Source: Mytilus galloprovincialis (taxonomy: Eukaryota > Mollusca > Bivalvia > Mytilida > Mytilidae). From it: DNA of 64,000 nucleotides. Position numbers and translations under genes: made by a program. Shown piece by piece: positions 1 through 64,000 of this stretch (position 1 is its first letter; each line of letters opens with the position of its first letter). The stretch covers positions 47,128,122-47,192,121 of the forward strand of contig NC_134849.1 in assembly GCF_965363235.1 (NCBI RefSeq), in the 5' to 3' direction. The notes under the pieces were generated by a model. That model was given only the letters and a program-made list of their open reading frames with translations. It searched no databases and was not told the origin of the DNA.

Positions 1-589
1 TGGAAAATACTAACAAGGTAATCGATTTTGTTTTAAAATTTAACAGCAAAAAATAAAATTAAACATTACCGGAAAATACTATTGTTATGTCAACATCCTG
101 TGTTGAGACGAGTCTTAATTATAAAGAAACTTTTAGTAAATTCAGGAAAAAAGACCTGAATTGATAATCATTGCTGTTTTTCTTATACTTGTAAACATGA
201 TCTTAAGACAATCGAGTGCCTTTATGACGCGATATCTATCTCGAGTATAAATTTTGTTTTATATATATATGACCTTACATGATTGTATTTGAAGGAGATC
301 ATAAGATGACATTGATAAGGAAATACAGCGACCTATAGTTGTTAATTTGTGTTTCATTTTGGTCTCTTTGAGAGTTGTATCATTGAAAATTATACCACAT
401 CTTCTTTTTTACGCATTATTTTTGTCTCTTGGCTTTTTTTGTTTTTGTTGTTGACTGCTATCTCACTAAACTACATGCGATCTCTACTAAGATAAGTTAA
501 ATCATATTATTACATCATGGAATACAGGTACCTACGTAGATATTGCAAAACAAAGAAAATGTTTTGTTGTTTTAGTTTGTATATTGTAG
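1..589 (+). other. Gene 1 5' UTR exon end and 5' UTR intron
   Basis: Bases 1-17 end TACTAACAAG before gtaat, the same sequence as the 5' UTR exon end proposed for gene 3 at 49733, so the window probably opens inside the gene 1 leader exon. The intron would run 18-589 and its AG (tatattgtag) touches the ATG at 590. A block at 68-160 aligns by eye with 39090-39170 in the equivalent intron of gene 2. Bases 330-410 are an end fragment of interspersed repeat family A (ending accacatcttcttttttac). Confidence 0.55.
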
Positions 590-2168
590 ATGAAAGTCAC
601 ATGTATTTTGTTGTTTTCTTTGGTCCTTGTCTGCCTTTTTGAGGATTGCGAAGCATGGAGGCGTAGAAGATTTCGAATTCGAATTCGAGGAAGGAAATTT
701 TTTCAGAAAGTTGTAGTTCCTTATTTGTATAAGACCTACGGTAAGAGAGATGCTCTTCTTAGCAACCCAAATTTATTCGTTGCTAAGGAAGTATACGATC
801 GCTACAAAGCGAAGATAATGCAAGCAGAATTATCTGGACACCACACATGTGTAGCTGATGATGTATGCGGGATATCATGTATCAAAAACAAATGTACTTG
901 GTACTGTGACAACATTTGTAACATAATGGCCGATGACAAGGTGAGACTTAGTTATAAGTAAAGCACACGCATTTTTTGTTATTAAGGAAACTAGTTTATT
1001 TTATTCAACACTGATGAATGAAACGCTTTTTAAATTTTGTCACAAATCGGGAAACTTTTGATTCCAAAAAACATTAATAGGTTTGAGAATTAAATAAGAG
1101 AGAGATAAGTAAAGAAAAAAAAGGAACACACAACATATAAAAACTAAGAGGACCAAGAAAAACAATCCACACCAAAACATGTGAAGATCTCAGTAAATGC
1201 ATCGATCAGAGTCTGAAGCAGACATCCTTACACATTGTGTAACATAAATAAGGATAAAATATATTTTTTTTTATAATAAACATTCCTATAAAAATAAAGA
1301 ATCAGACAACAATTGATATCCGTTTACAATAGGAAATAGAAAATGAATATGTTATAATCATGATAATGTGTTGATTATTGAATATTGTTTTTACAATTTC
1401 ACCTTTGAAACCAAGAAAATAAAAAATTACACTAACATAAATGTGTTTTTTTATATACATATACAGTTCAACTGGCGAGGGGAATTGGTTGCATTACCAT
1501 GCAAATTTTCAGCATACGACTATACTGGTGCTGGATACTTTTATCCGGCAGATCTGGCCTTCCATGTCAATGGGCATGGCAGAGAAAGCGACAATATGAT
1601 GGTTTTTAAACGTTTAGATCAAAATGGTGAGTGTATAATATTCAAATATTGGAGACAAAGTATATTTATGTAACAGAAATTATTTCAAGAACTAGATATA
1701 CTATTTATGATTCCGATGGGTTAACATTCCCTCGAACAGCAACATTGCAGTAAAACAAGATAATTTATTATCCGACTCAAATTCGGGCATTACAAATAGA
1801 TTGTGCTATGAACTTTGAATAGGAGAACTGTAATGATTTCCCAAACTGTCCATGTCGAAAAAGTTATGTTCCTTTAATTTTACAATTCTTCAAGTAGCAA
1901 AGCAACCATGCAATTTGAGCAACGGAGAAATTCCATGATACCAAATAAGTCTTTCCTATTCCATGTATTCAATATCATTACACAAAAAAGCAGTAAATAA
2001 CAAAAATACCGAGCTCCATAGGAAATTCAAAACTCTCTCTGTGTTACGTTTTTGATATGCCTCCTTTTCAATTATCAATTATTTGTCATTAAAGGTGATG
2101 GCAGGGTATCAGAAATTGAGTTTGGTAATACAAAGAAACATCTTCTAATTGACCAAGAAACCTGTTAA
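590..2168 (+). CDS. Gene 1: secreted cationic Cys-rich EF-hand protein (mytimycin-like architecture), 194 aa
   Basis: Coding exons are 590-940, 1467-1626 and 2095-2168 (351+160+74 nt), with GT-AG introns of phase 0 and phase 1. Residues 1-22 are a signal peptide ending CEA. Residues 23-50 are basic (WRRRRFRIRIRGRK, then a Lys/Tyr-rich stretch). Six cysteines follow at 87, 93, 97, 102, 106 and 110 (spacing 5-3-4-3-3), then Cys129 and terminal Cys194. The loop DQNGDGRVSEIE at 168-179 is a canonical Ca-binding EF-hand with Asp1, Asn3, Asp5, Gly6 and Glu12; the second intron splits its Gly4 codon. The reading frame runs on past 940 to 961, but this is intron read-through: the gtgaga donor at 941 matches the paralogues. 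This is the most divergent copy, with only one RIRGR cationic module where the others have two. The role is inferred to be antimicrobial or calcium-linked secretion; function is unproven. Confidence 0.85.
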
Positions 2169-2609
2169 AGATTTGATGTGAGTTTTTCTTTAATACTATT
2201 TTACTTTGAAGTTATGACATGCATTTACTTTTAATAGATTATCATTAGAAACAAGTAATCATAAAGTTTTTTCAAAGATATTTAGAAGAATTGTAATCTT
2301 AGATATCTGTCATTTCAAAAAGTTTCAATTTGAATTCCTATAAAAAATATTATATTATAATTTTAAATTCTTATTTAATATATAAAAATGTGAATTTTTA
2401 GATTAACAGTGAATACTCTCATATTTGTAAAAAAATAAACAACTTTGAAACAAAATAATCAATGTCAAAATGATTGTTTCGATTATATGGAAATTTAAGT
2501 TTTCAAGTTAGTTGATCAAATTTCCATGCGATTATTTGACATCCTATTTTATGATATTTGCGTGTGTTTATTTTCACGATAGTTATTAAAACTGTTTTCT
2601 AATTTACAG

Positions 2610-2750
2610 GTAATTGGAAAAGAACAACGCCAGATACACCTAAAATACGTTTGACAGTTGATAAAAGTGTTATTCTTATTTTTCACGTTAATCATATATT
2701 ATAGTTAGCTGGAAAATGTTTTTAGCAAAATAAATTATGCATCATTCAGA
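2610..2750 (+). terminator. Gene 1 3' UTR exon with polyadenylation signal
   Basis: The stop codon is followed by 9 nt and a donor (gtgagt, 2178). The acceptor aatttacag ends at 2609 and the exon start aligns with the last exons of genes 2-4. AATAAA lies at 2729-2734, so cleavage is expected near 2750. The 3' UTR is short, about 150 nt. Confidence 0.6.
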
Positions 2751-3435
2751 AGTTCGGTTGGTGTTTGTTTGTCTTGTTGTTTTTCGTATTTTTTCTGTTA
2801 TTAATTAAACAGACTCTTATTTGTTATTTTTGAATCGTTTAATTATCTTATGGCGTAACCTTTGAAAGTCAATTATACAGAATGGGGTTTTTCATGGTTG
2901 AATGCTTTACAGTGACCTATAATTGATTGAATTCGATCATTTGAAAGCTGACGGATAATTGTCTCATTGGAATTCAACCTATATTCTCATTTTTATAAAA
3001 TATAAATTTAACGTCACAATCATTTATATTAACCATCCCCCAAAATAAATCTCATTAGTTGTGTGTATGCTTCAGAAAATAATTTTAAAAAAATCGCAAT
3101 GCCAGCTGATAAGACTGTTGGTGGGACTTAATATATATTTATATTGAAGATTACGTTTAGTTTCATTGATTGAAGTTCAGTGAAAAATAGAAATACACAC
3201 ATGACAAAATATTACTAGATACCCGAAAGAGCACGTGTTGCACACCGGCACTTCATTAAAGTGAATTATTCTTTTTAAAAATGGAAGTTTTAGTCATATT
3301 TCATCTTTTACTGCTGATAATTTTCCCTTCTTATAATTTGTTTTTGTCTTGTATAGTGTTAAAGATAATAGACAAAAAACGCATGTTTTTAAACATTTAC
3401 ATCATAGGATAACAACTCAAATAACGAGTTCACCG
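2751..3435. other. AT-rich spacer
   Basis: No gene is supported. Bases about 2860-3000 look like a very degraded family A fragment (gacctataattgattg and gtctcattggaattc). The rest is simple AT-rich DNA. Confidence 0.4.
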
Positions 3436-3439
3436 CAGA

Positions 3440-4080
3440 TTTAGGCTAAAATGTCTGATTTGTAGATCTTGTCTTGCTTATATCAAAGGGTTGTTTTTCT
3501 CTAAAAAAGTTATCAAGAAAATTGGCAAAAAATGGTAATCATGTGAGAATTGATATTTATCAATGAAGGACAAACACTTCAAGGAGTCTAATAACGGTTT
3601 TGGTCATGTAAGATATCTTCTTTGTCATTTTTGTTCTTTGAAGGCTCTATCGTTAAAAGTTTTTACGATATAAGCCAAAACACAAGAAAATAAAAAAAAA
3701 AAATGGTAGAATGACCATCAAAGGGCAAGGAATCGTCTTGACTTATTTGTAGATATTGTTATAATTGATTATTTTGGTATTGAAATGTTTCGAAATAATA
3801 AATGTAAAAAATGGTAAAATTCGTCATTTAAGGGCAACAACAAAGGTTTTATCTTTCTGAAGAGATTTTCAAAATAATCAGCAAAATTTGAATTTTACCC
3901 ATGTGTTCTATCTTTAACTATGTCGGCCATCTTGGTTGGAAGGCGGGGGTCATCAGACACATTTTTAAAACTAGATACCCCACTGATGATAAAGGTTCGA
4001 TTATTTTTGACCCAGTTGTTCCAGAGAAAAAAGTTTTGTTAAAGTTAACAAACGAGAATAATAAAAGTGGATCTTTGATA
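3440..4080 (-). repeat. Family F bivalve repeat, reversed copy
   Basis: On the - strand this matches the units at 26310-27475, sharing the 'catggctaaaaatagaac' and 'actagataccccactgatgat' type stretches. It is a degenerate, incomplete copy. The short + strand reading frame at 3901-4125 lies inside it and is not a gene. I recognise this family as widespread in bivalve genomes. Confidence 0.6.
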
Positions 4081-4084
4081 TTTT

Positions 4085-4690
4085 TATTTCATTTTCATGT
4101 CTTTATTGTCTTAAACATCCCGTGATTGTGTTATTGTGATATGGTAATTTTTGTATTCTTGTCTTTCATTGTTACTTATGTACTTTGTCTACATGTCCTT
4201 TTGTGTTTCTTTGTTGCATATGACTTGGTTGTGTGTCTGTATTGTCTTTCATTTTTTGCCAATGTGCTTCAAGTACGATTAGCTATAGTTGTTATGTGTC
4301 CTTTGGTCTTTTGTCTCATTTGAAATCATACCACATCTTCTTTTTTATATGTATTTTATTTCTATAGACTATCCCAATAAAGTTTCGTCATCCAAAATTT
4401 GAATGGAACTGAAGACTTGGTTTATCAAGAGATGAATTTCATCCCAGCTTTTCGATCTGCTGGTTGACGTTTCGTCCCCGAGGGTATCACAGTAGTCAGC
4501 TTTTCGGTGAAGACATGCATATCAATTATATTGTCATTTTTATGAATTTCCTGTTACAATACTTAGATTTTTTTATCCCAGGAATAGACTACCTTAGTCG
4601 TATCTGGCACACCTTTTTGAAATTTTTGGTCCTCAATGCTCTTCAACTTTGTACTTGTTTGACTTTATAACTATTTTGATTTGAGCGTCA
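4085..4690. repeat. Low-complexity TGTCTTT-rich stretch plus family A and family D ends
   Basis: 4120-4270 is T/G-rich with repeated tttctttgtt-like words, similar to 47180-47430. 4270-4350 ends in the family A terminus (ataccacatcttctttttt). 4440-4500 carries 'gacgtttcgtccccgaggg', found reversed at 11645-11665. 4560-4690 resembles the family D copy at 29770-29900 (gctcttcaactttgtacttg, gagcgtcactgatga). Confidence 0.5.
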
Positions 4691-5160
4691 CTGATGAATA
4701 AAGGCAACAGTAGCATACCGCTGTTCAAAATCGGGGTAACAAACTAAAATTGAGGGAAACGCATTAAATATAAGAGGAGAACAACGACACAATATCAAAA
4801 TGTAACACACAGAAACAGTCTAAGCATTAGACAAAATCCGCCTGAATTTGGGATAGAAAAGTACCGTGACACGTCTAATAGTAATGTGAATTCAAACTCA
4901 AATATAAGAGAAAACAAACGACACAACGGAAACACAACGTCAAAATGTAACACAAACAGAAACGAACTATAATTTAACAATGGCCATATTCCTGACTTGG
5001 TACAGGACATTTTTTAAAGAAAAAAATGGTGGGTTGAACCTGGTTTTGTGGCATGCCAAACCTCCCTCTTTAAGGGCAATGTTAAATATCACATTAAAGT
5101 TTCAACATAACATTACAGGACTACAAAACAAATAAATAAGGGAACATATCAGACAAAGAA
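4690..5160 (-). repeat. Interspersed repeat family C, reverse orientation
   Basis: The reverse complement matches 24985-25270: the words for ttcgaacagcggtatac, gttacattttgacg, and gtcctgtaccaagtcagg are shared in the same order. Two internal parts are repeated (gaaacacaacgtcaaaatgtaacac occurs in variant form at 4790 and 4930), suggesting a small tandem duplication. Reading frames inside it are repeat-derived. Confidence 0.65.
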
Positions 5161-5164
5161 ACAC

Positions 5165-5605
5165 ATGAATAATAGCTACTAAAAGGCACCAGGTTTAAAA
5201 TTCAATACGCCAGAAGCGCGCCTCGTCCACAAAAGACCAGTGTCGCCCAGATATAAAAATTCGAAAGTCAAAACAAGAATAAAATTGTACAGCACTGAGG
5301 ATCAAAAGTTCAAAAATGTTGTGCCAAATACGGCTAGGGTTGTCTGCTAGGGATAAGAACATCCTTATAATTTAGAACAATTTATGCTATTGCAAACAGT
5401 AAATTTTATCAAATGAATATAAAAGATATTCATGATAAAACTGAATTAACTAATTACCGAAAACAAAACCCGGATACAGTACATAAACCAACACAAAAAA
5501 TAGACACAACCGATTTGAGTCTTATGCAGACGAACTGCGTGTCTGGCGTATTAAACTACAATCATGGTACCTTTGACAACTATTTCTTTCAAATGAAAGA
5601 AATAC
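5165..5605 (+). repeat. Interspersed repeat family D
   Basis: Begins 'ggcaccaggtttaaaattc' and contains 'cgtctggcgtattaaactac' near its right end. Related copies are at 11360-11720 and, reversed, 29770-30095 and 24750-24870. I recognise it as a common Mytilus repeat, from memory only. Confidence 0.6.
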
Positions 5606-5609
5606 AACC

Positions 5610-8560
5610 ATAACTAAAACAATCAAATATATAAAAATATGACATTAAAAAGATCCAACAAACCAACTTAGTATGCATCAAGAGCAAGTTGAAATACAAT
5701 ACGCCTGTATGGTATCAAAGAGTTCCTCACACACTATGAAGATTTTCATTAACTATATACTTGACATGTAAAAAGAAGAAATTATGAAGGAAGTCGAACA
5801 GTTGGCAAATGGAAATTCAATAAAATGGCGTCCTGTAGTTCGTTCTGTGAAGGTTTAGTTGGTAACCAAAAGCATAGATACACAGGACTTCGGAAATATG
5901 TTTTATGATATTTAGTGATTTGCTGAGAATTCTAATCAGAGTGTATACAAAGTTGATGATGTATTCATTCAATGCAACCCAATAGTTTTAAAAAAAAGTT
6001 TCGGAAAAGTACCATCCCATGCATGTTCATTTCAAGCAATTGATAAAAAAAAAAACGTGACATCAAATGACTTTTATATCGGAAGAACTTCGACGTTCCT
6101 AGTAACTTCAACCTTCCAGAAATTCCGAATCGTATTACATTAAAAGCTATTCTTAAGAGGGCTCAGAACCTCGTAAGGCATTACAAATGACCCCATTAAA
6201 AGAAGACATCTTTTTGATATGTAAAACATTTCTTCAATATACAAAAACAAATACTAGTATTCTACCCCGATTTTTGATAAAGGTCTAGTCTCTAGAAATA
6301 TATATTTGCAAAACTATGCAACTGAAGCATGACTGTATAATTGTTATTTGGAAGAAAAAAACGCCCTACCGTAACAGTTCTTGGGGAATTTCAAACGTTG
6401 ACTCCAGTTATTAAACACAAAACCAGACAACTTTTATACTTTTACAGGCATCTATTGAGTGTACATATTTATTAAAGACACTCTTAACATCTTTAACTTT
6501 GACAATAGAGCAAGTAATTGTTTAAATTTGGAATTAACTTGTAATATGTACGCGTTCATAACTTGTCAAAAGATCTTAGGATTTAAATATGATGTGGCAG
6601 ACGTTCGTTTCGCCTACAAAAGACTACAATATATTCTTTGTCATAATACTCATTACTTACTACAGGGTTTTTGAAATATGTGACTTTTATATAGGCAAAT
6701 ATTAAAAAACGCACGACAATGCCACTGATAAAAGCATGCTTGGTATTTTTAATCAAAACTTAATGTTTTTTGTGCTTCATTGTTCTTTAAAACATACATT
6801 TTTGAAAATTTCATAGTTTAAATTTAACACGCTTGAAAAAATCGAAGGTTTATGTGGTATATAGGAACATACAAATACATGTTTTAAAGTGTATTTATTC
6901 ACACGTTTGTGTACAGTTTGCTGTCATGACACTTTTTTTTATACTGTACGCTTCGTTGCGACAATATTGTATTTGACAATAAATTGTGCATGTATTAAAG
7001 TATGCATTGATAAGATTTAAACTAATATACATGTTCAAAATGTTTTATTTACCACCATAACATGCATACAGATGTTGCAAGTTAATACGAAGATATTAAA
7101 TAATATCACTCATAATGATTATTCATATGTTTTCTAATGGTTGCGAAACATTACTTTTAATTGTCAAACATACTCGTACGGTGAAGGCCGTACCATGACC
7201 TATAATGGTTTACTTTTATAAATTGTTACTTGGATAGAGAGTTGTCTCATTGACACTATATCTTCCTATATCTTTTTGTAAATTGAAAAACCAACCATTG
7301 TTAAAATATAATTAAAGTCAAAATATTCTTCGTCAGAAGTTTTCTATCCAAATAAATACCAAATGTCTTAATTTTATCTTGATAGTTAAGTTTATTTCAA
7401 ACCAGAAGCAATACAGCTTATATGTATATGATAAGTATATACATATACATCATAACAGAACATTTTAAATACAATCGGAGTCATGACTACATATTATAAA
7501 TCATTCAAAGGATTGTCATGAAAACTCTATATCTGTGGCGTATTTTAAATATTTTCCTAAATTAGACAATTCTGATACATAAAATTCTTTGTTGACAATA
7601 ATTGAACTAATTTAATAACAGATGCATTTGCATAATAATACCTTTTAATATACATTAATTTTTAGATATTGTCATACTTTGAAAGTTATTTTACTCCTCT
7701 TTAAAACTTCATTGATTTTATTCAAAAAATGTTCTGAATACGGACATTATATATTAATATTAAGAAATGATCATAATCTTCTTCTTATGTACAAAAGTTA
7801 TGATAATGAAAATGTTGCAATTTGTTTTCAAATTGGAAGAAGACAAGGGTCAATGACTGGATATAACAGTCATCTGTATATTCTATTACTCAGTAGTAGG
7901 GATAAATCTTGCCACTTTAGCCATGCTGATTTTCAGCAACGAACCATTTGAAGGAAAGTTTGCTTTAATTAAACTGCATCCGTAAATAACATATCTATCA
8001 AAATAGTAGAAAAAACAGTGTTTGGGTTGGCTGGTGAATAGATTTATCAGTACTGCAAATACTTTTAAATACAAATTTTAATGTCATGTAAATCAACTCT
8101 ATTGTTTGTAACTAAAGCAACAACATATAGTATAGTATAAATAACAAGAAGAAAGTATGTATAAATATAATAAAATAAACCATTTTTAAATAACTAATAC
8201 ATATACTAAAAGTTATATAATTAATCATTCAATTATGAGTCCCTCCCATCCTTAGTACTAATATTGCACTGTGATTTCTTCTTGATTTTGTGAATATGGA
8301 CCAAGAAATCACTAAGGTCATTAATAAAATTTGCCTCAATATTTTTTTTTCAATAATGCAAATAGAATACAATTATTTGAAGAATATGGTGACTTGTTTT
8401 ATGAGACTGAAACGAAGGTGAGCTAGCACCGGAGAATGAAAATGTGGATACACCTTGTTATTCCACTGAAAACAGATGGTATAGAGTGTCGAAACTAAGA
8501 TCGCTTGAAAATATATATAGACGATTATACAATTATGCACTTTATGTTATATCATTAAAC
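5610..8560. other. AT-rich spacer, almost featureless
   Basis: No gene is supported. 7178-7280 is a family A fragment in reverse orientation (ggccgtaccatgacctataa to ttgtctcattgacac). 7425-7450 is a TATAC/GTATA palindromic tract. Short reading frames at 6459-6674, 7679-7951 and 7886-8074 have no recognisable motif, signal peptide or good codon pattern. Confidence 0.5.
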
Positions 8561-8566
8561 CCTTTC

Positions 8567-8839
8567 TTATATTCTGTTATCTGGACAAGAAAACAATAGA
8601 TCACAACTGTTTCCGCCATTGTTCTGCTTTTCCTTAACAGTGCTCCAATTCTCTAATACACACCTATACATGTCCCATGCACCAAATAACCTTTCATCTA
8701 CCTTAGTTTTACACATAAAGTCACTTCCAATTGAGCTAGACAATGTCACTATAACTTCAATCTCAAGCTGTTCACCACACTTCCTAGATTCTACATTCAT
8801 TGCTCCAAAAAAGGCTATCTTCGTGTAATGTTTTTGCAC
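8567..8839 (-). other. Unexplained open frame, possible exon fragment (90 codons)
   Basis: The frame is open from a GTG at 8839 to the stop at 8567, with an in-frame TAA just upstream. Its composition (5 Cys, mixed acidic and basic residues, WDMYRCVLENW, NSCDLLFSC) looks more protein-like than the AT-derived frames around it. On the - strand a possible splice acceptor (ttttttaaacag) lies about 10 nt upstream, but splicing there meets the in-frame TAA. I do not recognise the sequence; it may be chance or a dead exon. Confidence 0.2.
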
Positions 8840-9690
8840 TTATAGTACTGTTTAAAAAAAAAACATATGTTAATGCATTTGAGGTGACGAAAAACTTTAC
8901 ATTGCGAGATATTTTTACTTTTCATTGTCGATTTACTTGTTTGAATTTTGTCAGACAAAGCGACATAACTCTGACCTAGTTGAATAAATACAAAATTATT
9001 TTAACTTCCTTAAATAAATTATAAAATAACATAGACAGAAAAAAAAACCCACCATTATTTTAAAACAAAAAGAATGCCTTTTTCAGAATAATCCGAATGA
9101 TCAAGTATTCAGCTCATTCCATTAGTGACTGAATAATTAGACGAAAACAACGAGTCGGAACACCACAGTAGAGCGTGTTGCATTGTGGGTATATTTAAAA
9201 CGACAAATTTTCAGCAAAAAACGATGCACAATTCAGTGGAAAAGATGTATTTTTTTATATTGTTCAAACGTATTTGAAATCGGCAACTAAATACTTGAGA
9301 GAATGAGTACGGTATAAATACAATACAGTAGTGTTTACAACATAAACGATGCAAATCGTTTTCCATTTTTGGAAAAAAATCTAATGAAACATTCGGTAAT
9401 TTATTGTATTCATGATCATATTGGGCTGGCCATCTGACGCCTATCAAATGTTCAAAATCTTATTTGAAGATATAATTTCAAGCTGGGACAATATGTTGAA
9501 CAGTGAAATGTTAGTGTCAGGTTTTCTAATAAGACAGGTAGATAAATGTCGATCTCACTTTACTTTCATTTCGGAAATCACTCTTTTGCATACTGTACAT
9601 GCTGATGCTGTAGAAATTTCAATATATAATGTTATATTCGCTTTAAAATGTCTATACCGTAAACTAAAATATCGATTAATGTGAAGAAGT
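8840..9690. other. AT-rich spacer
   Basis: I see nothing that supports a gene. Overlapping reading frames on both strands (9211-9447 and 9412-9684) have no recognisable domain. Confidence 0.4.
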
Positions 9691-10150
9691 TTTACCATAT
9701 GTCAAGAACTTATACTAGTATGTCTAGTGTCTATTTCGTATTTCAAATTTCTATGCTGTGTGTCATTTATTTATGGCATATATAAATTTAATATTTCATA
9801 TCAATTGTCTGTTCCGTATATCAAGGTTAATACTGTTTATCGAATTACGTTTTAGTATATTACAATGGGTTTTCGTTTTTCATGACCACATAGAGTCTTT
9901 ACAATATATCGAGTGTCTAAGATATGGTATGGCAAGTGTTGCATCGTATATTTAAAGTTAGTACCACAGGTAACAATAGAAAAGGAAAAGCTTATCGTAT
10001 TTCACATGTCTGTTACGTATTTTACGTGTTAATGTCGAATTTCTTTTCCGTGTGTTGAGTCTATTTCGTATGTCAAGTGTCTATTCAATATGTAAATACT
10101 GCAATTAGTATGGCAAGTGTATAAACTGTGTGGCGTGTGTTGAAATCTTT
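9690..10150. repeat. Degenerate tandem repeat (TATGTCAAGTGTCTATTTCG-type units)
   Basis: Variants of 'cgtatgtcaagtgtctatt' recur about every 20-27 bp: tatgtctagtgtctatttcg, cgtatttcaaatttctatg, ccgtatatcaagg, cgtatttcacatgtctgtta, cgtatgtcaagtgtctattc, tatggcaagtgtataaactg. The units are too diverged for an exact period by eye. Confidence 0.5.
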
Positions 10151-11355
10151 GTCACAGAGAGTCTTATAAATAAGGTGTGTTAGGATTTCAGTAAGACCCT
10201 TTAACTCTATACATATAAGAATAAATGATTGGAGCAAAAATACTTAAGAAATATAATTATCTGAGGTTTAACCTCAAACATCCGAAATAAATAGGACGCG
10301 GAATTTTGGTTGTTTACGATAACGATTTAGGAATATTGATCTACAACTCCCGGTTTTAACAACCGTTTCCATGGGCATATAAGCAGTCAATGTTCATTAA
10401 CTAATCAAAATACAGCTTTTTAAGTAAGTATGCTAGTTACTCATAGAGTTGATGAACCTATCCTGTTTAAATTTTACATTACCAATACATTTGTGATAGT
10501 TATAAGTAATTTGACAGTTATTATCATTAATGCATTAGTGCAGGAGCTTTAAAAGAAGGAATACCGGCTGTGTTGACCGAATATGAGTTTTCTTCCAAGC
10601 ATTATTAATTGCAATTTAAATCCATAATCATACAAATATCAAAATCGAGAATAAAACAAATCGAGAAAACTACAAATGTGCACCTTTTCTGATATCTGAA
10701 TATAAGAGTCTGCGAAAACATGACGTTGTAAAGTTCAGACAAACATGGTGGAGCGGTCAACTAGTGTTGGAGGGTGACTTATGTAATGACGATTTCAGTA
10801 GTTCGTCCTTATAACTCGGATGAAGCAGTGTTTGTAGAGCAAACTCATTACAAATACAGTCCTTATCATTTGAATATACACCTTTTTTGTTAAACCCGTC
10901 ATCATCGTATGGAAAGATGGACAGTAAAAAAAACTGTCCCTTTAACATATTTGAAAGATTAATAAAAAAAATGCAAAATAAACTCACAAACTGGTTAATA
11001 TTATTATCAAGTTGGTGTTCAATATCAATAATCATCAACGTATAGACGCAATACTATCAACATCGAGAAAAAATTCCAATTTAACCTGGCGATAGCAGCT
11101 GTCTTGAACTTACAGTGAGATACAAAATACCTTTCTATGTGTTGAAGGACTTTAAAATGAAGAGCAGCATAAAACTTTTTTTTAACATTGCTTTTGATTC
11201 ACTTTAAATAATTCTGTGTTATTTTTCATTGCATTTGTTTTACTCTCTTGACTTCAGTAAATTTGAACATTGACACCATTAGGTCATGGTAAGAAATTAA
11301 GTAGAACTTCTGTACCGTATTTTTTCCATTCCATTTTTCAAATATTCACAATAGT
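10150..11355. other. AT-rich spacer
   Basis: Nothing recognisable. The 93-codon - strand frame at 10757-11038 has no domain, and its base composition is like the surrounding DNA. Confidence 0.4.
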
Positions 11356-11359
11356 TATC

Positions 11360-11720
11360 AAAGGTACCAGGCGTATTATTTAATAAGACAGACACGCGTT
11401 TTGTCTACACAAGACTTGTTATTAGCGCTCAGATCAAAATAGTTAGAAAGCTAAACAAGTACAGAGTTGAAGAGCAATGATGATCCAAAATTTCCAAAAG
11501 TTGTGCCAAATAAGGCTCTGGTTATCTATGCCTAAGATAAGAAAATCCTCAGTATTTCGAATAAATCATACCTTTGTAACAGTAAATTATAATTGATATT
11601 CATGTCAACACCGAAGTTGTGACTACTGGGCTGCTGATACCCTCGGGGACGAACCGTCCACCAGCAGTGGTATCTACCTAGTAATGTAAATAGTTATCAC
11701 AGGTACCAGGCTTATAATTT
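11360..11720 (+). repeat. Interspersed repeat family D, second copy
   Basis: Shares 'accaggcgtattatttaata', 'gctcagatcaaaatag', 'gttgaagagcaatgatgatc' and 'ttgtgccaaataaggct' with 5190-5360. It also carries 'ctcggggacgaacc' (11645), which matches 4470 reversed. Confidence 0.55.
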
Positions 11721-11859
11721 GATACAACAATTTCCATCGCGATTGATGTTTCATGTTCTTTATACGCAGTAACTTGATGTTTATAATTTTGATATCACAA
11801 AATAATTCTCTACTACCCTATATTTTAATTAAATATAGGTACTGCCAGTGATACAACCA

Positions 11860-12515
11860 TCAATACAGGACCTCATAATAAAGACGAAATTAGTGAAAAC
11901 AACCCGACAAAAGAGAAGAAAACAGACAAAGGCCATCAATGGGTTTGCAACACAGCGAGAACATTCGAAACATATAACCAAATTTGAATTAAAAAAACAA
12001 AACATGCCAGACTAACAAAGGCCAGAGGTTCCTTGCTTGGGACTGTCGTAAAATTGCGGCAGGGTTGGGTCAAACATGTTTTGTGAGATCTCAACCTTTC
12101 CCTATACCTGTAGCAAATAAAAAAAAAAAACCAAACACACGATAATACTCACAGTAAAATTCAATTTGAAAGAAGTCAGAGTGCGATGCCAGAATAGATA
12201 ACAGAAGAAACTAAGCAAAATTGCAATGAAACCTACATTAACAAAGGACTACTAGCATTTATTGACATGCAAGCTCAAGAACATAATCAAATTGATTGAA
12301 AGATCTCATTATATGAAATATAGTCTGGAGCAATTATCATACCATCTCAAAATAAATATGATAAGAACATTACCCGTATCATGCCAACAACTGGTTTTTA
12401 GAACAAATGTGCCTATGAGTGAACCAATATTACTTCCAAAATTGGTTAGCTTGTGGGGTGAATTGCGAAAGGTTTTTGTTTTGTATAGAATATTACCATA
12501 AAAGATTGAATTCAA
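11860..12515 (-). mobile_element. 3' end of a Penelope-like element (RT C-terminus plus tail), degraded
   Basis: The - strand frame at 12515-12309 contains IFYGNILYKTKTFRNSPHKLT, closely like IFYGNIPYKAQKCQYSSQKLT in the RT fragment at 14227-14835. The downstream tail (11880-12190 read on +: tcaatgggtttgcaacacagcg, aggttccttgcttgggac) matches the tail 13555-13960 of that element. The rest of the polymerase is missing. Confidence 0.55.
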
Positions 12516-12519
12516 AAGA

Positions 12520-13105
12520 CCTAAACGTTTGAGATGTACGTATCCATACTATACGTTTATACATACAGCTGATATAAAAAACACAATTTTTAACCTATAG
12601 TCTTATATCAGAACGTATTCAGACTATGCATTGATATATAAAGCTTTTATAACCACAATTATAAGCCGCTGGTCTTTAATTAGTTTTAGTTTTTATAAAA
12701 CATTATTATTTCTTGCTGGCAATAGAAATGATCATTTATCTATGGAAGGACAAAGCTGTTGGTCCATTAAATTTCTTTATAGATTGGATCATTTATTGCT
12801 CTCCAGATAATTGTGGCATTTATGTCAGTTCAAATGTCAGATCTAGAACAACCATAAAGAAATATGACGAAAGAAACTACATAAATCTTTATTGAATGAC
12901 CAATGTAACTATCTTAAATTAGTATTAACAAGTTCGATGAAAATGAAAACACTTCAATGTAATCAGCAAAAACACTGTTTTCTGGTTTTTATGAAAATTT
13001 ATCAACCCTATTAAACACAACATTGAACATACAGGTTTCATGTAACAGTCATTCGAAAACAACCGAGGAGCATAAAAGTTACGGATATTTATAAAAGTCT
13101 TAAGT
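12520..13105. other. AT-rich spacer
   Basis: I see no gene, repeat family or RNA here. Confidence 0.4.
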
Positions 13106-13109
13106 GAGA

Positions 13110-13270
13110 AGTTTAGCTAGCTATAAAACCAGGTTTAATCCACCATTGTTTTCTACATCAGAAAATGTCTGTATCAAGGAAGGAATTTGACAGTTGTAAT
13201 TCATATATTTTATGTGTTTGAGCTTTTAGTTTAAGGGACATTCCGTTTGGAATTTTCTTCAGGTTTGGTA
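13110..13270 (+). repeat. Interspersed repeat family B
   Basis: Contains 'gctagctataaaaccaggt', 'tgtgtttgagcttttag' and 'gggacattccgtttggaatt'. Reverse copies are at 37980-38340, 46735-46835 and 53440-53700. Confidence 0.6.
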
Positions 13271-13554
13271 ATTTTAGATATTTTTATTAGTGGCGAAAGC
13301 GTGTATGGAAAAGTTGTTAGGAGTTGAACATTAGGAAACAATTGAAAAAAAGCAAGGTTGTGTTTCTCAACACGATATTTTCGAACAGTCTAAGCCGCGA
13401 ATACAAGGATCTGTTAGCGCTCCGTTGCATTTCTATTCATGTAATTGTTTAATCGTATGATGAAAAATCAGTAAACACAGATTTTAAGGTGAATATTATT
13501 ACAACAAAAACATATTTTTACATTTACGCGCTTAGTTAACAGTATTAGATAAAA

Positions 13555-14226
13555 TTGAGAGAGGAAATGGGGAATGTGTCAAAGCCACAACAACCCGACC
13601 ATAGACAACAGCCGAAGGGCACCGATGGGTCTTTAATGTAGCGAGAAACTCCCGCACCCGTAGGCGTCATTCAGCTGGTCCCATAAAAATATGTCTACTA
13701 GTACAGTGATAATTAACGTCATACTAAACTCAAAATTATACAAAAGAAACGAAAATTAAAAATCATATAAAACTAACAAAGGCCAGAGGCTCCTGACTTG
13801 GGACAGGCGTAAAATTGCGGCGGGGTTAAACATGTTTATGAGATTCCAACCCTCCCCTTTTACCTCTAGCCGATGAAGAAAAGTAAACGCATAACAATAC
13901 GCACATTCAAATTCCGTTCAAGAGAAGTCCGAGTCCGATGTCAGAAGATGTAACAAAAAAAAAATAAATTAAATGACAATAAAACATAAATAACAACAGA
14001 CTAACTGACATGCCATTTCTAGACCTCAATTAAACTGATTGAAAGTTATGTCTTCATCATATGAATATCATGCACAATACCTCCCGTTAGGGGTTTAGTA
14101 TCATACTATCATAAAATATATGAGAAGAACATAACCCGTGTCATGCCAACAACTGTTTTTAAATAAATGTGTTCCGATGCTAAGACCCTATAAATGAATC
14201 AATATTAAAGCCAAAATATGCAATCT
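13555..14226 (-). mobile_element. 3' tail of the Penelope-like element (repeat family E)
   Basis: Begins at the distal end with 'ggaaatggggaatgtgtcaa' and runs to the RT frame at 14227. The same tail recurs at 11880-12190, 30095-30370, 46300-46440 and 62990-63255. Abundant solo copies of this tail fit 5'-truncated retroelement insertions. Confidence 0.6.
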
Positions 14227-14910
14227 TTAATGACCTGACAACAGTATCGTAACTATATCCCTTCTTATAAGTCTGTTTAAAGGTTTTGTAAGCTTTTGAG
14301 ATGAATACTGACATTTTTGTGCTTTGTAAGGAATATTACCATAAAAGATTGGATGTGAAATACCTGAACGTATAAGATGTCTGCACGTTGAGTTATATTT
14401 ACGTATTATGTCCTTATACCGATGATAAAATTTAGTAAATGTTTTGACTAGTTTGTGATATCGAAAACACTGGTGTAATAATTTTTCAGTAATACATACA
14501 TTTCTCTCGCTAAAATATAATATACGAGCGAATCGTACAAGTTGATATATATAAACACCATAAAATGTTGACAAGGGAACGTCACCATCTAATAATGGAT
14601 AATTAACGATAGGAAATGAAAAATCATCTCTTTCATCATAAATATTTGTATTAAGCTTCCCGTTAATGATATAGATATCAAGATCGAGGAAAGGGCAGTG
14701 GTCATTGTTCGTATTAGCTTTATTCAAAGTAAGTTCAACAGGATAAATTTCTTTAGTATACATACTGAAGTCGTCATTATTGAGAGCCAATATATCATCC
14801 AAATATCTAAAAGTATTGTTAAATATTTGTATCAAATGTTCCGAAGGATCTTAGATGCACATTAACTTATTTTCATTTATTAAACTATGTCTGATATACA
14901 AAAAAACAAA
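14227..14910 (-). pseudogene. Penelope-like reverse transcriptase fragment (palm to C-terminus)
   Basis: The frame is open from just below a TAA near 14850 down to 14227. It carries the catalytic FRYLDDILALNN motif, PVELTLNK, the CPFLDLDIYI block, YDERDDFSFPIVNYPLLDG and YGVYIYQLVRFAR, in the order seen in animal Penelope-like (PLE-type) reverse transcriptases. The N-terminal fingers with the KLHK and STLYTSIP blocks are absent, so the copy is truncated. It lies directly downstream of the Mab-21 pseudogene on the same strand, a chance neighbour. The relative at 27812-29197 is more complete. Class assignment is from motif memory. Confidence 0.7.
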
Positions 14911-14929
14911 AACAAAAAAATCACCATTT

Positions 14930-16890
14930 CTACTGTTCAAATGCTTGCAAATCTTCAAAATACAACTCATTAACACATGATATTAAAGCCGTATCCGATA
15001 TTAAAAATGCTTTGCTTGCGGAATCTGGCTCGCCGAATAACTGCAGTGCGATTCCAAGAAGAGAAAAAGCTTCGGCTTTCGTCAAACGATTCATTAAAAA
15101 ATCTTCATTTATAACCATTTGAAGACCTCGGAGAGATTCTTGACATTTCCTAACATCATTGAGATGATAGTAACATAGAAATAGGAGAAAATAAGCATAC
15201 GCTGTGCATGAATATATATGTCTTCTGTTCAAATGGTGAATTTGAACTTCATCTGGTATCAACGAATACGTAGAAGGCCAGCGAAACATTAAAACATCAA
15301 CAAACATTGTTTTCATCAAACTAACAAAATTCTTTTACTGAAATGTTTTCTGTTTTAACAACTGGTAATGGATATCCGCCATATTCATATAGAGGTGAAG
15401 TTTTTCGGTTGTACAATTCGATAAAGAATACATAATGACATGTAAAACTTTAATGTACTGTTTTGTCTTATAGAAAAGCGAAGCAACCATCAGCCATCCA
15501 GATACAGCGTCATGATAAACACCCTGTAGCAGAGAACTGAGACATGTTTTGTATTCTTTGTATTGGTATTTATTATTACTATTCATTGGTATATACTGAA
15601 CGCGTCTTTGACAGACCTTAGACATGAAATATTTGAATAAGTGTTTTATTGAAGACTGCTTGTGCGATACTATCGATAGTATAATATTATTAAATACAAA
15701 TAGTTCCGTCATTGCTAATGCATTATTTATACCATGTAATAAGATTGATTTAAGTATTTTCTCTACATCTTTGACATGCCTTTCTTCCGGTAGCAGGTGG
15801 AAATTTCGCATTTCTATAGCAAAGTTAGATATTGGATCGGAAAATAGAATGCATCGTCAACCATAGACATGCAATGTACTTAGTGTATCTAAAAGTATTT
15901 CACGAGCACGGCCCTCTATTTTGTTTTCAAAAAGGTTGTTCTCTGGAATGAAGAAATGCAAGCAAGCTACGTACTCAACACAATAAATCAGCCTGGTAAA
16001 ACATCGCATAAAACAAGGTATCAAACTATTAGGTTTCCATACGGATTGTGGCAGTTCTTCTGATATCCAGAAAAATATTGTCTTTAGGAAATAAGAACAG
16101 AGTAAATTCTTACATCCGGGGTACGTAGCTATAACATCTTTTGAAATAATTTTCAAGAGAGCGTAGCACAGTAATTGAGTGTGTGAAAAAGTATAAGAAG
16201 TTTTTCACCAACCGAAAAAGATACTCTCCATTCTAAATATTCTTTTGTCGATCCCTTAACTCCCACCGGTACAAAAAGTACTGCGTGTTTTATAATACTT
16301 TGTTTGATATCATGACTCGGCCATGAGTTATTGGATCTTATTATTCACGGTACTGCAGATGACACCCATGTTTTACAATGTACACACATAGCTACGTCAT
16401 ATATACCATTTTCATATATACCATTTTCATCAGTTAGGCACGGTCCATGAATAATATCTGTGACATAATGCATTAACCATCATTTAACTAATATACTCGA
16501 ATAACATTTTTTACCATTTTGATCTTCACATAGTAAAAAAACTAAACGACTATCACTAAAGTGTGCATGTTCTAATATCAAATGAATATAATAAGGTATC
16601 ACGTCGTCTATTTCCATTGAAAAGTATGTTATATTTGGATACAAGCATGGGTTTTCTTTTTTAAAAAACCTCGAAACCGTGTAATACCTTCATCATATCT
16701 ATATCACTGCCTCGTATCTCAAGGCCTTCCCCAAAGCTTCCACTTGTAATTTCTGTTAAATCCTTGTCACTTGACACACTGTCCATAACAGCGTTCATCA
16801 ATCGCATTCGTTTAACATACTATTCACTACCTACTATATTTTGACACAGATAAAGATACAGTGATATTGATATGTCTGGGGTTATATTGT
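14930..16890 (-). pseudogene. Mab-21 / cGAS-like receptor (cGLR) pseudogene
   Basis: The - strand reads as a family member from an intact acceptor (ctaattacag, ending 16891) to a stop at 14930, about 650 codons. The nucleotidyltransferase signature is present: SGSFGEGLEIRGSDIDMM (about 16690-16745), with the GS motif and the metal-binding D-I-D pair. AMCVHCKTWVSSA, VPVGVKGSTKEYLEWRVSFS, YALLKIISKDV and HFFIPENNLF follow, all typical Mab-21 domain blocks, then a helical TPR-like C-terminus. Disablements: TAG at 16820-16822, frameshift near 16660, TGA at 16480-16482 and 16345-16347, frameshift near 16175, TGA at 15857-15859 (in place of an expected Trp), TAA at 15335-15337, and a 15-bp tandem duplication near 16400. 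A retained splice site means it is not a processed copy. Bivalves are known for large cGLR expansions sensing nucleic acids; this copy is dead. Confidence 0.88.
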
Positions 16891-16984
16891 CTGTAATTAG
16901 AAAATTAAAATGATAACTAAGAATAGATATTATTCATTAGATTTATGAAGATACAGGTTATACTCATTTGTCCTTGGAATGTTA

Positions 16985-17777
16985 TGTACACTGCACATGG
17001 TTAACACACATTCACATCAAGACCTACACAGGGAATAAGACACAAACAGGGTTAACACACATTCACATCAAGACCTACACAAGGAAAACGATACAAACAG
17101 GCTTACGCGACAGGTACATCTAGACCTAAACAAGGAACAAGATACACACAGGTTTAACAAACATCAAGACCTACACAGGGAATACGATACAAACAGGCTA
17201 ACGGCCAGGCACATCTAGACCTAAACAGAGAACAAGATACACACAGGTTTAACAAACATCAAGACCTACAAAGGGAATCCGATACAAACAGGCTAACGCG
17301 ACAGGCACATCTCGATCCAAACAGAGAACAAGATACAAATAGGTTTAACAAACATCAAGACCTACACAGGGAATACGACAAAAACAGGTTAACGCGAGAG
17401 GCACATCTAAACCCAAACAGAGAGCTAGATACACAGAGGTTTAACAAACATCAAGACCTACACAGGGAATACGATACAAACAGGCTAACGCGACAGGCAC
17501 ATCTAGACCTAAACAGAGAACAAGATACGCACAGGTTTAACAAACATCAAGACCTACACAGGGAATACGATACAATCAGGCTAACGTGACAGGCACATCT
17601 AGATCCAAACAGAGAACAAGATACACAGAGGTTTAACAAACATCAAGACCTACACAGGGAATGCGATACAATCAGGCTAACACAATAGGCACATCTAGAC
17701 CCAAACATAGAACAAGATACACAGAGGTTTAACAAACATCAAGACCTACACAGGGAATACGATACAAACAAGCTAAG
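16985..17777. repeat. 96-bp minisatellite, about 8 units
   Basis: The word 'acatcaagacctacacaggg' recurs at 17161, 17256, 17352, 17448, 17544, 17640 and 17736 (variant bases in some units), a period of 95-96 bp. A shorter, diverged unit lies at 17015-17100. Each unit also carries 'gcgacaggcacatctagac' and 'aacaagatacacacaggtt'. It ends just before the 21-bp array. Confidence 0.9.
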
Positions 17778-17887
17778 AAACTAAAACTAATGAAAAGGTT
17801 ATTTTTTAAAAACAAATATGGCAGAAATAAACCAACGAATTGGAAATACTTGATAAGCTGCATGCTTATATAAGTGATTTTGAATCT

Positions 17888-18394
17888 GTGCATTTACCTT
17901 TATATAATGTGCACTTGTCATTATATGATGTGCAAATACTTTATATGATGTGCCAATATCCTTATATGATGTGCAAATATCCTTATATGATGTGCAAATA
18001 TCCTTATATGATGTGCAAACATTATTATATGATGTGCAAACATTATTATATGATGTGCAAACATTATTATATGATGTGCAAATGTACTTATATTATGTGC
18101 AAGGATCCTTATATGATGTGCAAATATACTTATATGATGTGCAAAGATCCTTATATGATGTGTACATATCATTATAAGATGTGCAGTTTCCCTTATATTA
18201 CGTGCAAACATCATTATATGATGTGGTTGTGTCATTATATTATGTGCTTGTAATCTTATATGATGTGGTTAGGTTTATTTCATTATATGATGTCGAAACG
18301 TCATTATATGATGTGCTTTCATCGTCGTTATGGTCAATGAACATGATTACGATTAGAATGATTACTGTCTACGTCATAACTGATTCCGATCTGC
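17888..18394 (+). repeat. Left arm of large inverted repeat: 21-bp minisatellite plus unique flank
   Basis: Units of the type TTATATGATGTGCAAATATCC repeat every 21 bp (starts at 17941, 17962, 17983 and on), roughly 20 units with variant linkers. The inner 18328-18394 flank is unique (cgtcgttatggtcaatgaac to ctgattccgatctgctt). The whole arm reappears inverted at 23691-24212. Because 21 is a multiple of 3, several frames stay open on both strands as heptad repeats; these are not genes. Confidence 0.92.
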
Positions 18395-18929
18395 TTCCGT
18401 ATACTATTAACCCGGCACAAATATGTGTCTATTGCTAGCGAAAGTGCAATTTATAGGGGAAATGAGACAATGCAATTTAACAAAATCAACGTTTCAAAAA
18501 TTTCGGTGGAAGATTAAGATCAGTTAATACAGGGGCTAGTTAAAGAAAAACCCGGCTGTGGAGAAAATATGATAAAATTAATTTTGGAGCTCTTTATAGC
18601 TTGCTATTCGGTTTAAGCATAGGCTCCGTGTTGAAGGTCGTACTTTGACCTATAATTGTTTCCTCTTACAAATTATGACTTGGATGGAGATTTGTCTCAG
18701 TGACTCTCATACCACATCTTCTTATTTCTATTCATTGCAAAAGACACCATTGCAGTTTTAAAAATATTTCATAACAATAGCTATAAAATTATCTACTCAT
18801 GCATAATATGGCGAGATGGTTTGTTTTATAAAATGTTAATGAACAATATTAATCTGTAAATGGTAAGATGTATAATGTAGTATTGAATATGTTCAATGAT
18901 ATTAAATCTAGTATATCATATAATATATG

Positions 18930-18972
<43 letters not shown>

Positions 18973-19172
18973 AAAACCATACAAAGTCGGAAATATTTGT
19001 GATATGACGTATACATGAAGTGTTTTTTACTTTTACTTCTTTAATTTGTCTTTGAACCAATCTTTTTTCCACAGAAAACACCAACTATGTGAGAAAATAC
19101 CCAATTTCGGAGATCGCAAGCTTTGTCGACGTAGTGCCCGCGAAATGCGAAATGGCTATGTTGGGTAATTAT
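18395..19172. other. Spacer inside inverted repeat with family A fragment
   Basis: 18590-18728 is family A in reverse orientation (agcttgctattcggtttaag to ataccacatcttc). I see nothing else up to 19172. Confidence 0.5.
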
Positions 19173-19300
19173 AAAAAGAAGAAGATGTGGTATGATTGCC
19201 AATGAGACAACTCTCCACAAAAGACCAAATCACACAGAAATTAACAACTATAGGTCACCGTACGGTCTTCAACAATGAGCACATCGGTCGTGATCGATTT
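19173..19300 (+). repeat. Family A repeat, 5' part
   Basis: Starts 'aagaagaagatgtggtatga' and runs to 'ggtcttcaacaatgagcaca'. It matches 21280-21385, 53855-53960 and 60560-60675. Confidence 0.75.
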
Positions 19301-19784
19301 TTCTTTTGACACGATACGAAAATCTTTTTTGTTTTGTTTACATAATATCAATGTGTACTTCAACACAATTGTTGTTTTAAGAAATGATTTGGTCGTAGGT
19401 TGGTGATTAGAGAAGTCTCATTATTTTCCCAAAACAAGAACGCTAACTAAACACATGTGCAAATTCTTGTCAGAAGTTGGCGCTCGTCTCATCTGATATT
19501 ATTCTATATTCATTGCAACTCTGATAGGCCACTGTTTGTGCGTAATAAGTATAGCTGTTTCAATAATTGGCATTGAAATCTTTTATCCATATGTTATTTT
19601 TTGATATTTTATTCCGACAAGAAGCGTTGTGTACGGTGTATACCTGACCACATAAATCCTTCTGTACGGTGCATAGTTAAATGACTGTACGGTATATAGT
19701 TTTTCACGCTTCGAAGTACCTATAAAGCTATATCCGCTGTACCGATGATCCAAGGTGGGAATTATAATTCGGAATACTTTGCTT
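19301..19784. other. Spacer
   Basis: No gene is supported. 'gtacggtgtatac / gtacggtgcatag / gtacggtatatag' (19635-19700) recurs three times as a short degenerate repeat. Confidence 0.4.
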
Positions 19785-20830
19785 GCTTGTGACAATGGTG
19801 TTCGACAAGGAGAAAACTTATCACCTTTCCTATTTTATTTACTTTTTATTGACTAAAATAATTTCTTAGTGAGTAAAAATATTACAGGACTTAACAGAAC
19901 TATACCAGAAGATCTGGAAAGAGAATTAGAAATATATCTTAAGTGTTTTGTTATATGGTGTTACAATGACACGGTTTTGTTCGCTGAAACAGCACAGGAC
20001 CTGCAGACTCAATTCAATGCTTTCCATGATTATTGTAAGGCTTGGAACTTGAAACATGTGAAAGTAAAGTTGACAAAATCAAAGTCTTAGTGGTTTTTTT
20101 TTTGGACGGAAGCCAAAAAATCTCCGATTTTCTTACAATGCTACTAACATTGAGATGATAAAACAATATTACTTTTGGGGAATTGTTACTAAAATGGGAA
20201 ATTTTAATATGACAAAAAACATTTATCCGATAAGGCCTTAAAGCCATGTACGAAAACCAGCGAATGGGAAGGATGTATCAGCTTTCTGTAAAATGTCAAC
20301 TTGATCTTTTTGACAGAATTATCAAGCCCGTTCTGGTGTATGGGTACGAAGTATGGGGTTTAAGTAATAATTATATATTAGAAAAGATATATTTAAAATT
20401 CTGTAAATTACTTTTAAATCTGAAATCTTCAACACCAAATTATATGGTGAACTGAAAACTGTTACCTGTAGAAAGCCAAGATTGTTAGACCAGTTTTTCA
20501 GTTTCGGAACTGTGTAATTCGCTAATCCAAAATTCCTCGAAAGCTATTAATTATAGTTTTTAAAGAAAAACCAAGAATTTGAGGAATATTTTAATATTTT
20601 GAACTTTAAACATGACGTTGTTTTCCGTCGATTTCGAATGACTAATAACAAATTGCCGATAGAAACAGGAAGGTGGCAAAATGTATTAAGATAAAACCAT
20701 GTTTGACATCAATGTAACAATCGACAAATTGGAGACGTATATCACTATAAAAACGTAAAGAGTATTTATCCTCCAATTTTATACAACGACATGATACACT
20801 ACAGTTAAATTCCTTGAACTTATGTCGAGT
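19785..20830 (+). pseudogene. Decayed non-LTR (LINE) retrotransposon, RT and C-terminal region
   Basis: Conceptual pieces in order: NGVRQGENLSPFLF (RT motif 4, about 19789-19830), then WCYNDTVLFAETAQDLQ at the catalytic motif, where the usual YADD has become CYND, then a Trp-Asn-Leu and KxTKSK thumb region. After stops and frameshifts come FDRIIKPVLVYGYEVWG (about 20310-20360), RFRMTNNKLPIETGRW (20620-20670) and NNRQIGDVYHY (20720-20750), blocks typical of the C-terminus of molluscan LINEs. Multiple stops, shifts and the lost catalytic Asp make it inactive. No endonuclease domain is seen, so it is 5'-truncated. Confidence 0.8.
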
Positions 20831-21039
20831 ACTCGAAACCCAGTCCTGAAGAAGCTTTGTTCATTTATAAAAAAAAAATAAAAACACGTGCGTTTGTCCT
20901 CCAGCTGGCTTAGTTATTTTGAAACCTCTCTCTCTTGTTTTGTATATATTGTAAATAGTTATTATTGTTATCTCTGTATACTGATGTCATACGTTGACTT
21001 TGTGAGAATAAATATATAGATTTAGAGGCCATAAGTATA

Positions 21040-21470
21040 CCGGTATGGATGATTGATTGACTGTTATTTAGTGCCACTTTCAACACTATCATGCTATTTC
21101 GTGGCGGTGAGTTTATACTGGTGGAGAAAGCCGAAGATCCCAGAGAGACCCCCTTTTGGAAAACAGAATATTCTGGTCAATTAAGATTGGAGTCGAGCTT
21201 ACCTGCCACGTGCGGGATTCGAACTCGCACACCTAAGTGTTGACATGCAAGTGATACAGTAGTTCGACTATTAATAAAAAAGAAGATGTGGTATGACTGC
21301 CAATGAGACAACTCTTCACAAGAGGCCAAAATGACACAGAAATTAACAACTATAGGTCACCGTACGGCCTTCAACAATGAGCAAAGCCCATACGGCATAG
21401 TCAGCTATAAAAGGCCCCGAAATGACAATGTAACCACTCGACCACCGAGCGCCCATCCCTTTCACCCGAA
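21040..21470 (-). mobile_element. tRNA-derived SINE, split by a nested family A insertion
   Basis: On the - strand the A-box-like GGTCGAGTGG lies at about 21435-21450 and the B-box GAGTTCGAATCC at about 21207-21218. The 3' end contains 'cactaaataacagtcaatca', a tail of the type seen in molluscan SINEs. The two boxes are separated by a family A repeat at 21278-21430; removing it brings them to normal SINE spacing. Confidence 0.8.
21278..21430 (+). repeat. Family A repeat nested in the SINE
   Basis: Runs from 'aaaaaagaagatgtggtatga' (read from 21277) to 'ggccccgaaatgacaatg'. Flanked on both sides by TAA, which could be a 3-bp target duplication. No terminal inverted repeat is visible. Confidence 0.75.
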
Positions 21471-21589
21471 ATGGATTAAAGGAGATATGGAATGAACCTG
21501 AACTCGGTGCATTACATTTGCGTGCAGCTTTTTATTATGTTTTTGTGCATATATTTCACAGTTTCAATTATAGTTGATTATAGGTGGAT

Positions 21590-21925
21590 TCTTGACGTCC
21601 AGCGGCAAATTGATATATGCATATTCGTACAAGAACATGTTAATGTGATATGAATATAACCCTGCTTTGTACTTGACCGACACCCTAAGCCGGATTTTTA
21701 ACATGCTAGTTCAAAAGGTAACATACCGAAGGAAGACATGTCACCTTACCCGGACACATTATTCTGATTCCATGTCGACCAGCTTTTGCTCTTAATCCTT
21801 AATCCCGCGTGCTTAGCAGGGAAGCAGCATGCAAATATGAATTTTAAAGTCTTTGGTTTTGACCCGGCCGGGGTTCGAACCCACGACCTCCCTCACTCAA
21901 GGCGAACATGCTACCACGAAAGCAC
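21590..21925 (-). mobile_element. Second tRNA-derived SINE
   Basis: The - strand carries TTCGTGGTAGCATG (A-box region, about 21905-21918) and GTGGGTTCGAACCCC (B-box, about 21870-21885), followed by a non-tRNA body extending towards 21590. The + strand frame at 21786-21992 is an accident of this element. The sequence is not a functional tRNA: no cloverleaf with an acceptor stem is apparent. Confidence 0.65.
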
Positions 21926-22002
21926 CACTACTAGACATACAGTAACCCGCAAATATAAAAGGTTTCGTGGGAAGCCGCTCATAGACCATTGAGTTTTTTG
22001 TG

Positions 22003-22042
22003 AGTGGGGGGTGGGGGGGGGGGGGATGGGGGGGGGGGGAGT
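22003..22042. repeat. Poly-G tract
   Basis: Two G runs are interrupted by T and A (gtggggggtggg, gggatggggggg). They are prone to length error in sequencing and can form G-quadruplexes. Confidence 0.9.
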
Positions 22043-22044
22043 CT

Positions 22045-23690
22045 TTTTTGTAAATGTTTGATTTCTTGAAAGAGATTTTATCTAATTCAGAAAGGAAGCG
22101 AAATAGTTTGTTTCCATTTAAAATGAGAGAAAAATAAAAGAATGAATATAAAAATAAAAAAAAAAAGAAATAAACCATGTTATTTTTTTATTAATGTCGA
22201 ACAAGGAAATACACGTGCTCCTTCCCACACTAGAGTCGGTATCTAACACATTTATTTGTTAATATATAATGTACATATCATCTGTTTGCGCAAGGATTTG
22301 GATACAAGGATCTGACAACACGTCATTTTACTTTCTGTCCTTGTATACAAATGTATATTACACCAGCCAATGAAATTTTAGCCTTCAAATTTTTGAAGGT
22401 ACAACATGTATGTAGCAATCCAACAAAACCAGAGACTTCCAATGGTCTTGAATCGAACGTTTTTAGACCGGCGTAGGCAAAGCTTGAACACACAATATCT
22501 GTAATCTAATCAGATTGGTGTCTAAATGAATTTAAAACACTGCATTTATTTATTGTTTACTGAAACTTGTTGTTCTCTTACAGATAGGGAGTTGTGTTTT
22601 GAATTTTTCAAAGTGAAGATTTACGGCAGCGGCTTTTAATATTTTGCGTTTATCCTGGAAACATAATTAATTAAAAAAAAAACCAAATAGTGCAATGTGT
22701 CTGAATTTACTCTATAGTAAAGGTCCTTTTTGGGCAATTTTGGCTTTTCAGAGTTTTGTTGTTTTATTGGCTATTATCTTAATAACTAATAATAGAGCAA
22801 CCTTTTCTTGCAAAGTATAGACAAGAACATATATAATCAAAGTACTGAAGTATGAAAGTTGGTTGCGACTTCAGGGAACTTAGTTTGGATTTGCCGTTTG
22901 TGGTTTCATTAATATTTACCACACCTTCATTCAATATTAGCTTCAGATGAAAAATTCTCTGCTAGAAGAAATTGTTGAAACTAAATATTCAGGTTTTAAC
23001 AATTCAGGTGAGCAGAACGAGGCGCAAAGATTGATGCCTACGGATGACGAAGAATTCGCCATAACATTATACCGCGGCAAATTTATAACTATATAAAATT
23101 GAATGCCACCTTTCCATTCCAAAAATGATAGAATAAAAGGTCCCCTTTATTTCTTCCTATCCCCTCTTTTTTTTTTGGTTACAAATGACTGGTCCCTTAT
23201 ATGAGCCATTACCCTATCAAATTCCGATTTTTGGCAATTCTTTTGTGTCTATCTTGAGCAGATATAAAGAGAAACTCGAACAGCTAAAATGATCAGCAAG
23301 GCAATATTTACATAAAATGAACATACTAGAATTCGTGTATTAACTTTTTATAGAAAAAATGCTAACGTTAGGTATACCGAAATTGACAAATATAATGCCT
23401 TGAAGTTCCCTCGTTCAAACGATCATAGAGCATGACATAAAAGAATTATTTCTTAAATTCAATAACCTTAACCGTATGTTCATTATTGTAGACCCCGTAT
23501 ATTCAATATTGAAGACACGTCGATTTAAACAAAACTTTGCAATTCATATATATTTGCATTATCAGATGTGATTTTTTTGCATCTTAAAACGAGGTACTAA
23601 CATGCCAAGGTTTATCTCTTTTAAGTCTCAACCATTTTCCAAACGGTAGCTACAGATTTGAGCCTAATTAAAAATTACTCCGCAGAAGCA
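22045..23690. other. AT-rich spacer inside inverted repeat
   Basis: No gene, RNA or clear repeat family recognised over about 1.6 kb, apart from homopolymer runs. Confidence 0.4.
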
Positions 23691-24212
23691 GATCGGAATC
23701 AGTTATGACGTAGACAGTAATCATTCTAATCGTAATCATGTTCATTGACCATAACGACGATGAAAGCACATCATATAATGACGTTTCGACATCATATAAT
23801 GAAGTAAACCTAACCACATCATAAGCACATAATATAATGACACAAACACATCATATAAAGATGTTTGCACATAATATAAGGGAAACTGCACATCATATAA
23901 TGATATGCACACATCACATAAGTATATCTGCACATCATATAAGGATCTTTCAACATAATATAAGTATACTTGCATATCATATAAGAATGTTTGCACATCA
24001 TACAAGTACATTTGCACATCATATAAGTATATTTGCACATCATATAAGTATATATGCACATCATATAAGTATGTTTGCACATCATATAATGATGTTTGCA
24101 CATCACATAAAGATATTTGCACATCATATAAGGATATGTGCACATCATATAAAGGTGTTTGCACATCATATGATGACAAGTGCACAGCATATAAAGGTAA
24201 ATGCACAAAATA
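23691..24212 (-). repeat. Right arm of large inverted repeat: 21-bp minisatellite
   Basis: The reverse complement of 17888-18394: the unique inner flank (agcagatcggaatcagttat at 23688-23707) and outer end (cttgtcatcatatgatgtgc on -) both match. Units read TGCACATCATATAAGTATAT with a period of 21 bp. The order of variant units differs in the middle, so the arms have diverged by unit turnover. Long open frames at 23742-24260 (-) and 23837-24328 (+) are repeat artefacts. Confidence 0.92.
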
Positions 24213-24249
24213 TAATGAAAAATGGTCATAACAAGACAGTGTTGCCGTT

Positions 24250-24745
24250 CCATAAGACATGTTTGGGTATTGTTATGAGTTACAATTTACGATTAAAATC
24301 AGCAAATACCCACCGAAACAGCATCTGATACAAAATTTAATAATACTTTTAGATATTTGGATCATATATTGATATTTTGATTGCGGATTTTTATGCATCG
24401 ATTTAGCTTCCATTAAAAAAAAAATAGCAAATGACATCCCAATAATATTTACGCAATGCTTTATTTTTTTTTTTGGTATTTGAAAAAAACCATAAGCGTC
24501 ATGTAGCGAAATTAAAAAAAAACTATGATACATAAAACATATCATGTGTTTGAACACACAAGGGCAAAGGAAGCTGTTAATATAATTTACGCTTTAAACT
24601 GTTATTCTTTTCAAATGTTTTATAATGGACAGCCTTCAAAATACATATTAATATATCATGTATATACTACACCTTGAAATACAATAAAAATTATATTATA
24701 ATTTTATTATAAAAAAAAATATGTTATATAGGTTTAACGAAGTTT
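24250..24745. other. AT-rich spacer
   Basis: I see no supported feature here, only A and T homopolymers. Confidence 0.4.
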
Positions 24746-24747
24746 AA

Positions 24748-25270
24748 CAGTTACTCAGTGCTCTTCAACTTTGTACTTGTTTTGGCTGTCGAACTTTTTT
24801 CATCTGTGCGTCACTGGTTATTCTTGTGTGGATGAAACGCACGTCTTGCGTTTTCAATTTTAAACCTGGTACCTTTTGTTAGCTAGTATTCTTGTGTTTC
24901 TCTGTCCTATATGTTCTCCTATTTATTTGTATTGTAGTCTTGTCATGTAATGTTGTCATTTTAATGTTAAATTTAAATGTTATATTAACAATGCAATAAC
25001 AGCGAGAGGTTTTGCATGCCACAAAACCAGGTTCAATCCACCATTTGTTTTCTTTAAATGTCCTGTACCAAGTCAGGAAAATGGCCATTGTTATATTATA
25101 GTTCGTTTCTGTGTGTGTTACATTTTAATGTTATGTTTCTGTTGTATCGTTGTTTTCCTCTTATATTTGATGAGTTTTCCTCAGTTTTAGTTTGTAACCC
25201 AGATTTGTTTTTTATCAATCGATTTATGAGTTTCGAACAGCGGTATACTACTATTGCCTTTATTTAGAAG
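24748..25270 (+). repeat. Families D and C in tandem, forward orientation
   Basis: 24750-24870 is a family D end (gctcttcaactttgtacttg, ttaaacctggtacc); 24985-25270 is family C (ccacaaaaccaggttcaatc, tgtaccaagtcagg, tcgaacagcggtatac). The same two families adjoin at 4560-5190, suggesting they belong to one larger element. Confidence 0.6.
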
Positions 25271-26305
25271 AAGGGTCAACAAAAGTAAACGTGTTGACAC
25301 GGTGATTTTATACTGAAGCTGGGTCTTCATTTGTCTTTGACAAGACGTTTAAATCATAACAAAAAGTGAAACGGAAAAAGTAAAATAACTTTTTACATTT
25401 AACCCGATTTAATCATTTTCAAAGCTTAAGATTTTTATATGTTTGTATATTCAATACATATACATTTCGTACAAATTAGACTATGATGACAGGCATTTGC
25501 GTTATAGTCAATACTGTCCTTAAAAGCTTTTTTCTGTTCATGCCGGTAAAGAAATGACTTTTATTGTCAATCACAATTTGAAAGAAAATAAAATTTCAAG
25601 ACTTTTGTGTTGAGTTGTAATTTCGTTTTAAAAAGATACCAACAAGTAGAAGTTAGACGATATTCAAATATCGCAAATTCAAACAAAAAAGACAAACCAA
25701 AAGACTACTGACAAATTGGATGGCTTCAAAAAGGGAATGAAACATACTGAATGCAACATCCACCATGCAGGTCAACAAGAAATGGTCCACAATTGTCGTC
25801 CCTCGATTTTCGTTGTCCACAAATTCAATTCCTAGTATTGACAGTGGGTAACTTGCCAAAAATTTTTAAAACCCCTTCCAACTTTATTTCTTCATGTTTT
25901 ATGCCTAAAATTACAAAAAGGGGGGAAAATTACACTGTAAAAAAAATTTGGGTTCAGAATTTTAAAGGAAGGTAGTGATTTGGTCCAGCCGAAAAAGGTT
26001 AAAATTAGCACTTCGGAAGCTGTCAAAAGATTTCAAGACGCCCTAAACATAAAATGCCATATTTTGAGTAAGAGCCGATGAAATTTCTATTATTTTGATA
26101 TAATTTGTCCCAAAAGTAGTACAACACACTGTAGAAATTTCATTGAGAAAGCGCAGGTGGGATTTTTAATAGCCCTACACGCCAAACTTCTTAAGTGATA
26201 GGCCTGATTTCTTTGACATAATGTTTGGTTAAAACATGTTTCGGATATTTAAACGTATTGTCTTTGTAGAGTTTTGTTGCAAATTGCATCAATAATAACT
26301 GGTAC
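25271..26305. other. Spacer without recognised gene
   Basis: I see nothing that supports a gene. Short frames at 25653-25859 and 25751-25975 overlap on opposite strands and have no domain. Confidence 0.4.
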
Positions 26306-26309
26306 GCAT

Positions 26310-27475
26310 TTTTAGCTCACATTGCCCTCAGGACCAAGTGAGCTTTTCTCATCACTTGGCGTCCGTTGTCCTTTAATTTTTACAAAAAAATTTTCCTATG
26401 AAACTACTGAGACAAATTTAACCAAACGTAAACAAAAACATCACTAGTATATCTAGTTTAAAAATGTGTCAGATGACCTGACCCGCAATGGCTCACATGG
26501 CTAAAATAGAACGTAGTGGTAAAAACAGGTTTTTGGCTAATATCTGTAACACAAAGCATTAAGAGCAAATCTGGCATGGACAGAATGTATATCAGGTTGA
26601 GATCTATCTTCCCTGAATTTTTCAGATGAATCAGACAATCTGTTGTTGGGTTGCTGCCCCTGAAATGGCAATTTTAAGGAAATTTTGCCTTTTTCTAATA
26701 TTATCTTGAATAATTTTATATATAGCGATAAACTGTAAACAGCAATGATGTTCAGCAAAGTAAGATCTACAAATAAGTTGACATGACCAAAATTGTCAGT
26801 TGATCACTTAAGGAGTTGTTGCCCTTTACAGTCAAATTTTAACCATTTTTGTTAAATGTTTGTAAAATTTTACAAAAATCTTCTTCTCTGAAACAAGAGA
26901 AACAAATTTAACCAAACTTGACCACAATCATCATTATGGTATTTAATTTGAAAAGATGTGTTAATTATGAACCTGCCCGCTAACCAAAATGGCTGACATG
27001 GCTAAAAATAGTGCATAGGATTTTTTGTCTCATATCTCTGAAACCAAAGTATTTAGAGCAAATCTAACAATGGGTAAATTGTTCATTAGGTCAAGATATA
27101 TTTTCCCTTATTTTTTCAGACCAATCAGGCAACCCGTTGTTTGATTGCTACCCTTAATTGGTAATTCTAAGAAAACTTTGCAGCTTTTGGTTATTATCTT
27201 CAATATTATTATAGATAGAGATAAACTGTAAACAGCAATACTGTACAGCAAAAAAAGATCTACAAATTATTCACCATGATCAAAAGTGTCAATTGACCCC
27301 TTCAATAGTTATTGTTCTTTATAGTAAATTTTTAACAATTTTCAGAAATTTCATAAATTTTTACAAAATATTTTCAACTGAAACTACTGGACCAAGTTCA
27401 TTATAGATAATTTTAAGCAGCAAGAATGTTCAGTAAAGTAAAATCTACAAACACGTCCCCATCACCAAAACACAA
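26310..27475 (+). repeat. Family F bivalve repeat, about 2.2 tandem units of ~490 bp
   Basis: Unit starts align at about 26390, 26880 and 27370 (tgaaactactgagac, tgaaacaagagaaac, tgaaactactggacc), with 'gataaactgtaaacagcaat' near 26730 and 27225 and 'caatcaggcaacccgttgtt'-type stretches in the first two units. The family opens with 'ctcatcacttggcgtccgtt' at 26348. I recognise it as a widespread bivalve repeat; a reversed copy is at 3440-4080. Confidence 0.8.
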
Positions 27476-27489
27476 TTTTGTCATGGATC

Positions 27490-27811
27490 CTTCGGTGTCC
27501 TTTGTTTAAAAGAGGGACGAAAGATACCAAAGGGACAGTCAAACTCATAAATCTAAAACAAACTGACAACGACATTGCTAAAAATGAAAAAGACAAACAA
27601 AAAACAGCACACACGACACAACATAGAAAACTAAAGAATAAACAACATGAACCCCACCAAAAAACTGGGGGTGATCTCAGGTGCTCTGGAAGGGTAAGCA
27701 GATCCTGCTCCACATGCGGCACCCGTCGTGTTGCTTATGTGATAACAAATCCGGTAAATACTAGTAGTCTAATTCGGTAGGTCACATTCATGAAAGGGAA
27801 GGGGATTGTAG
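27490..27811 (-). mobile_element. 3' tail of Penelope-like element
   Basis: Read on the - strand this follows the RT stop and contains 'tgctccacatgcggcaccc' (reversed), 'aacaacatgaaccccacc' and ends 'gagggacgaaagatacc' on +. The tail also occurs at 31924-32220 and, as scraps, at 40690-40880 and 53090-53275, marking the element's 3' end. Confidence 0.7.
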
Positions 27812-29197
27812 TTACGACGTAAGGAACATATCCGATATCATTTGAGAAACGGTTATTCCATAACGATCAACCAACTCGTGATGGCGTCCGTAAAATTTAC
27901 GAAGAGATGATTTCAACTTCACCATTTGGAACTCTTGGTTCATTAGCTTCCTTGTGAGCAGCAACCCTCTATCAAGAAAATTATGATAGGAAATGCAAGC
28001 ACGGGAATATTGTATCAATTGGGAGATACATTCCCCGTATGCAGGTGCTGCTGGAATGTTGCTACTTAGAAATGGAAAGTTCACAATTGGAAAGCTGAAA
28101 TCATCTCTTTTGTCGTAAAGTTTTGTCTTCAACCGACCTTCATTGTCAATTTCTAGATGTAAGTCAAGATATGAGGCCGACTTAACTGTATCTGTAGTAT
28201 CCTTTATCTCTAGCTCGATCGGATAGATGCGTTCCACATACACACCAAATTTTGAATTATTTAGTGAAAGAACATCATCTTTATAGCGAAAAGTAGAGTT
28301 AAATGATATTGCTAACTTCTTATCTTTCTTCTTAAGAAGTTCCTGCATGAAGTCAGCCTCATAATAATAAAGAAACAAGTCGGCAAGTAGAGGGGCACAG
28401 TTTGTTCCCATTGGAATGCAGACAGTCTGTTGAAAAACACGTCCTCCGAACGTAACAAATATGTTGTCAATCAAGAAATCAAGAATCTTGATAATATCAG
28501 TTTCAGAGAATTTTTTGTTCGAATCATAGTGATCCTTTACAGAGTAGGATTTATCCCTCCCTAAGACAAGATACTTGTATCTACGTTGGCCATTCTTTTT
28601 TACGAAGCAACGCAATACCAACTCTTTCAATTTGTCTTTTAGTTTGGAATGTGGAATACTAGTGTACAGAGTAGAAAAGTCAAATGTTTTAATACTGTTA
28701 CAAGATGAAAGAGATTTAGATTGTATGTACTCTAAAAGATCTTTGGAATTTTTAAATATCCACATCTGATTCACGCCCCCTCTAGAATAGGCAGTTTCAC
28801 AATAGATTTGAAGCCCGTCTTTGATTGCTGATAAAATAGATGTTAATAATTAAGAAAGAGGTTTCGTGGAGCACTTGGAAGACCCAGCAATATACCGTTG
28901 TTTGTAAGGACACTTATGTAGTTTAGGTATCCAATACAGTGATGGTAGATCCAGTTCTTCATCTTTGGTTGAAATTCCAAGGGAACACAGAACAGACCTA
29001 TGATTATCCAGGATTTCCTCTTTGGTAAGTGTCGTGAGAGTATATGTTGAGTTTCCAAGTGAATTGTCAATACCTAATTCGTTTATCAAGCAGTTAATGT
29101 AATGAGTTTTACATACAAAAACGATGTTGTTTAATATGCACATAGACCAAGGTGAGCGACATAGGCTCTTTAGAGCCTCAAGTGTTTCTGCTATATG
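27812..29197 (-). pseudogene. Penelope-like reverse transcriptase, nearly full RT with one in-frame stop
   Basis: One frame runs from just below TAA (29198-29200) to the stop at 27812, broken only by TAA at about 28850. Motifs in order: PSLYWIPKLHKCPYKQRYIA, then after the stop FDFSTLYTSIPHSKLK, CIPMGTNCAPLLADLFLYYY, the catalytic box FRYKDDVLSLNN (Lys where Leu or Ile is usual), SYLDLHLEI and YDKRDDFSFPIVNFPFL. These are blocks of Penelope-like (PLE-type) reverse transcriptases. No GIY-YIG endonuclease is visible downstream. The element is 5'-truncated relative to a full polymerase. Low decay implies a fairly recent insertion; RNA-templated replication by this copy is improbable. Confidence 0.78.
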
Positions 29198-29200
29198 TTA

Positions 29201-29760
29201 TCAGTATGAGAATTTTCATAAATTTTCCAGTCGTTGAATCAAGTATCCTATGGTATTTTAAGAGTTTAGAAGATTTTACATGTCCTTGCTATAATTTGAA
29301 TTGATTTTTCCTTAAGCATAGTAAATACTAATATAGAATATTGTCTTTCATACGACAACATAAAAGTGTTGAATTCCGGTCGCTTGAGTCTTTGACCCTT
29401 TATGATTCATTATTATTGGCGAATGGAATGTATGACATTGTTCTATTTTAAAGTTCAGTAACCTTTTATTGGTATGGTTTGCCTACTATGTTGGAAGAGT
29501 TGTAACATCGCGTTATCTGATACTTAGATTAAACATATGTCGAAATGTATAAACATGCAAAATAATAATTTCAACGTCTAGTCCATTATCAGAATTTATC
29601 AATTGTATTAAATGCATTTACAATTTTTTTCTTGACGTTCTTTGACAAGATATTTGTTTAAGATATTCTGCTGATTTTTGAACGTAATTTTTCTATTTTG
29701 GTGTAAATTGGATTAACAATAACTGATGTGTATTTTGTTCTCTGTTTTATGAGAATTTTC
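29201..29760. repeat. Spacer with family H repeat (29445-29650)
   Basis: 29455-29650 (gttcagtaaccttttattgg, cgttatctgatacttagatt, aaacatgcaaaataat) matches 30915-31090, 45445-45600 and 56250-56400. The remainder is AT-rich without features. Confidence 0.55.
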
Positions 29761-29764
29761 TTAT

Positions 29765-30095
29765 TCCTAGAATATATACCTTAACCGTTTTGGCACAACT
29801 GTTTGGAATTTTTGGTCCCCTATGCTCTTCAGCTTTGTACTTGATTGTCTTTATTATTTTATTACTATTTTGATCTGAGCGTCACTGACAAGTGTTATGT
29901 AGACGAATGCGTGTCTGGCGTATTAAATTATAATGGTACCTTTGATAACTACTATAACCTTAGATTGTTTATAGATTTTCCAGTTGTTGAATCTATTTTC
30001 CTTTGTTTTTTTCTTGGGTTGTTGTTAGAATTTATGAGATTTTACATTTCCTAGCTTACTAGCATTTATATTGAATTTTCCATACGCCTATTAAA
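29765..30095 (-). repeat. Interspersed repeat family D
   Basis: Contains 'cgtgtctggcgtattaaatt' and 'gctcttcagctttgtacttg'; it is the reverse complement of the copies at 5165 and 11360. Confidence 0.6.
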
Positions 30096-30370
30096 TACTA
30101 TAAATAAATGTCCCAAGTCAGGAGCCTCTGGCCTTTGTTAGTCTTGTATTATTTTAATTTTAGTTTCTTGTGTACAATTTGGAAATTAGTATGGCGTTCA
30201 TTATCACTGGACTAGTATATATTTGTTTAGGGGCCAGCTGAAGGACGCCTCCGGGTGCGGGAGTTTCTCGCTGCATTGAAGGCCTGTTGGTGACCCTCTG
30301 CTGTTGTTTTTTATTTGGTCGGGTTGTTTTCTCTTTGACACATTCCCCATTTCCATTCTCAATTTTATTA
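30096..30370 (+). mobile_element. Solo family E tail (Penelope-like 3' end)
   Basis: Contains 'caggagcctctggcctttgt', 'gcgggagtttctcgctgca' and ends 'acacattccccatttcc': the reverse complement of 13555-13830. No RT is attached. Confidence 0.6.
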
Positions 30371-30438
30371 TGTTTATATTCCCTTTAATATTACAACCTT
30401 AGGTATTGAATTCTAGTGGCTTCAATCTTTGACCCTTG

Positions 30439-30816
30439 ACACCACTAATTCGGGTAGTACATATTTAACACAAAACAGTTCTTATGCATGGGTGTAACTT
30501 TCAAAATATTTAGAAAATTTTATTAATTTTGGTATCATGTGAAAGCTGCATGACTGGTGATCATTGTAGATCAATTTTTGACTGATAATTTAGAATTATT
30601 CAAAAAATGCATGAAATTTAAAAAGGAAGGTACATTTGGACTGTTTGTCAGATCTGAAATACTTGTTTTTTGTACATCCGAAGTTCTGTGCACCAGAAGG
30701 TGTTTCTTTGATATGAAATGATATTCACTCTTTTTGAACTTAAGATAAAAGAGCTGTGGCCACTCGAAATTGAGGAATTTAACATAAAAAGCATTGGGGC
30801 CATTAATTAGTGGTGT
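30439..30816. mobile_element. Candidate 378-bp element with 12-bp terminal inverted repeats
   Basis: ACACCACTAATT at 30439-30450 is perfectly inverted as AATTAGTGGTGT at 30805-30816. The interior has no coding potential. No clear target duplication is seen. It could be a non-autonomous DNA transposon. Confidence 0.45.
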
Positions 30817-30899
30817 ACTTCCTTAAGGGTTCATTATGTTTTGCGAATTTAATATATTACACAATACACCATATAACATTCTATTTTATTTCCAATGTG

Positions 30900-31095
30900 A
30901 CCTGAAAAGAGTTCAGTAACCGTTTCTCGGTACGGCTGGCCTATTGTGTGGGTCGAGTTGTTACATGTCGTTATCTGATATTTAAATAAAACATATGTGA
31001 AAACGTATAGACATGCAACATAATCATTACAATGTTTACCAGTGGAATAAAAAGTGTATCAATTGCATTTTGAATTTTTTTCTTGAAATTTGCTT
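30900..31095. repeat. Family H repeat, second copy
   Basis: 'gttcagtaaccgtttctcgg', 'cgttatctgatatttaaata' and 'atagacatgcaacataatca' parallel 29455-29560. Confidence 0.6.
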
Positions 31096-31099
31096 TTAT

Positions 31100-31685
31100 T
31101 AAGATAGTTTAAATGCAATGCAATATATACAGTATTCATACACACACATGGATTTCTTATATGTCATACATGTATATACAAGAAAAAAACATTAAGAATG
31201 ACAACCATGAACTGACGAAAAACGATCGCTTTATACTTTCAATAGTATTCCCCATCTTTAAATTTTAAGACAGATTGACTGAATAGGGTTTTAATAAAAC
31301 AAAATAAAAAATAATAGGGGTACAACCTCAATCACTAAAAAGCAAATATGTCAACTAAAAGATAAACATAAAGGTATACAGACAAAAAGACAAGAATACC
31401 AAAATTTACCATAGCACAATAACGGAGTGTAAGAGTTCCGAACGTTCTGAGCAACGTTAAATGGATTACACGCCCCCCCCAAAATAAAAAAAGAAAACTA
31501 AAAAGTAACAGTCATAATTTTCGATGACAAAAAAAAAAAAAAAAAAAAACAAACAAACTATAACACGTTGTTTTGATTGGTTTATACGATGGAGACAATT
31601 TAAATTTAATCTATGGCATGGCTAAGCCGGAGACAATTTTTTTGAATTTCGTTCTCTCGTGTAGACTAATAAAAAGTCGATAATT
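31100..31685. other. AT-rich spacer with homopolymers
   Basis: No gene. There is a poly-C run near 31472 and a 20-base poly-A run near 31530. Confidence 0.5.
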
Positions 31686-31689
31686 CATT

Positions 31690-33055
31690 ATTATACGCCC
31701 GTCAAAATTTTGACGGGACGTATTATGTTATACAAATATCCGGTGTCCGTCCGTCCGTCTGTCTGTCTGTCCGGCGTAAACATGTCGCACCGTAACTTGA
31801 GAACGACTTATCCAAATTTCATGAAATTTGATATAGTTGTTTCGTTTCTTATGATGGTCAAATGATCTGTATACTTTTTGGTGAAAATAAGATTAAAACT
31901 TTTTGAGTTACGGCACTTTGTAACTAAAAGAGGGACGAAAGATACCAAAGGGACAGTCAAACTCATAAATCTAAAACAAACTGACAACGCCATTGCTAAA
32001 AATGAAAAAGACAAACAGAAAAACAATAGTACACATGACACAACATAGAAAACTAAAGAATAAACAACACGAACCCACCAAAAACTAGGGGTGATCTCAG
32101 GTGCTCCGAAAGGGTAAGCAGATCCTGCTCCACATGTGGCACCCGTCGTGTTGGTTATGTTATTACAAATCCGGTAAATAATCTAATTCGGTAGGTCACA
32201 TTCATGAAAGGGAAGGGGATTGTAGTTACGACGTAAGGAACATATCCGATATCATTTGTGAAACGGTTATTCCATAACGATCAACCAACTCGTGATGGCG
32301 TCCGTAAAATTTACGAAGGGATGATTTCAACTTCACCATATGGAACTCTTGGTTTAATAGCTTCCTTGTGAGCAGTAACCCTCTATTTCGAAAAGCATGA
32401 TAGGAAATGCAAGCACGGGAATATCGTATCAATTGGGAGATATATACCCCGTATGCAGGTGCTTTTGTCGCACCGTATCTCAAAAACGATTCTTGATTAG
32501 TTATATTAATCTTAATATCTGTATACTTTTTGGTGATGATTCAAAATTTCATTTTTGAGTTATTGAGTATTTTGTAAAAAAGAGGGAGATTTTTTTTACA
32601 TGTTGTGCCGTATCTCAAAAACTATTTATGACTTTTGCTTAGAACTTAATACAAGTCTTTGTTTTATTAATCTAAAGGTCTGTATACTTTTTGGTGATGA
32701 TTCAAAATTATTTTTTTTGAGTTATTGAGTATTTTTCAAAACAGGGGAGGGTTTTTACATGTCGCGCTGTATCTCAAAAATAATTTATGATTATTGCTTA
32801 AAACTTTACACACTTCTTTGTTATATTAATCTAAAGATCTGTATACTTTTTTGTTTTGTGTCAAAATTTTAATTAAGTGATATTTAGTTTAAAAAAAACA
32901 ACAGGGTGGGGGGTTTTACATGTCCTGCCGTGTCTCAAAAACAATATATGGTTATTGCTTAAAACTTTCTCAGAAACTATTTATGATTATTGCATAAAAC
33001 TTCAACAGAAGACGTGGGGCGTATCATGCGCTCATGGCGCAGCTGTTTAATTTAA
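31690..33055 (+). repeat. Family G repeat interrupted by a Penelope-like 3' fragment
   Basis: Starts 'acgcccgtcaaaattttgac', with a CCGT/CTGT microsatellite at 31743-31772, and ends 'gcgtatcatgcgctcatggc'. Units with 'cgtatctcaaaaacga' and 'ctgtatactttttggtgatg' repeat about every 145-155 bp (near 32473, 32610 and 32765). The family is split at about 31923 by the retroelement fragment that ends near 32467. Confidence 0.7.
31924..32467 (-). mobile_element. 5'-truncated Penelope-like 3' end inserted in family G
   Basis: The - strand frame 32467-32226 (APAYGVYISQLIRYSRACIS to SQMISDMFLTS) is almost identical to the C-terminus of the RT at 27812, followed by the same 3' tail. Truncation at the 5' side is typical of target-primed retrotransposition. 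The two copies differ at few bases, so both are young or share a recent source. Confidence 0.8.
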
Positions 33056-33084
33056 GGATTATGAATTGAATTTTCATCAAATGA

Positions 33085-33345
33085 TTAAAGACTACGTAAA
33101 GTTCTACGTTTTTGGCTTACTACAGATGTTAAATGAGAAATGACTGTAATAGTTTTTCTGTCTATGAAGAAATAACATAAAAAATGTGGTGCACACTAAA
33201 TAACCCACGTAACGTGTTATTTTAAAGTGTACACTGCATATCCTTTTTGATGTTATTTCGAATAGACAGGAAAAAATATTACAGTCACTCCTTATAATTT
33301 AATTCTTATTTCTATTTTAGACCGGAGTAAATCATACAAAAACGT
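33085..33345. mobile_element. Hairpin MITE with ~75-bp inverted arms
   Basis: Left arm gactgtaatagtttttctgt through gtgcacactaaataac (33142-33205) pairs with gttattttaaagtgtacac through attacagtcac (33217-33287). Only about 10-15 bp separate the arms. No coding capacity. Confidence 0.75.
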
Positions 33346-33690
33346 GTACGACGTCATGGTCACATGTCAAAACTATGTCTATAAAATATAAGCTGATAAA
33401 CAAAACAACGTCAGCCAATTAGAAGACACGTTACATCCAAAATAAAATAAGGTGCAAGTAATTTTAAATACGTCACGATTTTTAAATGAGTCCATAAAAG
33501 CATCTCAATTTTTTTTAGAGGAAAAGTAAGATTAGTTGATTTTTCTCTGCATTCAACGTTATTTTGGAGGTGTTTTATAATATTTGACTGGTTAATCGTT
33601 AACATTTACAAGTTGATAAGTATTGTGTTGATTTGTTGCATGTCAGCAAATAATTGATATTTTAAAACGACAGTCCGCAAAGGAAATTAG
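33346..33690. other. Spacer
   Basis: I see no gene or repeat family. Confidence 0.4.
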
Positions 33691-33699
33691 CATGTCGAC

Positions 33700-34830
33700 A
33701 CGTCATCACTAAAGCCCCTGTCACAAAAGATCGTACGAGTTTTTGTAAAAAAGATCTATAAAATAGTAGTGGCACTGTCGTGCAAAATGTCATTTTTTTC
33801 GAGTGGTCAAATCAGCTACAACATGTCCACAATGATTCATCGATGGGAACAAGACAGAAAAAAGAATTGTAATTTTACCGTCGTGGGTTTGTCGCAAGTC
33901 CGTCGTGCGACAGTCGTGCGAGAGTCGTGCGATAGTCATGCGGTAGTCGTGCGATAATCGTGAGTTGTTTGGGGCTGCTTTCCAGGTTTTCATGTCATGG
34001 CATGCGTGTGTTACTGTCGTGTCACTGTCGTGTCACTGTCGTGTCACTGTCGTGTCACTGTCGTACGATTGTTGTACATCTGTGATGCGACTCTCAGAGA
34101 AAGCTCTTGAAACATACCAGGCTCCATCTGTATGACTTCAACGAAATCATTCACAGATTCCCGTTTCAACTCTTACATTAGTGTACTGTACTGCTTAAAC
34201 ATCAGGCGCTGTTTGATCCATGGCTTACCAACCAATGTCGGGCGTTTCGCTGGTTTCTTTACTGTTCATAGGCTCGAATCAACGCTTACAGAACCATATG
34301 TTGTCCTTGTTGGAGTTCGGGAAGGCGCCTATTCATATTTTTCCTAACATTCATTCCCGCCGAATTGTATTCTTCTATATAAAACTTAAAAATGTTGGCC
34401 GACAAACATACCACTGTCGTACGACAGACAATCAATGTTGTGTGAGTGTCTAACGAAATTTGGTATTCGTGATACAATCGTGCGACTGTATCACGAGTGT
34501 CTTGCGACAGCCGTGAGATTGTCGTAAGACAGTCGTGCAACGATTGTTTAATTAAAATGGTTTATGTTGATACTCACGACAATGTTTTTATCGCATGACA
34601 GTCGCATGACGGTCGTGAGACACTTTCACGACAGCCACAAGATAGTGACACGACAAAAAATCGTAAAGCAATAAAGATGCATGTCCACGACACCCGACAG
34701 CGCCACGATGCTCAAAATATCGTGCGCCTGTCGTGCGATTGTCATACGATGACCACAGATGACCCGCGATTTGACCAAATTTCATGTCGTGGTGCTGCAT
34801 AGATGTGTCGGTGGTTCGTTGTGACTAGAG
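33700..34830. repeat. CGTGCGA-rich degenerate satellite
   Basis: 'gtcgtgcgacagtcgtgcga' and variants dominate 33885-33960 and 34470-34760, in both orientations. 34010-34065 is a near-perfect 11-bp tandem repeat (gtcgtgtcact). CpG density is far above the neighbourhood. Reading frames on both strands (33769-33993, 34286-34540, 34588-34800) follow the repeat and show no domain. Confidence 0.75.
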
Positions 34831-37800
34831 CTTAAATAACAATAAATAAAATATTGATAAAATTCCTATTGTCTTTTCCAAAAAAGCTCTGAAAAATATA
34901 TACAATCTGTCACATACATTGATTCTTTTAAACCATCTTAAGGTGTTATTATTTTAGAACACGTGTCTTCTGTGGCGTGTTTTATTTTTATTTTTTACGA
35001 ATATTACCTATGTATTATTTGTAAATTATAAGGTCAGGGGTTTCATAACCACACATTACTTCAAACCTTAACTAAATTTTTCCATAAATATAAAGATTTG
35101 GTTATGAAGTTTGATTGTACCTGTACCTGTATAAAACTTATTTCAAACGGGGTACCACATTCTCATTTTTACGGAAATTTAGAAACGTTCCTTGTTAACT
35201 TTTCGATCCCTTAACTGATTCTAAAAGGTTACCAATTCAACACTGTAATTTTATCTTTGAATATTGTTTTTATTGGTTTTGGTATTGATTTTGTTATCAG
35301 TAAATTAAAGGAAACCCAATACAATTGTTTATACTAATGAATATTCATGGCTCTACAATTTGCGGATACCTGTATCTTGACATTGCACAAGGTCATGTTT
35401 TCTCTAACTGGTAATTACGTCTCTACACTAAGTCCATTGGTTGTTGGACGTGTACTGATTCATATTTTTTTGTTAGTTGTTATTTGCTTTGAACTATCTG
35501 ACACACATTAACTGCAAGTTCCTTCAAATCTGTGAGTCTTTGTGTTGTTGGGATATACAAGTATTTGGACTGTTATTCAGTGGTTTACGTTTGTCGATGC
35601 GCTTCAAATTAGTGTTATGTTATTTTGTTAATACATAAATTAGGCCGTTAGTTTTCACGTTTGAATTGTTTTACATAGTCATTTCGTTGCCTTTTATTGC
35701 TAACTATGCGGTATTAGCTTTAACCATAGTTAAGGTGTATAGTTGTTAATTTCTGTGTCATTTGGTCTCTTATGAAGAATTGTCTCAATGTATATCTTAT
35801 GTTGTCCACAGTCTTATATATCATTTATATCATTTAGACAGGTATTCACGTTTCTAGGTTTTTAAGGAGGATGAGGCTTTTTCAAAACTTTTAAAAGCTC
35901 TATACAAATGCCCATTTTCAATCTTATACGTCCATAATGACTTTTATAACTTATGATTACAGATACTAATACAGAAAAAATGTAATTACTACACGATAAA
36001 ATATACATCATTGCTTTGCATCAACTCAAGCAGATCATTCAATGGAAACATTCCTTTTCCTTGGTCCTTTTCGACCGACATTAAAATTATTGCAAACATG
36101 AGGCCACGCTTTTTGAACGTTAACCCCCTTTATAAACTAATACGGTTCTGTAGATGGCTTATTGCAAGGATAAGTCTATTTCCTTATCTTATTTACTCAA
36201 GTTTTGGTGGCATACCTGATTTACCGAACTATCCTAATGGACGACCTGGAAATTAAATTCATTCTAATCATGTAGGTTATATTTGCCGCTTGACGCTAAG
36301 CAAACAATACGTTATTAATTTCAATCGTCCGAAGCACTTTTCTGGATTTACCATCATCATGAACGCTCAATTTGTGATCCGACGAATAATTAGGACCAAA
36401 ACAGTTACAGTGCTATATGACTAAAATGTACCTACAAAATAGACTAATTTATCTAAGGTAAATTTTGCCTGAGGAAGTTGAAACATAAGAGTCTTTATTA
36501 ATTATGAAATTCATAAATGAAATATTTTTAAAAAGATTTGTTATGAATCATGTCAGTACCAAAATACTGACTACTGAGCTGATATACTCAGCTAATATAC
36601 TCAGGCCCCGATTGAGTTGAAACCTTCTTGGAATCAGTAAATTCTTATTAATATCTAAGATTAGAATTTATCATTTATTATAATTTCGAGAATAAGATAA
36701 TACCCTTTTCCCGACTCCTAGTAAAAATAAGAAAATAGATTTTATTTTAAAATTACCGTAAATACGACCAGGAACTTTAGAGCTTAATATTAGCGAGTGT
36801 CATTCCTTAATTATATTGGTTTCTATGATCTATAACAGTAAATATCAATTTTCGAATTTCAATGCCCATAAAGAATCACTATGTTCTGAACCAGTAGAAT
36901 GATGATTAACTCAGGACCGAATAGTACACCAACAGAGGTGTCGACCTATTGGAAATAATATCATTAAAGGTGCAAATTATACTGCTATGAGATGTGTATT
37001 TAAAAATGAAAATATCTTCCATTATGTTTCAGGACAAATAGTTTTAATTTCAAAATCATGAAATATACCAAAAAGCGTAGCCCAATCTGGAATTTGAAAC
37101 AGCTTTGAACGAGGGATATCCGTTCCTTGATTTAAATGATTTACCTATTTTTAAGCTAAAACGAAATTACTTAGCTTCTAGGTTAGTGATACTTTTGAGA
37201 CTAACGTCAACCAGCACCGGTAACAACCAAGTGGTGGTACTTCTCACTGTACCACTTTTAAAGCAAGAGATACGTTATATGTATATATCAATGTACTAAA
37301 CTCAGATTAGTATCACACGTAGGAAAATAATCGAACAAAGGAGGATGTATGAATTGAAATTCCGATACAGTTAAAACTTAATTATGTGATAAACATCAGA
37401 TTTTCAAAGAAAAGAGGTAGTAAAATTGCATTGACATAGCAGAGAATGACAGGTCACGATTATTGTTCTTTACTTTTAATAAAAAATATTTAGTAGGTTA
37501 AGTTTTGTTTTTAAATTAGAAAAAAATATATGAATCTTGTTTGATGTAAATAATAGGGTGAACTGTATATTTATACTTGGAATGCATTTAATTTTCTTCG
37601 TTTTGTATGGAATCGATCGAAATAAATGTTAGATGACACTTTTGTTGATAAGTTTTAACATGCAACAACGTGTAAAAAGTACAATAAACAGAAATATCAA
37701 ACTCATAGGAAAATTCAAATATGTAGAGTCATTGGGGAAAATCAGCATTGTTCATTTAAGATAAACAAAATTAAGCAATTTAATCTTAAATTTCATAATT

Positions 37801-37975
37801 TTAGGATATTTCGCATGGGTTTCTTTTAAATTCAATCAGATTTGACGTATTGATAGACATGTCCTAGTTCCACCTAGTTTACTATATTGATGAAAACGTA
37901 TCTGTTTCGTCTGGTACTTGTAAGGACAAATAAGTAGACGCATTTTATTGTTAAGGTAATGTTTAAATATCATTT
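34831..37975. other. Long AT-rich spacer, no gene seen
   Basis: Only degraded repeat scraps are visible: a family A end at 35725-35805 (gtatagttgttaatttctgt) and a short duplicated 'gatatactcagctaatatac' at 36580-36603. Reading frames at 36011-36256 and 37105-37299 have no recognisable domain or splice context. Confidence 0.45.
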
Positions 37976-37979
37976 AGAA

Positions 37980-38345
37980 TAATCTTAAAAAGCAAATAAA
38001 AGAAAATCCAAAAACAGAAAGTCCCTTATCAAATGGTTAAATCAAAAGCACAAACACATTCCACCAACAGAAATCAAGTGTCATATGCCTGACTATGATC
38101 AAACATTTACCTGTGTATAAAACGGTGGAATGAGCCTGGTTTCATAGCTAGCTTAACCTCTCACTTGTCTGACAGTCGCATGTTCTCCCATTATGTTGAC
38201 AACAATGTGTGAGCATAAGGCATAGGAAACGTCGAAATGAACCTGGTTTCATAGCTAGGTGAACCTCTCACTTGTTAAACAGTCGCATATTCTTCCATGA
38301 TAATGGCAACAATGTCTGAGCACAATGGGTAAAAATGTCAAAGGA
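37980..38345 (-). repeat. Family B repeat with internal ~110-bp tandem duplication
   Basis: 'cctggtttcatagctag' plus 'acctctcacttgt' occurs at 38132 and again at 38240, with the following 'cagtcgcat' and 'acaatgt' segments also doubled. It is the reverse orientation of 13110-13270. Confidence 0.65.
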
Positions 38346-38884
38346 TACAGCAGTCAGTATTGTGTTATAATCTTAACCACTATGAAAAAAAAACAACTAC
38401 GTCATTACAGAAAAAAGGCGCATAAAACATGATGAAAGAGAAGAAAATAAAAATTTGCCATAGAACAATATTGATTATACCAGTGTTTAGAGTGTTAATA
38501 AAATTGAGAATGGAATAGATTGAACAGTAAAACACTATTAATGAAAAAGTCATGTATTTCAATCTCAAGAAAAGAAACAGAACATTTTACGTCTTGTAAA
38601 TTGGTTACTAAGAGTTTTTGAATGTCGCTGAATAATTGAGAGGCAAACATTAGAAAATAAACGAATGTGTCCGCTCATAGGGGTGTCAAAGTAATCATAT
38701 AATCACAAATTTTTATGTCAATATTTTCAGATAATCATTAATATCTTTTTAAAACAAAATAATTAAATGATTACTTTTAAAACGGCCAATCACAAAATCA
38801 CAACACACGAAGAGGCCCACTAATGAAGAATGATGTTTGCTTCTTTAAAATAAAACATTGTTTTTCAAGAAGGAAATGATCGTA

Positions 38885-39034
38885 GCATTTTCAAAGAATT
38901 GAGCTGACATTCCAATAAGTTCAAATTTAAATGTTGCAATTCAATACATGTAAATCCATACAAAACATTGTTTAAAAGTAGGGCTTGTATTATTTGAAAT
39001 ACTAGTATTCAGTCAGTTGGGAGAGACTAACAAG
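38885..39034 (+). promoter_or_regulatory. Gene 2 putative promoter and 5' UTR exon
   Basis: Aligned with the gene 3 upstream region, this shares CATTCCAATAA (38908-38918, containing CCAAT), TTTAAAAGTA (38971-38980, TATA-like) and an initiator-like TCAGTCAGTTG (39010), then the leader end ACTAACAAG at 39034. In gene 2 the base after the leader is A (aag|ataata) where genes 1 and 3 have GT, so the usual donor looks mutated. Confidence 0.5.
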
Positions 39035-39479
39035 ATAATATATTTGTTTGCAATTTAACCAAATTTAATTTAATATATCATTGATACCCGAATACGCTAC
39101 TTTTATGTGAACAACCTATGTCGAGACGAATCCAAATTTTAAAGAAACTTTAAAAAGTAAGAATAAGAATATTGATTTGAAACTTATGGCTCTGGTACGT
39201 ATGGTGATGTGTGCCATTTTATGACGTCATAACTAAATAAGTAAAAATATTTTGTTTTTGAATTTTATAATTAAAAAGACCCTTATGTTTCAACTTCCGC
39301 AGACAATAAGTTTTACTTTATAATACAGGATAATAAAGTCTAAGTGGATGAAATGTTAATATAGAATTAATCAGTAAACAAGCCATTTTTCTTTTTCTTT
39401 TTTTTTTCTTTTTGTTGTTAAATATTTTATCATTAAGCTACATGAAAACCCTACTTTTACTGGTCACATCCTTAAATTA

Positions 39480-39835
39480 CTTCTTATCGAACCGCGGGTA
39501 AATTATCACGTTGTGATTGGTTTAACGCCATCACGTGGTTACCCCCAATGAGACCGTAGAGGGTTAGTAAATTTCATAGGGGGTTCATGACGCGTTAATA
39601 GTGAAGTCATCTATGAATGATTGTTGTGTTTCATTGTTTTTTTTCAACAAAACGCAGCAGAAAAAGTCCAGCGTGCGATAAATTCGTTATACGGTTAACT
39701 ACTGACCCCCTACGGATCCATAGAGGGTGAATTAAATCCATAGGGTATACGGCCTCCGACCTCACCCCCTATTGATTTTACTAACCCTCTATGAATTCGT
39801 AGGGGTCAGTAGCGAACCATATAACTTATAATAGA
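39480..39835. mobile_element. Foldback element in gene 2 5' UTR intron
   Basis: tatacggttaactactgacc (39691) with ctacggatccatagaggg is inverted as ccctctatgaattcgtagggg (39790-39810) and cagtagcgaaccatata. Further TAGAGGGTTAGTAAA / TTTACTAACCCTCTA pairs occur at 39557 and 39778. The arms form at least one ~60-bp hairpin. Confidence 0.65.
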
Positions 39836-39918
39836 ATACTAGAACATACATGTATATTGTTGAACACAGGCACGTTTGAAAGTCTCAGTTGTAAAAGTTT
39901 TAAAATTATGTATTTCAG

Positions 39919-41701
39919 ATGAAAGTCGCATGGATTCTTTTGCTATCTTTAGTCCTTGTCTTCCTCTTAGAGGATTGCGAAGCATGGAGGGTTAGAATAA
40001 GAGGAATGCGATTTTTCCGAAAGGTATTACCCAGAATTCGAGGAAGGCGCCTTATACGCAAAATTGGTCATATAATTAAAGGCACAATCAAAACCATTAC
40101 GAGAGTAGCTGTACTTAACAACCCATGGCTTTTCTTTGCTAAGCAAGTATACGATCGCTACAAAGCAAAGAAAATGCAAGCAAAATTATCTGGACAACAA
40201 ACATGTGTAGCTGATGATGTATGCGGGGGTTCATGTATCAATAACGAATGTATGTGGTACTGTGACAACGTATGTAATATAATGGCCGATGATAAGGTGA
40301 GATGTATTTATGAGAAAAGCATATGCGATTTTATTAATCAAAGATCTTTGTAAAATTTTACTGAACACTGATTGGTAAAACGAGTTTTTTTGCATTAATT
40401 CATTGGTTTATACTTCGAAAACCCATGTTTCCAAAATTAATTGTGTCACTTGAGTAAACTTCTCTGCGGCTGCTGCACCAGTTAAACTTGCAGTCACGAT
40501 ATAGCCATGAGGTCTGACAGTGGTGTTAAACTCCAACCACCACCTATTATATGTAAAACATTGTCTATTTAATTGTTATATATTCGTGCTCGATACACAT
40601 GAATAGAGAATTTGAATATTAAAAAACATGATATTGTAAACAAAAAATAAAAATGATAGGTTTGATAAATCAGAGGGAGAACAAGAAAAATACCAAGGTG
40701 ATTTTCAAGATTTTTAAATTCTCAAGTCAAATACACACGGACCCTGCCATGGCAAAAATGAACCAGCCAAACTAACAAAGAAAAGCAAAAAAAAAAAAAA
40801 CAATACGAATTAAAATTAGGACCACAAAAACCTAGCCGGGATATGGTCGCAGGTGTTTCTGCTCTACATGTGACAGCCTTTATAAAATTAAACACATTGA
40901 TAAACAAAAAAAAAATCAATTTCCAGACATTTATTAGTATAAAATATATGATTAAAAATGATTACGTTAACGTTATAATGAAGTGATAATTGATTTTGTT
41001 TCACACTGACATACTTCTTTTATGACTTACAGTTTAATTGGCGAGGAGATTTAGTGGAGTTACCATGCAAATATTCAGCATACGACTATAGTGGTGCTGG
41101 ATACTTTTATCCGTCAGATCTTGCATTCCATATTAAAGAGCGAGGCCGAGAACGTGACAACATGATGGTTTTCAGACGTTTAGATCAAAATGGTGAGTAA
41201 ATAACATTCGAACACGAGGAGCCAAAGCATAGTTACGTTACTGTCATATTTGCTTGAATATTTATTGATTTCAACTGGTCAAAATTACCCTCGAAAAACC
41301 AACATATTGAATTGTTTTATTTACTATCCAATTCGGTTTTAGGCAATGTGAAAATTGTGTTATTTACTTTGAACAGTGAAACTGTAATGAAATCTCCAGC
41401 TGTCCATATAAGCGCTATTGTTCTTTATATTTAATAACTATTTATTGAGCAAAGCAATCATTTTATTTGAGTAACCTAGTCTGATTGCATGATACTTTAG
41501 TCTTTTTTTTATTGCATTCATCGCATTATTCTACTTTAAGTGTTATATTTTCGATATTATACATGTTATAAGTTTTAGCTAAAACAAAGGCCCTGTTTTA
41601 TTATTTATCCGTTAATTTTCATTTAAGGCGATGGTAGAGTCTCCGCAAGTGAGTTTAGTAATACAAAGAAATATCTGCTGATTGACCAAGAAACCTGTTA
41701 G
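39919..41701 (+). CDS. Gene 2: secreted cationic Cys-rich EF-hand protein, 203 aa
   Basis: Coding exons are 39919-40296, 41033-41192 and 41628-41701 (378+160+74 nt), phases 0 and 1. The signal peptide is residues 1-22. The basic segment 23-62 holds two copies of an RIRGxRxxRK module (RVRIRGMRFFRK and PRIRGRRLIRK) followed by a Lys/Ile-rich amphipathic-looking stretch. Cysteines are at 96, 102, 106, 111, 115 and 119, with Cys138 and terminal Cys203. EF-hand loop DQNGDGRVSASE is at 177-188. The ATG is fixed by the AG immediately before it and by the paralogues. It is close to gene 3 in the signal and cationic regions but shares NIMADDK at the exon 1 end with gene 1. Probable role: secreted host-defence or Ca-binding peptide precursor; unproven. 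Confidence 0.88.
40685..40890 (-). repeat. Degraded Penelope-like tail in gene 2 intron 1
   Basis: 'aacctagccgggatatggtc' and 'gctctacatgtgac' resemble the tail word order at 27650-27720. The match is weak. Confidence 0.3.
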
Positions 41702-42045
41702 TGCTCTAAGGTGATTTATATCATTTTATACTATTTTATTATTTTTTGACATGCATTTAGTTCTGATAGATTATTTTAATCAAGAAGTAAATCATTAAGT
41801 TCATTGCAAAATATCTTCAAGAGTTGCATTCTTAAATGAATAGCCCTTCTAAATTGTCTAAACCTTTCAAATTCGCTTTAGTTATTATTTAAACTAAGGG
41901 CTCTTGACTTCTTATTTATGAGGTGAAAAAAATGAATTTTAATTGAATTTATTAGAAATGGTTGTTTCAACTTATTTTAAAACATGTAAAAATTTCTATG
42001 TGAATATTTTGCACCATATTTTATGAGATTTTATTCTTTTTACAG

Positions 42046-42192
42046 ATATTTGAAAAAGAAACGTTAACAACGCCAGAAATAACAACAACAACTTTGACAA
42101 TTCCTAAAAGTGTTATTTTTAGTTTCACGTTAATTATATATTATAATTAGCTTGACAATACTTTTATTGAAAATAAATGATGCATGACTTTA
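42046..42192 (+). terminator. Gene 2 3' UTR exon with polyadenylation signal
   Basis: After the stop the donor AAG|gtgatt is at 41711. The acceptor ctttttacag ends at 42045. AATAAA lies at 42172-42177. The exon start (ATATTTGAAAAAG) aligns with GAGGTTTAAAAAG in gene 4. Confidence 0.65.
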
Positions 42193-42194
42193 TT

Positions 42195-43325
42195 ACGTTT
42201 TGTTGATACGTAGCGTCGGCCTCATTGAATATATTCCAAATACTCTTTACATATTGTTTAAACTAAGCTGGTCAAGAGCAACATTTGAAGTGATTTACCT
42301 GTTTCGTTTATAAAAGTAAATTAGTGTGAGTTGTACGAACCGATAGACGGTTGTCTTTGTCATATCGTCATACATTTACATCCTAACAAAAACTGTCGTC
42401 AAGATATTTATGAATAATGTCAAATAATGATTATCGAATTCTGCATATTTATAATTTTTCGTGGGATGCCAATTTTCATGTATATTGTGGGTAAATGTGT
42501 ACCAAAAATAGTAAACTTTTCATATACGTCACATCCGGTTATTGGTTGGTGTTCGTCATGCTCAGTCTTTAATTTGTTATGTGATTATGTTATGTCTTTT
42601 GTTATGTTTGTTTTTTGGTCTTTAGGTGATTTTGAATGTCCCTTTTGTATCTTTCGACTATCTTTTATAAAGGATTTCATAGAAACTTTAGCAGAACCAT
42701 TAAATCTAAAGACCTCCATGACATATACATTTTTCTCAGTTCAAAAAAGTTCATATCCAGAGTAGGACACAAAAATGATTCGAAATAGGCAGATATGGAA
42801 CAAACTTCAGTCACAGAAACACAAACACAAAATCATATGCAATCTTTTTTGGGAAAAGACTTGTGTCGTTCATGCAATGTCCAAATCTTAATCGTCCTGA
42901 ATCTAAAACGTATTTGAAACCAACACCTTATACAATGCAAATGTTTACAGAATTTCAACATAGGAAAAATGTAGAACCTTTTAGTGTCAGAAGTTCCCTT
43001 AATAAAAGGGTTTGATTTTAAAATAATATAGCATATAAATAAACGTACTACCTTTTAAGGACTACTCAAACAACTGACAAATCTTTCAAAACAACCGGAA
43101 ACAAGGGTAACTTTATTTAAAATTCCTGACAAAAAAATACATTCACGCAATAGATTTGGCTTTTGGTAAGGTGGTTTGTGGTTAAATAAGTTTTTCGAAG
43201 TTAATATAGTATTTGCCTCTTTACGTTAAATAACCAAACAATTACCAATCAAAGTTAGTATAAGTTTTAGTTTAATGAAAATGTTGGCATCGATCAATGA
43301 AGAGAATGCGCATCTTGTGCCGTAA
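42195..43325. other. Spacer between genes 2 and 3, first part
   Basis: The frame 42427-42765 is T-rich and derives from a degraded repeat (tgatgtcccttttgtatct-type words near 42640). No gene is supported. Confidence 0.45.
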
Positions 43326-43334
43326 CTTTTAGTT

Positions 43335-43525
43335 TGATAAACACATGTTAAATGGTATTACAAAGCCGATAAATAGTCTAATACGGCAGGTCACATTTGT
43401 TAAAATTGAAGGGGATTGCGACATAAGGAATATATCCGATACCATCTGTGAAACGGTTATTCTATAATGGCTAACCAACTCGTAATGGCGTCTGTAAATT
43501 TTCGAGGAGATGATTTCAACTTCAC
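43335..43525 (-). mobile_element. Penelope-like RT C-terminal fragment
   Basis: The - strand contains YRRHYELVSHYRITVSQMVSDIFLMSQ-like sequence (about 43400-43510), matching GRHHELVDRYGITVSQMISD in the copy at 27812, plus the start of the tail. Heavily truncated. Confidence 0.65.
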
Positions 43526-43529
43526 TATT

Positions 43530-45075
43530 TGAAACTCTTGGTATGATGATGCATATATTATAACCAAACTTTGTTTGCAAGTGGTATCAATAAAAATTTA
43601 ACAATTTTTTTTTGCTGTTTTTCCATCTTATAATCTATTACTATTTAGTTTGGAGTATTGTTGAAAAATGTAGAAAACATGAATTCAAAATTTATTCACA
43701 AAAAGTTTGCTTGCTCTCGAACCCGTTCAGTATATAACAAACAAAGGATTCATTACAGTGAACTTAAATCAAAACATCAGATTAAAAGTAACAAAACACA
43801 ACACGATATACCATAATTTTAATGAAAATTAAAAGTAAAAAGGCTTCACAAGCAATGTAGCAATGTGATTTGTAATATAAAAAATATGGAACCCGAATCA
43901 TCAATTTGGAGGTCTTTTTTTTAAACAAAACAAATAACTTTCAAGTCATTTGGTTATAACGGTATCATTGGTCCCAATCAGCAAATTAACACAAATCAAT
44001 GATATCTGACCATTTATTTTAAGAAAAATGAAAAAAAAAATAATTGAATGCTGGAAAATTGCATTTTTTGTTGTTGAAATTATGATTTGTCTTTTAACAT
44101 AATTTTGGTGTTTGTTTTAATTATGAACAGATTTGTTTTAAGTATTACTAAATAAAAACACACAAAAGTACACAAAAATAAATCATATACTATATTGCAC
44201 TTAAACTGATGCTTAAAATGTTTTTAAAAAGCAATATTAAAGCACGTAATACTTTTGCTATGAAATCATGTCATTTTACATTCTTATATCGATGACCAAT
44301 CTTGTCAATAGATTTGATGCATCAATCATAAGATAAAAAACATTTTTATAATACTAAGAACAAATCTGCCAATGGAATGCAGATAAGCAAATCATCTCGT
44401 CATTCCATAATGCCATGACGGAACAACACACGTAAACTTATAACCGTTATTAATAATTCTATGTATCCCAAAAGATGGATGTAAGAAAAATAATAAGCTA
44501 CAAATAATATAAAACCGCTTGAATGTTTGGTTTTCAATGAAAAAAATAAATCTCCCAACTGACCTTCGAAGGAATATAGCTTATCGATATTTTGCAGTGT
44601 AAATGTTTATGAAAATAACCATTAATAATGATGACCGGAAAGATTGTTTTTTTTTTTTTTTAAATATTTTGCTTCTCATATTCACGTTTACCTCACAAAC
44701 CCTAGTATGTTTCTATCATTTGTGTTTTCATTTCAGCAAGTAGTGGTTGTTTGTCGTGTTGTTTTAAATCTTTTGTCAAATAGCTATTCATTTATAACGT
44801 TGGGCTCATGCCTTACTGCTTGGATATGTTGTTGTTTTTTTAAGTTATATCTTGACTGATCATATAAGTAAACTGTGCTTTCCAAAGCTATATGAGGTAG
44901 CAAAGTCAAATTTGTTTTTCAGGTTTTTACTAGCAGTAAAATTCTAAGAAATACAAGTCCATTTAGTGTCCTAAATTTTGCAAAAACAATGTTTGAAAAT
45001 AACTTGTATGCAATATAAATATATTTAACATATTGAGATTATCGACATTGTAACATCAGAAAACAGAAACAAAAT
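43530..45075. other. AT-rich spacer
   Basis: No supported feature. The frame at 44644-44859 is a T-rich artefact starting in a poly-T run. Confidence 0.45.
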
Positions 45076-45077
45076 GT

Positions 45078-45235
45078 CATATGAAAAAACCCAGATATGG
45101 TATCCACCAAAGTTCAAATGAAGTGATAAGTAATTATAGGCAATCGTACGACCTTCAACAATGAGAAAACTTCTTACCTTCTGGTCGATTATAAAAGGCC
45201 CCGACATGAAAATATATGAAAAAATCAATTGAGAA
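45078..45235 (+). repeat. Family A repeat, degraded
   Basis: 'cgtacgaccttcaacaatga' and 'gattataaaaggccccgaca' match 60650-60715. Confidence 0.65.
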
Positions 45236-45439
45236 AACTTAAGCGGTTTAGTTTATAATAAAGCAAATATGACAAAAATTAACCAACACAAAAACATTTA
45301 AGTATGTTTTGCGGAGCACCAGTTTCGATTCTTGCAAAGAAGTTTAAAAAATCTGAAAAAAATCAACTTTAAAAGTATAAAATACAATTTCCAAGAAGTT
45401 AATAGCGAAAAGAACAAATTGTTTTCATTGAAACTTCAA

Positions 45440-46440
45440 TGCAGTTCAATTTCTGTAACGTTAACCTAAGGTGTGGGATGAGTTGTAACATGTTGTAATC
45501 TGATATTTAGATATACCATATGTGAAAAGGTTTAGACATGCAAAACAAACATTACAACTTCTACCATTAGAATTTGATTATTGAGACTTTTCCTTCTTTG
45601 GTTTTTTTTTTTTTTTTAGTAATTTTTAGTAGTTTCACCCCCATCGTCATTAAAAATTACAATGAATAATGGAAATACACATTTTCTTTTTATAATTTCA
45701 CACTATATCCAATATTTCTTTAAGAAACAGAAGACACCTAGATCACTACATTCTCAATACGATCATATGTCACTAAATAATGTACCAGTAAAAGTCACAA
45801 ATAAACCTTTGTTGCATTAGTTAAACCTAAAGACATCATATAATTTAGAAGAAACCGTTCGGGATACCTATATAACATATTTTAGTGTCAAAAAGAAAGT
45901 CAATAATTCCAAAAACACAATTGGACCCTATTTATTCGTGGATAAAATACCATTAGAAAAATACACCTTCAGTTTTGTAAATATACAATGGGTATTAGAA
46001 TAACATTTTAAACTTAGAAGCAAGAGCTGATTTGGACTGCCTCTGGAAATAAAAATTAAATTTCATTCTTTATTGTATCTGATAATCTTATACTAGTATT
46101 CTGATAAAAACAACTTATCGTGACATACATGTACTAGTGATCCTTTACTTCACTGTCTCAAACTTTAACTCTATAGGAATTTATTCTTGGTTTGAAGTTT
46201 TGTTAAGAGATTAGCTTTTTCGCTGTTGGACCCTTTTTAGTCATTAATAAAAATCATTAGAAAATATTTTCCTTCCATTTTGTAAATATACATCGGGTAT
46301 TTGAATAACATGAGGTCCGCCTCCGGATGCAGGATTTTTTCGCTGGCGTTGAAGACCCATTGGTTGCTTTCTGCTGATTTGTATTGATTGGTCGAGTTGT
46401 TGTCCCTTTGACACAATCGATTTTCATTCTCAATTTAATT
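45440..46440. repeat. Family H, a local duplication and a family E tail
   Basis: 45445-45600 is family H (atctgatatttagatatacc, tagacatgcaaaacaaac). 'ttttgtaaatatacaatggg' at 45975 and 'ttttgtaaatatacatcggg' at 46278 mark a short direct duplication. 46305-46435 is a family E tail (ggatgcaggattttttcgct, gtccctttgacacaatcg). Confidence 0.5.
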
Positions 46441-46734
46441 TAGTATCCTTGAATCGAACTAATATAATTTTCCGTAAAACTATATTAAAATTTTTCTTCA
46501 TCCTATTAATAAAAAAGAACAATCTTGATCGCCATAATTTTTGTACAATGTCACCTCAAATGATTAATTGTTGATTGTACAATTTCGATTGTATATTTAA
46601 TAAAATAAGCATTTGGGTCGTGCGACACACCACCAACGAGTATCTCTAAGTTGTGGAAAAAGTAAATTTTTGAATTTGAGAAGAGCGGCGTAAAGCAATC
46701 CATCTTATTTTACATAATAGTAATTGGTTTATTT

Positions 46735-46835
46735 CCAATAAGACGAAAGTGAAATTAAAAAAATACTGAACTCCGAGGAAAATTCAATCGTAATCAAATG
46801 GCAAAATCAAATAACAAAACACATCGTTTGAATCC
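46735..46835 (-). repeat. Family B fragment
   Basis: 'atactgaactccgaggaaaa' and 'caaatggcaaaatcaaa' match 53462-53525. Confidence 0.6.
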
Positions 46836-46839
46836 AGAG

Positions 46840-48875
46840 TTGCAGAATACAAATGCTTGTCATTTTTGAAGAGTGATTGTTTTTTTTTACATATAAAAGT
46901 GTTTATTTGCCCTGTTGACCAGGTCAAAGGCAACCTTTAAAAAGTCTATAATTATTATGTTTTACAAACGTGGTATTTGCTTTTCAAAAAAATATCAATA
47001 TGATAAATAACGAGCCATAGTCTTTCCACGTCACCCTGTACTTGTCTTTCTGTCTAAAAGAGATTCGGTACATGATGTCCAAATTAGTTTTTTGTTCGCA
47101 TGTCATTCTATCATGCTATGCAATTTCGGGTATCAGTGCGACCTATTGTTTTAAAAAGTGTTAACATCCAGAACAGAACACCCGTTGTCAGTTTATTTTC
47201 AATTTATGAGTCCGACTGTCCCTTTGGTATTTGTTATTCCTCTTGTATGCCTTTCTGTGTTTCTTTGATACGCCTTTCTGTTGTTTCTTTGACACATATG
47301 ACGAGGCTCTGTGCTTCTACATCCCGCCATTTTGTTATCGTGGTAAATTTTTGCATTCTTGTCTTTTATTTGTGCTCTGTCTATGTGTCTTTTTGTGCTT
47401 CTTTGTTACATAGTTGTTTGTTGGTTATACTGATTACAAGAAAAGCAGCATAGAAAGAAAAAACAGTCCTCTTAGTTTCTTGAATGGTTGGAAGTTAATA
47501 TGCATCGTTTGGGCTTTTTTAAACTAGGGGTATATTTTCCAACATTCGCTACGTCCGTGTCTATATATTACATTTCATTAAATAAAAAATATGTATAACT
47601 GTTTAATAATAAGTTCAGGGATTTCGTTTTCATAAATACAAAAGGTTGGTTTTGAAGATTGGCTTTACCTGTATCAGTGTATAATCCTTATACAAATACT
47701 CTTTGAATATGGTTATTATCTTTACTCATACGTATTATCGATATTAAGTGCATATGTAATGATTATGCTTTTCTCATAATGCTAAATCCGTTGAATTGTA
47801 CTGATTGATACTTGTGTAAAAAAGATAAACTTTATTTTGTTGTTATTTGTTATAACCCTTTGATCTAGTTCTAACAACAGTATTTTAGCCTTTTGCCTTT
47901 ACGATAGTCTATGCTTCTATCCGTTCTCATGAGCTTAGCTGTTTCAAACTTATTTTAAAGTTTGATCTTATGTTGTAGTGTGACACCAAGGTAAGGTAGA
48001 GTGCTGCTCTCTTACATGTTTACCCCCTCTACATAATGTATGTTCCTGTACATATTCAGAAGCCTGTAAGGCAGATGTTGTCTTTGATTGGTTATCTGTT
48101 ATATGTGTTTTTCATTTATTTGTCTGTTATTGGTTGATAATTATAATTATTAAGCGATTGAAAAGAAATATTCGAATTAGGTCTTTCCATTTTTTGTGGA
48201 AAGACTTATTGTAGTTGTTACTTGCCCTGTTTTGTCGATTCACAAGATGTCCTTAGATGTTTTTTTGCATGTGATATCGAACAGCTATTACGCTTTTGAG
48301 ACTAACTCTGTTTAGTCGAAGACTCTTTATTTAAAGAGGTCCCCCCCCCAAACACTGTTTTTTTTGTGATGAAATCTCCTCTGTAACCGTAAAAAAAAAG
48401 CGACATTTATTTTACCAAATTGCTCGCTATATCCTCAGTTTTTGTCCAATTATGACGGAAGCGATACAAATACTCCATATGAGAGTTATTTCCACTAATG
48501 CATTTGAAATACATGATATACATTAGTAACTGGTTAACCATAAGTGATAGAGACCTAGGATCTGTTGATTGGAGGTCTTTGGTTCAAGAAATGGAAGACT
48601 AGGTCAAAGTTAAATTCTAAATTTTTACTTTTTCTTGTTCCTCTATCTCCTCGCTCAAAGATACACATAAAGAAAATTGGACCTGAAACGATTCAGTTTA
48701 ATGTTAATTGATCAAAACTCCAAATTAGTAGATGATAAAGTCATAGGGTCTTTTGCAAATTGTGAGTTCGCATGTGACCTAGAAATAGGAAGAATAAACA
48801 TGTATAGCAGCTTTTCATTTAATGTTTATTGGAACTTTCATATAAGATGCATTTTGAAATTTTGAAATCCAGATA
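46840..48875. other. Spacer with low-complexity and a small hairpin
   Basis: 47180-47430 is T/C/G-rich with recurring 'tgtgtttctttgatacg'-type words; its overlapping frames are artefacts. 48181-48205 is a perfect hairpin, GTCTTTCCA / TGGAAAGAC with a 7-nt loop. 48343-48351 is a poly-C run. No gene is supported. Confidence 0.5.
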
Positions 48876-48894
48876 AGGAATATGTGGTTAGTCT

Positions 48895-49285
48895 ATTTAT
48901 GTGGTTCATAAGTTTTTCTCGTTTCTCGTTTTTATATAGATTAGACCATTGGTTTTTCAGTTTGAATGGTTTAACACTAGTATTTTTTTAGGTCCTTTGT
49001 AGCTTGCTATTCGGTGTGAGTCAAGGCTCCTTGTTGAAGGCCGTACTTTGACTATAATGGTTTACTTTTACTAATTTTGACTCGGATGGAGCGTTGTCTC
49101 ATTGGCATTCATACCACATCTTACATCTATAATGGTTAATTTTTATGAATTGTGACTTGAACAGAGAGTTGTCTCATTGTCATTCAAACCTCATCTTCTT
49201 CTATCTATAATGGTTTACTTTTATAAATGCTGACTTGAATAGAGACTTGTCTCATTGGCATTCATACCTCATCTTTTTATATCTT
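48895..49285 (-). repeat. Family A with terminal ~78-bp segment triplicated
   Basis: 'tataatggttnantttta ... gtctcattg.cattca.acc.catctt' recurs three times in tandem (starting about 49054, 49130 and 49208). Confidence 0.75.
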
Positions 49286-49544
49286 ACAACGATTACTTTT
49301 GATAAATTTGATGAATACATGTAATACAAACGTATTCATAAAAGGTTAATTAATTGCTAAACAAACGAAATAAATTGAACTTTCTATGCGATTTAGTTTG
49401 GATTTCAAACAAAAAAATGTATTTCGTTGAATTTGCCAAATTCAATATCATTATCTAAATTTTAATATTTTTATGTGAAAAAATTAACAAAAAAACATAT
49501 TGGTAACAAAATAAGAAAAAATAGTGTGTTCGCAGAATTAGTCG

Positions 49545-49733
49545 GGCATTCCAATAATGTAAAGTTCAACGACATGCGACTTTCCAAATATTTGTATGTA
49601 TTTCAAGATTAAATTTGAAATTTGGAAATTTAATACATATTAATCAATAGATCACAATGTTTAAAAGTAACAACAGTATTGTTCATTTACTATTATACTG
49701 TTCATTCGCAGTTGAAAGATAAATACTAACAAG
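49545..49733 (+). promoter_or_regulatory. Gene 3 putative promoter and 5' UTR exon
   Basis: GCATTCCAATAA at 49546-49557 and TTTAAAAGTAA at 49660-49670 are shared with gene 2 in the same order. TTCGCAGTTG (49706-49715) parallels TCAGTCAGTTG. The leader ends TACTAACAAG|gtaata at 49733, a good donor, giving a 438-bp 5' UTR intron (49734-50171). The start site itself is inferred. Confidence 0.5.
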
Positions 49734-50171
49734 GTAATATATATATTTTTATTTTATTTATGTTTAGATAAAAAAAACATATTTAGTATTTATTACTGTC
49801 TAATAGTTTGTCAAGTTAGAGACTGATTAAAATTAGAAGTAAAAACATTAAAAGTAAAAAATACAAAACATGGTTTTAATAGTATTGCCTTATGTTATTG
49901 TATACATAAACACAATCATTAAATGATTGTGTTTTTTATTTAATTGTTCAGACATCATGACAAGACTTATGGGCATTCATACAAGAACAGTCTTTGACTT
50001 AGTTTATTTGAGTAGATGAGTTGCACATGTTTACACCTATTATATTTCATATCTTAAATTCTAGGACAATACAAATCAACGCCAACATTGATATATTCCT
50101 GTTCTATCGTTAACACTAAGTGGAGATCTACAACGGCGTTCATTTGTATGATATTTTTTTTTATATTTTAG

Positions 50172-51742
50172 ATGAAAATCGCATGGGTTCTTTTGTTATC
50201 TTTAGTACTCGTCTTCCTCTTAGAGGATTGCGAAGCATGGAGGGTTAGAATAAGAGGGCGAAGATTTATAAGAAAGGTAGTACCCAGAATTCGAGGAAGG
50301 CGCCTTATACGCAAAATTGGTCATATAATCAAAGGCACTATCAAAACCATTACGAAAGTGGCTATTATGACCAACCCTGCTCTGTTCGTAGCTAAGCAAG
50401 TATTCGATCGCTACAAGGCAAAGAAAATGCAAGCAGCATTAGCTGGAGAAGAAACATGTGTAGCTGATGATATATGTGGGGGATCATGTGTCAATCAAAA
50501 ATGTATGTGGTACTGTGACAACATATGTAAAGTATTTCCCAGTGAAAAGGAGGTAAGATGTTGTAAAGCACAGCCATACTTTTAAGAACATACAAGAAGC
50601 ATGCAAGAAATAAGATTTCCATTTTTAAACGTAAAAAGTATAAGATACATGAATCACATAATATCATTCTGTCATGTTATCAGTGTTACTGCATCAGACG
50701 CGCATAGCGACAATGTTTGTCTCTTCAGTGATACTGACCAGAGTCTAAATATGCGTTGTATTGATTTGTTTCACAATATATAATGAAATTTAAAAAAATA
50801 ATTGCAATGTATAAACATTTATCCGTAACAGCGTGCACTAACTAATTGGATCGTGTTTCAGGTTGATAATTCATTGCGATCCAATGTTTCTCATAACAAA
50901 AGAAAGACATGCTCAATTAGTATTTGGTTTATGTCTTTACAGTTTAATTGGCGAGGAGAATTGGTTTATCTACCATGCAAGTATTCAGAATACGACTATG
51001 CGGGCAGTGGATATTTTACTCCTGCAGATCTTGCATATCATATACAAGAGCGTGGACGTGAACCTGACAACATGATGGTTTTCCGACGTTTAGATCAAAA
51101 TGGTGAGTTCATTGTGTAATACTTTAGATTGATTTAGGTAAGGGACATAACTCTTTAAATACCGCTACGGTTTTTCCAACCATTATAATACCCTTCTAGT
51201 AAAACACATCATTTGCCTTTAAAGAATTTAATGTTTTAAAAAAATAATTGATTGAATTGACTTTAGGAAACATATTTGTTCATAATTTTATTTGCCTTGC
51301 TTATGTATCAGCGTCATAATGTTTCCCGATGCAAGCGAATCCCATAAAACAAAACATCCGTTTATACATGTATTGCAAAATGGACATAAAAAGCATTTAG
51401 AATTGTCAATGAGTGATAACTTGATTATGAAAATTAAACCGTAAAAAAGTAAAAGTAAATATATAAAAGTAATTTAAGAAAGAAAATAAGACACTTAGTG
51501 TACTGTACATTTCATAAACATATTTCATGATACCATGGTCTCTTTCTATTTCAATTTATTATATCTCATCATACAACATTTGGTTTTATGCATGTTTTTT
51601 TTACGTATTTGCTAAAACAAAATCCTTTAATTGTTTTCCGATTAATTAATTATTCTAAATTATTCCAGGTGATGGTAGAGTCACTGCCAGTGAGTTTAGC
51701 AATACCAAGAAATATCTCCTAATTGATCAAGACACCTGTTAA
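50172..51742 (+). CDS. Gene 3: secreted cationic Cys-rich EF-hand protein, 204 aa
   Basis: Coding exons are 50172-50552, 50943-51102 and 51669-51742 (381+160+74 nt). The donor is after GAG (gtaaga), which adds one Glu codon compared with genes 1 and 2. The signal peptide is residues 1-22. Residues 23-62 carry about 15 Arg/Lys and no acidic residue, with twin RIRGRR[FL]IRK modules. Cysteines are at 96, 102, 106, 111, 115, 119, 139 and 204 (eight, so four disulphides are possible). EF-hand loop DQNGDGRVTASE is at 178-189, preceded by an amphipathic helix (MMVFRR) and followed by a Phe. This is the cleanest copy: every splice site is canonical, the leader donor is intact, and AATAAA is present. 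Likely secreted from haemocytes or epithelia if it is an antimicrobial precursor; this is inference. Confidence 0.9.
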
Positions 51743-52521
51743 ACATTTGCGGTAAGTTTCTATCATTTTAAATTTGTGAATGTTTCGTTTGATGTCAAAC
51801 ATTAAATGTTAAGTTATAACAATGCTTTTATTATTAAGTTGAGAAATGCATTTAATTGCCAGTCTATGTAAGAATCAGACAATTTTGCAGAAAATCAAAA
51901 CATTTCTAGTGCATTGTAACCAAATTATATCTTTAATTACCAGAACCGGACAAGGAAACGAATGCTGTTTTTGTGCATCATTATAAATTTTGAACATAAA
52001 CTAATGTCAATTTGAGTGGGGTTTTGTTTGTCATGTTTTCACCACTGCCTGATTTTTTAGGCAGATTGCCACTTAAATCTAAAATACATGTATAACGTAG
52101 GTGGAACGTAATCATATAATTATATAAAGAATATCATGAAGATTGCATGCTTAAAAGTCTGTTTTCGTCACACAAAACCATCCTGTTTCAATTCCTGTAA
52201 CAGTTTTTAAAACCGAATTTTTATAAAACCCTATAGCCGATATGTAAAATATGAAATGTTTTTAACTAAAAATACAATTATATTTGACAAAACAATCATA
52301 TCTAATCCTCTTTGTACAATGAGTCAAAATCGATGGTCAAGAAAATGACAAGGCTTACAAAAGGGACGACAACCCTTTTTAAAGAACAGTTGTTAACTAG
52401 TAAAATTGACAATGGAAATGGGGAATATGTCAAAGAAACAACAACCCAACCATACAGCAGACAAATTTGAGTGTATTTATTTTGCACGGTATCAAATAAT
52501 ATTTTCTTTTTCTTTTTACAG

Positions 52522-52620
52522 ATGAAAGGATTAGAAACAACGTAAGATACCTCTACAAAACTAGCCAGCATAGAAAAAACCGCTATATATTATAAATAAA
52601 TATTGCAAGACTAATATTAC
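52522..52620 (+). terminator. Gene 3 3' UTR exon with polyadenylation signal
   Basis: The donor TTTGCG|gtaagt is at 51752 and the acceptor tctttttacag ends at 52521. AATAAA lies at 52595-52600. The intron contains an incomplete family E scrap near 52410-52450 (ggaaatggggaatatgtcaa). Confidence 0.65.
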
Positions 52621-52809
52621 TTGTTATTGACCTCTTAAAGTCTATTGGTGATTTTTGTTACGTTAAGGTACCATTTACGTATAATGAACTTCCCTTTTTC
52701 ATAAAATATTTTATTGAAAGAATCCGAGCAAGAGCCATACAAATGCAAGTTTGACAGTAGTTCGATTATTTGGACTATGTCAGACTATACGAGGAATCTG
52801 ATGCTCAGT

Positions 52810-53065
52810 AGTTGTCGTTTGTGTTGATGTGGTTCATAAGTGCTTCTCGTTTCTCGTTTTTTTTTTAATATAAATTAGACAGTTGGTATTCACATTTGAA
52901 TTGTTTCACACTAGTAATTTTTTTGGGGCCTTTATATCTTGTTGTGTGGTGTGAGCCAATGCTCCGTGTACCTTGACCTATAATGGTTTACTTTTAAAAA
53001 TTGTGACTTGGATAGAGAGTTGTCTCATTGGAACTCATACCACATCTTCCTATATCTATCAAAAA
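52810..53065 (-). repeat. Family A repeat
   Basis: Runs from 'gcttctcgtttctcgttttt' to 'ataccacatcttcctatatc', near full length for this orientation. Confidence 0.75.
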
Positions 53066-53089
53066 GAGAGGCGAAAAATTAAAAAAAAA

Positions 53090-53275
53090 TGAATATTAAA
53101 ACTCATAAGTCGAGAACAAACTTTTTCTCATTGAAAAAACACGCACGAAAATACAATTAACAGCTCAAATAATGATACATAGAAAACTCAAGACAAAACA
53201 ACAAGTACCCATCAAAAAGATTAACACCGGTGCTCTGGAATTGTAAGCAGATCTTGCTTCACCCATTAGAATCGC
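53090..53275 (-). mobile_element. Penelope-like 3' tail scrap
   Basis: 'catagaaaactcaagacaa', 'ggtgctctggaattgtaagc' and 'agatcttgcttcac' match 27620-27710. Confidence 0.6.
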
Positions 53276-53439
53276 TTCACGTCTATCGTATTTGTCAATA
53301 CTTATGAATATAATTGTTGGAAACTTTCATAGGGTGTCGACTTTGTAATTATGTATTTTCAAGTTCTCATGGTCATAGTTAACCAACAAATCAGGTCTTA
53401 ATTGAAATTCTCAGAAAAAACAAATTGTGTTCAGTAAAG

Positions 53440-53720
53440 AGTAGAAAGTAGAATCACAAAAATACTGAACTCCGAGGAATATTCAAAACGGAAAGTTTCT
53501 TATCAAATGGCAACATCAAAAGCTCAAACACATCAAACAAATGGACAACAACTGTCACATGCATTTTCTTATGTAGAAAATGGTGGGTTAAACCTGGTTT
53601 TATAGCTAGACAAACCTCTCACTTGTATGACATAACACTCCATTATATTGATAACGAATTTTAAACAAAACAACCAGGCATAATAGGAAAAAATGTAAAA
53701 AAAAAGAGTTACAGCATTCT
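53440..53720 (-). repeat. Family B repeat
   Basis: 'aatactgaactccgaggaat', 'aacctggttttatagctag' and 'acctctcacttgtatgac' match 37980-38200. Confidence 0.7.
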
Positions 53721-53849
53721 CAATCACTATAAAATAAACTAATAAAAAACAAACATTAACCATGGCACAATAATACAATGACAGGATGTATCAGTACCGA
53801 AACACGTCAAATGTAAGAAAGACACACAAAGAGGCACACAGACAAATAT

Positions 53850-54185
53850 AAAAAAAGAAGATTTGATATGATCATAGCCAATGAGACAACTCTCCGCAAG
53901 AGACCAAAACGACGCAGCAATCAACAGCTATAGGTCACCGTACGACTTTCATTCAACAATGAGAAAAGCCCAGACCGCATAGTCAGCTATAAAAGGCCCC
54001 GAAATGACAATGTTAAAGAATTCAAACGAATAAAACTAACGGACTTGTTTATGCACCAAAAAAATGAACGAAAAATAAATATGTAACACATTAACAAACG
54101 ACAACCACTGAATTACAGGATCCTGGCTTGGGACAGGCACATGCATAATGTGGCGTGGTTAATAAAGCACACGAGAAAACCGGAA
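53850..54185 (+). repeat. Family A repeat, long copy
   Basis: Runs from 'aaaaagaagatttgatatga' through 'gtcagctataaaaggccccg' to 'cttgggacaggcacatgca'. It matches 60558-60860. Confidence 0.8.
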
Positions 54186-54189
54186 AAAT

Positions 54190-56240
54190 ATGAATACAGA
54201 AATTATCAAAGGAGTTGCTGTTGCGCAGAAATTCAATAAACCTAGTGATTGTAGCGCATAAAGAACACATATTTTAAGCGAAATACTTATAGCCATTTTT
54301 ATTATGTCAATTTCTTAACCCAGACAAGATTCCTATCCCAATCTCAACCTTGTCAACAATTCAACAAAAGTGGCAATTTTTCATTCAAATAACATGTAAT
54401 GATATCAATCCAAATGCCGAGGACACATACTTCGTCCCATCAGAAATGTTAGTCCTACTTCACCTACAGTATTTAACCGATCTATAAACATGATAAATAC
54501 GCCGACATCATCGAGTGCAAAATAACATTCCTTATCACTTGCTATAAAATCATTTCTACAATGAATACTCATCAAATATGGTTTTTAGAACATAAATTAC
54601 TAATATTAAAATACATCTTTACATTAACCTCACTTTCAGGTATAAAGATATCATTTTTTTTTCACGAGACAAGTGCTTGTGACCATCCACAAAAACTTGC
54701 GGTCATCCGATTTTCGGTACTTCAGTACTTTGATTATATTTAGGAAAAAAGCTTTGACAAGTCCTTATTTTGGCAGAGTGTAAAAAAATATGTTTGAGTA
54801 CATATGAACTAACGATACACCTTAAAGTATATTACGCAATATCAAGATGTTGTTTTTTTTTTATTATTCTTGTGACAAAATATTGTTATTTGCAACATCG
54901 CCCAGGAAATAATGTTACATACGTCCTATATGTATTATTATTTCCTGATCAATTTCCTATCCTCAAAATCACGAGCATGTAAATTGCGTAACATTTCTTT
55001 TGCTTTCATAACTGTTTGGTCAACTATCAAAGTACACATACCGACTACTTTTGCTAACTCGCAGGGGTAAGTGAACTATTTTCATCGAAACAAATCACTT
55101 GGTTTCTGTAGACTATAACCAATTTTGTTTTCATTTAAGAGTGGTGGGATGCAGTGTAAACAATTATTATGAGCAGTTTTTCCGTTGAACGAACCTTTTT
55201 TGTATATTGTATTTCCATTACGGCCGTCTCTCACTCTGTTGTCGTATATGATATTGCATTATCTTCCCTGAAAAATCTTTTATATTACCGAATAAACTTT
55301 TTTCAAATCAATCGGCAATGCTAAGTGCAAAAGTAGTTGCGCCAAAGGTAATTTTAAATAAACATAAAAAAATGCGTATTTTAAATCCGTACACATGCTG
55401 CTCTATTAATGGAAATACAATATACAAAAACGGTTCGTTCAAAATTTAAGCTGTGAAATTGGCAAAAGTAAAAAACAAAAGATTTGCCACATGTCATCAA
55501 AATATTTCCAATCCCAGTCAGCAGGGCTTTCGGTTTCAAATTGACATATAGTTGGTTGGCTCAATACGCAACCTGATTGTGGTAAAATGATGTTCCAATA
55601 GTCCAATTGCCAATTACGAATTTGATTCTGTTATTACACACTTTTTACGCAAATTACTTCCCTTTGTCAATCTTAGACTGGTTCCATACCGGACAAAATT
55701 GGCTTTAGCCAATGCAAAGCATGATGAATTGAAAGTGATGTATAGGCGGTTTAACTAATTTTTCACGTAAAATAATTTCGGATGTCAATAGTATTTAGTT
55801 GAACAACAAATTAATGTTATTAAATAGCCTATTTTGCCAAGTTGATCAAGAGAACATTTTTTTGTAAAATAAACGAACATACGGATGACGACGGATGACA
55901 ATACTTTAGTAAATGAAAATATTTCACTTCAACCTTGATATGAATTTATTGTAATCAACATAGTACTTTTTGTTAGTTAAAATCTTTGGATTTTCAGGCA
56001 TTTTGGGATAACATTTTAGAACTTACTGCATCGAAAGTATTCTACTCAACAACAAGAAATGTCTATTATAGCTTGAAATGCTTTATCGAATTTAATATCA
56101 TACGTATGTGGTATGGTTTAGGGAGAATCTGCTTAAATGCTAACAAGGAAATTTAATATCTTAAATTTGTTAGACTAACAAAAATACAATTTTCATGAAG
56201 ATAATAGCTAAATGAATGTTTATTTTAAAACTCAACCTCC
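54190..56240. other. Spacer upstream of gene 4
   Basis: No gene is supported over about 2 kb. Small frames at 54561-54743 and 54770-54982 have no domain. TGCTAACAAGG at 56138-56148 resembles the leader end of genes 1 and 3 but is followed by aaattt instead of a GT donor. Confidence 0.4.
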
Positions 56241-56244
56241 AAGT

Positions 56245-56420
56245 TCAATTTCTGTAACGATGACATGTTGTGTGGGTCAATTTTTACATCTGGTTCATTG
56301 ATTTTTAGTTGAAATATATGTCAATAGGTTTAAACATGCAAAACACCCATTTCAACTACTACTATCATAATTTGACTATTGATACTTTAATGAACACATT
56401 TGTTTTCTTTTTTCTTTATT
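56245..56420. repeat. Family H repeat upstream of gene 4
   Basis: 'agttcaatttctgtaacgat' and 'aaacatgcaaaacacccatt' match 45437-45560, with which it also shares its left flank. Confidence 0.55.
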
Positions 56421-57037
56421 TTTTTCCTACACATATATTAAACAATGAATACGTATTTTTTGTGAAAACGTCTGCAAAGACGAGACACAGAATACAGATG
56501 TCCCTTTCCTTAAAGCAAAATTATCCGTTAATAAATAATATATAATTATTGAATTTTGATGAGGTTTATATAATGATTCATCAACCCTATGATAATTAAT
56601 TGTATTAACTTATATCAAAAGTTGGCAATGGATTTATTATTATCTCCGTTTTTGTCCATCTCAAATTGTTTGTATTTGCTCTAGACATTAAACTTCTTTT
56701 TTTTATACTAGGTATACTACTAGTATCTGATTTGGCAGTTGTTTAACTTTAATGATATGAAATATATTTTTTTTTAAATTACATCGAAAAAAAAAAGACT
56801 AAAATTAGAACGTGCATGACGTAATAAGCCTAGAAACTATAATAGGTACACGTAAAACTCCAAATCCTGTGTTGTTGTGTTGTTGTAGTACATGTATAAT
56901 ACCTTACGTCATTTTTTATTCATATACAATGTATGCCAGGACAAATATGGAACAAAGCAATAATTGATAGCTTTCTAGTTCTTTTCCATGAATGTAGATT
57001 TTAAATGCCTTACTAGTATGAATAGTTTCTATTTTAG

Positions 57038-60000
57038 ATGAAAGTTGCATGGATTCTGTTGCTTTCTTTGGTCCTTGTCTTCCTCTTGGAAGATTGCGAT
57101 GCATGGAGGCGTAGAATAAGAATAAGAGCCAGGCGTTTTACCAGAAAGGTATTACCCAGAATTCGAGGAAGACGTCTTCTACGCAAAATAGGTCATGTAG
57201 TAAAAAAAACCTTCAAAACAATTGCTAAAGTAGCTGTACTTACCAGTCCATCTCTATTTGTATCTAAAGTAGTATACGATAGGTTCAAAGCAAAAAGGCT
57301 GACAGCAGCATTACGTGGACAAACATGTGTAGCTGATATCGTATGCGGAGGTTCATGGTTAAATGACAGATGCACGTGGTTCTGTGATAACATATGCAAA
57401 GTATTTGCAAATGATACGGTATGATTTTGTTAATAATCAAGAATATATACAAAGATTTTATAACAAAACAGCAACTGGTTGTATTTCAGCAATTGATTAT
57501 AATCTACATAAATAAGACTGGATTTTCGGGAGAGATCAGTTTGCGCCAAAAATGCGTCCTTTTGCGCCATAACTCATTTCTTCAATGCAACGTTTGCGCA
57601 ACATGTTTTAAAATTACATGGTATCATTTGCGCCAACAATCAAATATAGGATTGCACCAATTAGAAGAAAAATGACTTCCCTCTCCTTTATTCGGACTTG
57701 GAACTTGCAGTTTACACGGCAAATGTTTCCTTTTCTGAAACATATCTTCTTCTTACTGCTGCTGCATGGGTACTTCCCAATTTAATGTATGTAGTAGCTT
57801 TTGAATTCACTTTATTGTCCAAAAACACAAACCTTGAAGGATGAAATGCATAAAACAGTTGATAATAATTCCTAATAATAATAAAGCCTATACGCATGAT
57901 TGGAACAAAGTACTGTGTCATCAACATATGTGGGTAAAAAATAATCAGCAAAAGCTTCTATTTTCTTCTTTATTGGCATTACTTTATTAAATATTCAGCA
58001 AAGCAATAAATTTTTTCTCTCTCTGTACATTGACTGTTTAGTGCATTTTAAGCCTTTCTCTTCAGATGCTCATCTTCATGGTGAAACATCTCCGAACATA
58101 TGATACTTTTTAAGCCAAAAATAAGAATATATTCAATATATATATTAATCATTGATATTAATGATAGATATGTGTACAGGTAAATTGGCGCAAATGAGTT
58201 CCGCAATTGATACATTTAGAAAACAAAATTTGGCGCAAAAGGACTGCTGTCGGATTTCCGATATATTGTATAAAATATGGGCGCATTGCATTTGCGCCGA
58301 TTTTTGAAAATTACAATCTTTCATTTGCGCCACACGGTTATATTTCATTTGCGCCAAAAAAATAAAAACTTCATTTGCGCCATGTTACAGATAATTCAGG
58401 TAAACAATAACGGAAGCGTTAAATATGCATTGCTCTAAAAGGTTTGTCTCGACAGTATTTCTCTGAATAATAGGTTGAGTTCAATGCCACACTCATTTCT
58501 GAAGCTGAGAGTCACTAAGGTTTATAAATATATATAGTGGTCACATGTTCGAGGTGTCAAGATGAACATTTTCAATTTAGACATAAATACAGGAGAATTA
58601 AGTGTGTACTATTTGATGACCACACTTTTAGTTTATTATCAAATCATACGTTCTGAATAATGGAGACCAAGTCCTTTATTGGTACACCAAATAAAGAAAA
58701 CCTTGCAAAGCCAGTATAACAACTGAAATGGACCGCAGTTGATGATAAAACGGACTATCTTTTTTATCGTTATGTTATGCACTTCAGAGGAGGAATTTTC
58801 CAGACATAAATACATCAGGGCCGTCGCTTACAAGGGTAGACATATAACTTTACAATAGTGTATCCTGCTTAGAATAGTTCTAGTGTAAACTGTTTTCTTT
58901 CATGTTTCATATTGGGTGTTATGATCACGCTTATTTATAACAGTGAGAACTGTGTTTCATTAAGGTTTTAACATTACTTGTGTGGTTTAATTTCGACTGA
59001 TTTCTGACGAATATATTTAATTTTGCAAACACAAACTTTTGTATATGTTTTATACTATTTACCTGTATTTACCTGTAATATTGGCGCAAATGAAATATTG
59101 TTTGTGGCGCAAATGAAGGATTTTTTTGGCGCAAATGAAATGCCAATTGGCGCAAAAGCAAAGCACCGCAAAATATAAACTGTATACTGCGAGTGATTTT
59201 ACAGGGTGATAAGTGATTGTTGTAGTAAGAGGTCCCGCATATACATAATATACAAAAAATACATTGCACTTATTTCTAAATTAACACGGTTTAATCCATC
59301 ATTTTGTAATTAAAACATGTATGTGTCAAGTCATAAAATGACATAAAATGATGTTTAAGGTTGATGTGTTTGAGCTTTTGAATTTGCCATTTGACAAATA
59401 TCGAGCTGTCTCTAATTTTTGTAATGTTACTTTTATGAACTCCGTGTTGAAGACCGAACTTTCACCTATAATAGTTTACTTTTACAAATTGTGACTTGGA
59501 TGGAAAGCTTTCTCATTGACACATATATCACATCTTTCATTACAGCTCAACTGGCCTGGAGAATTGGTCACGTTACCATGCAAATTTTCAGAATACGATT
59601 ATACTCGCAGTGGATATTTTTATCCTGCAGATCTGGCATATCATGTAGGAGAGCGTGGGCAAGAATCTGACAATTTGATGGTTTTCAAATATTTAGATCA
59701 AAATGGTAAGTGTATCATATAATATTCAATGAAAAATCATAATCATAAACTGCGCCACAATAATTGAAAGACCAAAAACTAATGAAAAAATCTGTTAAAA
59801 TGAATTCAATCTATAAATTTGATGAAATATGCACTTTTTTATTAGAGAAATGCAATTAATTATAAGACGTTTTGTATAAAGGGAGAACATAATGTGTTTT
59901 GTCATTTAATTACGAATGTTTTATCAGGTTCAAAGTATTATTATTAGTAATATGCTTCTGAATAACAGAGAAGTGTTTTGATTATAATCTAGTATTTTAT

Positions 60001-61144
60001 TCCATTTATCATACGAATCAAATTCTTAAAAAAAAAAATGGAAAGGGACCTAGACGTTGGTAAAACAAATCTTTATTTTTGATTTTTCAATTTGTTTACA
60101 TTAAAGGCGATGGCAAAGTCTCCTCACAAGAGTTCAGCCAAACAAGTAAATATCTTCTGACTGATCAAGAACTTTGTAAAAGCACCAAGGTGAGATATAT
60201 TAATAACTTTGTTTCTTTTTTATTTGCAATTATTACTTATTTTTGCTGCAAATATTTAAATAAATTCCCAATTTATTAACACAGGTGCTATATATGTTTG
60301 AACATTTATTGACCATCTTTATAGTGTTTTTCAATATATGACAAAAAAAATCACTAAGCGCACACGAAAATGATAAAAAAATTAAAAAAAATGGCTAGTT
60401 GGCTATCCTCAACCTGAAATTGACAGTGAAGTCTTCGAAATCTATTTTGTAATTTGATATCAGTAACAGCAACAATACTAAGCAACCAATGTAGACAAAT
60501 GGTAGATATGATGACATACAATCATTATGGAATTAAAAAAACCACAGACAAGTGAAATATAAAAAAGAAGATGTGGTATGATTGCCAGTGAGATAACTCT
60601 CCACAACTCCACAAGAGACAAATGACACAGAAACTAACATATATAGGTCATCGTACGGCCTTCAACAATGAGCAAAGCCCATACCACATAGTCAGCTATA
60701 AAAGGCCCCGAAATGACAATGTAAAACATTTCAAACGAGAAACATAACGGCCTAACCCGTGCACAATAAATAAACGAAAAAAAAATATGTATCACATAAA
60801 CAAACGACAACCACTGAATTACATGCTTCTGACTTGCGACAGGCACATACACACTGTGGAAGGATTAAACATGTTATCGGGATCCTCACCGTTCCCCTAA
60901 CCTGGTACAGTAATGATTATATTCGAAAAAATATATATATTTGAGATTCTATTAAAAAAAATCAACGTTAAACTAATTATTTTGGTTGAACCTAATTATT
61001 TTGATTGAAACTTATTATTTTGTTTGAAACTAATTATTTTGGTTGAACCGTACCAGTTGATTTGAAGGATTCTTAGGTTCTTATGTGTTTAATCTGCATG
61101 TTTTTTTTATTAAGTTATGTGTTCTTTTTTTACAGGAGGTTTAA
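57038..61144 (+). CDS. Gene 4: secreted cationic EF-hand protein with altered Cys pattern and extended C-terminus, 210 aa
   Basis: Coding exons are 57038-57418, 59546-59705, 60107-60189 and 61136-61144 (381+160+83+9 nt). The signal peptide is residues 1-22 (ending CDA). The basic segment begins WRRRIRIRARRFTRK and repeats PRIRGRRLLRK. Cysteines are at 97, 103, 112, 116 and 120; position 107, Cys in the paralogues, is Trp. Cys139 and Cys204 remain, leaving an odd total of seven. EF-hand loop DQNGDGKVSSQE (178-189) is intact. After Cys204 the paralogues stop; here the codon is AAA, so translation continues for KSTK and, across the splice, EV before TAA. All donors and acceptors are canonical. 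No AATAAA is evident soon after the stop. It could be a functional diverged copy or an early-stage pseudogene. Confidence 0.8.
57540..59156. repeat. Four clusters of TTTGCGCC / GGCGCAAA in gene 4 intron 1
   Basis: Thirteen exact copies. Forward TTTGCGCC: 57540, 57561, 57627, 58291, 58324, 58348, 58374. Reverse GGCGCAAA: 58187, 58232, 59083, 59106, 59128, 59149. Clusters alternate forward, reverse, forward, reverse, making two facing pairs (57540-58239 and 58291-59156). Many copies are extended to TTCATTTGCGCCA. Confidence 0.85.
59440..59536 (-). repeat. Family A fragment abutting gene 4 exon 2
   Basis: 'ctccgtgttgaagaccgaac' through 'ttctcattgacacatatat' and 'cacatctttca' ends about 9 nt before exon 2 at 59546. 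It therefore supplies the pyrimidine-rich tract of the acceptor (catctttcattacag). Confidence 0.75.
60558..60910 (+). repeat. Family A repeat in gene 4 last intron
   Basis: 'aaaaaagaagatgtggtatga' (read from 60562), 'agctataaaaggccccgaa' and 'gacaggcacatacacac': a near full-length copy in the long orientation. Confidence 0.8.
60965..61050. repeat. Short tandem repeat, about 21-bp units, in gene 4 last intron
   Basis: 'ctaattattttggttgaac' recurs four times with small changes (taattattttgattgaaac, ttattattttgtttgaaac). Confidence 0.8.
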
Positions 61145-61149
61145 AAAGT

Positions 61150-62145
61150 CTCAACGACAGACACTATAGTACAATAAGTGAATTTGGCAGAAGATAATTA
61201 GCTATCATAATGATAATCAACATACAGTGATAATGACTGCGTTGCTTTTTAGTACTTGTATTCTATTTTTGTTATATGTGTAGTAATTTTGCTGTGCCAT
61301 TGACTTATTAATCCGCATCTTCTATTTTTTCTCATATCACATTCAAATGTAATCATAACATCGACCAACAATACATTAATTTTATTATACCCAGATAATT
61401 TTTAAGTGTTAGTTATAAACATTACTTGGCGCCATCGTCTTCGTCGTCCGTTTATTCAAAAATCAATTTTCAGGATATTTTCCTAAATTACTACATTTCA
61501 TTTTGTTTGGTATTTTTAAATTTCGTCAGCGTACCAAACTCTATACTCAGGTTTTGGAAGTGAAATCTCCATAGTAGTAAAAAGTAGAATGTGCTAAATT
61601 GAGGTTGCAACATTTTTTTGCAAACTTGATCTTGTACAGTTTTGATTTTTGTTAAGTATAGAATTAAGATGCTTTAAGATTGCCAATGGGACAACTGTTG
61701 TTCATTGAAACCAGACAAAAATATTTAATTGGACCCTATGGTTTTTATTCTCTACAAACTTTGGTTTTGTTTTTGGTTGATGTTGTACTCTGTTTACATT
61801 TGAACATATGCATTTTAAAAGAATTGATTTTACTCTAGAACAACTAAATAATGATATAACCAATTTTAGAAAGAAGTCTTTTATGCCTGAAAAAATAGGT
61901 CAATAATTCGATATCCTTGTTATTATTCTATATGGGGAGTCATCTAGGCATCCATATGGGTTCATGAGCGCATTAAAAGTATGGCGCCTGTGTTTATTAT
62001 AGAAGTTTGGAACAAAATGGGAAATAGACTGTTGGTGAATATCAAAGAAAAACAAAAATTTCAAAAGCATATTTCTTCAAATATTAAGAGTGTGGAAGAA
62101 CACAATAAGTACTGGAACCCCTGGGTACTTATTTACTAATCTGAT
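61150..62145. other. Spacer downstream of gene 4
   Basis: 61385-61600 has the look of a degraded repeat (ttattatacccagataa, cgtcttcgtcgtccgttt). No gene is supported. Confidence 0.4.
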
Positions 62146-62154
62146 GTTCAGAAG

Positions 62155-62362
62155 TTCAGTATATACATTAGACCGTTGGTTTTCTCGTTTGAATGGTTTT
62201 ACACTAGTATTTTTTTTGGGGGGGGCTCTTTATAGCTTGCTGTTCGGTGTGAGCCAAGGCTCCGTGTTGAAGACCGTACCTTGATTTATAATGGTTTACT
62301 TTTATAAATTGTGACTTGGATGGAGAGTTGTCTCATTGGCATTCATACCACATCTTCCAATA
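62155..62362 (-). repeat. Family A repeat
   Basis: 'agaccgttggttttctcgtt', 'ggtgtgagccaaggctccgt' and 'attcataccacatcttcc': a full-length copy in this orientation. Confidence 0.8.
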
Positions 62363-62364
62363 AT

Positions 62365-62985
62365 TACTCTTTGTACTGTTACTGTAGTTACAGTTATCAT
62401 TATTTAATGAAAATGTTATACTTCGTCCATATATTTTTACTGGTATATCGTATAATAGTTGTTCCCCTTTCATTTGCTTGGCTATGCTTATTTATCTCGC
62501 TTGCTTAGTTATGAATATGTGTCTACATATAAATATATGTAAATGCCTGACAATCCAAGAAGAATAAAAAAACATAATTTATATAAAAAAAGAGCCATAT
62601 TTATTCACTCATAGGATTTATTCATTGGAAATAAATAAATATATTCTAAAACTTGTTTGATTTATACGGAATATGTTCCTCTCATCTGTTTAACGACGGT
62701 GTGATACTCAACGTTATTCCTTAAAGGGAGGACATGTGTAGATATTCATATGATGAGGATAATGTTTCAATCAGTTTAATTGAGGTCTAAAGCCGGCATA
62801 TCAGTAACTGCTAGCAGTTCTTTGTTAATATATATGTGTCATTGCCATGCTGCTCAGTTTCTTTTGTTATATCGATTCTAACATAAGACTAGAGATTTCT
62901 TTTTAACTCAGTTTTACTGTGTGTATTGTTGGGGTTTGTTAATTCTACACTGGCTTAGAGAGATATCACAAAACATGTAAACCCC
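62365..62985. other. AT-rich spacer
   Basis: I see nothing beyond simple sequence. Confidence 0.4.
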
Positions 62986-62989
62986 GACG

Positions 62990-63255
62990 TTTTTTGGCGT
63001 CTGTGCCAAATCAGGAACCTCTAGCTTTGTTAGTATCATGTTGGGATTGTTTTGTTCATTTGAATGTTTCGGAGTTTGTTGTGGCGTTCATTTTGCTGAG
63101 CTAGAATGCATAGTTTTTTAGAGTCAAGCTGTAGTCTGTCTCCGAGTGCGGGTTCTTCTCGCTGCGATAAAGACCAATAAGTCTTGGACAGGTTTCTGCT
63201 CCTTGGTATGGAGGTTGTCTCTTTGATACATTCCCCGTTTCCATTCTCTATTATA
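62990..63255 (+). mobile_element. Solo family E tail (Penelope-like 3' end)
   Basis: 'aaatcaggaacctctagctt', 'gagtgcgggttcttctcgct' and 'gatacattccccgtttcc' match 30110-30350. The two - strand frames over it are repeat artefacts. Confidence 0.6.
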
Positions 63256-63259
63256 ACCA

Positions 63260-64000
63260 AACAAATCATCGCTCGCACACAATAACGTTAATAGAAGGGA
63301 AAATGCTTTATTGTTGTTCTTCATCTCTAAATTTTAGTAAACACGGAGATAAAAGCAAACATAACCTCGACAATTTAGAGATAGTCCTAGTAAATTGTTT
63401 AAAAAGAATTGTTTCCTTTATATCGATAACGCTACGCAGACATGCACCAAGACTGGCGCAATGTAGTAAAATGTTAAAAAAACCCAGCGCTCTTATTGTA
63501 ACAGATGCCGTTCTCTATCTCAAAGAATTGATGCTTAGGGACAGGACAATCATTTTTAAGCCCTCCCCCTTTTTCCAAAATCAGTTTTTTTTTTCTATTA
63601 ATTTAATCATATTGCGTTTAACTGTAATATGAACATACATATTCTAAAACTATCTTTTGCTATTAACTATCAATTAGAAGTGTACTATCCACCGCGGTCT
63701 GTGGTATATCATATAGCTAGAGAACTCTAACATATACTAGTAATATATCAGTGATCGCTGTGGATAGTGCCTGTCCGTGTATGGAACCTGTAATACAGTG
63801 GCTGTTGTTGGTTTGTAGTTTTAATCGACGTTGTTGTTATTTTTCTCTTTTTTAATATTTCCGATTTTGCCATGAAGGGGCCTTTTAAAGCTTTTAAAGG
63901 TGCTGGTGGTTTTCCTCATTGTAGAAGAATGTAAGGGTAATTGTTCACACTTCAGTCATTTGGTTTATTTTTAAATTCAGATCAACATAAGTCAATAACT
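63260..64000. other. End spacer
   Basis: The frame 63303-63632 (109 codons) has no recognisable domain. I see no other feature. Confidence 0.4.

Follow-up and report, generated by a model that had tools for sequence, protein, structure and literature searches.

A four-gene array in Mytilus galloprovincialis encoding putatively secreted proteins with a basic head, a cysteine block and an EF-hand pair

Four paralogous genes (G1 to G4) lie on the + strand of the window, the 64,000-nucleotide stretch of Mytilus galloprovincialis contig NC_134849.1 analyzed here, as originally predicted, and each reads without interruption from ATG to stop. In our best explanation, to which we give a probability of roughly 45%, their sequences would encode secreted, membrane-active host-defence proteins of an unnamed bivalve family, with the basic head carried on a cysteine hairpin and a calcium-stabilized EF-hand clamp. 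Bivalves are a group rich in known antimicrobial peptides. The family appears to be undescribed, is so far found in Mytilus, in mussel-like sequences and in a pearl oyster, and has a three-part design (basic head, predicted laddered hairpin, EF pair) that allows simple tests.

Gene structure, conservation and transcription

The coding spans (G1, 590-2168; G2, 39919-41701; G3, 50172-51742; G4, 57038-61144; all +) yield products of 194, 203, 204 and 210 aa, respectively (exons in Table 1). The claim of identical intron phases holds for the 8 common introns, which are all GT-AG and of phases 0 and 1; G4 has one extra coding intron, with its 3' end at 61135. Since the ATG immediately follows an AG acceptor in all four genes, a 5' non-coding exon is expected. 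Upstream blocks are alike among the four, with a GT donor there only in G1 and G3, and blastn of the upstream regions recovered weak blocks amid many chance ones. An exact match to the M. coruscus 5'-exon wording was not found.

Table 1. Coordinates of features in the window
Feature	Position	Strand	Evidence
G1 probable 5' non-coding exon, 3' end; extends left beyond window	1..17	+	ACTAACAAG/GTAATC block resembling blocks upstream of G2-G4; weak, inferred
G1 coding exon 1: signal peptide, shortened basic head, six-Cys block	590..940	+	ORF; AG/ATG; GTGAGA donor, phase 0
G1 coding exon 2: degenerate EF1, first third of EF2 loop	1467..1626	+	tblastn, splice ends
G1 coding exon 3: remaining EF2 loop, terminal Cys, stop	2095..2168	+	tblastn, splice ends
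G2 coding exon 1: signal peptide, basic head, six-Cys block	39919..40296	+	ORF, splice ends
G2 six-Cys block, predicted laddered beta-hairpin	40204..40275	+	Cys pattern; AlphaFold2 model of G2 orthologue P0001
G2 coding exon 2: degenerate EF1, start of EF2 loop	41033..41192	+	tblastn, splice ends
G2 coding exon 3: remaining EF2, terminal Cys, stop	41628..41701	+	tblastn, splice ends
G3 coding exon 1: signal peptide, basic head, six-Cys block	50172..50552	+	ORF, splice ends
G3 coding exon 2	50943..51102	+	tblastn, splice ends
G3 coding exon 3	51669..51742	+	tblastn, splice ends
G4 coding exon 1: signal peptide, basic head, five-Cys block (C3 to Trp)	57038..57418	+	ORF, Cys pattern, splice ends
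G4 coding exon 2	59546..59705	+	tblastn, splice ends
G4 coding exon 3, without the stop used in G1-G3	60107..60189	+	spliced product vs P0002, 98.6% over 210 aa
G4 coding exon 4: last two residues, stop	61136..61144	+	agrees with P0002 C-terminus

The genes are intact, long-diverged copies. In all 24 region-by-pair comparisons among them, dN/dS (taken without a significance test) was below 1, as under purifying selection; because of this and the relatives in other Mytilus and in Pinctada, we judge the array to be more than chance. No further copies were found in the same M. galloprovincialis genome. Transcription of G4 is likely, since a public contig of only 1,085 bases encodes a protein (P0002) matching the spliced G4 product at 98.6% identity over 210 aa, though intron 1 of this gene alone spans 2,127 bases. 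In principle, P0002 could come from a processed gene copy instead of an mRNA.

Relatives and database searches

The same succession of basic head, Cys block and EF pair recurs in Mytilus species and in two Pinctada proteins. Among the matches listed (60 of 233 in one search), Pfam, NCBIfam and PDB offered only generic EF-hands and weak matches below cut-off; those of Pfam and NCBIfam included SicP-binding and, within the EF part, Dockerin, SPARC, XopAW and deiodinase-related. PDB sequence searches with the Cys block alone and the head alone gave nothing useful (best E 2.6 and 0.87), and literature text searches by sequence strings and by the M. trossulus locus name retrieved no publication. 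The layout was found under no name, as the original prediction had anticipated, and its broader idea of a secreted, cationic, defence-like family is supported. Bacterial EF-hand proteins P0014-P0022 reached 36-61 bits with the EF profile of the family; because they had been gathered by similarity to it, they were not used as controls. The tree comprises 21 rows, of which several cover just exon 1, and leaves out P0023 and P0026-P0030.

The basic head

All four products begin with a signal-like N-terminus, read from the sequence without a predictor, which is consistent with the signal peptide claimed for them. The heads that follow are Arg/Lys-rich segments of 64-74 residues, Trp first, with net charges of +13, +20, +18 and +24 and 4, 1, 3 and 1 acidic residues in G1 to G4, respectively, so that the description of a basic segment with very few acidic residues was accurate. 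Within the heads of G2-G4 lies a strongly amphipathic 18-residue segment, whose peak (0.82-0.85, against a shuffled mean of 0.57-0.60) was reached by 0.3-2.7% of 300 shuffles. The segment is also present in P0012, P0013 and P0024, and in P0007 and P0034 the peak was reached by 7-9% of shuffles. The head of G1 is shortened and lacks such a peak (0.40, below its shuffled mean of 0.52), a condition shared by P0005 and P0031. The motif KAKK/KAKR occurs in or near the head end in G2-G4. Heads vary widely among relatives: that of M. edulis P0007 consists of short PRVR-type repeats, and the two Pinctada heads have other length and wording and are still basic (+23 and +31), that of P0034 with 31 Arg, 0 Lys and 0 acidic residues.

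The cysteine block and the EF-hand pair

A Cys spacing of 5-3-4-3-3 had been claimed for all four genes. A six-frame scan of the window matched the exact pattern three times, in G1, G2 and G3, with 6 block Cys each; the claim fails for G4, which has Trp at C3 and hence 5. In the row-by-row comparison of G1-G4 and relatives, C1 and C2 count as Cys because the pattern used there requires them. Two more Cys lie in the EF part of every copy, one before EF1 and one after EF2.

Structure prediction of both regions, proposed with the original prediction, modelled a hairpin and an EF pair. A first AlphaFold2 run with 13 rows (A2) gave a mean pLDDT of 57 and a poor EF part; a second with 16 rows including the Pinctada proteins (A4) gave 73.7. 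A4 omits P0004, P0006, P0009 and P0011, which are predicted models whose ends look odd, as well as P0023, P0027 and P0028, and includes P0029, which is itself translated from the window (a frame of G3 exon 2). Both models, of the G2 orthologue P0001, place hairpin strands at 105-112 and 115-122, setting C111 opposite C116 and C107 opposite C120, with hairpin block means of 82-87 in the second; the head was poorly modelled (block means 48-69, residues 21-80). The rows labelled VIA-align, mainly residues 142-200, are uninformative on the Cys block. Cysteine losses add to the picture, C3 and C4 being both absent in P0003 and P0013, which lie on different tree branches. Taken together, the AlphaFold2 models, the Cys spacing and the Cys losses suggest that the block is a laddered beta-hairpin. 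G4, P0002 and P0011 retain C4 but lack C3, and in these three the presumed C3-C4 bond is therefore not conserved as a pair.

One canonical EF-hand loop had been described, and EF2 indeed has a canonical 12-residue loop in all four genes; the domain is, however, a pair, in which EF1 is decayed and lacks some ligand positions and the EF fold is borne out by the model. A six-frame EF pattern did not detect EF2, whose loop is interrupted by an intron, and the mussel EF1 loops are quoted from alignments. Pfam EF matches were weak, the curated EF-hand cut-off being passed by the G3 product only. In the two Pinctada relatives both loops are nearly or fully canonical.

Proposed function

We propose that the head, with its amphipathic segment in G2-G4, is the membrane-active part and that the Cys block would fold as a two-stranded hairpin with putative C1-C6, C2-C5 and C3-C4 disulfides as the rungs of a ladder. 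The EF pair would bind a single calcium in mussels and may bind two in the Pinctada relatives, acting as a structural clamp. No dibasic site was found between C6 and the EF domain in any of the four genes, so the EF pair should stay joined to the hairpin. A convertase, if it cuts, would do so in or near the head end, at KAKK/KAKR in G2-G4, releasing a free linear peptide; otherwise the whole protein would be a tethered cationic effector. Sea water and the haemolymph of marine bivalves hold about 10 mM calcium, so the site should be filled once the protein is secreted; outside the cell, a structural role is more likely than a switch.

For this defence reading we count the basic heads kept despite changed wording, the amphipathic peaks, dN/dS below 1, P0002, the hairpin model and the 5' intron directly before the ATG, as in mytimycin loci and myticalins. 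Against it stand the acidic hairpin, the G1, P0005 and P0031 heads without a peak and the weaker peaks of P0007 and P0034, the low-confidence head models, C4 retained without C3 in G4, P0002 and P0011, the secreted EF-hand proteins reported in shell formation, the chance that P0002 stems from a processed copy, and dN/dS values without sign of fast evolution. Immune peptides often evolve fast. A more speculative extension, which we consider quite improbable, is that the EF pair is a calmodulin-like clamp which, calcium-loaded in the secretory pathway, binds the basic amphipathic helix in the head of the same protein, the membrane-active effector doing no harm until the head is released by cleavage or dilution at the target. 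If true, this would make the family a self-inhibited, calcium-chaperoned defence protein common to mussels and pearl oysters.

Alternative explanations

A shell or extrapallial matrix protein, whose EF pair and basic head handle calcium and acidic matrix polymers in biomineralization, would fit the presence of relatives in Pinctada and the secreted EF-hand proteins reported in shell formation in the mantle of pearl oyster and abalone (PMC3120837, PMC10741955). However, the abalone EF-hand protein is described as Asp-rich and acidic (PMC10741955) and G1-G4 are basic, the accessible portions of these two papers mention neither a Cys block nor a basic head (PMC3120837, PMC10741955), and no such protein turned up when the main texts of papers on the shell proteomes of M. 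galloprovincialis and Perna were searched by term. We regard this explanation as unlikely and place beside it, at the same level, a secreted cationic scaffold or polyanion binder (of mucus, byssus, a heparin-like polymer or nucleic acid) without killing activity. A head defined by charge and not by sequence, as in the Arg-only P0034 and the repeats of P0007, is what the latter would lead one to expect; alone, however, it leaves unexplained the amphipathic segment in G2-G4, P0012, P0013 and P0024.

The original prediction took the array for a sister family of mytimycin, with the same precursor plan, the Cys core replaced and the EF part a detachable extension. Mytimycin likewise combines a signal peptide and a Cys-bearing part with an EF pair at the C-terminus, a region present in G1-G4 by sequence and model, and its three loci in the same M. 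galloprovincialis genome, which form our comparison set, all have a 5' intron ending directly before the ATG, like the four genes. An hhalign comparison of the EF parts covered 53 columns at 23% identity with a probability of 91.5, a value read without a control EF pair, and with the mytimycin EF profile P0031 (15.8 bits) and P0003 (12.5) exceeded the calmodulin N-lobe (10.9). G1-G4 themselves, however, scored 7.0-8.8 bits with that profile, where the two calmodulin lobes reached 10.9 and 7.6, and with the EF profile of the family mytimycins reached 13.9-19.9 bits against 21.0 for the calmodulin C-lobe and 44.8-56.8 for the Pinctada relatives. The search against mytimycin precursors, which had been suggested as a check, therefore revealed EF similarity only at about the calmodulin level, and special EF kinship is not supported by the sequence tests run. 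Furthermore, the mytimycin intron, placed from splice signals, is of phase 2 and lies in the EF1 loop, whereas those of G1-G4 are of phase 1 in the EF2 loop and phase 0 ahead of the EF domain; a basic stretch precedes the EF part in all three mytimycin loci (KRKRR in two, GKR in one) and has no counterpart in G1-G4; and both mytimycin EF loops are canonical, against one. The mature part of mytimycin holds 10 invariable Cys (PMC8004829), compared with 6, 6, 6 and 5 in the blocks of G1-G4. With Cys array, cleavage site and intron position all differing, we consider a sister relationship very unlikely. As special EF kinship did not emerge from the tests run, the joining of EF-hand domains to Cys-bearing secreted proteins may have happened more than once in bivalves.

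Comparison with other known systems

Penaeidins combine a cationic head with a disulfide domain, and these crustacean peptides and arasins share that plan with G1-G4; they are not known to have an EF hand, and their Cys pattern differs from that of the array. Such pairing is mentioned as occasional (PMC5577615). According to the same paper, myticalins resemble the array in having a signal peptide followed by a cationic region and an ATG at the start of exon 2, with the 5' intron just before it; their signal consensus differs, their C-terminus is an anionic extension behind a Lys-Arg site where G1-G4 have the EF pair, and the description there mentions neither a Cys block nor an EF hand (PMC5577615). 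Identity with myticalin was rejected on account of the signal peptide and the C-terminal part. Identity with myticusin was likewise rejected, the table entry giving 104 residues and 10 Cys (PMC10608444) compared with 6+2 Cys here, or 5+2 in G4.

The inner four Cys of three of the four genes (G1-G3) have the C-x3-C-x4-C-x3-C arrangement of the tachyplesin/polyphemusin type, as in the polyphemusin III sequence given in an abstract; these three show the inner 3-4-3 spacing of beta-hairpin antimicrobial peptides, with cross-strand pairs that are predicted only. Those peptides are short and cationic, whereas the predicted hairpin of G1-G4 is acidic, has an outer third pair and forms part of a chain roughly 200 residues long. 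Block and linker together carry a net charge of -2 to -5, so the hairpin itself is not a typical cationic hairpin peptide. Compared with a calmodulin-type EF pair, that of G1-G4 belongs to a putatively secreted protein, has a degenerate EF1 loop and is flanked by its Cys pair.

Gene Models and Copy Number

The four same-strand paralogues of the window (G1 to G4) are a real, conserved and unnamed family of bivalve genes. Rebuilding their exons from tblastn matches and splice signals confirmed the coordinates originally predicted for the array, as well as the claim of identical intron phases, the intron behind the first coding exon being in phase 0 and that behind the second in phase 1. All eight introns common to the genes have GT-AG ends, and the products of G1, G2, G3 and G4 are 194, 203, 204 and 210 aa long. 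The AG of an acceptor directly precedes the ATG in all four genes, and upstream blocks that are alike among them end in CTAACAAG. A 5' exon is probable upstream of the ATG, with a putative GT donor next to the block in G1 and G3; in G2 and G4 the bases that follow the block are AT and GA.

Coding exons of the four paralogous genes in the window
Gene	Coding exons	Strand	Basis
G1	590-940, 1467-1626, 2095-2168	+	tblastn, splice signals
G2	39919-40296, 41033-41192, 41628-41701	+	tblastn, splice signals
G3	50172-50552, 50943-51102, 51669-51742	+	tblastn, splice signals
G4	57038-57418, 59546-59705, 60107-60189, 61136-61144	+	tblastn, splice signals

Whole-genome searches with EF and head-Cys queries (1.38 Gb in 331 contigs, the window being 47128122-47192121 of contig C12) recovered at least four copies, all in the window; the head-Cys query also gave two chance-level matches (E 0.34 and 0.96). 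The public protein P0002 (210 aa) is 98.6% identical to the G4 product from end to end, and the match extends into the tail encoded by exon 4. Since its contig (1,085 bases) is shorter than G4 intron 1 alone (2,127 bases) and yet the match is full-length, we infer that P0002 derives from a spliced G4-type transcript, its origin in a processed gene copy being less likely.

Relatives and Evolutionary Age

A first protein search returned 13 family members (E <1e-30). A second, with distant members as queries, added seven public mussel-like sequences and P0031 from Pinctada imbricata, together with P0029, a frame of the window itself. Another Pinctada protein, P0034, came from a third search. Both Pinctada proteins have the MKIAWIL-type signal of the mussel family, Arg-rich heads (net +23 in P0031 and +31 in P0034), a Cys block with two more Cys, an LPC motif before the first EF hand (EF1) and a Cys after the second (EF2).

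In the tree, G1 grouped with P0005 of M. edulis (support 98) and next with P0006 of M. coruscus (97), and G2 with P0001 of M. trossulus (98) and next with P0004 of M. coruscus (76). From these groupings, at least the G1 and G2 lineages seem to predate the splitting off of M. edulis, M. trossulus and M. coruscus. The copies are also old because dS exceeded 0.3 in 20 of 24 region-by-pair comparisons. The dN/dS ratio was below 1 in all 24 (0.03-0.67), these being plain ratios without significance test and two of the compared regions having only 22-24 codons.

Structure of the Encoded Proteins

The predicted basic segment was recovered in every gene, with head net charges of +13 (G1), +20 (G2), +18 (G3) and +24 (G4). 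The heads of G2-G4 have an amphipathic peak of 0.82-0.85, matched by 0.3-2.7% of 300 shuffles; that of G1 (0.40) lies under its shuffled mean (0.52). Among relatives, P0005 and P0031 lack the peak, and P0007 and P0034 show it only marginally. The head of M. edulis P0007 (residues 23-60) consists of a seven-residue PRVR-type unit repeated in series, and no copy with such a head was found in the whole-genome searches with EF and head-Cys queries. The head may be released by cleavage: several dibasic sites lie inside it, and KAKK or KAKR occurs near its end in G2-G4 and not in G1. Overall, the head conserves charge rather than sequence, as expected of a membrane- or polyanion-binding part.

Across all six frames, the window has three occurrences of the Cys spacing 5-3-4-3-3, which the original prediction gave to all four genes. 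It holds for G1, G2 and G3 but not for G4, in which the third Cys (C3) is replaced by Trp, so that the mature part has seven Cys, an odd number. Similarly, the single canonical EF-hand loop that had been proposed is present as EF2, canonical in all four proteins (DQNGDGRVSASE type), but it belongs to a C-terminal pair of EF hands, of which the other, EF1 (DYSGAGYFYPSD type), has lost ligand positions. Only G3 passes a curated Pfam EF-hand cut-off (EF-hand_6, 26.6 vs 25), G1, G2 and G4 falling below; the relatives P0003, P0007, P0008 and P0031 each pass one. In Pinctada, the EF1 loop is nearly canonical in P0031 (DADNNTLISPSE) and fully so in P0034 (DADSNGVLSHEE), which suggests a two-site ancestral pair and decay of EF1 on the mussel side. 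In P0008, which lacks the stop used by G1-G3, the EF pair is followed by an acidic C-terminal tail that contains six consecutive Asp.

Comparison with Mytimycin

The family had been proposed as a sister of mytimycin, the mussel antifungal. Searching the same genome with a mytimycin peptide gave three loci (E 1e-9, 2e-4 and 1.2), and the weak third one agrees with the other two in its Cys core and its EF exon. A product rebuilt from one locus is 152 aa long, which equals the total of the 23, 54 and 75 residues given for the published precursor (PMC8004829). All three loci (L020, L021 and L022) share with G1-G4 the ATG placed directly after an AG acceptor. A basic stretch precedes the mytimycin EF pair, KRKRR at two of the loci and GKR at the other, whereas none of G1-G4 has a dibasic site between C6 and the EF domain, and the mytimycin intron splits the first EF loop in phase 2, whereas that of G1-G4 splits the second in phase 1.

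A profile of ten EF domains of the family scored the Pinctada proteins at 56.8 and 44.8 bits, the calmodulin C-lobe at 21.0 and N-lobe at 10.6, and the mytimycins at 19.9, 14.0 and 13.9. Conversely, a profile built from the EF parts of the three mytimycins ranked the relatives P0031 (15.8) and P0003 (12.5) above calmodulin (N-lobe 10.9, C-lobe 7.6), but not G1-G4 (8.8, 7.8, 7.2 and 7.0). An hhalign comparison of both EF sets, run without an unrelated EF-pair control, aligned 53 columns at 23% identity (probability 91.5). Given the profile scores and the intron and basic-site differences, sister kinship is not supported, and a common plan of the two kinds of precursor is.

Proposed Function

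The layout of the family, its conservation and its canonical EF2 are established, and a defence role is the likeliest reading, held tentatively at a probability of about 45%. The proteins would be secreted, the Cys block would form a disulfide ladder, EF2 would bind Ca, and the head may be membrane-active. Because external Ca is near 10 mM in marine animals, the ion would probably stabilise the fold once the protein is secreted. Text searches with family sequence strings and the M. trossulus locus name retrieved no paper, and the accessible portions of the literature on mussel antimicrobial peptides, EF hands and shell proteins held no description of the family; with subscription journals mostly missing from both, this is weak evidence that the family is new to the literature.

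Other Features of the Window

Consecutive ORF pieces at 14930-16204 (- strand), one of three of which (15860-16204) matches Mab-21_C (PF20266, E 5.5e-17), look like a Mab-21 type gene, broken or with introns. Reverse-transcriptase-like ORFs at 27812-29197 and 14227-14850 (- strand) are probably transposon remains; the ORF at 27815-28849 has an RVT_1 match below the Pfam cut-off, and that at 14230-14850 has no Pfam match. Two 21-base tandem arrays (17900-18267 and 23847-24215, 17.6 copies each) are open in several frames, and their units are mutual reverse complements after rotation. A 96-base tandem array occupies 17065-17776 (7.4 copies, 90% matches).
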